The translations under genes and the position numbers were made by a program. Below are positions 1 through 64,000 of a stretch of DNA of 64,000 nucleotides, piece after piece; the stretch's first letter is position 1; each line of letters starts with the position of its first letter. This DNA comes from Fistulifera solaris (taxonomy: Eukaryota; Bacillariophyta; Bacillariophyceae; Naviculales; Stauroneidaceae): NCBI GenBank assembly GCA_030295235.1, contig AP026135.1, positions 730,001 through 794,000 of the forward strand, written 5' to 3'. A model generated the notes under the pieces. That model ran no database searches. It was not told where the DNA came from and saw only the letters and a program-made list of their open reading frames with translations.

Positions 1-1354
1 ACGCGTTCCACAACGCTCAAAACTCTCAAGCGCTCGTGACAACGAATTTTTTTCCTCCAGCACGAGAAAACACACGCATCGCAAACGAGGAACAAGAGAA
101 GAAAGGACTAGTCGTACGATGGGAAAAGTGATGCTCATATATAACGAAGAGCTCTAACATCTCTTCAAATTCCTTCCGGGTGTTCAATTGATACGCATCC
201 TTCTTTGTTCTTCTTGTGATTCACGCTTCGTGAATCGTGATCACGAGAAGCGATCTCTCTTTATGTCGTCTGGTGGGAAAAGCGAGAACTCTGTCAATTA
301 AGTCAAGTGAGAAAGCAAAGATCTATAAATTCCTTTCGATCTGAGAATGTAAAATGACAAGCCACATTATGTCAGAATCGAGAAAACGACGTAGTCTTGT
401 CTGACAACATGGCCCTCGTGAACATCTGGTTTTTGAGGGTATTTCTCCGGCGCCAATGTATCAGAGCCCCGTATTTTGGTCACTATGTCCCTTTTGATCA
501 CCAAAGATGTTTTCAAAATTATTACCTGCTACATTTCTTACCGACCCGTTGTTGAGAACTGCAGAAGAACTGGAACGGCGTCGCAGGTGCCGTTAGAAAC
601 GCAAAGAGACCAACTACCGAGATTTGTATGCAAGATGGAACCGTTTCTACATCGTGTGAGGTTGCAAGGGAAATCATTGTTCTAATGCCTTGGGGTAAAT
701 GCCAAATATTGTGATTAAATCTTTGTCTGACCTTACCTTTTGCGATTGAGGACTGGTGTTCGCCTTTACTGACTCAGATTTCATGCAAAGAACCCAGCGT
801 TCTGACCGCGCTGTCCCAGCGCGAAAAGCATGAGGAAGCATAGTATACGAAGAATGAGATCATCGGTATTCTTGTTTTGAAATAATCTTCATTATTTTTA
901 TCCGGGTGAGGCTTGCTGAGGATCGTAGTCACGATGTCGAGCTTTATCTGCCCAATCGCTTGCACAGAGCGAGCGGGACAGAGCTCTTGATCGAACAATC
1001 GGCTAATGGTTTGGGCATTGAGTTGCTGCTTGTACAAAGGATGTTTGATAGCAAAAACATAAGCGATTTTCCGACATACGGAATACGGAGTATTATCTAT
1101 GCACGAAGAACCGGAAATCAATTTAGGATGAAATACCCTGGTTCCCACGTTTTGCAGACTCGGTAGGCTTTCGACCTTTTGGCAAAATACATTGTAAATC
1201 GTATTTCAATAATTTACCGTGGCTATTGGCAAACTCGCTTTACGAATCGACTGGTAGCTGGGTCTTGATCTTCAAAAGAATAGTATTGATCGTACCAAGT
1301 AAAAATTTAACCCGGAAATAACGTAGAAAGAAAATTTGCATCACTTATCAATCT
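1..1354. other. No supported gene (left edge)
   Basis: The short open frames here (up to 124 codons) have no recognisable domain, no clear signal peptide and no consistent codon pattern. I see no RNA gene. The stretch probably holds the flank of a gene outside the window and the 3' side of the sulfotransferase-like gene that ends at 1355. Confidence 0.4.
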
Positions 1355-2740
1355 TTATGAGAGCTTGAATGGCGGTATTGAAAGTACCGCACGGTCATCC
1401 TCCCAAGCCGAGCCCAACTTCTTGCGATACGCATGGCTTACTCCAGAAGGAGTCACTTCGTGTTGGTAACCAAAGATTTGCAGAAGTGTTGAATCCAATG
1501 TTGATTTCGCGTACTCCAAGTCTTTTACGTCGAACGGCAATTGCCGACCGCGCACATTGCCGTATTTCGACATAGCCGAGACGAGATTATTGGAAGCTCC
1601 GTGGTTTTTACTCTCTTTGAATTGATACACATAAGGATCACTCAGCGGAATACCAGAACAGTTGCTGATTAACTGCATAACTTGCTCGCCATGAAAGAGT
1701 TGATCTTCAAATCGTATCATCAACCGGGGAAAATCGGCCTCCAAATATTCTTGATTCCACTCATTCCACACATGAACCAAGCTGTCGTACTCAATGAGGA
1801 ACTTTGATTGATAATTGGCTTTGACTGGGTTAATACCTTTTTTATTCACGATGTTTGGACATCGATTTTCTCCACGTTTCCTCCAACTAATGTCGTACGA
1901 CTGCTTGCACTGTCAAAATGAAGAGATATTAGATGAATTGACAAGACGGCGTGTAGAAATTTTGAAGGAGGTGAGAACATTGTCAAGGCAACATACCATA
2001 CTCTGCATCCACCAGTATGGATCGCGTACCATCACCACCGGTAGAACTAGACGCAGGTCAATATCTTGATCTTGACTGACAATATTCTCATTTCGGAAGC
2101 GCGGAGGGACATGCTTTTCCCAGGGCACGTTGAAGAGTTGCTCGCGCTTACGAAAGAATTTGCTGCGGACCTTGTCGTTCCACAATTCATAATTCTGTTG
2201 CAAGTTTCTCGCCAGGGAAATTGCCATGGCGTTGGTTCCCGTATTGAATAAGCCCGCAACGCGTACCGTCGGCACGGCGCGTCTACCTAATGTGTCTCGC
2301 GCTTGCTCGACATTCTTCCGGAATTGCTCGCAAGTTTCCATTCCGTATACAACCGGATCAGCTCCGTACAAATGCGATACTTCAGATTGCGTGGGTAAGT
2401 TCTGACATATTTTGCTGTTTATTTGGAAGATGCCATCGGACGAATGTAAAATCTCGAGTGCCCATTTCTTGTCGGAGCATTTTCTTCGAAATCGCGCGAT
2501 ATCTCGAGCGACGGCCTTCTGAATATCATCGCCGCGAATCACATCGTCTTTAAAGCGATACTTTCTAGTTACTGGAGAAACTGTTAATAATTGCGGGTCA
2601 ACAGTTGTGTGTAAAAAGTTGTCGTGTTCGCGAGGAGTCGTCACATCGGCTGGTTGCTGTTGCAGGCGAAAAACCGAAATGATGCTAGAGCTTCCTAATA
2701 CAATAAGTAACAAAATTAATTTGTTTCCGGACCTCTTCAT
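1355..2740 (-). CDS. Sulfotransferase-like type II membrane protein
   Basis: Predicted Golgi-type sulfotransferase of about 432 residues. Exon 1 is 2740..1997 and exon 2 is 1909..1355; the 87-nt intron starts GTATGT and ends TGACAG, and splicing is in phase 0. Residues about 8-25 are a single hydrophobic anchor behind a short basic N-terminus, the type II topology of Golgi enzymes. The motif GLFNTGTNAM near residue 165 fits the 5'-phosphosulfate loop that binds PAPS, and VMVRDPYWWMQSM at the end of exon 1 fits the 3'-phosphate-binding VRDP segment. Splicing gives WMQSMCKQSY across the junction. The family transfers sulfate from PAPS to sugars or proteins; the acceptor cannot be read from the sequence. 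Start chosen as the ATG immediately before the basic residues and anchor. Confidence 0.72.
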
Positions 2741-3264
2741 GCTGGAGAAGCCATCCGTCTATTATGTTATAAAAAGAATCATACCTTGATCGTCTCGGTA
2801 CGGTCATGGTGAAAACTGACAGTAAATCGATTAAGCGCGCTGTTTTTACGCGTAATACTAAAAAATGTGACGACTGCATTTCATTCAAGTCATGATATGG
2901 TTGGCCCTATCCCTAAATCAATACACCTAAGAAAGTGTTTTGTGGCCTCTTCTCATCCGGCATTCAAACCCCACTGATTATTTTGGCGCCAATTTGACAT
3001 TCCGATCCGCACAACAATCATTCCTCCATAACTTCATTTATTTCGTCTTACTTATCCTACGCAATTGCGGAAAACGGAACGTATACAACATAAAATTCAA
3101 AAACAATCTTCGTCATGATTCTCAGTCGGCTCAATCATTTGGTCGTCTCAGGCTTTCGGACTGATGGGTTGACTGCTTTGTCAGAGGCTGTCGATGGATG
3201 CCCTTAAAGGTCAATTGTTTTGCCGTTTGCTTTCCTTTGAGCCGGATGTTTGTCGGATGGGTTG

Positions 3265-3578
3265 CTATCGGGATTGAACAACAACAATAGTGCTAAGTAA
3301 ATAAACAATGATTATAGTACAGTTATGTTATTAACAATCTAAAGTTCTTGTTGATTATCTTCGTTGATGACTTACCTTTCTCTTCGACGAAGTCGCTGGC
3401 CAAAGATTGAGTTGCTTCTTGTCACAAAATTGTGTGAATCCAACATAACAGCCATGCCATCATCGCCAGTGGCAGAAAGCAACATTTCGACCAGCTTCGT
3501 TGAAACGCTTCGAAAATAGGTTGTTGCTGCAATGGAAGCGTTTCCTTGGCTCACGACAATAACATTGTTTTGATTCAT
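3265..3578 (-). CDS. Weak candidate small two-exon gene
   Basis: A possible 76-residue protein. Exon 1 (3578..3376) stops at a consensus donor GTAAGT, and an acceptor TTACTTAG lies at 3293; joining them keeps frame for nine more codons to a TAG at 3265. The peptide has a hydrophobic start (NNVIVVSQGNASIAATTYF) and no recognised domain. The consensus donor in frame is the main support. It may equally be chance or part of a non-coding transcript. Confidence 0.2.
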
Positions 3579-4203
3579 GTTCCGTACCAAAAGGGATAGC
3601 TATGTCCTAACAATACTGGTAATGATATATGATTAATTCCAAATTATTGAATTGAAGAGTGTGTGCGATAAAGAAATTTTATTGGAATGTCAATTCGTTG
3701 TTATTAAAAATTGTTATTAAAAACGTTTCCCAGTTTATGGTTCGAGTTTGGATACGATGGATCGCATCGTACCCCATCGCACGGGAGGGTACGATGGAAA
3801 TCCATCGCACAAAAAAAAGGGATAACCCGGAAATGAGTGCGATGAAGTGTACGATATTGGGTACGATATTTTGGTTAGGAACGGGCCTAAGGGGTACTGC
3901 GTCTTAAATCTGTCAAAGTGAATAAGCGTGCTTCTCCGTGATGGTAGAGTCTGAAATACTCGAAGGTGTATGATGCAGGTTGGAAGGTTACTATAGGCAC
4001 TTTGAGATGACAAGGAATATGATTATTTGTCTTCAGTTATGAAAAAATGCATTGGTTTATTTATGATCGCCGACATCGTCGAATGGCGATGGATAGCGAT
4101 CGTCATGTTGGATACTTTATGAGTCGTAGCAGTAATGTCCTTATAATTTGAACCGTTTAGCCAGAACTGTTTGAGTTAATCCGCATCACACGAGATAGAA
4201 AAC

Positions 4204-4296
4204 AGAAATTCGTAAGATGTAAAGTTGCGTACCCAGAAATTCTTAAGACGTAAACGTAAAGTTGCATCTCCAGAAATTCTTACTACATAAAGCTGT
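4204..4296. repeat. Three-copy degenerate tandem repeat, about 37 nt
   Basis: The core AGAAATTCTTAAGACGTAAA recurs three times with changes (AGAAATTCGTAAGATGTAAA, AGAAATTCTTAAGACGTAAA, AGAAATTCTTACTACATAAA), the first two followed by AGTTGC(G/A)T. It lies about 250 bases upstream of the next gene. No function is evident. Confidence 0.6.
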
Positions 4297-4547
4297 CTTA
4301 CAAGAAACGTAACCTAATTGATCCTGAAAGTGTGGAAATCTTTTCATGGTGCGACACGTAAAATGGCTACAAAGTACAGATTAGGACGTGAGAGGCATTC
4401 TACGAGTTTCGCAACAAACTGAGCATCACGAGGAGAACGACACGTCATTAATTGCAACCAAGAAAGAAAATACTCCCTGATAATCATGAGAACGACCAAT
4501 TCAGAGACAATGATACCAAAGAGACAAGCATTGAGCTCTTGGAGGAC

Positions 4548-6268
4548 ATGAGATACGCTCTTCTGTTGACCCTCCGTCTGGCGGCAATTGCTGCCTTCAC
4601 TGCGACGCCATGTTTTCGATCCTCATCAACGAGCAATTCGCGTGCGATGACTTCACAACCAAGAGACAGCTACGACGTCGTTGTAGTGGGTAGCGGCATT
4701 GGAGGCCTTTGTTGCGCCGCGATGCTTGCTCTTTACGATAATAAAGTTGCAGTGTTCGAGTCCCATACACATCCTGGAGGAGCGGCGCACGGCTTTTCGA
4801 TCGAAAAAGATGGATTGAAATTTCAATTCGACACCGGGCCTTCCTTTTTAGCGGACTGAACCCAGACTTACCACCGAAATCATCCAATCCACTCCGTACT
4901 GTCCTAGACGCGATCGACGAACAAGTTGAATGCATCCCTTATAGCTCCTTTGGCTTGTTGTTTCCGGAAGGTGAATTTGTGCACACTCCTGAGTTCGACG
5001 CTGATGTTTTAAGTCAGTTTGGAAATGCTCAGGCAGAATGGAAATCACTTATGAAATTCATGGAGCCACTTGCGGCTACTGTAGCCGCATTACCAACAGC
5101 TGCTCTTCGTGGTGATATTGGTGTCATTAAGAGTGCGGCCCCATTTTTACCGAAACTGATTTTGAATCCCCAGCCTTGGAACAATCTACTTTTGACGCAA
5201 CCGTACAGTGAGGTTTTAAAACAAGCAGGAGTGAGGAATACGTTTCTCAAAAACTGGATAGATCTGCTATGTTTTTGTTTATCCGGTTTGCCCGCATCCG
5301 GGACGATATCAGCAGAAATGGCCATGATGATGGGAGAATTCTACGAACCAGATGCAGTTATGGACTGTCCACGATCGGGGGCGAAGAGCATCGTCGATGC
5401 TCTAGTACGAGGTCTCGAGAAAAATGGAGGGGATATTTTCTGTCGCTCGCATGTTGATAAAATTGAAATTGACGTGAGAGGTCAGGCCGTTGGCATTATA
5501 TTACACAAAAATGGACAACGAATTCGGGCAAAAAAAGCAGTCGTCTCAAACATGTCGGTATGGGACCTTTTGAAAAGTGGAATAGTAGATCGCAAACACT
5601 TTCCTGCATGGTTCCTTGAAGATCGTGAAGACACACCCGTTGGAAAATCTTTTATGCATTTACATGTAGGTTTCAAAGCGAGCCGTGAAGAGCTTGCTAA
5701 ACTACAAGCACATTACATGTTCATGAAAGATTGGTCACTTGGTGTAGAAGCAGCTGATAATGCTGTTTTACTCTCCATCCCATCCGTTCATGATGAATCT
5801 CTCGCTCCTGCGGGGTTTGGGGTTCTTCATGCATATCTACCTGCCACGGAAGACTTTGCTACTTGGGAAGGATTAGACCGCAAATCGAAAGAGTATCAGC
5901 AACTAAAAGAATCAAGAAGTTCGTATTTGTGGAGTACAATCGAAAAAGTCATCCCTGACATACGAGAACGCGTTATCGTATCACGAGTAGGAACTCCGCT
6001 GACCCATCAACGATTCTTACGTCGTTACAAGGGTTCCTATGGACCGGCTATAAAGGCGGGAGAGGCATCATTTCCCTTTCCAGGTACACCTGTGAAAGGC
6101 CTATTGCTTTGTGGAGATTCTTGTTTTCCGGGCATCGGGGTGCCTGCTGTCGCTGGATCTGGTCTTCTTGCAGCAAATTCCGTATCCTTAGATTCGCTCG
6201 ACGCACAAATAGACGTCCTTCGAAAGTTTCGGTTACGACAATCATCATCATTGATACGGAAGCAATGA
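4548..6268 (+). CDS. Plastid-targeted CRTISO/phytoene desaturase-like FAD oxidoreductase
   Basis: About 573 residues, the usual length for the CRTISO/CrtI-like family, which isomerises, desaturates or otherwise modifies carotenoids or retinoids using FAD. Residues 1-25 form a signal peptide, MRYALLLTLRLAAIAAF, with Phe after Ala at the predicted cleavage site, the diatom plastid signature. Next comes the dinucleotide-binding fold VVVVGSGIGGLCCAAM with the downstream ESHTHPGGAAHGF. The C-terminus has the family's FAD-contact segment LLLCGDSCFPGIGVPAVAGS. The frame breaks at a run of five T (4845-4849); six T would give DTGPSFF-SGLNPDLPP and join both halves perfectly, so I treat it as one gene with a probable missing base. 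The ATG at 4548 is preferred over upstream codons because it begins the signal peptide. The exact carotenoid substrate is unknown; paralogues have diverged in function in diatoms. Confidence 0.85.
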
Positions 6269-6707
6269 GGTTGGGTGATAATTTTTCTGTACTTTGTATC
6301 GTATAATTTTGTTTGGTCGTTGTAGCTGAAATAGCAGTTGTCTCGCTCCATGCGCAGCAAACAATTTGTTTTGTGTTTTTCATTATTTTCAAATAATAAG
6401 GAACTTCTCCAGGTTATGACACTTTGAAGACCATAATACTCTGGCTTACTTAGCGATAATGGTTCCGTTGAAACAACTTTAATTTCCTACACACTCTATG
6501 TACCAATAACAGATGTTCTATGTAACAGTAAGTCACAATCGCATGTCGACCCTCACTATGCGACACGACAACTAAGCTTTTCGCTAAAAACGATGTCACT
6601 GCTCCCTCCCACCACGACGACCATTTGAACGACGCAAACGATCTATTTTGACGGATAAGTATCAATAGCGGTACCGCAAAAAGCATTTTCGCTCCAATAA
6701 AGCAAGA
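6269..6707. other. Intergenic, no gene seen
   Basis: About 440 bases between two plus-strand genes. No supported open frame or RNA. It would hold the 3' end of the carotenoid oxidoreductase transcript and the promoter of the PT-repeat membrane protein. Confidence 0.5.
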
Positions 6708-8987
6708 ATGTGGGGCATTACAGTCTTGGCGCTGTTGTACAGTATAATCGGTTCTCGCGCGAGGTAAGTAATGAGCGCGTCGTGAATCCAGGCCGGCTCC
6801 TTGACGACCAGGAGTATCTCAAAGCTCACCTTCGACAGATATATTAAGGAGAGATTGGTAAACGAGTCCTTTGATCAAGACAAAGCGGGGTATTTGAAAG
6901 ATGGTGGAAGTTCTGCGTTGTCAGTTTCGAGTCAAACGTCAATGTCACGTCGGTTCCTGGTACCGACAAATGATGACCCGGTGTTCAAATCTCAACATGT
7001 TGACAGCTTAGTCTCTGGCTCCATCTCTGCGAAGCAACCAATTCCAAATAAGCCACAGCAGTCCTCAACTTCCTTTTTGGAGGGGATGACCCAATCTGTA
7101 AACGCAACATACGATTCTTCTCTTGTTGTCAGTCGGATGCCGAGCGATGCTCCAAGTTCAGTCCCAAGTCAATTTGTTGGCAACGAGCTCAGTGATATTC
7201 CTAGTGATATACCGAGCCTCACTCCTAGTGATGCACCGAGTCTTGCTCCAACTCATGTATTTGAAGACGATGCGAGTCGACAGCCAAACTATTCTCCGCC
7301 CGTTTGGACCCCCTATTCGTAGCTCTTCACCCAGTGCTCTTCCTAGTGAGACATACATAGAAACTTCAAGCTCCATTCCGACTATAGTAAAAAGCAACAG
7401 ACCGACTGCTAACGGTAGTGCCTCACCGACTAAGATTTCTGGAAAGGGAGCCAACCTTCAACTGTTCTAAGCAGCAATAGACCTAGTGTGAAAGGCAGTG
7501 TAACGAGGAATCCAGTCACTGAGTTTCCGAGCGCTCAGCCTACTGCAAGTAAATGGGATTCCGATGGTCGGACATCAAAACCGACTCACCAACCGATAAA
7601 ACCAGTAGTCTCAATACCTATCCCGGGTCCATCCCAGAAAAGTCCCACAGATGCCCCGTCAGTTTTTGTCGACACCGATACTCATGGGCAAGACGAAACA
7701 ATTCACTCAACTGTTCAGCTTCTAGATCTGACTACATTGGCAGAAACCGAACTGAATGAAAATGATGTGAGAGTTTTTCAGAATATATGCAAAGTGAATT
7801 TCTCCCCACGTTTCTTCCGAAAACATTCAATGCCGATTACAACAGAATTGACTGTCTAGTTTTGAATCAGAACCTTGGCAAGAAAAGAAAGCTACAAGAA
7901 GAGAATGCTTCAAGTGAATTGGTGCTATCTATTCTGCTTCAAGTCAGGAGCGAAGTGAAGCTTCCTAACAATGTTGCATTCAGCAACATTGTGGCCTTGA
8001 CATTTCACACTTACTCGGACGAATTACTTTCGCTGCTTGGGTCTATGGATTACTTTCCGTCTATTCATGTTAATGACAAGGAGCCTATTGTCACAGAAAT
8101 TCAAGGCGAAGAAAATCCCCTAGGCACGAACAAAGGAATAACAACGACAATGATAGCAGGTGCGCTGCTTGGCGGAGCTGTGCTTGCCATAGTTGTAAGC
8201 ATGTTAATTATTCGTCGCTCACGACAATCTTGCGAAGTTGGTGCGAATCGCTCTCGCCCAAAGGAAACTGCTTCCTCCAGCGTACGATCGATTCCCCGAG
8301 TCATCGGGTTTGCTACAGATGGTGTTATCGGTGAGAGAGGCGATGATTTCGGTCCGACGAGCATAGCATCTGAAAGTTCTCATGATGCTGAACAAATTTC
8401 AAAAAATGCAAATATGGAATGTAAATCAAGAACAAATTCAGCCGAAAAAACAGAGGGAAGCGGAAGTCTCGATTCATCGTTGCATGGTCTCGACATTCTT
8501 CAAAGCAGTGTGTCTTCTGGAGAATCCAAACTACCAGATAAGAAACTGATTGCCCGATTTATCGGGCGTCGCAGAAAAATCAGACGAAAGCAATGATAAG
8601 CTTAATGAGACGTTCACGATGAATCCCCTTGCTTCTGAAGATATGTATACTGATTTGGAATGCGGAGCAGATTCGAAGAACATGGTATATAAGAAAACGA
8701 AAACGGAGAGTGTTCACAAACTAGCGAAGAAGGCATCTGGTGAAGAAGAGAACAGTCTCCAAATGCACTTAGTCAACGCCGCGCACACAGGAGAAGTATT
8801 AAATGATCTTGGACAGTTCGAGGAACAATGGCACGACCGCCTGACTCGGGTGCGAGTATCAGCTAGTGCTGAAACACCTAGGCAAAGGAATACGCAATAT
8901 AGCAGACCCCCGCGAAGTCGAAGCATGATTTTCTCATCAATGAGTAATGATGTCTTGAGCGAATTTACTGATGCTGAAAGCTTGTAG
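6708..8987 (+). CDS. PT-repeat type I membrane protein (paralogue A)
   Basis: Predicted cell-surface protein of about 740 residues. Exon 1 (6708..6763) encodes a signal peptide, MWGITVLALLYSIIGSRAR; a 48-nt intron (GTAAGT...ACCAG) joins it in phase 2 to the rest. A long Ser/Pro/Thr stalk follows with PSDAPS, PSDIPSLTPSDAPSLAPT repeats, then a folded ectodomain (about 7740-8090), a transmembrane helix (IAGALLGGAVLAIVVSMLII, about 8155-8215) and a Ser-rich, charged cytoplasmic tail. The order matches the convergent gene at 9067..10769, so I infer paralogy; that gene adds a PDZ domain. Reading requires about four one-base corrections, each in a short homopolymer (around 7311, 7445, 7775 and 8555). 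Given similar faults in housekeeping genes nearby, these look like sequence errors, but true decay cannot be excluded. Function unknown; PT stalks are common in diatom surface proteins. Confidence 0.6.
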
Positions 8988-9066
8988 TGCTACAAAGTTC
9001 TAGGTTGAGTCTTTAGTGATAATGGAACCATTCTCCATACTATAGAACAACGAACAAACAAGTACT

Positions 9067-10769
9067 TTATGTATCTGAAGAGATCGTTCCTTCTTCGGAT
9101 AGCACAGTCAATCTGCGCTCTTGATTAGCTGTCTTTACCATGAGAGCAGTAATTGCAGAGGCAGACATAGCCCTTGTGTCAACGTCATCAATGGCAACAA
9201 TAATATCGCCAGGATAAATCTTGCCTTCAAGAGCACTTCCTGGATTGACCTTGTGGACCACTGGTCCTTCTAATGTCGTATCAATTACAATGCCTAATTT
9301 TCCCGGTGGGGCCATAATTTCGCGCGACATCATATTAGGTCGCACGCTAACTTCCGTTGATAAATCACCTCCCACGGTTGATTCACCCACTCTTTCACCG
9401 GTTTGCGAATCCACGTTCCCTGCGTCTAAGCTGTATGCGTAGCTCAAAGCATCCGCTCCTTCGCTTTCCATAACGGAGGTCGATGTAGTCACAGGAAAAT
9501 CGTCGTCCTCCTCCATTTCGTCGGGACTGTCAGTGTTCAATGGAATCTCGTCGTTTGAAGGGATGTCATCATTTGTTGGGATGTCATCGTTCACCGGAAT
9601 GTCATCGCTCGTCGGGGTATCGTCGTTCGCTAAAATGTTACCGTTTCTCGTGACAGGAATGTCATTGCTCGCCCCAACAGGAATGTCTTTCTCCTCTGTG
9701 TCAAGAAAATCGTCTTCTACGGTGGTAGTTTTATCTGTTGTTGTAGGAGAGGGATTTTCCTTAGCCGGGGAGGAACCGACTCCACGTGAGCTAGTGGTAA
9801 GGCTTGTGCGCGGACAATTTCAGGCGCGGTGTCCTCTTTCTTCTCATTTGTATGCGCTGCGGCACCGACCGGGCTGGATTGACCTCTTCTCATAATGAAG
9901 TATGTTATACCAGAAGCGAGAATAGCGGAAGCAACGATTCCGATGACGATGGCAACAATTCCAGGAGTTTCTAAGCCGTCATCGCCTTCCGCTTGACCAG
10001 CCGGAGGAGAAACGGTAGGATAGGGTGTGAACGTTGCGGGGTCAAAGGCATCCACCGTTTCGACCTGCGCAAAATAAAAGCCAGTGTCTGTTGATTCTCG
10101 AAGGGTTCTCGCGAAGCCGTCAGGATCATTGAGTACAGCGAATCGAAGAATAAGGTTGATATCACTGGGGCTGCCTGCGACTTCCGAAATCTTTCCCTTG
10201 ACATCCATCAAGGTGAGCAGTCGAGTCACCTCCGCTTGCAAATCTCTACGTCGAAGTCTCGTTTCATTCGGCACAATCTCTTGTTCTACGAAAGAGCATG
10301 TAACTCCCGATATTGGATCCGTCAACGTCTTGAGTTTTTCATTAAAGAAAACAGCACATTGTCTTTCGTACGCGTCCACGTAATTCTCGGGGATAATGTC
10401 TGACACATAGAAAAGAGTGATATAGACGCTTCCTTCTGTGTTTACTAATGGCCCCGTTGGAAGAGCTGTGTCGCCGCCTGTCGGAGAAAGAGTCGGAGAC
10501 TCCGTCGGGATCGGTTGCGGGGGAATCATGGCCGGAGGAAAAGTGCGAGTCGGCGGGGCCAAGATCGGCGCACTGATCGATGCTAAGGAACTTGGAGGAA
10601 AGGAAGAATCCGGGAACAGAGAGACGGGGGTAGGTGAAGGGAAGTCGGAGAGAGGCGACAAAGTCTGAGGGCTGGAGGTTGCAAATTGACCAGAGACAAA
10701 ATTCAACAGCGAAAGCACGACGCAAAGGCTGACCGCCCTGCCACTCTTTTCGCCCCATTGTGATCTCAT
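9067..10769 (-). CDS. PT-stalk type I membrane protein with cytoplasmic PDZ domain (paralogue B)
   Basis: About 565 residues. Signal peptide at 1-27 (VSLCVVLSLLNFVSGQF); Pro/Ser/Thr stalk to about residue 105; an ectodomain about 110-245 resembling that of the neighbour at 6708; transmembrane helix IVAIVIGIVASAILASGI near residues 275-295; then an acidic cytoplasmic region with short repeats of NDDIP; then a C-terminal PDZ domain with the carboxylate-binding loop PPGKLGIVID and PGDIIVAIDD. PDZ domains bind protein C-termini, so this chain could tether a surface receptor to a cytoplasmic partner (inference). The frame changes once near 9770, where one extra C in a CCCC run would join the halves. 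The gene is tail-to-tail with its paralogue, 79 bases apart. Ligand and partner unknown. Confidence 0.7.
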
Positions 10770-11441
10770 TCTTGTATGAGTGAGCCAAACTTTCGATGAA
10801 TAGCTTTTTTATTCCTCTTCCTTTGTCCTATTGCGTTCGCACCTCTTACCGATGAAGATGTAATAAAGCCTCTCCCTGCGAAACTCGAGCAACTCGATCA
10901 TTTCGAACTTTCCACCCTAAAATCGTAGAGTATTATGTTGGACCGGACGGCGGGAGATGACTATCGATATGATATTCGAGTATTTAGAGTACTTCTTGCA
11001 TTCAACGGATCGGAGATGAGGTTATACCACGGCCGAAAATTTGAGTATTTAATCCACGTAAATCTCCGTTGAGCTAGCAACGGGCAGAAGGTCTATAAGT
11101 ATGAAACTTCCACAGTGCGCGGCTTATTGCACTGGATCCCGGGTCCGCCATCTCTCGTTGTACACTGTACTAGGAGTCTTGGACGACCAGACCTGTTAAG
11201 GTGTCACAGCTACAAGCCACAGTGTTTGCTTAATACATGCGATGTTGTCTAGCTACTGCCAGATGATTGCAGAACAACAAGACGTCAATGCTATTGATAC
11301 GTAGTTTTAGATTATTAAGACAAGACTTTAAAACAATTGAAAAAGTGGCGAACCGCGTTCATCTCCGCCGTCTGCACATCGGTACCGGTTTACCGAACAT
11401 GGCAACAAACTCTTCCTGGAGGACACGTAAAGACCCTGGAT
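10770..11441. other. Intergenic, no gene seen
   Basis: Promoter side of the PDZ-domain gene and 3' side of the next minus-strand gene. The word GAGTATTTA recurs at about 10977 and 11042. Nothing else supported. Confidence 0.4.
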
Positions 11442-12948
11442 TCAGTAGCTCAGTCGCTGTTTGAGCGACTGCTTTTGAGGATTATTGAACAACGAGTCAT
11501 CCGAAAACTCGCTACTGCAATCACTCTCACTATTGCTGTATTCTGAGAAGTAAGAGAAATCGCTTCTCGAAAACACAATACTGCAGTCATCGATGAACCC
11601 TTTCATCGAACGCGGCTTTGAAGGAGAAGGGTTGGACTCTAACTTCTCGGAAGCAAAGCTGTGTGAAGGGTTTGTAACGCTGATACGATGACGCTGAGAT
11701 CGCGACTTTCTCCCTGCCTTAATCGAGGCTACTTTTCCAGGAAGCTCAAGCGCAGACGCCGCTGAATTCTTTGTGCTCACAGTAGGGAGGGTTTCAATGG
11801 AAGCAGCAGGCTCACGTTTCAAGCTTGAGTCCGAGGTTTTCTGTTGCTCAGTCGCGGGTTTTGCACAGCTGCTCCAGTCTTTGTCAATCGGTTCTGCAAG
11901 AATGACTCCCTTACTTTTCTTTCTGCGGTAACCAAATTTCAGCTTTGACCAAGATTTCTTCAGCATTCGTACAGGCTTTAAAATGAAAGACTTCGAGTTA
12001 GTGCTGGTCAGAGAAGGACTGACAGAGAAAGTCCTCGAAGCGCTCCTGACGAGGCTGTTGTCTGGCGCCGTGATTTCTTTTGTCTTTTCAAAGTCCTCAA
12101 GAGTTAGCTCCACGTTCGACTGATATACTGTGTGTGTATCCCCATCGGACACAACGTTTATAATCGCTCTCTCCATATTCATCTCCTCATCCAGGGGGCG
12201 ATGCGTCAGTATTTCCTTCTCCATTTCGAATTCTAATGAAGATGGAACTTGACTAGCCGCTTTTGGATGCTTTACGTTCGACAAGCGAGTTGTTGGTAAC
12301 CCCGCGGAAAGAGCAAACATTGAACTTTCTTCTCTATGTTGTGTTTTATGAAGATTGGAGTTCACAAGAAGGGCTCGTCCACTTGTTTTATCGCCGGCCA
12401 TCTTTTCGGTATATATAAGTCCAGCGAAGACATCTTCCGAAGAAGCTGAGCTAGCCAATGTGATCCCCTTCCGGCGGTGTTTTTTCACGGAAGGAATCGC
12501 GCTCGGGGATCGGACTTGATTTACCATCATTATCTTCCCGTCGGTCTTTAGTTGAGGGGTCTTTGATCAGGGTATAAGGGTTATTCTCCGCCACAGACAA
12601 GAAGTCCTCTAAGGATTGCAGTGAGTCATTCTTTTGAAGATCGTAAGGAAGGACGCTATCTGTTGTATTTGCGGCACAGGGCCTTGCTACGAACTGGAGA
12701 AAGCCGTTGTTTGCTTTCCATGAGGTAATACCTCCGTATCGATTTGCCTCGGGTTCCATACGTCGCGACTGCTGATTGGAAGTTAACAATTCAGCCTTTT
12801 CAGGATTTCCAGGAGGCATGCAAGTGAATTGTCCATTTGAATCGGAGGTGCGCCCCCGAACCAAAAGCGCTTCATCGAACGGAATGGACACTGGTGAAAC
12901 GAAACGGGATGGGTCTCTGTATCGATTGGCACCCCTTGATACCGACAT
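11442..12948 (-). CDS. Hypothetical disordered, Ser-rich protein
   Basis: About 500 residues with no recognised domain. The composition is Ser, Lys and Glu rich with few hydrophobic stretches, suggesting long disordered regions. A basic patch (VRMLKKSWSKLKFGYRRKK) sits in the middle and an acidic Ser-rich run (EYSNSESDCSSEFSDD) near the C-terminus. The frame shifts once, in a run of six T at 12480-12485 (plus-strand reading) where five would join RDSFREK to HRRKGITLA. No signal peptide or membrane segment. Could be a nuclear or scaffold protein, but nothing in the sequence decides this. Confidence 0.55.
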
Positions 12949-13399
12949 TTTGTTTCTCGACTAGTTGGTGGCCTGATGGACTTTTCTTTGCTTGCTTTGC
13001 TGTTGGTGTTCTTGTTGACGGCATTCTATCACAAGTTCCAAAAAGTGGCGATTATTTCGAGCAATCATTGAGCGCACGCCTTCTTGTCAACGGAACTTGG
13101 AAATATTTTTACTTAGTACTTTCTTCTAGCATTTTATTGATTGAAACAACCTTTGAGTGTGCTTGTTAAGTAAGTCGATCGCCAGTCTTCGTTCGTGTGA
13201 AAGCGTGACTAAAACAAAACGGCGGGTACCGGTACGGTACCTGGTACCGTGCACCTGGTAATCCGAATACATCGTTGTGATGTTGACATTGCGACACACT
13301 GACGACCATGGTTAATCGTTATACGAGCAGATGTCACCTTAGGCATATCAATGAGCCACGATAGACTGTGTTCATGCTTGAATCTTTCAGTCGAGAATA
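12949..13399. other. Divergent intergenic region
   Basis: Lies between the start of the minus-strand disordered-protein gene (12948) and the start of the plus-strand LRAT-domain gene (13400), so it should contain both promoters. It carries the GGTACC-rich cluster listed separately. No supported gene. Confidence 0.5.
13225..13260. promoter_or_regulatory. GGTACC/ACCGGTAC cluster upstream of LRAT gene
   Basis: A dense set of overlapping palindromic words, GGGTACCGGTACGGTACCTG then GTACCGTGCACCTGGTA, about 140-175 bases before the ATG at 13400. Similar ACCGGTAC or CCTGGTAC words occur upstream of the genes at 20436, 23254, 41174 and 62828. A regulatory role is only inferred. Confidence 0.3.
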
Positions 13400-14611
13400 A
13401 TGAATAGAGATTTGTTTGGGGAGCAGCAGGAACTACTTGAAGTACATGATGAGGATGAAGGCTGCACACCGCAAAATTCAACTTCGTTCGTGGAACAAAT
13501 GGAGGCTTTAGACTTGTCAGCAATTTCTGCTCATTCAATTACATCTCATGAAGAGAAGAAGTTCCATACTAATCAGCACGCAAACCTGACAATTGGCACA
13601 GATTTACATATCGATGCATCCCCCAACAATACTGAAAGAGCTACTTCAAGCAAGTCTCCCGAAGATACGCCGGAACCCATCGCAACAGCAAACTCGATAT
13701 CCCCGGCAGAAGCGACATTAATAAAAGAATTCCCCACAAAATCCTTGTCAATTCCTCCACTGCAAATGGGAGATCACGTGTATCGACGATGTACTTTTGC
13801 CTTGATTCCGTTTCAGCACCATGCTATTGTTTTGGATATTTGGAAGATTCCGGAAGAAGATGGAGATGAATGCGTTTGGATGATAAAAGTGTTTGATTTT
13901 TCTCGGCATCCTGAAGATGTGCAAGCCATACCGCCTGACTCTCCGCGCGTTATTCTTTCGTCGCCTCAAAAGAAACGAAAGGACGGCTTGCGGGTGTACG
14001 AGTCCCCCGCACAGCACTGGCAAAAAGTCATTTACGGAGCACCAGTACAGCGCCACTTGTTCTCATCCAGCGGTACCTGCACGGCAGCAAAATCGGATGC
14101 GCCTGGATTGATCCGAGCACGTGTACAGTTCCTGATAGAACACGCAACCGATGAAATAGTCGATGCGAGCCACGAAGGTTCACCAACAGCGCTTCTTCCA
14201 GAGTATGCTTGGTTTTATGCAAACAGTGAATGTGTTGCAGTTTGGTGTAAGACAGGAACGTGGGCTACGATGCAAGCGGTTTCATGGTTGACATGGACGG
14301 CGCTAGGGCAGATAAAGAGTGCTGCTACGATAGCCGGAGTGGCTGCTGCCACGCAGGTTGCCGTTCCCGCTGCTGGTTTGTGGGGTTGGCTTGGTTATAC
14401 AGCACAGGCGTCCTTACTCACAGTTCAGCCGGCTTTAGCACCAGCTATTGCCGCGTACGGGGCAGTGACAGTAGCCGTCCCTGCTGTATGGTGGCATCGA
14501 GCTCGTAATCAGTGGCAAAGCATAACCGTTCGATTAAATGAGGCATTTTGGAAAGCTGCGATAGATGATCCCGACCTATTTGCTGATGGAATGACGCTCT
14601 GGAGTGAATAG
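13400..14611 (+). CDS. LRAT-domain (NlpC/P60-type) protein with membrane-associating C-terminus
   Basis: 403 residues, intact frame. Residues 1-115 are polar and probably disordered. From about residue 120 an LRAT-like domain is visible: GDHVYRR at its start, the HHAIVLD strand carrying the catalytic His, and NSECVAVWCKTG carrying the nucleophilic Cys. LRAT-family enzymes are thiol acyltransferases or phospholipases that use phospholipid acyl chains. After the Cys there is a long Ala/Val/Gly-rich hydrophobic region (about 295-365), as expected for membrane association. The gene converges on the truncated hemoglobin gene (64 bases between stops). The acyl donor and acceptor are unknown. Confidence 0.75.
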   Translation: MNRDLFGEQQELLEVHDEDEGCTPQNSTSFVEQMEALDLSAISAHSITSHEEKKFHTNQHANLTIGTDLHIDASPNNTERATSSKSPEDTPEPIATANSISPAEATLIKEFPTKSLSIPPLQMGDHVYRRCTFALIPFQHHAIVLDIWKIPEEDGDECVWMIKVFDFSRHPEDVQAIPPDSPRVILSSPQKKRKDGLRVYESPAQHWQKVIYGAPVQRHLFSSSGTCTAAKSDAPGLIRARVQFLIEHATDEIVDASHEGSPTALLPEYAWFYANSECVAVWCKTGTWATMQAVSWLTWTALGQIKSAATIAGVAAATQVAVPAAGLWGWLGYTAQASLLTVQPALAPAIAAYGAVTVAVPAVWWHRARNQWQSITVRLNEAFWKAAIDDPDLFADGMTLWSE

Positions 14612-14675
14612 AAGGTTTCTTGAGTTTGTAATATAGTGTTTTAAAGCTTGGAAAGCAATTGTAGAATACATGTTA

Positions 14676-15224
14676 TTACCAAACTCGGCCGGGATCGACT
14701 GATGTTCCTCCACTCAACTGATCGGAGCGCATATATTCACTAGCTACTACAATATAATGTGCTGTATATCGAAAATAGCACCGCAGAGCGTGTTTCACTT
14801 GTTTGTTATCTCGCTGACTTGACGGCTGCAAAAGTGGATGATCGTCAAGCGCGGCTTCCATGTGATGAATCCATCGCGCGGCGGCACGGTGTCCTATAGC
14901 ATAGTTTGCATGACGTCCCACCAGTCGAGTGTGTTTTTGCCCTTTTGCTTGTCGGTATAGGTCCGGTCCTCCGAACGTTTGAACGAAAAATCGATATTGA
15001 TTGTTAATGGCTTCTTCTTTTGTGCTACTAGCAAAAATGCTTTTGAACCAGGGTGCCGCGGTATCAGTAAAGACTCGATCGTAAAAGAGTTTCGATAACA
15101 GCATCCATCCTTCGGTTCCCCAGCGCTCGTACATGTTTGGTGACAATTCTAACGCGAGCGTCGATTCTGTATACGAAATGCCGGAAGCATCTTGTGTGAG
15201 TTCTTGTAGCTCATATTTGCTCAT
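14676..15224 (-). CDS. Truncated (2-on-2) hemoglobin, group II-like
   Basis: 182 residues, single exon, intact. The globin fold reads LSKLFYDRVFTD (helix B with the B10 aromatic), YRFFVQTFGGPDLY (CD/E region), VGRHANYAIG with the proximal heme His, and AARWIHHMEAAL with the Trp in helix G that marks group II and III truncated globins. Such proteins bind O2 or NO and are linked to NO detoxification or redox sensing. There is an N-terminal extension of about 35 residues and a C-terminal extension of about 35. No targeting peptide is visible, so it is probably cytosolic. Confidence 0.85.
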   Translation of the reverse strand: MSKYELQELTQDASGISYTESTLALELSPNMYERWGTEGWMLLSKLFYDRVFTDTAAPWFKSIFASSTKEEAINNQYRFFVQTFGGPDLYRQAKGQKHTRLVGRHANYAIGHRAAARWIHHMEAALDDHPLLQPSSQRDNKQVKHALRCYFRYTAHYIVVASEYMRSDQLSGGTSVDPGRVW

Positions 15225-15920
15225 TTTCTCACTTTGCGCAGCCCCTCTAACTAAACGGTTACCTCGCCGTGAAGTAATTTATACATAAATTTAATTGTAA
15301 TCATTGAGCATCATTTCATCTTCATCTCCACAATGAAGGAACTTCAAGCCGAATGCAATGGGTTGGAAGTTTTGCAATGGAATTGCAAACTACCGGTACT
15401 TTTGGGACGAAAACTTTTGTTGAATGCACGTTCCAAATATTTGTCGCACAGTGATAAAATAATTTTTTAAACAAACACTCCGTTTTCCTAATATTTATTC
15501 CTAATTTCCTAAAGTCAGAATGTAATTTTGACATTTGACTGAATTTTCCCATTTTGCGTTTCATTTTGTCACATATATTCCAATCTGGCACAAATAATTC
15601 GTTTTTGAAATTGAAAATTGAAATGATGAATTAAAGTGAATTGTCGGTATAGTATTGTTTTACTATCATTTTGGATGTACAGCAAGACTAGATAATAAGA
15701 CTCAAGACGTTTCAAACAATCGCAAACAAAAAAAACGAACGAGGAAAAAAATAGGCGTTCTTGCACAGGTCGCTTCGTCCGCGATTCCCGGTGGATTACT
15801 TCAAATGAACGCTCTTGCATCTCAGCTGCACTCAGAAACTTCGTCTTTGCGATACAAGCGATAAGCTGATAAATCATTAGTAGCTATCTTGTCCCTTACT
15901 TGATAATACAACGCAGAGAA
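15225..15920. other. AT-rich divergent intergenic region
   Basis: Between the start of the hemoglobin gene (minus) and the coiled-coil protein gene (plus). It contains one copy of the dispersed repeat at 15490..15591. Short open frames here run through the repeat and are not supported as genes. Confidence 0.5.
15490..15591 (-). repeat. Dispersed repeat copy 1 (inverted relative to 25742)
   Basis: Its reverse complement begins GTGCCAGATTGGAATATATG and ends TTAGGAATAAATATT, matching 25742..25842 at roughly 90% or better by eye. Weaker similarity continues past the end (AGTGTTTGT). The word GTCGCAC sits beside both copies, suggesting an element with short terminal inverted repeats. A non-autonomous DNA transposon remnant is the likeliest reading. 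Confidence 0.65.
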
Positions 15921-17553
15921 ATGACGTCGGCAGTACCGCGACGATCGGAATGGACGCCCATGTCGAGGCACAGTCGCCAGGCGACGTTGTCATTGCTTCA
16001 ACGCAGAAAATCTGCAATGACAGGATCGCATCCGAATGCATCAAAGCTACGGCAGTCTCAGACACTACAGGCTCCTCCTACCCATCATGTATCCTTCAAA
16101 TTACAATCACAGGTCGAAATGTCACAGCTTTCCCTCGATTCATCCTTGCAGACATCGCGCGCCTCAAAGCTTCACTATGATCCTCGCCACGACACGATGT
16201 TGCAGGAGAATTTGTCGGAAAAGCGAAGTAATACACATGAAAATGCTCGTAATCAACCAGATTGTCAGGTCTCCTCCGTCGATTCGAATGCGCGTCGAAG
16301 TATCCCGTTGGTCCCTTCTGGTCAACACTCGACTTTGACATCTGCTTCCCATACTGTATTGGCAACTCCCAAAAGTACAGTGCGCCACGGACGTAATGCG
16401 CTTCAGCGAGCAAAGCAGCAAGTGATGCAGACTCCTTTCAAGCCGACTACAACAGTCAATCGCCAAGAAACTTTCAGTGGCATTTCCTTGCAGAAATCGG
16501 TCGGTGGAACTTCATCTTTCTCCGGTAGCCTCTTTCATAACAACCAGCCCCTTGGACAGCGCAGTTTGTCGAACACCGCGAGGAAACCCTCCAGCGCATC
16601 CTTGGGTACGCGATCGGTGGTGACATTGGAGCCCGAGCAATTTGCTGCAACGAAGGCGTCACTAAAAATCGAGTTTCAACGCTTTGTGGATGAGAAAGAG
16701 GCTTTCTTGAAGCAAAAGAACAGGAGATGCTAGAGGTATTAACTGGTCGAGCAAGAGACCTCGCGAAGAGTCTTGCTACGACGAGCGAGCAATGCAAATC
16801 GGATATCATCGCCAAAGCGAAAGAAAACTACTCTGATCCCAGTCTTCAAACCGAATACCTGAAACTGCATCAATCGAGCATGAAAGAAGCCCAAAAGATG
16901 ATCCGGATGAGTGCGGACCGTGTCAGAAAGGAAGCGATCGAGAAAATTCAAGGCGAGCATTCCACCATTTTCCGTTCGCTTGAGATGGAAAAGAACCATC
17001 TTCTGGCCGTTGGTAAAGATATCATTGCGCAAGTTCGTCAAGCCAAGGACATGGCATTGACTTCGATCACCAATTTTCAAGCTGGTGCACTCCGTTCGCT
17101 TAATGGATACTTAAAATGTAGTGCTACAGGAAGCAAAGTTGCCCAAATGGCTCAGGGCGACTTTGCATTGAACTTCATGACTCCGCGCAAGAAACGTTCA
17201 CCGACTTCAAAGCGATTGCCATCGAAAAAAGTTCAATATCAAGAGTTTCAAAGCTGTAGCACTAGCCTCGGATCTGCGACGGAGAATAGCATGTGTCAAG
17301 ATCCCATGAAAAGAAACGACACGTGAATGTTTCCAAGTCTAAGAACCATCGAAAGAATTCGTCAGCATTTGAAACTGCTGATGCATCTGATGGAATGACA
17401 GCGTGCAGTCTATCAGAACCCCAATGCTCTCCCTTCAAGTTTGTCAGTCCTTCGTCGACTGACGTGAAGAAAAGTGGTACCAGTTGTGTCAAGTCGCAAG
17501 CAGAAGCGTCCGTCGCGGCACTCTCACGGTCGATCAAAACGAGCCCGACTTAA
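15921..17553 (+). CDS. Hypothetical coiled-coil protein
   Basis: About 543 residues. The N-terminal half is Ser/Thr/Gln rich and probably disordered, with many S/T-P and basic sites. From about residue 240 to 390 the sequence is strongly helical and charged (EFQRFVDEKEAFLKQK, then YLKLHQSSMKEAQKM), typical of a coiled coil. A basic C-terminal tail follows. Two frame changes occur, at an AAAA run (16714-16717) and a CCC run (17303-17305); one extra base in each makes a continuous protein. No membrane segment or known domain; a cytoskeletal or nuclear structural role would fit but is not shown. Confidence 0.6.
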
Positions 17554-18447
17554 TACATCTGGCATGCACAATCTAGACTTCAAAGACGACGTCTCATTTT
17601 CTTTTAGAGGCATGTGATCGAGGAGTTGTTGACTGACGAGAACGAGTTGAGTTTGTAATTCAAAGACGTATTCTCTATAATGCTGGTCTGTTTCCTTGCT
17701 TATAAAGTGGCTCTTTATCGATACAACGAAAACCAGTAACTGTTAGTTTCACGTGAATCTTCGTATATTGTTTTAGAATATTGTGTATAGCTGTATCTCA
17801 AAAGCATGATGAGGGAACTTTTTCAACAGTCGGTAGCAATTGCAGTTGGCCTAACCTTACGGTTCCAGTTTTACCAGGAAGGTTTCGGATTTGGTGTTCA
17901 GCAACAGTAACCGACGAAATGTTTGACTCGAAACAATATCAGTAGGATATTTCAAAGATCCTTCCAAACCGAAAGTCTTCTGACGTCCTCCACTATTTGT
18001 TGACCTAGTTGTAGCTTCACCAAAGAAGGAAAGTTGCGGTCTGATTGCCACAATCATTAAAACAACCACCGAGGGTAACAATCGACATCGTTGTTCATTT
18101 CACTTTTGTAAAAGCTGTGCGCAGCTGACGAGAGCAGAAAAATGGGTTCGCGGTTGTCCTTTTCCGGATTGATGATGAATGATGATTCTTCTTCACTTCG
18201 GCATCACCAGTACATTTGGCTCGTTAGTAAAGCATTTTGTACGTTGCCCAGTCTCACATCTTGTTTGTCTCTTAGACAAAACAATCTTGAGAGTGCCGAG
18301 TGGTACATTTGAGCTAAGTACAAACACGGAGAAGAAGTCGATTGAAAAATCTGGCGATCTCATTTTGCGATGGAATTCGCAAGATCGCCAGTCGCCGTTG
18401 TTAAAGCAGAACAACATAACAGACACACCTGGAAAAGGTAAATCACA
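17554..18447. other. Intergenic, no gene supported
   Basis: About 890 bases. A minus-strand open frame (17857..18081) with a hydrophobic start was considered, but its frame begins at a TTG and it has no recognised domain. Presumably 3' and 5' flanks. Confidence 0.4.
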
Positions 18448-19643
18448 ATGGGGAGAGCTCCGACTGTATCTGGTAGCGTGGTAGTCGTCGCGAAATGCCC
18501 AATTCCCGGAAGGAGCAAGACCCGTCTCATTCCACTTACCGGTGTCGATGGTTCTGCCCAACTTGCAACTGCTATGCTGGCGGATGTTTTGACGGCCTTA
18601 ACGCAAGCGGAGACAGAGAAGAACTTTGATCGTATTTTGCTTTACGCTCCCCCCTACCGATGTTGGGAAGCTAACAATGGAAAATTTGTTAGATCGTTTT
18701 GGTATTCCCCGACAACGAACAGATGAGAACGAGGCCAGTGAAGTCATGAGCACGAAGACCTACAAAAGTTCGAAAAGTGATAGAAAACATACGAAATCAT
18801 GGAACCCCGATGCCTGGACTCTATTGCCTATGTCTAATGAAAAAATCAACAGCGAAGGAGATCCTATTGACCACTCATCTTCGAAGCCTCTGAACCTTAA
18901 AAGTTCATACTTGAGTGATATCCTTGAAAATGCTTTACATCGAGTTCGACTAAGACTTCGAAAACTAAAAAGCGATGGTCCAGTCATATTTGTCGGCATG
19001 GACTCTCCTGATATCCCCCTCGATGAACTCGCGTATGCGCTAGAAGATTGCAAACGCGCGCGGGTATGTCCTTCTGCCGATGGAGGCTATGGCCTCTTGT
19101 CGGTTCCTTATCATGCACCTGCTGATCGGATTTTTGCGGGAGTAAGGTGGTCTGATCCCTTGACTTTGGCGTCGCAACTGAAAGCTCTGACAGATGAGGA
19201 CGTTCGCGTGACCGTAGGGAGAGTTATGTATGATGTCGATGAACCAGATGATGTGATACAGCTCGTAGAACGCTTACAAAAAAAGTGAGCGTCGTTTGGA
19301 TGGAAATGAAGAGGATCAACAAGATAACCTGGTGAAAGCTCCTCCAAAGACAGTGCGACAGGAAAGAACAACCGGGTCATGTAATTTTACGATACAAACA
19401 TTGCAAGAGTTAAAGTTATGGGGACCTGATGGGAAGCTGCGAGGGCTAAACAAAGAGAGCCACGTAGATGACGACGACGGAACAATAGCAAAGCAAGCCA
19501 CTCTTTCGACAAGTTTCAGCACGCATGACCATGTAGAAGACTATGGGGAGGAAGTGCTGATCCACAGTTACACGTCTAGTGCTTATGAGGAGGGCTTTGT
19601 CCCGAGTCACGACATGGCGGGAAGTCATTCATACTCGCTGTAA
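18448..19643 (+). CDS. DUF2064 / TIGR04282-type glycosyltransferase-like protein
   Basis: The N-terminus SVVVVAKCPIPGRSKTRL is the family's nucleotide-sugar-binding start, with the signature PxPGxxKTRL. Later VIFVGMDSPDIPLDEL supplies the aspartates expected at the metal site, and SADGGYGLLSV matches the conserved GGYxL segment. Bacterial members are GT-A fold transferases of uncertain acceptor. A polar insertion of about 75 residues separates the two parts. One frame change lies at a CCCCCC run (18649-18654), where five C give a continuous chain. The domain ends at a TGA at 19286-19288; a run of seven A just before it (19278-19284) would, with one more A, continue in frame to 19643, adding about 118 polar residues. 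I annotate the longer form but cannot exclude that the protein ends at 19288. Confidence 0.7.
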
Positions 19644-19875
19644 GCAAATGATGTTAAACTGTTCCAGTTATCATATAATGCGTTTCTTGAGACGCTACTC
19701 TATGTGTTTTGACGATTAGATCCTTGCGACGTGTAATTCTATCCTGGAAGACCTGCTTCTTATTCTTGCTGTTCGCCTCCCAGAAAATCCTTACATTCAG
19801 TCTGAAATCATTACTGGTTCTAAGAAATGAACAATACACGTAGCTTGTAGCACGTTACCGATAGTTTGGACACTG

Positions 19876-20165
19876 AACCCACAGATTTTCTGTGTACATG
19901 AAAACATTACATGCCCAGATTTTGTGTTAACGTGAAACATCGGATCCCAATATTTTCTGTAAACGTCAAAAAGCCACACTTTTAGATTTTCTGTGGACGT
20001 GAAAACACCATTTGCCCAGATTTTTTGTGCACCCCAGATTTTCTGAGGATGTGGAAACACCACACTCCCAGATTTTCTAGGCAGGTGAAAAGCCACACTT
20101 CCAGAATTTCTGTGTACGTTTAAACCCCATTTCCCCAGATTTTCTGTGGATGTGAAGACACACAA
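19876..20165. repeat. Minisatellite, about 33-36 nt unit, about nine copies
   Basis: Units follow the consensus CCAGATTTTCTGTGGACGTG followed by AAAACACCA-type sequence. Copies are degenerate; one near 20023 is shortened to about half. Read on the minus strand the array stays open for 122 codons with a VxRKSGxVxF-like repeat, but the units are not all multiples of three, so I treat this as incidental. It lies about 270 bases upstream of the RING gene. Confidence 0.75.
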
Positions 20166-20435
20166 GCGATCCAGAAGTCCAGTAACCTTCTACTGTACTG
20201 TACCTGGTAGCAGGGTACGGCGATGACGACAGCAGAAAAGGTGCAGAAAAAGTGCGACAGTGAAAAAGCTTTTATTCTTCGCCCGCGTTTTGCGCGTAGT
20301 TTCTCCCTGTCAAAAAATGCGTTCTATTATACCGAGAACATTATTTTGGAGAATTCGCTTAAGTCATTATTATTAGTCTTATGATTCTAATATCTCGGTG
20401 CGGTCGAGAAACAAAACTTACACTTATTGAATAAC

Positions 20436-21390
20436 ATGCTTCAAGCTTTTACAATAGTTGTGCTCGTCTCCATCGAAGCCAAAATGTCGATGGCCGTCTC
20501 GCCAACTTTCCTGCGGAGTCTTGCGGAAGCTGAAAATTCAGACGAAGAGAGGGAACACGACACAGATCCTGTAGTATTTTGGAGCGTGAACGCCTTTATA
20601 TTAACCCTTTTGGTATCTGTATGCTCGTGGCTTTGGTGCTGCGGTGGGTACAAAGGTCTTACCCAAGTGCGGCAATCGGACTTGCGATATGCTCAGCGAC
20701 TACAACAACGAAATGCGGAACGAGAGGCTAGACGGCAGATGTCTCCCCAAGAACGACTGGCGGCAATTTCTCAGTCTTTGCGACGCAACCAAGTGCGGAT
20801 GGTAAGGTTCCACGGATATTGAATTATCGAGATGTGTAGTTTTTCTAACTTGTTTTGGACTTCGCCAGGTTGTGAAACAGGATGACCTGGTCGCAGAGGC
20901 AGATCATCATCACCAAAGAAATAGTGACGTTTTAATAAATGCGAATATGATTGCAGAAGGAAATGAGAGTAACGAAGAAGCGAGTATTGTTTTTGCCATC
21001 CCCGAGACGATGAAGCTAGATTCTGATTTCGCGCATGACCGTAGCGAAGAAAATGCAGCATGGGATATGACGACAGCATCCAATAAGTTTGGTAGCCTCA
21101 TTTTAAGAAATGTAAATGGTGAAGAAGCTGGACGAGTACCAAATCAATGTGCAATTTGCTTGGGAAATTACGGTGTCGACGATCCCGTTGTTTGGAGTAG
21201 CAATCCGGAATGCTCGCACGCTTTTCATGAGGACTGCCTGGTGGATTGGCTCGTACACTCGAAACAAGACGGAACACCCTGTCCTTGCTGTCGACAGTCT
21301 TTCACAGACCTTGTATCGTTTCGTAAGGAACGCATAGTTAGGTGGGCTCCTGATCGAGCGTTTGATCCGAGTGCTTTGAGGTTTCGGTAA
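20436..21390 (+). CDS. Membrane-anchored RING-H2 E3 ubiquitin ligase
   Basis: About 295 residues in two exons, 20436..20801 and 20869..21390, with a 67-nt intron (GTAAGG...CGCCAG) in phase 0. N-terminal signal or anchor (LQAFTIVVLVSIEAKM) is followed by an acidic segment and one transmembrane helix (SVNAFILTLLVSVCSWLWCC, about residues 48-68). The RING-H2 finger near the C-terminus shows CAIC, then CSHAFH with the two His ligands, then CPCC. Such proteins pass ubiquitin from an E2 to substrates at a membrane; E2 and substrate are unknown. Start taken at the first ATG (20436). Confidence 0.82.
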
Positions 21391-22029
21391 AACTTACGAG
21401 CTATCCCCGCTGCTTGAATTTTATATATTAACATGAAAGTAATATTGTGGTTATGACCTAAAGCTTGAATTAACGCTATCGAGCACTCTTAGAGCTTCTC
21501 TTGATGTGCCCTAATGCCGAAAGTCAAACCAATTAGCGTCAAAAAACATTGCTTCACAATTTGTCATGCAAATTTCTTGTGAATAAAGTATCCTAACCCA
21601 AAAATGTCGTAACATAGTCATGCGTTCGATTACCAGGTATAAGGACCAAGATAGGCGATAGGCCGTTGAACGAAGCGACATTTCTCCGATGAATTAATGA
21701 ATTTCCAATCTATTTGAAATTTATCATACACATTACAAATCTATTTTACAGCACAAGTGATAAGTGATAAAATGTTATATCAGTAATGATCAGTAATGAT
21801 CATACTCTAGCGAGAAAGCGTTTTGCAGGCTAACGGTAAAATGTCCCTCGACTAGTATTCGCACTGTCCGACTAAACGTTACTTCAGTCCCGAAGTGTCT
21901 GTCAGCCATACGGTTAAATCCAGTTACCTCTTACCTCTCTTTACTATTTTCGTGGACCGCAAGAAAATAACGAAATCGTTCGCGTCCACTTTACATCTCT
22001 TTGTAACTTGCTCAATAACCAAAATCGAA
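21391..22029. other. Intergenic, promoter side of RPL7
   Basis: AT-rich, with near-repeats AGTGATAAGTGATAAAATG and AGTAATGATCAGTAATGATC around 21758-21802. No gene supported. The open frame continuing upstream of the RPL7 ATG is probably leader sequence. Confidence 0.45.
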
Positions 22030-22750
22030 ATGAAGAAGCCGGAATCCGTTCTCAAGAAAGAAGCCACTCAGGCTAAAATTGCTGCTGCTGCCAAGGAGGC
22101 TGAAGCCGCCGCTGCGAAGAAGGCTGAAGCTGATTTGGCCCTCTTCAAGGCCAACGCTGCGAAATACGATGCCGAGTACGAGAAGGAACAAAAGGAACTC
22201 GTCGAGAACCGCCGTAAGGCCAAGGCCACTGGCGGCTTTTACGTTCCCGCCCAACCCAAGCTTGCCTTGGTGGTCCGGAATTCGCGGTACCATTGGTGTT
22301 TCTCCCAAGGCCAAGAAGGTCATGCAACTCTTCCGTCTTCGTCAGTTGCACAACGCCACATTTGTGAAACTCAATGAAGCTACCATTCGCATGCTTCGAC
22401 TGATCGAGCCTTATGTGACTTACGGCTACCCATCCCGCTCTACTGTGCAAAAGCTCATTTACAAGCGTGGATTTGGCAAGTTGAACAAGCAACGCATCCC
22501 CATCGCCGACAATACCGTCATTCAAGAAGGACTTTCCTCTCTCGGAATCAACTGTGTAGCTGATTTGATTAACGAGATTTACACCGTTGGACCCAACTTC
22601 AAGGCCGCTAACAACTTCTTGTGGCCTTTCAAGTTGTCCAGTCCTACCGGCGGTTTCTCTAGCAAGACCAAGATGCTTCACTTTATGGAGGGTGGAGAAT
22701 CAGGTGCTCGTGGGGAGGAAATCAATAATTTGGTGAAGAAGATGATCTAG
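22030..22750 (+). CDS. RPL7: Large-subunit ribosomal protein uL30 (RPL7)
   Basis: About 240 residues, normal for eukaryotic RPL7, a component of the 60S subunit. The start MKKPESVLKKEATQAK and the Ala/Lys/Glu-rich helix are typical; the core includes KKVMQLFRLRQLHNATF, LIEPYVTYGYPS, IYKRGFGKLNKQRIP and, at the end, GGESGARGEEINNLVKKM. The frame changes at 22279-22280, where GGAATTCGC should read GGATTCGC to give VVRIRGTIGVSPK; one A is extra. This gene is essential and normally single-copy, so the extra base is best explained as an assembly error. Confidence 0.93.
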
Positions 22751-23253
22751 ACACTATGGACATAGTAAAAAACTATTCTGTAACAATCTGAAAAGGTCCC
22801 GACCCTTACCGTGTGTGAGGGCGGTCGCATTTTAACGTAGGACTTTATCGTAGTCGGATCGGAACAAGCGATTGATCTGGGTGGTAGTTACCAAGAATGG
22901 ACGGAGTTGCTGTGATTACCGGTACTTTGCGATTCTAGGTTGAATTGTTGAATTCACTTCCGGTACCGTACTTGACAATCAACCTTTTTTGAACCTAGTC
23001 ATAGTACGTTGGCGGTTGCGACTGTCACAGTGGTGACGCGCGTGCAAAACAGGCGGCGGCTACCTCGTACGTGACTGAACGTGAAAAGACACGTTCTGCG
23101 TTTTGTTTTCTTTCCATCAGTCGTTTCAGATTTTCATCTCATTTCTTCATAACTTCTTACATAACTCATACTCCTCAATCATTCTGCATGGCTGTAGACT
23201 TTTGAGTATTTTTCCTTGACACCTCTGTTTACACCGCGTAATAATTCGCCAAC
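22751..23253. other. Intergenic, promoter side of NAPRT
   Basis: About 500 bases, no gene. Contains ACCGGTACTTTG (about 22918) and CCGGTACCGTAC (about 22962), members of the GGTAC word group found upstream of other genes here. Confidence 0.45.
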
Positions 23254-24876
23254 ATGGCGTCGTTGCAAGTTGACGCGCCCACCAACCCTCTCGTTTCCGC
23301 TCTCCTCACAGATCTGTATCAGATTACAATGGCTTATGCGCATTGGAAGAATAGACGTCACAATGAGCCTGCTATTTTTGAACTGTTCTTCCGCAAATGC
23401 CCTTTTGAAGGAGAGTTTGCTGTCTTTGCTGGTCTGGATGAATGTATCAAGCACCTTGCCCACTTTTCCTTTAGCGAAAGTGATATTGCTTACCTTCGGA
23501 CGTCCGTCCCGGCGCTTTCGAAATGTGATGCAGAATTTTTCGTATGGCTCGCGCAACTTGACACTTCGGAAGTCTCCATGCGAGCTCTACCCGAAGGCAC
23601 ACTGTGTTATGGGAAGCTTCCGTTGATCATTGTTGAAGCTCCTTTGGCCATCGGACAATTACTCGAAACGACACTACTCGCGCTCGTCAATTATCCAACA
23701 CTACTGGCTACAAATGCGGCTCGCATGGTCCGTGCTGCACAATGCAAACAGTTACACGACACCACCTTACCGCCGCAGTGTTGCAAATTGCCGGTTTGCT
23801 TCGAGTTTGGATTGCGTCGAGCTCAAGGACCGGATGGTGGATTCAGTGCCAGCAAATACGCTCTACTGGGAGGATTCAGGGGTACTTCCAATGTTCTCGC
23901 GGGAAAGTTGTGTAGTGTTAAGGTTGCAGGAACGCATGCGCATGCCTTTGTGCAGTCGTATAGTTCTCTCGATGAAGTCGCCCACGATACGGTTCTGTAT
24001 CCGAAAGTACTGCATTATCGCGAACAACTACAATATGAAACGACAAATAATGGAGAATTAGCTGCATTTATCGCGTATGGTATGGCATTTCCGGAATCAT
24101 TCCTCTGTCTCGTGGATACGTACGACACGCTACAGTCGGGGTTGTTGAACTTTATTTTAGTGGCATTGGCTTTGGATGATGCCGGCTACAAGCCTGTGGG
24201 TATTCGTCTCGACTCGGGTGACTTGGCTTTCCTCTCCATGGAATGTGCTAAGAAGTTTGCAGAATTCGCCAGCGAGCGTCCTTTTATGAACGAATTGGAC
24301 ATTGTTGCCAGCAACGACATCAATGAACGTACGTTAAACAAACTCAACAGCAAGCCGCACGCCATTACAGTGTATGGTATTGGAACGAATCTTGTCACCT
24401 GTCAAGCTCAACCTGCCCTCGGTGGTGTTTACAAACTGGTCGAGATCAACAAAATACCTCGTATCAAGTTCAGTCAAGATATAGAAAAGGTTTTGATTCC
24501 TGGTCGGAAGAGAGCTTTTCGACTCTGGGACAAGAATAACAATCCCATTTTAGATGTACTGCTGCAGTGGGAGGAAGAAGAGCCCAAGGTGGGTGGGAAG
24601 TATCTTTGTCGAGATCCTTTCAATTCACGAAAACGAGTATTGGTCAGCCCATCTCAAGTCGAGTTACTGCACGTTCCCATGTTTGACAAAGGACGCGTCC
24701 TTGTTACCCCGCAGCCATTAATGAAAGTATCCCGCCGCGTCGAGTTACAACTCTCCGCAGCACCCCGTGAAGTGCTTCGTGCTGATCAACCGGCACCTTA
24801 CAAAGTATTTGTGTCGGGTCAGATGTACCGTTTTTGCATGAAATATGGGAGCAAAACGCTCCAATCACTGAACTAA
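23254..24876 (+). CDS. NAPRT: Nicotinate phosphoribosyltransferase
   Basis: 540 residues, intact single exon. It makes nicotinate mononucleotide from nicotinate and PRPP, the entry step of the Preiss-Handler route to NAD, in the cytosol. Family landmarks in order: ALLTDLYQITMAYAHW at the N-terminus, FELFFRKCPFEGEFAVFAG, EAPLAIGQLLETTLL, the FGLRRAQGPDGG motif, FRGTSNVLAGK, and IRLDSGDLAFLS with the PRPP-side residues. Length matches eukaryotic NAPRT (about 540). The TAA at 24874-24876 is followed, after one base, by the stop of the convergent HIT gene. The ATG sits in a good context (AACATGGCG). Confidence 0.95.
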   Translation: MASLQVDAPTNPLVSALLTDLYQITMAYAHWKNRRHNEPAIFELFFRKCPFEGEFAVFAGLDECIKHLAHFSFSESDIAYLRTSVPALSKCDAEFFVWLAQLDTSEVSMRALPEGTLCYGKLPLIIVEAPLAIGQLLETTLLALVNYPTLLATNAARMVRAAQCKQLHDTTLPPQCCKLPVCFEFGLRRAQGPDGGFSASKYALLGGFRGTSNVLAGKLCSVKVAGTHAHAFVQSYSSLDEVAHDTVLYPKVLHYREQLQYETTNNGELAAFIAYGMAFPESFLCLVDTYDTLQSGLLNFILVALALDDAGYKPVGIRLDSGDLAFLSMECAKKFAEFASERPFMNELDIVASNDINERTLNKLNSKPHAITVYGIGTNLVTCQAQPALGGVYKLVEINKIPRIKFSQDIEKVLIPGRKRAFRLWDKNNNPILDVLLQWEEEEPKVGGKYLCRDPFNSRKRVLVSPSQVELLHVPMFDKGRVLVTPQPLMKVSRRVELQLSAAPREVLRADQPAPYKVFVSGQMYRFCMKYGSKTLQSLN

Positions 24877-24877
24877 G

Positions 24878-25639
24878 TTAAAAAGTTTCCCCACTTCTTT
24901 GTTTTCGTTGCTCTAAGAAATCAATGTCTTTCCGTTTCCTCCATGTGGCTGTAACCGCGTCATCCGGCCGCTCATACGGCAAAGCCGAACGATCCGCTTC
25001 AAGTCGTGCCATGACACGATCCAAGCTAACACACCAACGGGTATCAAAATGATATTTGACGGTACGATGAAACAGAGACATATTAGACGCGGGCGCCAGT
25101 ACGTGCAAATGCAAATGATCGACTGAATTGAAAGGAGGTGCATGAAACACGAGTCGATAATCGCCGCGCGCCAACGCTTCCGGCTGTTCTCGTTGAAGCA
25201 ATCGAATCGCCATTTCTTTACTCTCGTACAACAGGGGCAAATCGTCGTGCGTCAAATCGAATATACTTTTAATGAAACGTTTCGGAATGATCAAAATATG
25301 TGTCGGGGCACGCGGCGTCTTGTCACGAAAGGCCAACAAATCCGGCGATTCATCGCGATAACGTAAGGGAAGTTCGCCTCTTAAAATTTTCCCAAAGACG
25401 GAAGGATTGTTCGGTACATCAGCAGGTAAAGGGAGGAATTTCGGCTGATATAATTTAGGTATTTCGTCATACGAAGAAGACAAGAAGAGACTCATCATGC
25501 TAAAAGTCATAGCCTTTACAAAATAGATGCGAGAAACTGCCACAAACAGCATCACTGCCAGTAGCAGTCGAAGAGGATGAATAGAGTGAAACAGAATGAA
25601 TGATCGTGGCGTTTTTGGGCGTCGAAAGGCGATCGCCAT
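24878..25639 (-). CDS. Membrane-anchored HIT-family nucleotide hydrolase/transferase
   Basis: 253 residues, intact. One transmembrane helix at about 27-45 (LLLAVMLFVAVSRIYFVKAM) precedes a HIT domain: FGKILRGELPLRY at the start, TPRAPTHILIIPKRFI, and the catalytic triad DHLHLHVLAP, an exact H-x-H-x-H pattern. HIT proteins hydrolyse nucleoside phosphoramidates or dinucleotides; this resembles the HINT branch. The anchor suggests placement on an internal membrane. Converges on NAPRT with one base between stop codons. Substrate unknown. Confidence 0.88.
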   Translation of the reverse strand: MAIAFRRPKTPRSFILFHSIHPLRLLLAVMLFVAVSRIYFVKAMTFSMMSLFLSSSYDEIPKLYQPKFLPLPADVPNNPSVFGKILRGELPLRYRDESPDLLAFRDKTPRAPTHILIIPKRFIKSIFDLTHDDLPLLYESKEMAIRLLQREQPEALARGDYRLVFHAPPFNSVDHLHLHVLAPASNMSLFHRTVKYHFDTRWCVSLDRVMARLEADRSALPYERPDDAVTATWRKRKDIDFLEQRKQRSGETF

Positions 25640-25741
25640 GGTCTTTTTTTCCTTTCTCTTGTGTGGGGTCTTGTCAAAAGAGATATCGAAGATCGAAAAT
25701 GTTTCCTCACAGACTAAAACAGTAAAATATTTTGTCGCACG

Positions 25742-25842
25742 GTGCCAGATTGGAATATATGTGACAAAATGAAACGATAAATGGAAAATTCAGTCGAATG
25801 TCAAAATTATATTTTGACTTTAGGAAATTAGGAATAAATATT
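25742..25842 (+). repeat. Dispersed repeat copy 2 (partner of 15490)
   Basis: Begins GTGCCAGATTGGAATATATG and ends AGGAATAAATATT; matches the reverse complement of 15490..15591 with a few substitutions and small gaps. TTTGTCGCAC directly precedes it, and the inverse of that word lies beside copy 1. Confidence 0.65.
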
Positions 25843-25892
25843 TTAGTGTTTGTGTCAATTGTGAAAAACATTATTTAGAAAAAATAGCGAGA

Positions 25893-25979
25893 CCGGGGAA
25901 GGACGTTAAAATTCTGCCTTACAGTACAAGATTCTACGTAGCGTCTACGACGAGGCAGAATTTTAACGCCGTTCCCGGG
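25893..25979. repeat. 26-bp inverted repeat with 35-nt spacer (hairpin/MITE-like)
   Basis: Left arm 25893..25918 and right arm 25954..25979 pair at 23 of 26 positions, with the core GTTAAAATTCTGCC perfect on both sides. Spacing and size suit a small non-autonomous DNA element or a stable transcript hairpin. It ends only 12 bases before the ATG of the copper ATPase gene. No flanking target duplication is obvious by eye. Confidence 0.75.
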
Positions 25980-25991
25980 TTTACTGTGCGA

Positions 25992-28900
25992 ATGGCAGTC
26001 GTGGAAAACGTACAAACAAAAGGAGGCCCAAGCATTATTATTCACGGAAGTCGGCGAGCATCCCCGGCTACGAAACGAATTTTTCTCTGTTGTTCGTCAA
26101 ATAAATGGTATTCAAGTAGTCGTTCCTTCATCATTCTTCTACAAACGAAACAAACTTATTCTCCTGGAGAAGAGGAGACGTCTGTTTCACGTAAAAGATC
26201 TGTCGGTTGGTACAAGAAACATTTAACCAGTACGCATTTACAAAGCATGACACCAATTACGGTTCACCTTCAAGTCGAAGGAATGATGTGTCAAACGAAT
26301 TGTGGATCGACAGTCCGCAATGCCTTGCTAGGTTGTGAGGGTGCGGTTACTGCGGAAGCTTTTTATAAAGAACGGCGAGCGTTTGTGGTGTTTGCTATCA
26401 ACAAATCGTTACAGGAATGTCAAGATGCGGCGATCGAAATGGTGGATTGTGTGGGTTTCGATGCATCTATCATTGATGATATCGACGAGTATCTTGAACA
26501 AAAACAAGCAGAGAATAGTACAACAGGTCGGGAGGATCACGATGATGGGCAATTGATGTTGACAGACGATCAAGTAGCAGTAGGAGACCACGAAATCGTC
26601 TTTCAAGTAGGAGGAATGAGTTGTGCGGTTTGTACGGGACGAGTCGAACGAGCCTTACAAGAAGCACATTCCGCAGTGAAAGCAGTATCGGTCATTTTAG
26701 CTACCGCCAGGGCTGTGGTGGAGTGGGAAGCATTGGATGAATATGAACAAGATGGTTTGATGATCTTGCAAACAAGAGAAGAGATTGCGTCTGCTTGTGA
26801 AAATGCAATACGAATGGCCGGATATGAATGTCATGTGTTAGAACAGAACTTAAGACGAAATGCGGAGCAACTAGAACACGCTCGAACACAGGAATTACGC
26901 TCTTGGAAAATGCTTTTCACGGTCAGCCTTTCTCTTACGGTGCCCATGTTTGTATTAGACAAAGGATGTATCTCCATTCCGTTCGGTCAACATTGGGTAC
27001 CCTCGAGCAAACTTTGGGCTATTTTCTTCCTTTCTTCTCTTATACAACTCGGTGTAGGGTATCGATTCTATCACGCGGCATGGAAAGGATGGACGAATGG
27101 TCGCGTCATGGGAATGGACTTCTTGGTCGTACTCGGAACAACAGCCAGCTATGTCTACAGTACTGTTTTATTTGCACTGCAGTTATTTACCGGTGAGATG
27201 ACGGAATTGATGCCAAACTTTATGACGGGAGGGATGTTATTGACCTTCGTTACTCTTGGGAAGTATCTTGAATCATATGCAAAGGGAAGACTGCATCGGC
27301 TCTCCTTACGCTGATGGAGTTACAACCTTTGAATGCGAGCCGAGTGACAAACTTTTATGGTGAAGATTCTGGAGCTTACATAAATCTCGCTACTTTGAAA
27401 ATCGAAGACGTCGATGTAGCTGACATTCGTGTCGGTGATTATCTTATGGTTATGCCAGGATCCCGTATTCCTACGGATGGCAAGCTTGTTGCTGCATCAG
27501 GGACAAAGAGAGAGCTCAATGACAAAGGTGGACAAGCCTACGTTGATGAATCGGCTCTCTCTGGCGAGCCTTTTCCAGTTGCGAAAAGAGTTGGTGACCC
27601 CTTATTTTGTTCCACGGTCAACCAATTGTCGCCGTTGCTGATGCGTGTCACTGCTGTCGGCGGTGAAACAACCCTTTCGAAGATTGTAAAACTGATGGAA
27701 AATGCACAGCGGCACAAAGCTCCCATTCAGGCATATGCAGACAAAGTGGCTTGCTTGTTCGCGCCGTGTGTCATGTGTTTGTCCTTCATAACTTTCACTT
27801 TTTGGCTAATTTTTAACAGGGGAGTTTCGTTTGAAGAAAGATTTTTGAGGCAGTCATGTCTGCAATATCCGTGGTTGTCGTCGCTTGTCCATGCGCCTTG
27901 GGACTGGCTACTCCCACGGCCGTCATGGTGGGAACCGGTGTCGGTGCGAACCTAGGTCTACTCATCAAAGGCGGTGTTGTACTTGAAAATATGCATCGCG
28001 TGGACACTGCAATTTTTGATAAGACAGGAACGTTGACCACTGGGCGTGCTGTACTTCGTGAAAGAATAGAGCTTCTGGATGCTCATGATGAGCTCTACGA
28101 AAACAAACCCAATCGTGTTCCTGATGACTGTCTTGCTCTTTGGCTGGCGGCTTGTGCTGAGACTCAAAGTGAGCATCCACTTGGTAAGGCAATAGTGAAT
28201 GCTGCGAAGACTCTATGGGGTGGAGATGTTACATGTTCATCGGAAGGAACTGTTATTAATAGCTTCTCTGTCGTTCCTGGAGCGGGAGTCGAATGCTGCG
28301 TCGTTAAACCTAATTGGGGTGAACGATGGATCAGAGTGGGGTCGCGGAGCTTCTCATGTCCGGGAGAAAGCATCCGTTCTTTCGATGGAGCCATTTCTCG
28401 TATGAGAGAAGCTGGTCAAGCTGTTGTTCACGTCAGCGTCATGGACCGTGATACTTCATTATGGCGGGAAATAGGAATAATTGCCGTTGCGGATTCTATT
28501 AAGGATGGTGCAAAGGCCACGGTAGCTGCGCTGCAAAATATGGAGATAGATGTGTGGATATGTACTGGTGATCATGAGCAGACTGCGCTTGCTGTGGCTA
28601 AAGAACTGGGTATCGCTGCAGCAAATGTTTGCGCGGGCGTCACTCCGGAGGGTAAGGCAGACCTCGTTTCGCGTCTTCAAAAGAGACGAAGGCCTAAAGG
28701 CTCTAGCCCATCACATTCGAAAGAGTGTTTTGAGTCAGTGGTTGCCATGATCGGAGACGGCATAAATGACAGCGTTGCTTTGGCTCGAGCGGACATCGGC
28801 GTAGCTATTGGCGCTGGTACGGAAATCGCCATAGAAGCGGCCGATATTGTTTTGGTGCGATCGTCGCTGGAGGATGTCGTCGTAGCAATCCATCTCTCCC

Positions 28901-29250
28901 GAGTTGTATTAAGGCGTATCATTGTTAATTTTGTTTGGGCGATGGGTTATAATTTGGTTGCTCTTCCCTTCGCTGCTGGACTTTTGTACCCTTTTACGGG
29001 TTACCGGCTTCCTCCTGAAATGGCTGGTTTGATGATGGCTCTTAGTTCCGTCAGCGTTGTTACAAGCAGTCTACTACTGAAAAACTACAGCAAGCCAACG
29101 GTTCTGGAGGATGGTACTATCGCAGGTGATAGTGGTTTGTTTACACGGATTGAGTTTATGGCCAATCGACTCTGGAATCGGCGTCCATGGTCCGAGGTAT
29201 CTCGTTACAAAGATTTACGCGGAATCAGTGAAGACCTAGAGCTTGTGTAA
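25992..29250 (+). CDS. P1B-type Cu(+)-transporting ATPase
   Basis: About 1087 residues. It exports copper across a membrane using ATP. Two N-terminal heavy-metal domains: the first has [10 protein letters not shown], a CxxxC site, and the second [10 protein letters not shown], a normal CxxC site. Then several transmembrane helices, the actuator region ([13 protein letters not shown]), the membrane metal site CPCALG, the phosphorylation site DKTGTLTTG, the P1B hallmark SEHPLG, and the hinge [16 protein letters not shown]. Two frame changes, in GGGAAGAC (27287) and a T run (27842-27846), are each cured by one extra base and then match the family without a gap ([27 protein letters not shown]). 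Starts at the first ATG after the hairpin; a start at about 26248, just before the first metal domain, is also possible. Converges on RRP5 with 22 bases between stops. Confidence 0.92.
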
Positions 29251-29272
29251 GAAACTTATTATAAATCAAATT

Positions 29273-32200
29273 TTATGTTAGTGACCGTTCAACGAATTGT
29301 CTTGCTGCCTCCTTAACTCTCTCCTGTGTTACTGCTGTGCCGTGCTGCTCTTCAAATGCATACCATTTCTTGAAAAAGCTCTTCATCTTTTTGTCGGAGA
29401 GCTTCAACGATACAGTCTCGTCTGCAGGGTTGCACGCCCTCTCAAACAAGGAACGCGCAACAACAATGTCTCCGTATTTGATCTCTTTGTCCGTGTAGAC
29501 GAAAAATATGTCCAATCGTTTAGGTGCTTTGCGTAACAAACCGTCAAATAGAGTTCTACCCCTCTCCACGTTACCGTACTCAAACACCAGCTGGGCAAAT
29601 TTGAACAGCGTTTCAACATGCTTATATGGAGGAAGAGAAAGGACACATTTCTTGGACACGGCTAGGGCGTCTTCCTCTCTTTTTGTCTTCAGCAGGTACT
29701 CCATATGTGCAAGCCATACCTTCTTCTTAGTTCGAAACTTCTTGCACATTTTGAGAAAAAGGTCATCCAACCGTTGCACTGCTGTAGCACTAGAGGAACC
29801 GCTACTCTTGTCCAGAATCTCGGCGAATCTTAAATGCACGTGCTTTGGGTTATTATGTTGACATGCTCTTTCAAATGTTTCATTGATGCTGCTTTCTGTT
29901 CCAAACTTCAACTCCAAAGTCAAAAGGGCGCACCAAACATTCATCTTTTCGCTTTCCTCGCGAAACTCAATCTTATCAAAAGCCCGATTTGCCACCTCTC
30001 GAGCCGCAGAAACATCAGCTAAAGAGAGGTGAAACGCCATAAACCTAATCCATAACTCAGATGAATTAGGGTCGTTGGCGATAAGACGCTCAAAATCAGC
30101 CTCCGTCTCGGGATTGTCGTCAGCCGTGCCGTCTGCTAGCGCACTTTCTCGTTTGGCAATCTCGCGCTCTTCTTTCCGCCGCTGTGCTTGCTTTCGACGG
30201 GACTTGTGAGACGTCCGAGGCTTATCACCCTCTTCATCGGAATCGCTTGAATGCTCATCTGAGCTATCATCCAAATCTGTAGTTTGTTTATCGTCTCGAT
30301 TACCCCAATCAAAGCCGACGTCGGTATCCATCAAATGATTGGATGTTATTTTTGTCTTAAACGCGATCTCTGTGTCGTCGTCAGATGACGACGAACTCGA
30401 GTTCGAGGAATCGTCTACATTCTCTGAGGAGCATTCCGAATCCGAATGAAGCTCAACTTCCATCGCGTCTTCATCCCCTGAATTCTGATCGTCATCTGAT
30501 AGCATCTCAATGGCATGTTCTACCGAGGAGGCAGTTGTGCTGTTATCGTCATTGATAAAGTGGCTCGCCTTCAAGCTGAAGCCAAGCTTTTTAGACAGTT
30601 CGTCCTTCTTCACAACCAGCAGCTTTACCTTGTCGCCCGGATCGTAAAGGTTTGAAAGGCTTCGAATGAATTTATCACTGCACTCACTTTTATGTGCCAA
30701 TCCTGAGACATCACTCGAGTCGATGCGAACAAAAACACCATAGTCTTCCAAGCGAGTGACTGTTCCGGTGTACTTTTGGCCTAGCTCTATGTCTTCAAAC
30801 TTTAGCTTGTCATCGTTTTCAAGAAGAACGGATTCGCGAAGATCCAGATCTACAATCCGCTTCTTTACTCCATTTTTTCCACCTCTACAATTGATTTGAT
30901 TTTTCCAACAACAAGTCGCCCCATCGGAAAAGCGACATCTGGGTTAGGAAGAAATCCATCACAAAGCTCCTTCAAGATGACTCTGCCGTCGAGCTTACGA
31001 CTAAGACGAACAAAGCAACCCTTCTTTGTTGTTGATACAACAAACGCCTGGACGTGTTCCCCTTCCCCGGGAATTTCATCTTCATCCAAGTCCCCATCAA
31101 GCCGACTTTGCCTCAAACTAACATCAACGAGAGATTTTGAAGGGACACTCTCGAGCACCCTACATTGCACGAAAGCAGCATGCGGGTATCCACCCCAAGA
31201 CGTATCTTGCTCGTTCCTAGTTTATCGGTTAATGAGAGAAAAAGTGAGAAGATGTTGGCAGTCTGTCATTGCGACCCATCGTGAGCAGAACCCAACAGGC
31301 CTCTCCACACCGCTTGCCGAAAATATTGCATCTCAAATTGCCAATGGCAAAGTGTTCACAGTCGTTCCGTTACAGTCGCACAACCGTTCCATAGATGCAT
31401 TCTGATGTACTAGCAAATAACATACCTAATCGTCTCCTTCCGAATCTCGTGCTTCTCGCTCTTTTCATGGACCACTTCTCCTGCTTTAGGATTGCTCGAC
31501 TGACTCGAACCATGAGCTACTCGTCCACTTTGACCCAACGGCATATTCTCCCAGTCGTCCGGTTCATCTAATTCAGTTATACAACAACGTCCCACAAAGC
31601 CGCCTCGTAAGTCGAGCATTAAAGAGGGAGGACCGACAGGAGAAAGAAAACGATTGACACGGGCGATAAGAATACCCCCTTTTTCTGGCGTTTTATCGCA
31701 TGGAGATTGAACTGGGTCTAACAAAGACACAATCAGTGGATCTCTGTCCTTGGACTCGTCATTGTTACGATGGTGATGATTGTTCTTTGATCTTCTCTCG
31801 GACCACACTTTGCTGTTTAGTATCGTGCCATGAAGGCGACTGCCAACGGGGAAGGACTTTTCCAAAGCGTTCAAAATCTTTACGTCCAGTGATGCTTCTA
31901 GTGCAGGAATATGGCAAAGAATCCCAGGGCTCACCGAAATCCATAAGCCACTTCCGGGCTTCACTGAGTATATGATACCAGAAACTTTTTTCCCCTCGGA
32001 AAGTTCATCTTCGTTCCTGATCAAAGTCAATTCGTCGTCATTTGTCAGTTCGACTAGGGTCTTTCCTCCTTTACTTTCAACTTTAACGACCTTCAAATTG
32101 GAAATTTGTTGCCCAACAACCCATCCATGAAAAGGATGACACACTGAAATTTCTTGCTTCGTATTCAACACGGAAGAGCGTTTATCGCTAACGCCCAATG

Positions 32201-35200
32201 GTTTACTGCGAGCCATCGTGCAATGGATTCGTGCGCTTATCTTTTCCTTGGGTCCGAACTTGTCGGCATCCAGTTCAACAGATACTTGATGAAATGCTAG
32301 ATATGTGACTGTTGCCGTGTCAATGACGTCGCCAACTTGGAAATGAAAAGAGTTTTCTTTTTGGCTCATGGCCTCGGTGCACGCTTTGACGAGCAATTTG
32401 GGAGGACTAAACTTTTTATCGACTGCGACAACCTCCGTTATCAAGGAAGAATATTTTCGCAGAAGGAGACCGCCCTTCTGTTTGGGCACGAGACCTGTCA
32501 AGCCGTCGAGGTACCTGATAAAGGCACCATGTCGCTTATCGATGTTTGAAACGTATCCGACAAGCCGGGCTCCTTTGTATAAATGCGTGTTAGGATCGGG
32601 AACAATCACTCTGCTGTCTTGATTAGTCGATTCAATCTGATTTAAAAGGGTTTCAGTAAGTCGAGGACGGATCGATACCATAGCAAAGCTACCTGTGCCG
32701 CTTGAATACTCCGTCGTCGACTTCTTCGGGTCTAACAACACAAACCCTTTTCGATTCACCTTCTTTCCGACAGTCAGCATACTTTCAGCGAACCGGTCTA
32801 AAGCATCAGCTGACTCAATGTCAACCTCATCGTATTCATCAAGAAGTTGATCAAAAGGGAGCTTGCAATCAATGGTCGAAAGAGTGTCGTCCTCGTCACT
32901 TTTTATCAGATACTTGGTTTTGACGTTGACAATAGCATAGCCTGGAACATATGTGTCGCCTTTTGATTTACCGGGAACCAACTCAACAATTCGCATTGAT
33001 TTTAAAGGCAGAACTGCGCCAGGGCTGAACTTGACAACTGCCTCAGTGTCTGCATGATCGTCAACTTGACTAGGAGCGCTACCTTCAATGTTTAGACCTA
33101 AAGTCAGTTCGCAAAATGATTCCCCACCATTCAACTTGCCATTACTTTGCGCCCTGTCGTTCGACTTCCTCTTGCTCTTTCTTTTAACATTAGTGACCCG
33201 GCACTCAAGAACATCCCCGACAGAGTAATCTTGTTTGTGGTTATCAACTCCGGCATCCAAAGAAAGGCTGCGTGCTGTAAGACGACCATGAACCCCGTCG
33301 AAAAAAAGTCACCATGAGTCCTTGCTCATCTACCTTGGAAACAAAACCCGTCCCAACGTCCCCAATTTTCGCTTCATTGAAGGATTTGATAATTTTGTCC
33401 GTCTTGACCATACTTTTCTTTGCAGTAAGAACACATCTTTTGGCTCGCGGATCCACGGTTAAGACACGCAGGTCAACTTTGGTGCCAGGCGAGAACTTGA
33501 CTTTGCGTAACTGCGTGCGATATTCACTCGAAACAATCTTGTCGAAAAGCTGAACGTCTGGAACCACCCCTTTCACCCCCATTCCGAGATCTACCAATAC
33601 ACCCCCTTTATCCAGTAATGCGGTTACAGGGAGTTGCTTGTACACAGCCGCCGGCTTTATGTCAGCATATGATATCACCTGAGCATCTACTATACTTGGC
33701 GCTGCCCCTCCGGAAGCGATTCCATCAATCCAGTTGGAAGCACTGACAATCCTTACGTCATGCTTCGTACTGGGCGCGAATTCTTTCCCAAATTCAGATT
33801 CAGACAACTTTTGGTTATCTTTATCCATGGCTTTAGAAATGTGAACATAAACAGCCATGTTCTGGCAAGCTTTACGGTAATTTTCATCCGATGAGAGGGG
33901 TTTGAAGACAGGTGACCTGACTTCCGTTGCGGCCTCCTTGTCTATTTCATAAGCAAGCAAAGCCCCGACACCACGGTCCAAGCGCACCACAGTAGCATTT
34001 TGAATGATGGTGCCTACCTCCTGAGTGGTCCCAGCAACTTCCATTTCGAGTATGTGAGACTGAAGAGAAAGACGAATGATTTTGGACGAAACATCGACAG
34101 CAATGATGCGGGCCGGAATCGAGCGATGATCCTTAAAGAACTGTTTCCACTCCTCCGACTCTTGGCGCTGCGTAGGTATCCAAAACCCACCGAGGTGTTG
34201 TACTTCAATGGCGCCACGAAACATGTTCCCACAAAACGTTACACACAAGCCATTTCGAGCAATACGTTCAACTCTAGCTTGGACTAGCATACCGGGCTGC
34301 AGCTGAGCCAAACTAGGAGTCGTTTCCGATGGGATAGTATGCTTAATGAGATCTTGACGAGATGGAAGCGAGAGAGAAATGATGGACGGATCAGCTGAGG
34401 AACCTGCTTTTACCAAGCAGTCCAAGACGCGACCAACAACCAAGACCAACCGTTTTTTCGTCATGACCTCGTCTGTCAACATCATGTCTTCATCGACAAC
34501 GTACTCCTCGCCAATGTCGGAAAACTTCAAAAACCTTTCTTCCCGTTGCCAATGTTCATTAGAACTCCATGGTCTTCAATCGACATTATTTGGCAGCGAA
34601 TGGGTGCTCCAGAAAACATCGATAGATCTCGGAGCGGCGTACTGAGCGCATCCGCTGCACTAATGACCTTGTTCACAACATTCGGCAAACAGGATACTTG
34701 AATACGACGACGATGACCCCCGCCTTTGACCGGCTCTTGAACTGCTTTTAAAATTACAACAGACAGAAATTGTCCAACCTGCAGCATAGAATCACAAGGA
34801 GGTTCTTCATCCGATGAACGGAGCATGTAACCCGTCCACAGGTTCGGTAAGCTGAAAACAGCTAAATCCGCATGCACTTCGCGCACACAACCAAGTACTC
34901 GAAAGCCCTTTGACAGCTTGGCAAAGCCTAAACCTTCAATTAAGGGATCACCGCCTCCACTTTTGTCTTTAGGGAGAACGACAGCTCCACCTCCTAAGGG
35001 CAATAGCGATTGGTGCGAAGCGGGCGTACCTTTCTCCTCCGCAGGCGACTGTTTGCGCTTTTTCCTCGACGTTTGTTTGTCTTCTGCTCGCTTCCCGAAC
35101 AGAATATCATCGGAACGACGTATCTTGTGGTCTCCTTCGGACTTGGAGCGCTTCCGACGAACATGGTTGGGTTCCTTGTCTTGCGGCTCCGCCGTCTTCA

Positions 35201-35231
35201 CACGTCCTCTCGGAAAGCTACCTTCTTCCAT
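29273..35231 (-). CDS. RRP5: RRP5/PDCD11, ribosome-biogenesis S1-repeat protein
   Basis: About 1915 residues, in line with human PDCD11 (about 1870). In the nucleolus RRP5 binds pre-rRNA and is needed for both 18S and 5.8S processing. A basic N-terminus (KRSKSEGDHKIRR) precedes many S1 RNA-binding repeats, e.g. GFVSKVDEQGLMVTF, GIIYSVKPGSGLWISVSPG, GTVTRLEDYGVFVRID, then an acidic Ser/Asp-rich linker and C-terminal HAT/TPR helices (NDPNSSELWIRFMAFHL onward). One intron of 209 nt, 31217..31425 (GTATGT...AACTAG), splices in phase 2 to give IRNEQDTSWGGYPHAAF. Three frame changes fall in homopolymers at 34529-34533, 33301-33307 and 30873-30878; one-base corrections restore typical S1 sequence each time. 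The ATG at 35231 (MEEGSFPRG) is preferred to the one at 35276. Confidence 0.93.
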
Positions 35232-36140
35232 GGTGCGTAACAAGCCTTGCCTCAGTGTATAAACCGAATAGAGCAATACTTGGACGAATATCCTTGTACC
35301 TTGTTGACAAAAACGTATGATCAGAAACGTTTTGTTCTTCGATTTTATTTTTGGTGGTGGATTCGAGAGGCTCAGAACCTATTGGCAGGCTTATTCACGA
35401 ACTACAAAGTATAGAGTCACGGATTGGCGAATACAATTACTCCGGAGTACGAAGTAAGCAAGTACGGAAGACGACGGTGCTCCAAAAATTCATTGGAAAT
35501 TCCAATTAATTGCGAAATGGGGCCAAAAAACTTATTATAAGCCTACTAACTAGGCATTCAGAACGATCGGTGATTCGATGGAAGTCTGGCTCAAAAGAAC
35601 TTGACTCATGACTGAAATGCAGTCGTGGTTAATTTGATCAAACACCTTGGAGTTTTAGTATTTTTGGAAGACGATGATCCGCAGAGCTTTTCGATGTGAT
35701 TTATCGAAGGATGCATTGAAAATGCCAGTAAAGGTCTTTCAACGGTGATAAAGATAAATAAAGCTTATCAAGCAAGCAGAACGACCGGTGGTTTGGTGGA
35801 AGTCTGTCTCGTAGAAAATCTTGATTCGTGGCTGAAATGCAGTCGTGAAATTAAATTGCTCGTTTTTTAGTTGATTATCAAAGTTCTCATTCAACACAAG
35901 AAAGATCGAGAAAATATGGACAAAAATTACAACAATTTAAAGGACACGATGACATTGATTTTTGATGACACCGCGATTTTATCAGCGCTCAAGCAGCGTC
36001 ACCATATCGACTGAATGGATCGAAGTCGAGGCAACGTCAAGCCCCGGAAATTACAGAAATAATGAGGTCGATTTTCCTCTTGATGAGATCAAACGCTTTC
36101 CCATTGATGACCCTTTGTCGGCGATAGCGAAGCACAGTGG
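35232..36140. other. Intergenic with an old duplication
   Basis: Upstream flank of RRP5. Contains the imperfect direct repeat pair listed separately. No supported gene; the frame at 35962..36342 leads into the aminotransferase copy but does not itself resemble a known protein. Confidence 0.45.
35537..35865. repeat. Imperfect direct repeat pair, about 100 nt each
   Basis: Copies at about 35537-35644 and 35758-35865. Both contain CAGAACGA(T/C)CGGTG, then TGGAAGTCTG(G/T)CTC, then a (G/T)GACT- or GATT-type stretch and GGCTGAAATGCAGTCGTG or ACTGAAATGCAGTCGTG. Roughly three quarters identical by eye. They precede the decayed aminotransferase copy. Confidence 0.55.
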
Positions 36141-36144
36141 AGAG

Positions 36145-36990
<846 letters not shown>

Positions 36991-37399
36991 AAAAGAACAA
37001 AAGAACGACGCGTCTATAATTCAATTCATTGTTAGAGACCTGAAACGAGACCTAGTTAGGAGTTAGGGTTGTTTGCTCAAAACCGAGTGCTAGATGCGAG
37101 ATGCGGACAACACTCATGACTCAATCCTCACCACCTAATAAGTCCAGTCGCACTCGGTGTTTTAAAACCGGTAAGCCTTGATGAGTACCAGTTAAAGGTT
37201 TACCGATGCCAGACTACTTATCTATCCATATTTCGACCCGCCCTCCTTTTTTGCTATGGGGCGAAATGTAGAATCCTTCCTGGCTGTCAACTTACATTCT
37301 GTGTTTGCAGCGCCAAATTCCAACATCACACACACAGATCTCGCCAAAAGTAACATGGTTGCATATTCCTTTAACAAGGATTATATATAATTGAATGAC
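36991..37399. other. Intergenic, promoter side of next gene
   Basis: No gene. TATATATAA at about 37383-37391 lies immediately before the ATG at 37400 and is too close to be a standard TATA box for it. Confidence 0.4.
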
Positions 37400-39420
37400 A
37401 TGAAAAGATTCGACCTCTTCCTTTATTTCCTACTATGGCACAGAACAACGGGTTTTTTGTCGTGCAGCATCCGCCGCCCTAGCTTTTTCGGATCGCTCAG
37501 CGTGGTGAAAGAACCCAGCAGCGCCACCGAGATTGAAGAAGACCTTTCGGATACGGATTCTCGTGTTTTGGAATCCATGTTGCAAGACTCAAAGCTTGAC
37601 TTAGAAACAGAAGCAGATATCCGAAAATTGTTGGAACGGGGTACAGTAAAAAAGGTTTCGGCGCCACAGAAAGAGGAAGAAGCGACCGAGTCGGATTACA
37701 CGTCGACCATTCTAAAAACATTGGGAGACACCAAGTTGTGGAAAAAGCTGTCGACACAAGCATCCGATGTGTTCGAATCTGTAAGCATATGGATTGGGAA
37801 TAAAGTGGAGCAAGATGTGAAGACACTTGCAGCACTGGGGTTTTTCGCGTGGGAGAGAGCCGTCCGTGATGTTGGTAGGGCTTTACCGCAAGCTGGTGAA
37901 CTCTCCAAGAAAACTGTGTTCCTGCTTACCAATTCTAGTAGTGCGGGTGACGATACTGCTACTCAGAGAGGGATTAAAGACCGAATGCTGCGCCCGCAAG
38001 ATGAGATCCAAAGTGTATCACGTGAAATCCGTGGAATTCTTTCCGGCCAACAGAGAAGTAGTAGCGGGCGCAATCTACGAACAATCGCTCCAGCTGGATC
38101 CAGTAATAACGCTGAGAGATTGCGGCGAGCGTATCAGCAAAGTAGAAGAGCAGATAGAGACGCCAAAGACTTGACAAGAGTTCCTGGAAAGGTTGTAGAC
38201 GGTGCTTGGGAGTTACGTCGAGAATTAACGGCTGAAACCAATGAACCTGGTTACAAATCGAAGCCTATCCGGAACGCTATTGCAGCTGGAGTTGCGAATA
38301 CCGGAAATTTATTGCAGTCGGTCAGAGAGCAAGCGAGACTCGCCGCCTCGAAGAGAAAGGAAGAGCGGCTTTTGAGTCTAGAGGGTGAAATAGGCATCCC
38401 TTCCGCCGCATCGCGGATCGAAGACAGAGTACGAGCATCGTCCCCAGAAACCAAATATACCAGAAACCAGGATATTATTGACCCATACGTCGCCGCAAGA
38501 AGGGAATTCGAAAAAGCTTCGCAACAAGCAGAAGCGAAAAAGCCGAGAGATAATATTGATGTTTTGGAAGTTTTAAGAGGAGAGCGAAAACGCATACTGA
38601 AACAGCTTGCATCGTGTATCGACACACCTTCAAAGACATGGCTTGTTGGATTTGCGGGCTATGACGATGAAATGAAAGACACTTTGATTAACGTTGTCAC
38701 TAAAATGGTGGTATTGAGAAATGACGTTGAGGAACGTGAAGAATTTGATGATGAACAGTCCGCTGAGCTAGTCTTAAGCCACTTACGCGAAATCAAGGAA
38801 TCAATTGACGAAATCCTGCAAGCCGCGGAGTCATCACTTTCTCCGTCGATTATACAAGCACTGGAATCTGAACTTTACCATTCCGGCACTGCCGATGGCG
38901 AGCTCTCTCTTATTCTACAGTTAAATGAAATTGAGAGTCCCGAAGAACTATGCAGTCTACTACAGAGGCAAAGAGGGTTTATTTTTGAGCCGCGGGCCGT
39001 TCATATGACCCCGCCCATCATAGATGTTATCACAGAAACACCGAGCACACCACTCTATCAAACAACCGAATTTAATGACGAAAGCCTTACCGAACAATAC
39101 GATTCATTCGTGATGCCAATTGCGGAAGTTGAGGTGGTTGTGGATGATGATATTTTGACGCGGCGGATCGAGCCAAGAAGACAGTCGAAGTGACGGATTC
39201 CGAAGAAAATCAGGAGGAAAGTGAAGTGGTGAAACTCGCCTTACGATCTTTGGATGTTATTTTCTTTGTTGTGGAAAAAGCTTTGTTTGCCGCCATCCCT
39301 CATGCTATAACTCTCTCAACGACTGCCTTCCGAAGAGCCAAGGCTGTTAACGAGTTGGGAAGAGGGAGCCGCGGATGGGAACAATTTAGTAAACTCGGTA
39401 ACACGAGAGCAAAGTATTAG
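37400..39420 (+). CDS. Hypothetical secreted or organelle-targeted helical protein
   Basis: About 674 residues, no recognised domain. N-terminal signal-like stretch (MKRFDLFLYFLLWHRTTGF). The mature part is charged and helical, with Arg/Lys/Glu-rich stretches and acidic segments; a moderately hydrophobic segment near the C-terminus (VIFFVVEKALFAAIPHAITL) could be a membrane helix. The frame changes at TTTT (39153-39156); with five T the sequence runs on as DDDIFDAADRAKKTVEV, so I join both parts. A plastid or ER location is possible; the residue after the predicted cleavage site is unclear. Function unknown. Confidence 0.6.
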
Positions 39421-39754
39421 ACTATAACCGCTATAAATATTGTTTTACTATGAAAGCGTAAGTTTCTTCTGACAATAATGCATCAGAACGGTACGTGCCA
39501 CACCTCTCCCTCCCTGTAAAATAATTAGCTTATTCACCGAAAAAACGAAAACCCAGTACTTTTAAAATACCTGATATACAGAATACGTCGTGATGTGATG
39601 TGGTGATGCGTGATTCATGACTCAGCACACCTTCGCGTCAACGAAATTGCTTGTTGCAACTGATTTATTGCTTGTTTTCATAACAATAGCAGCACGAATA
39701 ATCACTGCACAATTTTTTGAAGATTCTATACACAAACAATAGTGAGAGTTGACG
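39421..39754. other. Intergenic, no gene seen
   Basis: AT-rich; contains a short run of GTGATG-type words at about 39590-39610. Nothing supported. Confidence 0.4.
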
Positions 39755-40528
39755 ATGCTGAAGCTGTACGGCGTGCCCCTTTCGCAACCGTTTCGATCGG
39801 TTGCCTGGGCTTTGCTCCTGAAACAATGTCCGTTCAAAGCGGTTGTAACTGTACCTTTTCTCGCTGATAAACCTTTCGGGAGTAAACATGAATCCTACAA
39901 GTCCAGAACAAAGGCTCGCTCAGATCGCATTCCGATGCTACAAGACGGTACATTCTATTTGGTGGAAAGTCCAGCGATATTATGTTATCTTTGCGAAAGC
40001 CGTGGCTGGATGGATCTTTACGGTCCACCCGGATCCCAACGTAAGGCTCTAATCGATTCGTACATGCATTGGCATCACTCGGGTACTCGTGGAATTGCGT
40101 CCCTGGTTGCTCCATATTTAATCCCAGGAGGCTCTCATGGACCTCGTGACAAAGAACTGCACCGAGCTCATCAACTGTTAAAGCAACTCGAATCGGGTTG
40201 GCTGCATCCCGATGAGAACTACATTGTGGGAAACGAAATATCTATTGCAGATCTATTGTGCTATGAGGAGTTGGCACAATCCAGTATGACTGGATTAATC
40301 GATTTAGCGGATTATCCTGCCATTCAATCCTGGATGCAACGCATGGAGCAACAACCCTTTTTCGAGGAAGTTCATCTTGGACTCAAAACACTCGGGTTGC
40401 TGTCCGAGTCTAACGATCGTCCTCTCAACCAAAGACTTCAAGCAGCCACAAAAGCAGGTTTGGCGGGCTTAGAAAAGGCGCAAGCTGGATTTGTTTCCGG
40501 TGGCTCGCAGTCTGCATCAAAGCTTTAA
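39755..40528 (+). CDS. Glutathione S-transferase (theta-like)
   Basis: 257 residues, single exon, intact. Joins glutathione to electrophiles or reduces peroxides in the cytosol. N-terminal thioredoxin-like domain begins LKLYGVPLSQPFRSVAWAL, with Ser near residue 9 in the position of the theta-class catalytic Ser, then RIPMLQDGTFYLVESPAIL with the glutathione-binding ES pair. All-helical C-terminal domain includes the conserved N-capping motif region VGNEISIADLLCYEEL. C-terminal 35 residues are an Ala/Gly-rich extension. The ATG at 39755 starts right at the first beta strand. Confidence 0.88.
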   Translation: MLKLYGVPLSQPFRSVAWALLLKQCPFKAVVTVPFLADKPFGSKHESYKSRTKARSDRIPMLQDGTFYLVESPAILCYLCESRGWMDLYGPPGSQRKALIDSYMHWHHSGTRGIASLVAPYLIPGGSHGPRDKELHRAHQLLKQLESGWLHPDENYIVGNEISIADLLCYEELAQSSMTGLIDLADYPAIQSWMQRMEQQPFFEEVHLGLKTLGLLSESNDRPLNQRLQAATKAGLAGLEKAQAGFVSGGSQSASKL

Positions 40529-41173
40529 CTTTTTTCTAAAAAGAACGCTAATTTTTTTCTCTTCTTCCTTAGTGTGAATTTTCTTGCACATGATCTTGGT
40601 ATTATGTCTCAAAAAGCATGTCTAGTAAAGGACAGTAGTTCTAGAGGTATAAAACTTTCATAAACGGCACAAGACGCTCAAATCTAGAAGTACCAGGTCT
40701 CACGGCTCATGGTCCCTAGGCAAAGCTATCAGAAAAGTAGGTAAACGAATAAGAAAGATATCTCTTTTTGCCAAGTTAATTTAAGACCGAACACGATTTA
40801 CCATTTGCGTCATGTTCAAGCAAAATCAGCGACGGTGACTCCTTTCTTTCGGAAGCCATCTAGCGACACAATAAATAATTGTTTATGAATAATACCTGGT
40901 ACTTGCAATGACTTTAGTCGATCAACTTACATCGGCATCTCTCCCGCTTCACGAAATTCTGCATTTCTATAGCCTCCGAATGTAGGCAACCTTTCGTCAC
41001 GACTAAAGTATCTTTTTGAATCACGAGATCCATATCAAAGAACCCGGATTTAGAATACGAGGACGACGACGAAACGTTTACGTTATATTTGAAGAAAAGC
41101 GAAGAATCGAATTGAATCTATCATCTATTTCGATAACGAAAGAATAAGAAATTAAATTCATTGAGCAAAGAAC
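40529..41173. other. Intergenic, no gene seen
   Basis: About 645 bases without a supported frame. ACCTGGTACT at about 40894 is one of the recurring GGTAC words, about 280 bases before the next ATG. Confidence 0.45.
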
Positions 41174-42968
41174 ATGACGACAGATACGAGAGCGTCAAAC
41201 GAGTCCACTGCTAGCGAACAGGATAAGAAATCCTCTCATTTCAGCAGTAGAATCTTTCACCAGACGGTGCAAGGTACAAAACACGCGTTGCACAGAGGTA
41301 AACACGCCGTTCAGGGAACTGTGAATTCAGTCAAAGCAACAGCTACGACAGCCGTGCCACCAGTAAATTTGCATAAAGGTACAAACGCTCTGTCGCATGA
41401 ACCTACGGCCCAATCCAATATCGGCCAAAACACTTATTCCGCTGATTCGGAGCAATTAATGAAAGAGTCTGACGTCGTAAGAAGGAAAGAAGCTTTGCTA
41501 AGTCAAAAGAAGCCTTGCTGGAAGTAAAGGGAGCACTCCTTGACGAACTGGCTACATCATCGATTCACGTATCGCCCAGTTCGAAATCTCATTCCCTTTC
41601 CGCCACTGACTTGTTTGGGAGAAATAAAGAGACAGCGTTGTTGCACCTGTCGATCATTCTTGTTTCGTATCCGACTTACAAGTATTGGGATATACTGATC
41701 CACCTTCCGGTGCCACTTGTGGTATCTTGGTTGTTTGTAAGCTTCTCTATTGGGAACTTCTTTTCGTTATGTCTCAACAGAAACGGGGAACCGGAGCATT
41801 CTATTCGAATTGACCCACCTAACGTATCTGCAAAAGGTCCTCGTTTCTACAGAATACACCTCAGAGTTTGAATCACCCCTCAAGTGAAAGAAATACTGGT
41901 GCGAGTAACAGATTCTTATTTTCTTCGTGGAGCCAACGTCTCTTTCCTTCACGGCGCGATTGGCATTTGACTCCATCTTTTATACACCCTCTGGGTATGC
42001 CAGCTTCCATTAAAAGGTGGAATTGCGACCCTACACGAGATCATAAGCATCGGCAGTTAATGAACAATTTGCTGAGGAATCGCAACCTTCGAAGGAAACG
42101 AAAGCTGCAAAGTACTATTGAGAAATCGAACGAGACAACGGAAGTTGTCGATATTACGACACAGGAAAATTCAGCGGACAATCTAAAAGCTTCAATGGCC
42201 ATTGGAAATTTCAATCTGGCGGATGCCGATTCTTTTGGGGACTTGGATGATTACATCATCGATCCTTTTTCAAATTAAAGGGGATGGATGTTTTTCTTTG
42301 TGAAGCGGACGGCGGAGTCCCTGAAACGAAGGTAGCAGATCACTCATGGTTTATTGAACACGGATTACGAGACGCACCGATTTTTCTTGTCAACATATCC
42401 ACACAGTGGGGCAATATTCTGCTTTACTTTTCGTTACCAGAATGGTTGAAGGATTGGGACTGTTTGGAAGAAAATGACCACGATTCGAAGGAGATGAAAT
42501 GTTTGAAGGTGCGTCATCTTGTTAGGGATTCTACTCCAATTATGTCTTTGATCTTTTGCTGTCTAACCAGCACACCAGAGATTCTTTGACGGATCGGATC
42601 AAAATCGCAGTTCGACTTTGTACTTTATGCCATCTGTTGTGGAAGCTCCATATGCTGTGAGATGCGTTTCACCTTCTAAGCAGGAGTATCCAATGGGAGA
42701 TAGAGCTTATTTACCTCTGCTTTGGACCAAATACCCCGCAGAACCTGAAAACAACAAAGCAATCGCCATGGAACTGGAAATTGACTGTATGTCCAGTGGA
42801 TGGGTCCGTAGCATGGCAGGCCTTGTGAAACGCAATTTAGTATCCCTTTCGATTGACGTAGCCGTCTTGTTAAAGACCGAAGAAGCACAGCTCTGTTTAG
42901 CACTCTGGAGATTCGATCACATTGACATTTCCTCCTCGCCTACTATGCCAGCCCGCGTATCGAATTAA
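41174..42968 (+). CDS. EDR2-C / DUF1336 domain protein
   Basis: About 575 residues. The C-terminal third matches the EDR2 C-terminal domain: GMDVFLCEADGGVPET, APIFLVNISTQW, then after a 70-nt intron (42509..42578, GTGCGT...CACCAG, phase 0) KRFFDGSDQNRSS, MPSVVEAPYAVRC and GWVRSMAGLVKRNLVSLSID. In plants EDR2 carries lipid-binding PH and START domains and acts in defence and senescence; here the upstream part has a possible membrane-associated stretch (41680-41760) but no clear START domain. Frame changes are unusually many: single missing bases at about 41509, 41885 and 42265-42270 are convincing, and two or more between 41740 and 42020 I could not settle. Either the sequence is poor here or the gene is decaying. 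Confidence 0.6.
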
Positions 42969-43060
42969 AAGTCCAGTTTTCAATGAGTTAGTTTGACCAT
43001 GCTTTACAAGACTCTCATTTTATTTCTAGTCTTTCGAACAGCTTTTTACTCGTTGTCTCT

Positions 43061-43903
43061 TCACCTGCGTCGTTTGACGACGCTGCTTCTAGAGTAGTTC
43101 TGAACTCCGTTCTTGCGGAACAGGTAAAGCAATATCTGTTCGTTCACGTTTCGTATTTCTACGTCTTTCCAGCCAGGCATGGCTAATACAGGAAGAAAGA
43201 ACTCTGGTTGCGAAAAGGAAAATAATAGAAATCTTGCATTTGGTTGCAAAACCCGTTGAATAGCCGCCATAGCTGATTGGCATTGTTGAGTGGCGCTGGC
43301 ACAGAAAAGTGCGTCGAGCAATCCCTTGTCTACGACGGCTCGAACAGTCTCATCTTCAAATGCTGATAGGATCGTAGCATCGTCCTGAATGTAACTCATC
43401 CCCTCTACTTTGGATTGTTGTGTTTTCATTTCAATGAGCCGCGAAGATACATCCACTTGAACGACTGGTTGAAATCCTGCGTGCACAAATTGGGTTCCCA
43501 ACTCGGAGGTACCGCAACCTAACATCATCAACGGACCTTTCGTCGAAGGCAGTCTCGAAAGGCCCAGTGTTTCATGTATATCGCCCTTTTCTTCTTTGCC
43601 CGACGAAGCAATCCCCCAAGGCGGATACGCCGTTTTCACAAAATTATATTCACGCAAATCATCATAGTTGACGCTCCCCCATTCAAATGTATCACTTGGA
43701 TTCGATTTATGATATACACCTTCCCAATAAGCAGGATTCTACCAAAACGTTGAGTTGTTGTGAGTAAAATAACAAACAAAACGAAAAACTGAGCGAATGC
43801 CGCGAAAAAAACGTCTCACATGATAGGGAGGCACGGGGAGGGAAAGGATCCCGTCGACAGCACGTTTGATACGGTCAATAACGTAACGTCCTCGCAAACT
43901 CAT
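43061..43903 (-). CDS. EEF1AKMT4/METTL13-type SAM methyltransferase
   Basis: 253 residues. Exon 1 43903..43820 and exon 2 43738..43061, split by an 81-nt intron (GTGAGA...TTGGTAG) in phase 0. Exon 1 supplies MSLRGRYVIDRIKRAVDG; splicing gives VPPYHNPAYWEGVYHKSN, and the conserved start of this family (YWE, then EWGSVNYDDL) follows. SAM-binding motif I is LMMLGCGTSELGTQF, the acidic post-I residue lies in VVQVDVSS, and VVDKGLLDALF is the typical motif of the protein-lysine methyltransferases acting on eEF1A. The family methylates elongation factor 1A; that target is inferred here. Confidence 0.85.
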
Positions 43904-44405
43904 CCACAAATCGATTGTTGATTGTAAAGAATGAAGACTACTTGCTTTATGTTCATTATTTGATTGTAAAAGAACAATAAAGCAAAATTGATTTGCGGCC
44001 TCGTCGCCTATCGCTACTTTTCCTTTTCACAATCCCCGACTCAACTTATCCGTAGTCCCGAGTACAGCTGTTGACTCATGTTGTCGACAGGATTTGCAAT
44101 GCAAGAACTATGTGTAATGCGTAAATGTCAATATTTCATTGAGTTTTGTTGATTTATTAGTATTTGATGTTGCTTTCAAAAAATGAATGCTTGCAAGAAT
44201 GCGAATAGAACGTGGTAGCTTCCTTTTTCCTGCGGCTCAACTGATTTGCAATCCCGATACAGTCCCGATTATGTCGACATGATTTGAAATTCAAGTCTAA
44301 TGCAGTATAAATCGTTATTTCCATGATAAGTTTTGTACTGAGCTAGAGCCACCGGTACGTATAAAGAAACCTTGAAAATTTAATTAGTGAAGACGAAAAA
44401 CCTAA
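43904..44405. other. Intergenic, no gene seen
   Basis: About 500 bases. GTCCCGA with a following GTCGACA(G/T)GATTTG block occurs twice (about 44054-44098 and 44260-44288), a possible short old duplication. No supported gene. Confidence 0.4.
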
Positions 44406-45453
44406 CTAGACCCCGGCGAGGAAACCTAAGAGTAAACCGGTTACCAGTCCCTGTTGCAGTGCAACGGGCACAACTTCTTCCGAGAGAGTTTGATTAGAGT
44501 CCTTGTCGAGCGTAATTTGCGCAAATTGCCGCAATTTGTGTAGAAGAGCATGGAAGGTTCGCCGTATTGTTTCGAGGGCAACATCGACTCGACCCCACAG
44601 ATTGCTCAGAGAAAGTGAAACCCTTTGTAATGCGATTTCAATTTTCTCGCCCACAAACAAGTTAATCTCAGAAATAATCACCACAATTGCCGAAAACGTT
44701 ATTGTTCTTGCTGTCAGTGTCCACATTATAGGCGAGAGAATCAAACCAAAAGTCAAACCAATGCCTCGTTGCACTTTTAGGTGAAAATTGCTCGTTCCAC
44801 GCTTTAATGATACTTTGAGGTGAGCTATTGATATTCTTCCACGACCACGTGGACGGACAAAACAGACCGCCTTCCTGACGTCCTTTTTCCCACCATCGGG
44901 CGGCTCGTTGCCATCCTTCTTGGATCAGAGGCTCGATATTCTCCTTGTATAAAGACCGAAAGTTGTCATTCTCTACAATGCAATCGACAAGTTCCACAAG
45001 TACAAACGCCAAAAGAGTCAACTTCAACACACGGAACGGATGAAAGATTGACGTTCGAACGGTATCATCCACGTCATTGTTGCTGACGGAGGAGTTAGAA
45101 TACTGTTCTTCTGCGACATCCGACTGACCCTGTCGAAATCGAAGCGTAGCTTTTACAAGAGTTGTCGGTCGCATAGCGTAAGATAGAATGTCTGGTGAAA
45201 GTATGCGCTGGAAAGGCGAAGCGATATCGTTTTTGGGGATAATACCTTCCGCCACCGTGGTTGCGAATCTCGCTTTCGTCCCTTTTGACGCGTCGACAAG
45301 ATAAAGGAGGAAGAGTATGAAAATAATGTTTCGCATCATGAGCTTCCTGGCTGCTATGAGGCAATTCATACACAAGTTGAGGGTTGTATTACATTCTGCA
45401 AGCAACCACCCAGACGTCTTGTTCAAAAATGATGGCTTTTTGAGTTCGCTCAT
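44406..45453 (-). CDS. Hypothetical multi-helix membrane protein
   Basis: About 348 residues if begun at 45453, about 310 from the Met pair at 45339/45336 that opens a signal-like helix (MRNIIFILFLLYLVDA). At least three further hydrophobic helices: LKLTLLAFVLVELVDCIV, then FGLILSPIMWTLTA with FSAIVVIISEINLFV, and a C-terminal VTGLLLGFLAGV. The frame changes in the TTTT run at 44774-44777; removing one base gives FSPKVQRGIGLTFG. No family recognised. Probably in an organelle or the secretory pathway. Confidence 0.55.
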
Positions 45454-45770
45454 TTGTTTTTTTTTCGTTTCGATCGTCGATCGGCATGAAACATCTTCGC
45501 GCGTGATCGACCGCGCGAGCTGTGAAAAACGGGTGTGACTTCTTTTAGGACAAACTTGAAGAAATATTCTACTCCGAGTATTTCTCTAGGGATTATAAAC
45601 ATCATGAATTAAATTCCTACGACATCAAAAACAAAAGTCTTAATTCTTTCTCCTTGATAGTTATGCGACGTTCAAAACAAGGCCTTCTTAAATTATTAAC
45701 ACTGTAACGAAAGTCTAACACAAGTTTTGCCATCACATTGAATTTGCAAATACACAGCAAGGTTCACTCG
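45454..45770. other. Intergenic, no gene seen
   Basis: Lies between two minus-strand genes. Nothing beyond AT-rich flank. Confidence 0.4.
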
Positions 45771-47029
45771 TTACGCCCAAATCTTCAAGAGTCCATCCCA
45801 GCTGCCAGTGCACAAAGCATCACCTTTAGGACTCACACCGACACAAGATACCACACGATCATGAGCGCCGCTGATGGTAAAAGTAGAAGTCTTCTTTTCC
45901 GAAAGGACATCGTACGCCAGGACACTACCGTCCGAGTGACCACAAAAGATCAAACGGCCCGATCTGGAAAAGGCTAAGCTCGTGTAACCTTCTTCTGGCA
46001 TGCTGGATTCCGTGCTTCCGCTCTTTTGATTACCAAATCGGTTCAACACGTTGCAAGCACGAATATCAAACAAACACACCGAGTTGTCTTGACTGCACGT
46101 GGCAAAGGCATTGCCATCTGTTGGCATGAATTCAATGGCGTTGATATCATCGTTGTGGCATTTGAATGTCTGCATGGAAGACCTTGGAGCTCGGGCATCC
46201 CAAACTTTTACAGTTTTGTCCACCGAACAGCTAACAAAGACATTGTTGTCTCCCGGCTTGATGGAAAGAAACATGACATCGGCGGTGTGTTCGGCAAACG
46301 TGTTGAGCGGCGTTCCCGTTGCAATGTCCCAGCGAATGCAGGTAGAATCACCGGAGCTGGTGAGAATTTTGTCTTCGGAAAGAAAGCGGCAGCAGGAAAT
46401 GAATCCATCGTGACTGGCCATTTCAATCGCTTTTTCAGGTGCCCCGAGCCTATAAACGGTACAAAGATTATCAAGTCCTCCGCAAGCCAGCATTTGACCT
46501 CTTCCTTGTTCCATCCCTACAGCCATAACATACGATGACTTGAGAGAAATTGATTGGGTTTTATTGCCTGTAACCGTGTTCCATACTAGAAGATTTCCGT
46601 CTTGACTAGCTGATACCAGATGGGAAGAATCTCCACTCCAATGCAAGGCCACGACTTTTCCGAAGTGACCCTTCAGTGTGCGTCTCAGCTTAGTAGAAGG
46701 TGGAGCTCGTACAGATGCAGGAGTCTCTCCTTTCGAGCGGAGCACTTGTCCTATGGTCTGGTCTCGCTTCGAAGCTTGCGTATCCTCGATCTTTCGTTGC
46801 AGAGAAGCGACCTGTTAAGTAAAACGTGCTAATAAGTATTCTTCATGTCATTCAAATCGTTCGTAAAGTCGAAACTCAACACAACCAACGAATTGAAACA
46901 CTCCTCCTCGCTTCTTTGTTAAAAACGCGATTATTCGCTTCATGAAAGTGTGTCGGCACTTGCGACTGCACCAACCGATGGGAGACTTACTTTCTCTTTG
47001 GCAGCTTCGACGCGACTATTAATATCCAT
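45771..47029 (-). CDS. Heterotrimeric G protein beta subunit (WD40)
   Basis: About 359 residues. Exon 1 (47029..46991) encodes MDINSRVEAAKEK; a 179-nt intron (GTAAGT...TAACAG) leads in phase 0 to exon 2 (46811..45771). The joined N-terminus, a coiled helix ending in RKIEDTQASKR, is the Ggamma-contact helix of G-beta. Seven WD repeats follow, e.g. LKGHFGKVVALHWSGDSSHL, SCSVDKTVKVWDAR, FATCSQDNSVCLFDIRA, TGSWDGLLKIWA; the DIN-x-I-x-F and LFDIRA signatures are those of G-beta rather than generic WD proteins. It should work with a G-gamma and a G-alpha at the plasma membrane; neither is in this window. Confidence 0.9.
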
Positions 47030-47575
47030 CGTGTAACTATATTCTTTGCTAAACTTAATCGATGAATGATTTGCCACCACGAACTTTCTAGTTTCAAGTT
47101 AGAAGTGCGAAGATGAGAATTAGAAATGGCCGGTCGCAACGTGTTCGTAAATTAATTATACTTGTACCGTAGTAGATTATAGCTCATCGTTTGCTGTATC
47201 GTCGCTTTGAAACTGAAGAGACGCGGTCGCACACGTTAATTTTTGTCAGGAGCTTGAATTTTTTTACACCGGTATTCAGAAGTACTTTCTGTCATTAGTG
47301 TCAGAGAATGCCATCCGATCTCAACCGACCAGTCACGAGTCACAAGTAGTCAGTCGTTAATGAGCTTTTTTCTTATATCTAGGGATACGACGATTCTCAC
47401 TAGATTTACTGGTAATTCTTTTGTTCTCACCGCCCAATTCTAATCGTGATTAATCGGTTCCCGAAATAAAACAAGCAAATGCTCTTAAAACAACACATAA
47501 TTTTTTATTTCACAAATTATCAACAGAAAATATTACAAGTTGTGTAGTCTATATTGTGTCACACACCAGAGAAAG
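47030..47575. other. Intergenic, no gene seen
   Basis: Promoter side of the G-beta gene and 3' flank of the next minus-strand gene. No supported frame. Confidence 0.4.
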
Positions 47576-48932
47576 TCACGGAGTTTCTCGGGTCGTCTCG
47601 GTTTGACTCATTGTGATCTCGGCTCCGACAGGGATGGTTTGCTGAAAACCGCCTATTAACATGGAATCATTATCCTCGTAGCCGATTTTCCTTTTGTCGT
47701 AAACCTCCATCTTGCAACCGTCCACCTTCCAACCCATCCGAAGCAAATGATCTACTCCTTGCTCGGTTGCTAAGTTTCCCAATTCATTTGATCCATTCGA
47801 TGTCTCTTCCGAAGCTCGGCTAGCTGTATTAAGAGAAAGGTCCCCATCACCGTCATAATGAGGAGACTTAGTCCGAGATATCGTCGTGCGTTCCACTCTT
47901 CTATATCCAATGGCGTTTCTAGCGATTCAATGTACGTCGGAGACAAGGCAGGATCTGTTGGACTCTCAGAAGGGGGGTATAACTCAGTATCGTTGCAAGG
48001 TAAGTTGCAGGGATGGGGGTCTTGGCATGGCACGGAGGACGTGCGTTTGCAATTCTTGCCGCTGCATGTAGCTTCTTGGCAGCACCGGTTATAGCATTTT
48101 GATGGTACGATCGGTGCATCTCCACTATTAGAATCAGCACTGTCAGCGCTATTAGTACTGTCTGTTATATTAGGAGGATATAAATGGGCATCAAAGATAC
48201 TCGGAATCGTTGTATTAAGCATCCTTTCAATATCCGTCAGAACTTCCTCCTTCATAGCTTCGACCTCCAATAATGAAGCAACAACATCGCGATTAAGTTG
48301 CGTCAATGTTGTCTGGTTAATGGGGTTCTGCGTTCCTGCCACGTAGCATTCAAACTTGAATGAATAATGCCACCAATCACGATATTCTTCTTTGACGTGA
48401 ATTGTCGGATTCAGGCGATTGCTCATTAGGATCATATCGACTTTTGATGCCTTTCGTCGTGGTATGCTTGCTAAGTCTTCCATATCCATCGCAACAGTAC
48501 AATTTGGAAGAGTTGCATCGAGATATTGTGTTATCGCTGGGCCGACAATCCACCCAATGGAACGAGCTCCTGGCCACAAGGCCACGTAAAGATCAAACTT
48601 GACGTAAGCACCGTATGGGTCCAAGGTAAAGTCGCCTATTGGTTGCATTTCATCGACAGTATTGTTTTCCGGATCATTTTCCAGGTTCTCGGTGCTGTTC
48701 CCTACGCCCGTTAGCTCTTCTAAACACTCCCTGGTCGCTGAATCGTACTCGCCCGATATGAAGTCCGACAAACGCTCCAAAAGAGTCGGACATGGATGCG
48801 GCAATTCTTCCTTTCTGGATCCACAGGAGGATATTCTTGAAACGCGGAAATGTTTTGGCTGGAAGCTCCGAAAGTCAGAGATAAAAGGAGCAACGGAAGA
48901 GCAAGTAAAAGCGTTTTTCGGGAGGAAAACAT
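47576..48932 (-). CDS. Cys-rich type I membrane protein, unknown function
   Basis: About 452 residues. Signal peptide MFSSRKTLLLALPLLLLSL, ectodomain of about 340 residues with several N-glycosylation sequons (NST, NTT, NQT, NIT), a Cys-rich patch (CYNRCCQEATCSGKNC and CNLPC), a transmembrane helix near residue 370 (LGLSLLIMTVMGTFLLIQL) and a cytoplasmic tail of about 70 residues. Two frame changes lie in TTT runs at 48812-48814 and 47775-47777 (plus-strand reading); one extra base in each gives DPEKEELPHPCP and MNWENLATEQG. No domain recognised; looks like a surface receptor or adhesin of lineage-specific type. Confidence 0.62.
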
Positions 48933-49485
48933 CTTCAAGGGACGAAAAGTTCCAAAACGTTCTGATTTTGCCGGCTCTTTATGATCTACTCTCCTTGTTT
49001 AAATGCGGAAAAAAATGATTGAGAGTAGCTTGCTATTCAATGCGAATTTGCCATTGTGGAACTCCGCCAAGGATGAAACTGGAGTTTCCTTTCGTGCACA
49101 CCGCACACCGTCTGCACATCTCTTTCGATTTTCGATCATTTTTTATAATCTCGCAAAGAGTATCGCGAGTTCTGTAACTCAAAAATTAGACTGGACAGGA
49201 CTGTGAGTTTTTTGCACGATTGTTCTTCCGTCTTCAGTGCGTGCAGAAACTGTGGCGACGTCACGATCACGACCGAGAAGATAATTCACGGGTAATGCCT
49301 ATTATCAACAACAAAATAAACGCTAGATCAGATCATTTGATGATGAAGAGTCTCTAATGAACATTAAATAATCCTAAGAATCAACGATAAATGACAATTC
49401 GGGAATCGTATCAAGTTCCTTGTGCAACTTAATTAGCTTGATGAAAAAAGACAAGACGTGAAACTGGTCATGCGGTCGTTCGAGG
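48933..49485. other. Intergenic, no gene seen
   Basis: About 550 bases between two minus-strand genes. Short plus-strand frames are not supported. Confidence 0.4.
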
Positions 49486-51017
49486 TCATTTACTCCCAAA
49501 ATTGACGAAAAGAGAAGTGATCACATCGACACCCACCGCTTCACTTGCTGGCTGACTCTTTGGGACGGGGGACGACTCATCTTGGATGTCAGTGTGATGA
49601 ACACGCTCATAAGTCGCGTCTTGTACATGAGCTGGCTTTTTGCTAAAGCGACGATCCTCTTCCTGCTGTTTATTGTATTCCGGTTCACGCACGGGTGAAT
49701 CGTATATGTGTGCGTACGTGTCATCGTACATGAGGTCTTCGTACATGGGTGGTGGGGCGTTATCATAAATTGATTGACGAGCGACATCGTCTTCGAACCG
49801 GGCCCTTGCTGAGTCGTACATTTCCGTTTCCAAAGCACTTCTTTGTGACACGTACATCGGAGCTTGGGGTGGGTGGTACTCGTAGACACCAGTAACAGAG
49901 GGATATCCCGGGGTTCGAACATTCCACTATCCAGTGGATGTGGAGCATTGCCATACATATCGGCAAAAGAAGGATGCCCTGGTTGATCGTACATTTGAGA
50001 GTAAAATGATGGAGCTTCTGGTTCACGCATGTAAGCTGTCCGCTGTACTGGTTCATCCTCCACTACCAATTCAGTTTTGACATGCTCTATTTTCGACTCC
50101 TGTGTATGCTCTTTCATTCTAGTGTCCTCTTCGCTGTTCGCATTGTCGTCAACGTCGATCAGATAGGGTTCAACACAGGCAATTATTCCTGGAAAGTGCG
50201 GAGAGCCTCTGTTCCGTACACGAATGGTACTTTTCTTTCCGGGAGTGCTCATCATTGTAAATAGCGGGTTTTTCATTCCGTCTTCCGAAAAGACGTCGAC
50301 AACCTGTTTCACTTCTTCGTTGTCACCTTGCAGTAGCTCAACTTTGGCATCCATTGGGAACCCTTCCGTTTGCAACAATATTCGCACACTCGAAACCGAA
50401 GGAGGAAAAGTAAATGACTGGACGCTTCCTCCTTCAATCAAATCAGGTTTGGTGTCCGATGTTGGACCTACCGAGTTATCAGCCTTTACTCCCGCTATGA
50501 GTGGATCCGCTATTTGTCCTCTGTCCATCAATTTACCATTATTGCTTATCCCAATGGCGTGTTGCCCATTCGGTGTCTCAATAATAGCACAAAATGGGTA
50601 TAGTTGTCCATTTTCGCTGTACATTTGCATCCGCTGTGGGGTGTAATAAGGTCCTTCCCAGACATCCAGCTCGGCGTGAACAGGATATCCTTCGTTCTTT
50701 AGCACAATTTGAACACCCTCGACGGTATGATCATGGAACGACCACGTCTCACGAGATTCTCCATACAGCATCACCGGCGGAGGCGAGTTACTTCGATCAC
50801 CAAACGCGTCTTCACCTCCATTCTGAAAGTGAAGGGCAACCCAGCTGGGTACATTGCATTTCGCTGTCTTCTTGCGAGGAGGCGATGACCGAAACCTTCG
50901 AATTTGACCACGCGAAGCCCAAGAGGCCAGAGGCTGGTGCACCACAAACGCTGTATCGGTAAAGAATAGCGATGTTATGACGCAGAGCGTTAAAGCGGTT
51001 TTGCAATTGTATTCCAT
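49486..51017 (-). CDS. Plastid-targeted protein with two tandem repeats and Tyr/Asp-rich tail
   Basis: About 510 residues. The presequence MEYNCKTALTLCVITSLF and then DTAFVVHQP has Phe after Ala at the likely cleavage site, as in diatom plastid proteins. Two copies of an 85-residue domain follow: one with VEGVQIVLKNEGYPVHAELD and one with VSSVRILLQTEGFPMDAKVE, each continuing into a MYSENG or VFSEDG segment and ending near the IGISNNG or IRVRNRG strand. The tail is rich in MYD/MYED/YDSP words. The frame changes in GGGG at 49910-49913 (plus reading); one more base gives MFEPPGYPSVTGVYEYHPP. The repeats are not a family I can name; a role in the plastid stroma or thylakoid surface is only inferred. 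Confidence 0.68.
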
Positions 51018-51720
51018 TGTTGCTTTCTAAACGTTCTAAATCACTCAATCAACCGAAACCGTATCGATCGGCCGGCAACAACATGCGTGCGGCAATGATA
51101 GGGATGGATTGGTTTCGTTCGTCGATGAACAGGTGTCGTTGATGATTGATTCTTCACCGTTGATGGGTTTTCGAACTTTCTTGGGATCGGTCGGAAGTCG
51201 GAATGGAAAGAAATCTCCCCTCATGGCGGACACAGAACAAGCAGCCGGTGAAGATAATCATTACAGCTGGCAGAAACGACTCCCACGGTGTACAATCTTT
51301 TCAATATAAGATTGAAGAAAGCGTCGCCGACAGCTGCTTTGTACCGCCAAATCTCATAACTAAAATATAGCGACCGTTATTTTCATAATTTTACTATGGC
51401 TACGCTTTTCTAGTAAATTCAGCATTTAGGGTACATTTTTATATGGATGCAGCAGAAACGGATCGAGGAAATCGAAAGTCACGCAGAAAACACAGTTAAA
51501 GACGTCATCCTCGCCTCATCCTCCAGCGTTCGTCTGTCATGCGATAGGCAAGCACATTATTTTTTTCGAGCGTCCTTCGGACCACGATTTTTTCCCGTTG
51601 TTTTTGCCAACCGACAATTCTCGTCTCCATTTTGTTCTTTCGAGATCTCGCCACTTTATACGACAGAAGTTGTTGTTGAAAGACGTCTTCAATAATCAGA
51701 CCAAAATACCATCTACCGCA
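51018..51720. other. Divergent intergenic region
   Basis: Shared upstream region of the plastid-targeted protein gene (minus) and AAMP/Sqt1 gene (plus). An open frame continues upstream from 51721 to about 51598, but the conserved start is the ATG at 51721. No other gene. Confidence 0.5.
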
Positions 51721-53091
51721 ATGAATCCCGAAGAAGATGTAATGAACGACGCTGAAGGCGAACTGCCAACGGACCTGCAAGAGGAAGACTATTACGACGA
51801 AACTCCCGTTTTTGTCGGCGCTGACGACGCAGTCGAAGTAGAGGTCGATGATAATGACGTTCCTATGGATGATGACGATGACGATGATGAAGACGAAGCG
51901 GAAGATACGGAAGCAGATAATGCTATGGCAAACTCCACGGATATGTCAAGCGTCACGATACAATCTCATGCCAATAACGCGATTTATGCTATTGCATCCC
52001 ACTGTGATGAACCCTCTCAAAAGGTTATTATTGTGAGTGGCGGAGGCGATGATAAGAGCTATTTACACAGCATTGATTCGTCTGGGAGTACTACATCAAT
52101 ACTACTGCCTCATGAGCACTCCGACAGTGTGTCTTGTGTTGCATTGAATTTGCTCTTTGTTTCGGAAGATTTGACGAAAACGCCTCCATTAGCTGCCGTA
52201 GGGGCCTATGATGGAGCCATCCTGTTATACAATCCTGTCAACGGTGAAAAAGTATTACACCTGGAAGGCCCGACGGATGTGGAGTGTCTGGCATTCCATC
52301 CCAAGGGTGGGACTGTATTGTTGGCGGGTTCGGCAGCCGATGGCACCGTTTGGATGTATCATTTACCTCTCAATAAGTGCCTGCAAGTGTTTGTTGGACA
52401 TGAAAGTGCTGTAACAGCTGTCAATTTCACACCGGATGGACGATGGGCCGTATCAGCGAGTTCGGATGGTACCGTTCGAGTTTGGGCCCCGAAGTCTGGC
52501 AAGAGTAAACATGTTTTTCGACTGGAAGCACCATTAACAAGTATGGCAATGGGCGGTGGAGTAGATGGTATGCTAGTTATTGTTGGGGCCGAGGATGGCC
52601 AGGCTCACGTGTGTCACACTGGAACGTTGAAAGTAGTTTGTTCCCTGCGTCATTTTGAAATTCCCAAGGATGTGGACGAATTCGCTGAATTGCCGACAAG
52701 CGTTGAGACGGTAGCTTTTTCAAAAGGAAACCCAAATTGGTGCGCCACTGGTGGTGTGGACGGCGTTTTAAAAATTTGGGATTTAGCCAACGATGGACAA
52801 TGTCGACATGTGTGTCGTCCCGTAATAGATGAAGGGAATTCAGGAGGAATCACTCGTCTGCAATGGCATCCTAATCTGGCGCTCGTGTTCACCACTTACA
52901 CGGATGGATCCGTTCGTCTTTGGGACGCTCGAAATGGCCAATTACTTCAGACACTGATGGGCAGCATGGACGTATTGAATGATCTTAGTGTGCAATTCAC
53001 GAACGGCGGAAAGTCATCCATCATAATGACTGCCAGTGATGATGGGAATCTTCGAATCTTCCACGCGGATATTGCCTCGCTAGTTGAATGA
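51721..53091 (+). CDS. AAMP/Sqt1-like WD40 protein (ribosomal-protein chaperone)
   Basis: 456 residues, single exon, intact. Acidic N-terminus (VPMDDDDDDDEDEAEDTEAD) followed by a WD40 propeller with clear units such as GHESAVTAVNFTPDGRW, SASSDGTVRVWAPKSG, TGGVDGVLKIWDL and TTYTDGSVRLWDARNG. The acidic tail plus eight-blade propeller matches human AAMP and yeast Sqt1, which escorts ribosomal protein uL16 (Rpl10) to the 60S subunit in the cytosol. A start at 51598 would add 41 residues not seen in the family. Confidence 0.85.
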   Translation: MNPEEDVMNDAEGELPTDLQEEDYYDETPVFVGADDAVEVEVDDNDVPMDDDDDDDEDEAEDTEADNAMANSTDMSSVTIQSHANNAIYAIASHCDEPSQKVIIVSGGGDDKSYLHSIDSSGSTTSILLPHEHSDSVSCVALNLLFVSEDLTKTPPLAAVGAYDGAILLYNPVNGEKVLHLEGPTDVECLAFHPKGGTVLLAGSAADGTVWMYHLPLNKCLQVFVGHESAVTAVNFTPDGRWAVSASSDGTVRVWAPKSGKSKHVFRLEAPLTSMAMGGGVDGMLVIVGAEDGQAHVCHTGTLKVVCSLRHFEIPKDVDEFAELPTSVETVAFSKGNPNWCATGGVDGVLKIWDLANDGQCRHVCRPVIDEGNSGGITRLQWHPNLALVFTTYTDGSVRLWDARNGQLLQTLMGSMDVLNDLSVQFTNGGKSSIIMTASDDGNLRIFHADIASLVE

Positions 53092-53483
53092 ACATAAAGA
53101 TAGCAGCCACCGCTGCAGTAAGGATGAAGTGTCGTTTCTTTGTTCTTGGATTGTCTTAGTTTTGTTTATCTTCGTTTCGACGCGTCCATACAAGGGCGGT
53201 TTATGTCATCCGATGCAACAAACTTCATCATTAACAGCAACAAAATTGATGAACGTATTATACTTGCGTGAGGCTCGGCAAGGACTGTTCCACAAGGATA
53301 CCAAGGGACTAATGGTTTGGTATGTTGCCAACAAGACCCGGGACTGCATTCGATTTGAGTCAAATTGTATGCAGGCGTCAATACAAAGCATTTTGTGCGT
53401 ACAAGTGTACCAGGTACTTTTCATTGTTTTCCGTCCGAGAACGACATAACTAAAGGGAAACGCGATGAAGCGGCTGTCATATC
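53092..53483. other. Intergenic, no gene seen
   Basis: 3' flank of AAMP/Sqt1-like gene and promoter side of the next. Contains CCAGGTACTT at about 53410, about 75 bases before the ATG. Confidence 0.4.
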
Positions 53484-56400
53484 ATGTCTCCTTCCCATAA
53501 TCTCCCTACACTTCGACTCAACAAGGTATTAGTTACACCTGGATTGACACCGGCAGTCGGTGTCAGCAGTAATCCCAAAACATCGCTGAACGCCGCCCTC
53601 CTCGCGCTGCAAGCTCGACAGGATTGTAGTCGACTTCCGTCATCGAATTTCGTGCAACGAAAGACCATTTCTAAATATGTTACGCTACATCCTTCTCAGA
53701 ATCGTGTGGCGTATGTTGTGCAACAGGAAACACCGAGCTCGCAGAAGTGCGTCTGTGTGCAAGATACGGTGACACAGCAAGTATTGTGGATGGCTTCTTG
53801 GATAGATATTGCGACTTCGTTGTTCCACGAAACAGACTCTTCTAAGTGGGACTCTGCTGCGAACACGCTAGGAGATATAGTCAGTCTCGAATTTTACGAT
53901 GCCGCTACTCTGTATTGGAGTGGGATGATGGAAGAAGCAAGACGCAAAACTGCTGGCGGAATACAACGATGGCAAGGCTTGATTGTTCAGACAAAATCTC
54001 GAATAGTAGTATTGAACTTACGTCAAGGAAAGAAACAATCACAAGTATGGCCCGTAGCAGCGACGAATTCAAAGAGGTCATCGAGTGTGCTGGAACCATC
54101 CATGATTTTGGCTCATCTCTCCGAGGAATCGCTGGGGGTCGCTCCCAGTTCGAACGTTTTGCCCTTGACAGAAGGATGGCTGCTGGTCGGATGCAACGAT
54201 GGTTCATTGAAATGCTTTGATCGAAAATCACAGCAAGCAATCAAATCAATAAAAGGCATGGGAAATGGGGACTGGATTGTTCAGATCAGAGCCGCCAATA
54301 CGTACAGCGGGATAGGCCAAATTGGTGTAGCCTCTCGCCGCCGCATGATTACAGTGACTAAGAATGGCTTCGCCTACTTAATTGAGCTCGAAATTTTGAA
54401 TTCCAGCCTAGAGTTGCGACCTCCGCTAGCTCGCTTTTCCGGTGGACTGTCCGAAAATGTCGACCCCCTTCTTGAACCTTCACTTTTGACCTATGATGCT
54501 CACCGAGATTGGGTTTTATGGTGCCAACCAAAAGGTTCGCAGCCACAACAGTCTCAACCAGTAATGAATATATGGAACTTGCAAGCTTTGAATAATGAAT
54601 TTGTGCAACTGGATGGAAATGCGGGTCCGTTGAAACCAGAACCCACGCTGAAGGTGTTACCTGGGGCAGGCACTGGGACAGTGATGATCGAACCCAGCGG
54701 TCTAACGGCTGCCGCTTTTGGTGATGATCATGAGCAAACATTGGTTACCATCGGAGTGATACCAGCAGCAGGTACTCTTGTCTTACAAGGTGCCAATCTG
54801 CGTGATCCATATCAGCACCGCCCTCAAACCATGGAGAGCTCCTCGCTTCTGAGTTTACGACTGGTCGATTTACTTGTTCGAGACAAAGACTTGGATTTAG
54901 AAGAATGGACACATTCGGTTGGAGAAAGTTCGGGTGCTGACAATCCGTTTGGCGCGCTACGAATTTATGCTGTCAAAACTCATTCCCTCGGACCGACTTC
55001 CAATCAAATCGTAGTTGCTACCAATGTCGGTCTCTTGGTTTTAGAAGCTGCTCTCCCTTTTTGTGCAGGGCCCCGACACCATCATTTCGGGTCGAATATG
55101 GGCTCTTTCGGCAAAGCTGTACTAAGTGTTAGAAACTCGCAAGTTGTCTACGCTTCAGTCGACTCCTTGACCTCAAATCCAGCCGGAGTCATGGCCGCCA
55201 AGGGAATAGTGGATGTGTATGACTCTCCCATGCCAACAGAATTACCCGGTGAAGCAGGGAAAAGGCCATTCCGAGCCAGTGCTTACAGTATTCAGGCTAG
55301 CCCATCAGGATTGTACACGGCGATCATATGGCCAGCTGAGTTTCGGTACGAAATTGTGCACGTGGGCACTTTGATGGAGAAGGTAGGAAAAGCCCGCGGC
55401 GCAGCGACGACCGCAACGAATGCACACCCATCTGTGGCGAAAGGAAATGGAATCGCCGATTTTTGCTGGGTTGGAGATAACGACATTTATGCTGTTCTAC
55501 ACGTGCCTGGATGGGAACATATGATTGCACAGGGCAACGAGATTGAAGATCCGCAAATCATGAAGCCGAGAACAGCTATAAAGGTTCTCACGACTCCCAT
55601 AACAAAAGTGGCAGTAAAGGGAACTGGATCAGCGCTAAAGAGTGGGAGTAAGGGTTTTACCAAGAAAGCGTTCGGACTGTTTGGGAAAATAAACCGAAAA
55701 AGCAAAGATGAAGATACTATTGATGACGAAGAGAATTCGGTAGCAGTCAGTGTCAGCACAGTTTCTATGACATCGCCTCCGCCTCAGACAGCGATGTCGA
55801 AGCAGTCATCAACACGACACGTCGAACTGTTCCAGTTGATTTCGAATGATAACCAACCTAGTACGCTAGGCGTTTCTACATCGCCTGCATCGAAGACAAG
55901 TTTGGGGATTCTCTCCATTCGCGGCAGACACGGGAATATACCCACTGCAATTTTCGGCGGACCTGTTTTGTGTGTTGCCAGTCGACCAGAAGGCGGCGAA
56001 TCAGACGAAGGTTTCGCACAGTTCTATGGACGGAAAAACGATGGTAATAATGCTGAGAGCTACTCAGCCACTGGCCCCACGCTCCCCTTTCCAGACATTT
56101 GTACTTGGGATGATGATGGTTGTTTGTGTGCAATATCAATTGGAAGTCGGGTGGCAATTTATCTATTAGAGAAGTCGGAGTTTTGCATGCTCGGAAATGT
56201 TCGGATTTCATCTCCATCCCAACCGCTTACACCGTTGACTAGCCTTCGATTTGCACACGGAGTGCTTTATTGCTGCACGTGGAACTCTGTTCATTGTGTA
56301 ATGCTTGGCGACCTGATGGGTGGAATTTCTCTTTTGGATTCATATCTTTTGGCAGCTACTGACAGATCATCAGTTATGGGTAAGCTAGACCAGGCCAAGC

Positions 56401-57094
56401 CTACAAACCCTTTGACACCCGATCCTGCCCTTCTTCCGTTGGTGCAACCTACTGTTTTAGGTTATCAGTCAGGAAGCCTTATACTGTCGACGCTACGTGG
56501 TGTTTATGCTCTTTCTCTTGAACACCCTATAATGCGCCTGGGTACTTTACTTGCTTCGGGGCAGATAGAACGAGCCTCCCAGTGGATAAGCGCTTTTGAC
56601 AGAAATTCACATGAAGGTCTAGCTTACTTCTTGGAGCGCCGTGGCCATGCCGCATTGGCTCTCCGCCACCTCAACGGTTTATCTCTTGAGACCGTGATAG
56701 ACCTTTGTATGAGGTATGACGAAGTGGATCGTCTTGAAGATATTGCTGAAACGCAAGGTGTTCGAGGTCTGCGGAAAGTCGATATGGGTCGTGGTGTTCT
56801 TGCGAGTATTTTTGGTCCAGAAAGTGGGGTTGGCAGTATTACTGTATCAGTGGGTGCTTATCTTCAGCCCATGGCCGCATAGAAACCGTTCGACAGTTAG
56901 CCAGTGAATGCTTGCGGCTTGACGAACAAGGGAAAAAGGATGCGCTTTTTTTGGGGACGCTATTGATGCAGATAAACGAGACCGATGCAAATCGCCTCAT
57001 ACAGCGTGCAGTCGACTCTCCATTTCAGGACGATTGGCCAATGGGGTCCTTGGTACGAAACCTAATATCAAAAAAGGCTGGTAGCCACCCTTAA
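53484..57094 (+). CDS. Large beta-propeller / alpha-solenoid protein
   Basis: About 1203 residues. The N-terminal half has degenerate WD-like strands (e.g. VTLHPSQNRVAYVVQQ, LPLTEGWLLVGCNDGSLKCF), mid-region linker rich in Ser/Lys, and a helical C-terminal part (LLASGQIERASQWISAF, GLAYFLERRGHAALALRHL). This order is that of vesicle-coat and plant TWD40/TPLATE-complex type proteins, but I cannot assign a named orthologue. The frame changes near 56868 (CAGCCCATGG); one extra base continues into HGRIETVRQLASECLRLDE, so the C-terminal part to 57094 is included. Otherwise 1132 codons run without a break. A role in membrane trafficking is inferred only. Confidence 0.65.
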
Positions 57095-57893
57095 GTGTCG
57101 CCTCCCTGGAGGCTCTGTTCACCGTGTTTCTGTAGTAAGCTCCAGTAAAATTTAACCTTAGTGCTTTTTTTGCTTTTAGCTTCTACTCCGCATCCTAATT
57201 CTCTAGAGAGTACAATACTCCAACGTAAAGGGATATTAAACAGAATACGTGATTTTACTGTTGAGACACAAACCATGGACCTTATTTATTGTTCCTGTAA
57301 CCAGCAAAAACACGAACCAAAAGGGCAACTTTCCTTTTCCCACTTACACAAATAATAGAGAAAGTCCCCGTATGAATCATCTAAAGCCCAAGAGTAAGGT
57401 GCGGGAAATTGTGTACTGTCGCGTAGGCCCCGTAGAGAAATGTACCAAGCAGAGGTACGTTCCCGTGTCTCCAGTCCTGCTTTCTCGAGAAACGACTGAG
57501 TGACGTGGCCAAGTTTGGACGTTTCTTAATTAGCAATACCTCTAAATACTACTCAAATTACAATACCTCTGCGATGAGGATGGAGTAAAAATGGATACTT
57601 TCTGTCGAAACATTGTCTTGTGTGTCTCTTGCCCATCGTTTCGCCATCTACTATACGGAAAGTTGTAGCCCATGCGAACGCAGGATCGGTTTCGGCACCA
57701 TGTTTTCCGTTTGTTGATGACGATTGAAGCGTCTTTTCAATTCGTTTGCTTTCTCGGTAGAACTTCTACGCATGCAAAACTATTTTCTGCCCAGGAGCTG
57801 AACCTGTCTTGTTGAGAGCGAGAATATCCATCAAAAGCTACAAGAAAAGCATTCCGCACAATTGATCGTTCAATTGCTGGTGAATCTTTTACA
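57095..57893. other. Intergenic, no gene seen
   Basis: About 800 bases, promoter side of the bZIP gene. The word CAATACCTCT occurs twice near 57533 and 57562. No supported frame or RNA. Confidence 0.4.
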
Positions 57894-57994
57894 ATGCATG
57901 CCCCCACAGCCTCAACCGCACCTGAATCGAGAAATTCATCATCAGACATGACGAAAGAAGGGCGGGGAGATTATCCCCAGATCCTACTGATTCC

Positions 57995-59813
57995 ATGAGC
58001 ACTAATAGTGAAAGTCCTCAGCTTGAATTCTTTCCTTCGACCACACCGAATCCGTTAGCTCAGCCGATGAAAGATAGTACTCAAGAAAACTTCCCTCGAG
58101 TGATCACGACTCCGATCATACCTACTCCATCACAAGCTACGACTTCGACAGCGCAGGACGAAAAGAGCAAAGCTAACCCAAGTCGTCGAAGGAATTCGGT
58201 AAAAGGACGATTACAGGGCACGAACGGAGAAGAAAACACAGTGAAGCGCAGGCAAAAGCGTTTAGAACGCAACCGCGAGTCTGCTCGTTTGAGCCGTCGG
58301 AGACGCAAGCAATATCTCGAGGTGCTCGAAGACAATGTAAACCAGCTGAGTCGAGAAGTTGATCGAGGACGCCGTGAACATGTTTCACGTGCCGTCTGGA
58401 CGATTCACCAGAAAAGAGTGGGAATTTTAACGGAGTCGCCCACCCTCGATAAACTTGAAGTGCTCGAGAAGGGTTTATCGCGAACAAGCCAGTCTTTGCG
58501 TGTCGTGAACACGTTCCACTGGCAACAACTACAATCGTTTGTGCTACCTCCGTCAACGAAGTTCACTCTATGGCTTTCTCTTCAAAACGATGCATACTTT
58601 CGAGGCGGAAGAGCGGCCAGCGAGCGTCTTTCAGCTGCTCGCATCGGTGAAAGAGTAAGTTCAATTGTTGTTTTAACTTTTTCCTGGACCCCGATGTCAG
58701 CTAACACGTTCGTTCATCAGATGTTGTCCGCTGGGACAGACAGAGTGACCCCTTGCAATCGATGTGGCCTCTTTTCTGCAATGAAGTCGGTTTGTCGTAC
58801 GAGCAAGAAGAAAAGGTACGAAGCTACCAACGTGCACTGCTACAAACCCCCGAGTCCTGGCTTCACCGGCATACTGCCTTCGCCGCTGAGAAAACAATGA
58901 AGTCGGTACACGATGCAATCGAGGCTCTGACCAATCGTTTAGGAGAAAGGGAGAACGCTACGCAAGCGGTTCTTTCGCCCGCACAGCGGCTAATGCTGGC
59001 ATCGTGGGCAACTCGAAATCGTCAAAAGCTAAAGGATAAAGTTTCGCAAGTACCTTGCAAGGAATACTCCGAATGTAAGTTGTTAAAGAATCAGCATGAA
59101 GCTGTGAATTTGTACATCGTTAATCATCGGCTGGAAGGTGTGTTGAAGAGCGTTCCTTTGCCAGAGTCCCCTGCTGTGTCACCCAAGGAAGCCAAGAAAT
59201 TATCGCGTCGACCACTCTTTGAGTCACTTGGGTGTGTGAACGAAAAGAAGAAGGACTTTCTCGCGAGAACTCGTTTGCGTCCACTGGGTCTTTGAAGCGA
59301 GGGATGGCGGAGATGAGAATGAGTGGAGATGACGGCGAAGAGGAGCGTGTCCATCAACCTCCTATAAATCCAGAGGATGCGCAGCACAGTGCTTCGGAGC
59401 TGGTTAACAAAGTGTTGGGACCTGTCAAGAAAATTATTCCGGAAGCACCTGCTCCATCTTTTGTTTCTCTCGCCGGTGGCAAAATGGTTCTTCCAGCACC
59501 CACACCAGTGTCATCGATGCAATACTTTGCACAAGATCCTGTTCAGCCCATGCCCGTGCCAAGTGCTCCAATCAGCGCACCGATCGAAGCCCCCATTTAT
59601 GAAGCGGCGACACTTCACGCCCCTCTGTTGGAGACTGAAGATCAGGGCGCGCCAGAGGCAAAACACGCAAGAAAGTCATCTTTCTTGCCTCAGAATTTGA
59701 ATGTCGTCCCGGAAGAAATGTGGGGAGGGGATGCAGACGATCTTCTCATGAATCTCGTGGACGGAGATTGGGCGATTGGAGAGGGTATTGATATGGAGGT
59801 CATGCATCAGTAG
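57995..59813 (+). CDS. bZIP transcription factor of stramenopile type
   Basis: About 584 residues. The basic region KRLERNRESARLSRRRRKQY is followed by a leucine zipper (LEVLEDNVNQLSREVDRGR), then the conserved long C-terminal helical domain of diatom bZIPs (FTLWLSLQNDAYFRGGR, MWPLFCNEVGLSYEQEEK) and an acidic, Pro-rich tail. A 66-nt intron (58655..58720, GTAAGT...CATCAG) is a multiple of three without stop, so its retention would only insert 22 residues. Frame changes at AA (58757-58758) and AAAA (59243-59246) are each cured by one extra base. Upstream, an ATG at 57894 reads MHAPTASTAPESRNSSSD and would join with one extra C at 57975-57978, adding about 34 residues; the start is therefore uncertain. 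DNA target unknown, though bZIPs of this class bind ACGT-type sites. Confidence 0.85.
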
Positions 59814-60391
59814 AGCCTCACCTCAAGCGCCCGAGGGATTTTGCGAATCCCACCTTTTTGTGCTACATGCTCTGTCGTTTTAGCTTTATGCGAACTACAG
59901 ATTTATCAGGCCTATCAGGATCCGGATCTCACAACGAAACAACTGGATGATTAGCCTTGTGACGCAACCTTACTGTTCTTTACAGTCGCGAATGAAAGGA
60001 AAGGTTGATCGAATTGCATCATGTTAGTGATAGATATTTACACATATTACGTTATACAGATCTGATCGTATCGATAATGATTATTGTGTTTGGACCTTAA
60101 ATTATACCTTACATGAACTAGTTTATACCTTTTCAGTTACACTCGAGCATGTTTCGCTCATTTGTTAAGCTAGTTGAAGCGATACCTTGGCGATAAAGAG
60201 AGCTGATGTATAAACTTGTAAGCTCCTGTTAGAGGCTCTCGAATCGATTGACAAAACAAACCAAAATTTCTATACATAAAATTGGGGTGTTGCTGGTCAC
60301 AATGCATCATGACTCACTTTCGTCTTCTTCAAAAGCCTACGAAATATCTTCGATGTGTTTTCTCCCTCCCGGCTCCCTAAATTCACTTGCT
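59814..60391. other. Convergent intergenic region
   Basis: Between the bZIP stop and the stop of the minus-strand receptor gene. About 580 bases, AT-rich, no gene. Confidence 0.45.
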
Positions 60392-61797
60392 TTAGGAATG
60401 ATAACTCCTTGTCGCGACCTCCCCCTCCATGTGATTTTCGATTTGGCGAACACCTTCCTCCCCAACCTCATTGATATTTTCCAGCCTTCTTGCAGCGAAC
60501 TTTAACAACTCCATTTTCAAAAGTTTTTGCTGCTCAGCGTTCACTTCCTCGAACTCGCTTCCACAACAGCTGACGAATGAAATAATTTCGATCGCATCGA
60601 CTGCGCCCTCTCCGTCGATCTCCATGGCACCCCACACTGCATCAAAGTCTTTCTCTGACAAAATCCACTTCGCAAGAATTTGCTTTTGAGTGGTTCCTTT
60701 CATTCCATCGATATGTTCGCTTTCTTTCGCCAACTGATCTGCTGAGATAAATCCTAATGAAGGTCCGATTGTCAGATTGGGAGCAATTTGTTGGACAAAA
60801 CGTTTCTTGTACCGATTTTGTTGTTCCAGCGATTTTCGATAGAAGATTAAGCTTTACGCAGTAGCCAAAACCGAAACGATGCCAACAACAACACCAGCTA
60901 TGGCACTCGCCGACCAATTTTACTTAAAGGAAAGGCTACGTAGCCACATTCAGTTCCACCAGAACCACCAATGTCTGCGTAAAGAATAGATAAACTGTCG
61001 TTCTTGCCTCGATAAAGGCCAATTTCGTTTTCAAAAGGGGGGCATCCCATAAAGATCACCAGCCAAAAGGTCAGAGTGTAAACTATATCCAGTGGAATCT
61101 CTTTTCGAGTTCCTATTGCGAACTTATTGTACCTAAAGTCAGGATGATCTCCTATGATCCCCAGGGGCTTCAGAGTGACCAGAGAAGAGGAGATGAGGAA
61201 TCATCCCACCTAACACACTCGAAAAATACATTGACTCATACCTTTCCTCGAATATGACACTGTCCCTTCTGATATTGCAAGTAAACAAATCGCGTTGCTA
61301 CTGGAGATTCGGCAACCATCATATCACAGATTCGCTTTCCCGGTGCTTGATAGAGCTCTTTATCTCCACCGGGTATCCGTATCATATCCAAATCCGGAAA
61401 ACTATTTGTCATGTACGATTCTTGCGCCGTATTCTGCTGTATACAAACAGGTCCGTGCTTCCCAGTTTTCTGGAGCTGCAACAAATCATCGAATGTATTG
61501 ATATGAGTGGTTGTTCCGTACCAAATTACCCTCGGCAGGTGGATGGAAGAGCACACTGAGTTGGTTCGTTCGCAAACGCTCCGGTGTGACATAATACAGA
61601 CTCAAATACATGTCGTTGGTATACTCCGAGACAGGAATATCATTGACATCAGACTGGCCGCATAGATATTGCTGACGATAGTAGGGATCGTACGCTTGGC
61701 ATTCTGTGTTGCTATGTTCGCACAGGGTACCCTTCCTGCTGGGCGGTAGCAAGTCGTAGGTAAAGTTGGCTCGTTCCGTGAGAGGGTCCAGCTTCAT
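60392..61797 (-). CDS. Periplasmic-binding-like receptor with TM helices and EF-hand-like tail
   Basis: At least about 440 residues; the true start may lie further upstream. From 61797 a type 2 binding-protein fold is suggested by DMYLSLYYVTPERLRTNQL, NTFDDLLQLQKTGKHGPVCI and PVATRFVYLQYQKG, as in bacterial solute-binding proteins and ionotropic receptors. An intron of 74 nt (61168..61241, GTATGA...CTGAAG) joins in phase 0 to PLGIIGDHPDFRYNKFAIG. A hydrophobic segment (LDIVYTLTFWLVIFMGC), a short loop with GGTECGYVAF, and a second helix (AIAGVVVGIVSVLATA) follow. The cytoplasmic tail carries YKKRFVQQIAPNLTIGP and an EF-hand-like loop, AMEIDGEGAVDAIEI. Two frame changes (near 61530 and 60915) suit one-base errors; one in-frame TAA right after the second helix (60858-60860) is not explained by a homopolymer. 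Ligand unknown. Confidence 0.6.
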
Positions 61798-62827
61798 TAT
61801 CAGTTATCATCGCGCCATGATCATTACCAGGTTTAGGTGGCCAAAATTTCCTCCTGCCTTCTTGTTTTTCTCCTTCGCGCATTGCTTTGCTTTCCATTAC
61901 AAAGTTTCATGTATGGAGAGGAAAACGCCAATGTTTGTAAAGCATCAGGGACTAAAAGAAATAGGGAATGGACCGTCCGTACAAAAAGCCAATCAACAAA
62001 TATAATGTCACTATCGTACACGATCTTGGATTGCACACGTTGCACGCGTTTTCACTTTTCTCTACCGATTGTTTGAACATTGTGCATCATTTGCGAGTAC
62101 ACTTTGCTCACAAAACGGATTGTATACAATATCTATGAAATAAGCTTTTGCATTGAATAATCAATATCAAACATGCAGCATCTTAAAATTAGTATTGATA
62201 GCGCTTTTGACTCTGTGAATTGGCTCCGTGCCTTTTCTATAGGCATCGTTTATCCTTTTACCTGGTAAAAAAGGCTAGATGAACCATGAGCTATATCCAT
62301 CTGCATCGGTTTTTCACTATAGACCAACGTGTAGGCGACCTTTTCCGCGACTCCATTTCAGTCATGAACCATAAGCTTTTTGCGTTTTTATTTACTATAC
62401 CAGGCACCGGTACCGGTACCAGGTACCTCTAGCTATATTTCAGTCATCCATTTACATTCTACGTTGTTAGTTCGCTCAAACTCTTATCCGTTTGATTATC
62501 ATCTAAAACGATCACAGAGTGACAATCAACAATCAACATCAACTTCCTCAAATCGTAATCACGACTGCATTGAGACACGAATGAAGGACTCACACCCACA
62601 TCACTCCGCCGCCGCCCGTTAATTTCGAGGATTTCTTACCATTCGACAATTGTTGTTTTCCTGTTGTTGTGTTGAAGTATAGCACTTTGATCATTTTTCT
62701 GCTGTCTAGTGCAACAAACAAATTTCTGCAGTCACCCCCTTTACGAAAGAAGCGGGATGCATTCAAATTGGATCGATTTTGTGATCATCCTTTTTCTGTT
62801 TTTCTTACGCACATTACCGGAGCGTTC
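61798..62827. other. Divergent intergenic region
   Basis: About 1 kb between the receptor gene (minus) and folylpolyglutamate synthase gene (plus). The missing N-terminus of the receptor may lie at its left end. ACCGGTACCGGTACCAGGTA at about 62406 is a dense GGTACC palindrome cluster. A plus-strand frame at 61837 with a hydrophobic start was rejected for lack of any domain. Confidence 0.45.
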
Positions 62828-64000
62828 ATGCTTCGTTCTCTCCATCACCGTCCCTTACTTCATACCCTGCATTCTTCGAAGTTTCGCTTCATCATGTCCG
62901 AACCTCGCCCTAGCGGTGTCTCCGAATATGAAAACTGGGTTCGACGATTGTACGAAACCAACATGTTTCACCCGGTCAAAATGGGCTTGACAAACATCGA
63001 GAACTTACATTCGGCGTTGGGTTACCCCATTGATGCCATTCCCACCGTAGTGCACATTGCCGGAACCAATGGGAAGGGGAGTGTTGCGCACAAAATTGCC
63101 AAAACGCTGGAACTATCGGGACAAAAAGTCGGATTATTCGTTTCACCTCACGTTTCGTCCTTTCGAGAGCGCATGCAAGTGAATGGCCACCATATCACAG
63201 AAGAACAAGTGACACAAGGGTTACCGCTGATTTACAAGATTTGTCAGGAGCAGGATATTCCGGCGACGTTCTTTGAAATTACAACAGCACTAGCATTTTG
63301 GTATTTTGTCAATCAACAAGTCGATGCGGTCGTTTTAGAAACTGGTTTGGGAGGACGGTTGGATGCAACCAATGTCGTCAAGGCCCCATCGTTGTCGGTC
63401 ATCACTTCTATTGGTTTAGAGCATACAAAAATATTAGGCGATACGGTTGAACTGATTGCGCTGGAAAAGGGCGGTATCATCAAACCAGGTCGCCCTGTTC
63501 TCGTTGGACCTCATGTCCCGCACGAAGTACTGCGGCAATGCGCCAAGGAAAAGGGTGCGCTTCATTATTATACTTGTGGAGATGTAGTAGGAGGGAGTGA
63601 TGACGAAACAGATTATGATAAAGAAAATGCACGAATTGCGTCCGCCGCTGTGAAGCTAATACTAAAAGAGAATCCGACGTGGACTATATCTGACGAAATG
63701 ATTGCCCGAGGTACTTCCCAGCGTCCGTCTTGTCGATTCGAGGAGATGACTTTGGACAGTGGGGTACTCGTGATCCTCGATGTTGCCCACAATCCACCAG
63801 CCATGGAATACTTGATCGCTAAACTGAAAGCCACTTACCCGGACCGGTCGTATCGAATGGTCGTTGGGATGTCTTCCGATAAAGATCTTAACTTGTGCGC
63901 GCAATCGATAATGCAAGAGTGCGACGTATCACGAATTCATTTGGTAGAAGCCGCCCATCCAAGGGCCGCAAAAGTGGAAGAGATTTTGGAAAAGGCTCCG
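62828..64000 (+). CDS. Folylpolyglutamate synthase / dihydrofolate synthase (5' part)
   Basis: First 391 codons of a Mur-ligase-family enzyme that adds glutamate to folates; it continues past the window. The frame is open without interruption. ATP loop: VVHIAGTNGKGSVAHKIAK. Then GLFVSPHVSSFRERMQVNG, DAVVLETGLGGRLDATN with the metal-binding residues, SLSVITSIGLEHTKILGDT, EKGGIIKPGRPV, and ILDVAHNPPAMEYL in the C-terminal domain. The ATG at 62828 begins a possible Arg/His/Ser-rich mitochondrial presequence (MLRSLHHRPLLHTLHSSKFR); an internal ATG at 62894 (MSEPRPSG) could start a cytosolic form, a pattern known for FPGS in other eukaryotes. Confidence 0.93.
   Translation, partial: MLRSLHHRPLLHTLHSSKFRFIMSEPRPSGVSEYENWVRRLYETNMFHPVKMGLTNIENLHSALGYPIDAIPTVVHIAGTNGKGSVAHKIAKTLELSGQKVGLFVSPHVSSFRERMQVNGHHITEEQVTQGLPLIYKICQEQDIPATFFEITTALAFWYFVNQQVDAVVLETGLGGRLDATNVVKAPSLSVITSIGLEHTKILGDTVELIALEKGGIIKPGRPVLVGPHVPHEVLRQCAKEKGALHYYTCGDVVGGSDDETDYDKENARIASAAVKLILKENPTWTISDEMIARGTSQRPSCRFEEMTLDSGVLVILDVAHNPPAMEYLIAKLKATYPDRSYRMVVGMSSDKDLNLCAQSIMQECDVSRIHLVEAAHPRAAKVEEILEKAP

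Follow-up and report, generated by a model that had tools for sequence, protein, structure and literature searches.

According to the text available of the Kastor paper (PMC12007338), the commonest deletion errors in one nanopore assembly were those following runs of four to five bases. These one-base deletions, most often of A or T, split genes into apparent pseudogenes and were removed there using references and raw reads. The same class, residual homopolymer-length errors of long-read-only assemblies, is treated for bacterial genomes in the available text of the Polypolish paper (PMC8812927). Here, breaks of this kind were analyzed in Fistulifera solaris, described as an allopolyploid with 42 homoeologous chromosome pairs in PMC5935921. 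Unlike the Kastor case, the genome is that of a eukaryotic allodiploid, and the homoeolog within the same assembly served as the reference, without raw reads. A literature search, covering few subscription journals, returned no paper on nanopore homopolymer errors in Fistulifera or another diatom; no claim is made that such errors are unreported.

The window and its homoeologous copy

The window, that is, the whole analyzed stretch of 64,000 nucleotides, is C16:730001–794000 of an F. solaris genome of 51,715,745 bases in 61 contigs. Assembly Fsolaris_ONT_v03 (GCA_030295235.1) is cited in PMC12159174 next to the older Fsol_1.0 (GCA_002217885.1), and the sections available of that paper give the F. 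solaris assembly as 62 sequences and 52 Mb, with an N50 of 1,355,535 and a longest sequence of 2,726,884. N50 and total size equal those of the genome containing the window, whereas the published number of sequences differs from the 61 contigs found here. Two published F. solaris primers matched the apt homoeologs on C39 and C38 exactly (0 mismatches).

Nearly the whole window has an inverted homoeologous copy on contig C15, at ~793–860 kb, with an identity of 84–92% in 13 of the 14 aligned blocks and of 70% in the first block. Positions 22–61795 align in reverse (C15 ~859.8 down to 793.3 kb) and positions 62619–64000 align forward (C15 ~867.8–869.1 kb). As judged from the alignment, this arrangement may correspond to an inversion between the homoeologous chromosomes that spans 60 kb or more and has one end near 61.8–62.6 kb; it could be real or an effect of assembly.

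Other features of the window were recorded alongside. A dispersed, near-palindromic, MITE-like repeat of ~90–100 bases (25892–25980) was found at over 20 further places in the genome, with matches on both strands; the stretch around it (25650–26054) exceeds its C15 counterpart in length. Another dispersed repeat, of ~100 bases, is present twice in the window (25742–25855 and 15490–15591) and, among the matches listed, at about 12 places with 91–96% identity. On the minus strand, a TGA at 1913–1915, kept in both homoeologs, parts two codon-like stretches of one frame (1355–1912 and 1913–2758); it may be explained by an intron, by two adjacent genes or by a recoded TGA. Selenoproteins are known in diatoms. 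Scans of the window against Rfam (gathering threshold) and for tRNAs gave no matches.

Frame breaks in both copies

The window and its C15 copy were compared by codon-level alignment, in which either copy could undergo one-base frame changes. With strict settings, the alignment gave 33 frame changes. With relaxed settings, applied to the whole window, it gave 50 frame marks; 13 of these were dropped, and the marks retained comprise 20 in the window and 17 on C15. Inspection by eye added five sites in the window (12465, 48812 and, from an alignment of 7270–7880, 7309, 7443 and 7774) and one on C15, the counterpart of 7774. Marks were discarded as intron-like at 20805/20808/20824, at 31222/31418 and at 42524–42574 (four marks), as a compensating pair at 1946/1975, and as ambiguous at 36554/36599. 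Runs were assigned to the break sites by hand from the alignments.

The window was thus found to contain at least 25 one-base frame breaks, of which 17 are one base short and 8 one base long (Table 1), and the C15 copy 18 (13 short, 5 long). An earlier tally of 19 breaks, 3 of them shared, was too low, and was raised to 25 and 6 by the relaxed model and the alignment of 7270–7880; the counts are still lower bounds, because weakly conserved genes score poorly. Expressed per kb of coding DNA, frame-breaking changes amount to ~0.64 in the window and ~0.46 on C15. The breaks of both copies fall at 37 places, of which 19 are specific to the window, 12 are specific to C15 and 6 are common to both. 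Eleven of the 12 C15-specific breaks affect genes that also carry a break in the window; the twelfth, at 40361, falls within a glutathione S-transferase gene for whose window copy no break was found. Where a window break is unshared (19 sites), the homoeolog's frame is restored by a one-base change.

Table 1. One-base frame breaks in the window, with the state of the homoeologous copy on C15
Position	Strand	Run and change	Gene	C15 copy	Remarks
4845–4849	+	T5, one short	NAD(P)/FAD-binding oxidoreductase-like, 4452–6268	shared	
7309–7313	+	C5, one long	unnamed, 6786–8987	C4	absent from sequence-only list
7443–7445	+	A3, one short	unnamed, 6786–8987	A4	absent from sequence-only list
7774–7778	+	T5, one short	unnamed, 6786–8987	shared, T3	absent from sequence-only list
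8575–8579	+	A5, one long	unnamed, 6786–8987		absent from sequence-only list
9767–9770	-	G4, one short	PDZ-domain, 9067–10808	G5, open frame	absent from sequence-only list
12465–12468	-	C4, one long	unnamed, 11442–12960		by eye, unmarked by model; sequence-only placement T6 12480
16714–16717	+	A4, one short	unnamed, 15873–17326		
18649–18654	+	C6, one long	DUF2064, 18442–19643		
19278–19284	+	A7, one long	DUF2064, 18442–19643		absent from sequence-only list
22277–22280	+	one extra base in GGAA	RPL7, 22030–22750	GAA	
27281–27288	+	one A short (A3 27281–27283 or AA 27287–27288)	heavy-metal P-type ATPase, 25824–29250		
27841–27846	+	one short, within or next to T5	heavy-metal P-type ATPase		E1-E2_ATPase split at profile position 144
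30873–30878	-	T6, one short	RRP5		
33301–33307	-	A7, one long	RRP5		
34529–34533	-	A5, one short	RRP5	shared, run one shorter	
39153–39156	+	T4, one short	unnamed, 37391–39420		
41505–41508	+	A4, one short	unnamed, 41165–42968	shared	absent from sequence-only list
42266–42270	+	T5, one short	unnamed, 41165–42968	shared	absent from sequence-only list
44775–44778	-	T4, one long	unnamed, 44406–45585		
47778–47780	-	C3, one short	unnamed, 47576–49084		sequence-only placement TTT 47775
48812–48814	-	T3, one short	unnamed, 47576–49084		
49910–49913	-	G4, one short	DiatomPyrShell, 49486–51026		C-terminal tail out of frame
58753–58754	+	TT, one short	bZIP, 57926–59813		sequence-only placement AA 58757
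59243–59246	+	A4, one short	bZIP, 57926–59813	shared	

A previous sequence-only reading of the window had proposed that at least 20 coding frames break once, mostly in homopolymers and mostly by one missing base, and all three statements hold for the sites of Table 1. At each of the 17 positions that it listed, the frame does break and resumes after a one-base change. Its placement of the run fits the named run, or an equivalent neighboring base, at 14 of them; at the other three, comparison with the homoeolog assigns the break to a different run, at most 15 bases distant.

Pfam matches support the three gene identities given in that reading. In RPL7, Ribosomal_L30_N is encoded in one frame and Ribosomal_L30 in the next. 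RRP5 shows S1, OB and HAT regions across several frames, and the putative copper ATPase belongs to the heavy-metal P-type, with HMA, E1-E2_ATPase (profile positions 14–144, then 144–179 past the break) and Hydrolase matches. In both the ATPase and RRP5, domains continue from one frame into the next. The gene of the diatom pyrenoid shell protein (DiatomPyrShell) scores 219 bits in Pfam, and its C15 copy is open.

Run-length dependence and published dde targets

Observed runs of four or more equal bases make up 5.8% of coding bases and contain 19 of the 25 window sites (binomial p ~4e-19, runs assigned by hand); the other six sites are in runs of three or fewer. The proportion of window runs called short climbed with the true length of the run, as assigned by hand: 1/1428 for runs of 3, 4/422 for 4, 6/95 for 5, 5/16 for 6 and 1/2 for 7. 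Deletions outnumbered insertions in both copies. Whether all breaks are of a single base was set aside as an unfair test, since the model has no single step for frame changes of more than one base, and raw indel counts were used instead. Among alignment indels whose length is not a multiple of three, single-base ones accounted for 39 of 46 in coding sequence versus 137 of 260 outside the kept open frames (Fisher p 3.6e-5). In an exploratory score made by hand, in which shared sites were counted twice, A/T deletions taken in A orientation had a G after the A-run in 20 of 27 cases versus 42% of such runs (p ~0.0007).

A comparison with independent sequence was provided by the diadinoxanthin de-epoxidase gene (dde), whose homoeologs lie outside the window on C7 and C8. 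In the available text of PMC13276009, the target of CRISPR guide gDDE2 is given with T6GG at its end for both homoeologs. In the assembly the run is T5 on both contigs, which splits the VDE domain into profile positions 22–124 in one frame and 128–220 in the next. At both dde copies, therefore, independent sequence disagrees with the assembly in the length of a run. The same text reports 27 clones obtained with gDDE2 and gDDE1 together; at one homoeolog, 14 of the 27 had large deletions, as expected if the printed T6 target is correct. For the seven published guides on two homoeologs each, 12 of the 14 target sites match the assembly letter for letter, and the two mismatches are the dde T6 runs; the printed targets presumably derive from the older assembly.

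Both dde homoeologs are broken at several runs, of which the published guide target is one. In pieces of 40 kb each from C3 and C4, the strict model gave 18 marks, 12 of which were dropped as intron-like or ambiguous, leaving six clean single-base breaks (C3-piece positions 13021, 19501, 24307, 27932, 28004 and 36490). A gene beside apt carries a break common to both homoeologs. The breaks in C3/C4, in dde and beside apt indicate that the problem is not confined to the window.

These observations are best explained by residual run-length errors of the nanopore F. solaris assembly, which are very probably the source of the frame breaks, the DNA itself having open genes. The name Fsolaris_ONT_v03 and the published N50 are what point to a nanopore error profile. 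The basecaller or the consensus would report runs of about four to seven equal bases one short, and less often one long, on both homoeologs; some runs would be miscalled on both copies owing to near-identical local sequence. Each single site of the window is likely to be an error of the assembly that the DNA of the cell does not have.

Readings of the breaks and consequences for gene catalogues

Among the assembly errors, one to three of the 25 breaks might reflect true divergence, close to the ends of genes or in genes that evolve fast. The short runs at 22277, 58753 and 7443, the weak conservation of the genes at 7309, 12465 and 16714, and the position of the C15 event at 9300 close to a gene end lend themselves to this view. 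It is nevertheless considered rather unlikely, since a one-base change is enough to bring each of the 19 unshared sites into the homoeologous frame.

The six shared breaks required separate consideration. Each is one base short in both copies, even at 7774 and 34529, where the run lengths differ between the copies. Under independent errors given run length, 1.71 shared sites are expected when all rates are used (P of at least 6 = 0.008) and 0.30 with rates that omit the shared sites (P ~8e-7), so that errors in the window and C15 copies are not independent. Independence is not required of basecalling errors that are systematic. The excess indicates either that errors recur at particular places, and are thus systematic, or that the shared breaks are real; we infer the former, that is, site-specific errors. 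The motif A5GAAG, found in two shared sites and in one beside apt, was examined and gave no rule, as the 246 kb examined show no depletion of it (6 A5GAAG versus 25 A4GAAG, ratio 0.24, compared with 580/2086 = 0.28 for all A5/A4).

If the shared breaks were real, programmed ribosomal frameshifting could operate at the breaks, chiefly at these six, whose identical location in the two homoeologs, above the expectation for independent errors, and common direction (one base short) count in its favor. Yet 31 of the 37 break places are unshared, the base before the run is mismatched at 4845 and, on C15, at the counterparts of 7774 and 34529, where a clean one-base slip would appear to be unavailable, and the comparable shared break in dde reads T6 in published sequence; frameshifting is accordingly regarded as very improbable. 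Equally little credit is given to a related possibility, in which the six would be ancestral one-base deletions read through by minus-one slippage on T/A runs, with breaks tolerated in essential genes such as RRP5. Because sharing exceeds independent error, the error reading is held somewhat less firmly, and slippage slightly more, than they would otherwise be.

Gene loss is generally expected after allopolyploidy, and the breaks are truly present in the deposited sequence. Both points fit true pseudogenes, with one or both homoeologs decaying by small deletions after the hybrid origin. Constraint was compared on this account. The dN/dS ratio was 0.127 in 19 segments of broken genes versus 0.114 in 14 other segments, two of which are short pieces (112 codons) of gene 6786–8987, later found broken. 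In the strict run it was 0.109 ahead of the first mark and 0.125 beyond it, with no relaxation of constraint past the lesion. Segments were picked for codon-like substitution, which biases the absolute values low, so that the comparison alone counts. RPL7 has a dN of 0.005 despite its broken window copy. The same genes are broken in both copies and mostly at different places, with two breaks in the window and three on C15 for the ATPase, and three and four, respectively, for RRP5. Instead of the mixed lesions of decaying genes, single-base changes dominate; in-frame stops were marked at intron-like places, in antisense segments or at 1915 (in both copies). Breaks in both copies, similar constraint and dependence on run length combine to disfavor pseudogene decay, which is most unlikely. 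Introns were ruled out as the cause of the 25 breaks, as the frames overlap and a one-base change yields a single open frame; they were accepted as the reading of the discarded marks within 20805–20826, at 31222/31418 and within 42524–42574.

Assembly error rather than pseudogenes was also the interpretation of the sequence-only reading, and it is upheld by breaks in both copies, similar constraint, undercalls that climb with run length and the T6 versus T5 discrepancy in dde. It is refined here in that eight of the breaks are extra bases, three runs had been misassigned and the six shared breaks need site-specific error.

The result is a warning rather than a discovery, and no new biology is needed to account for it. 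Gene catalogues built on the assembly would split healthy genes, and gene models, counts of homoeolog loss and guide-RNA designs derived from it may be wrong at many runs, affected examples being RPL7, RRP5, the pyrenoid shell protein and diadinoxanthin de-epoxidase. Except at shared sites, the homoeolog of this allodiploid serves as an internal check.
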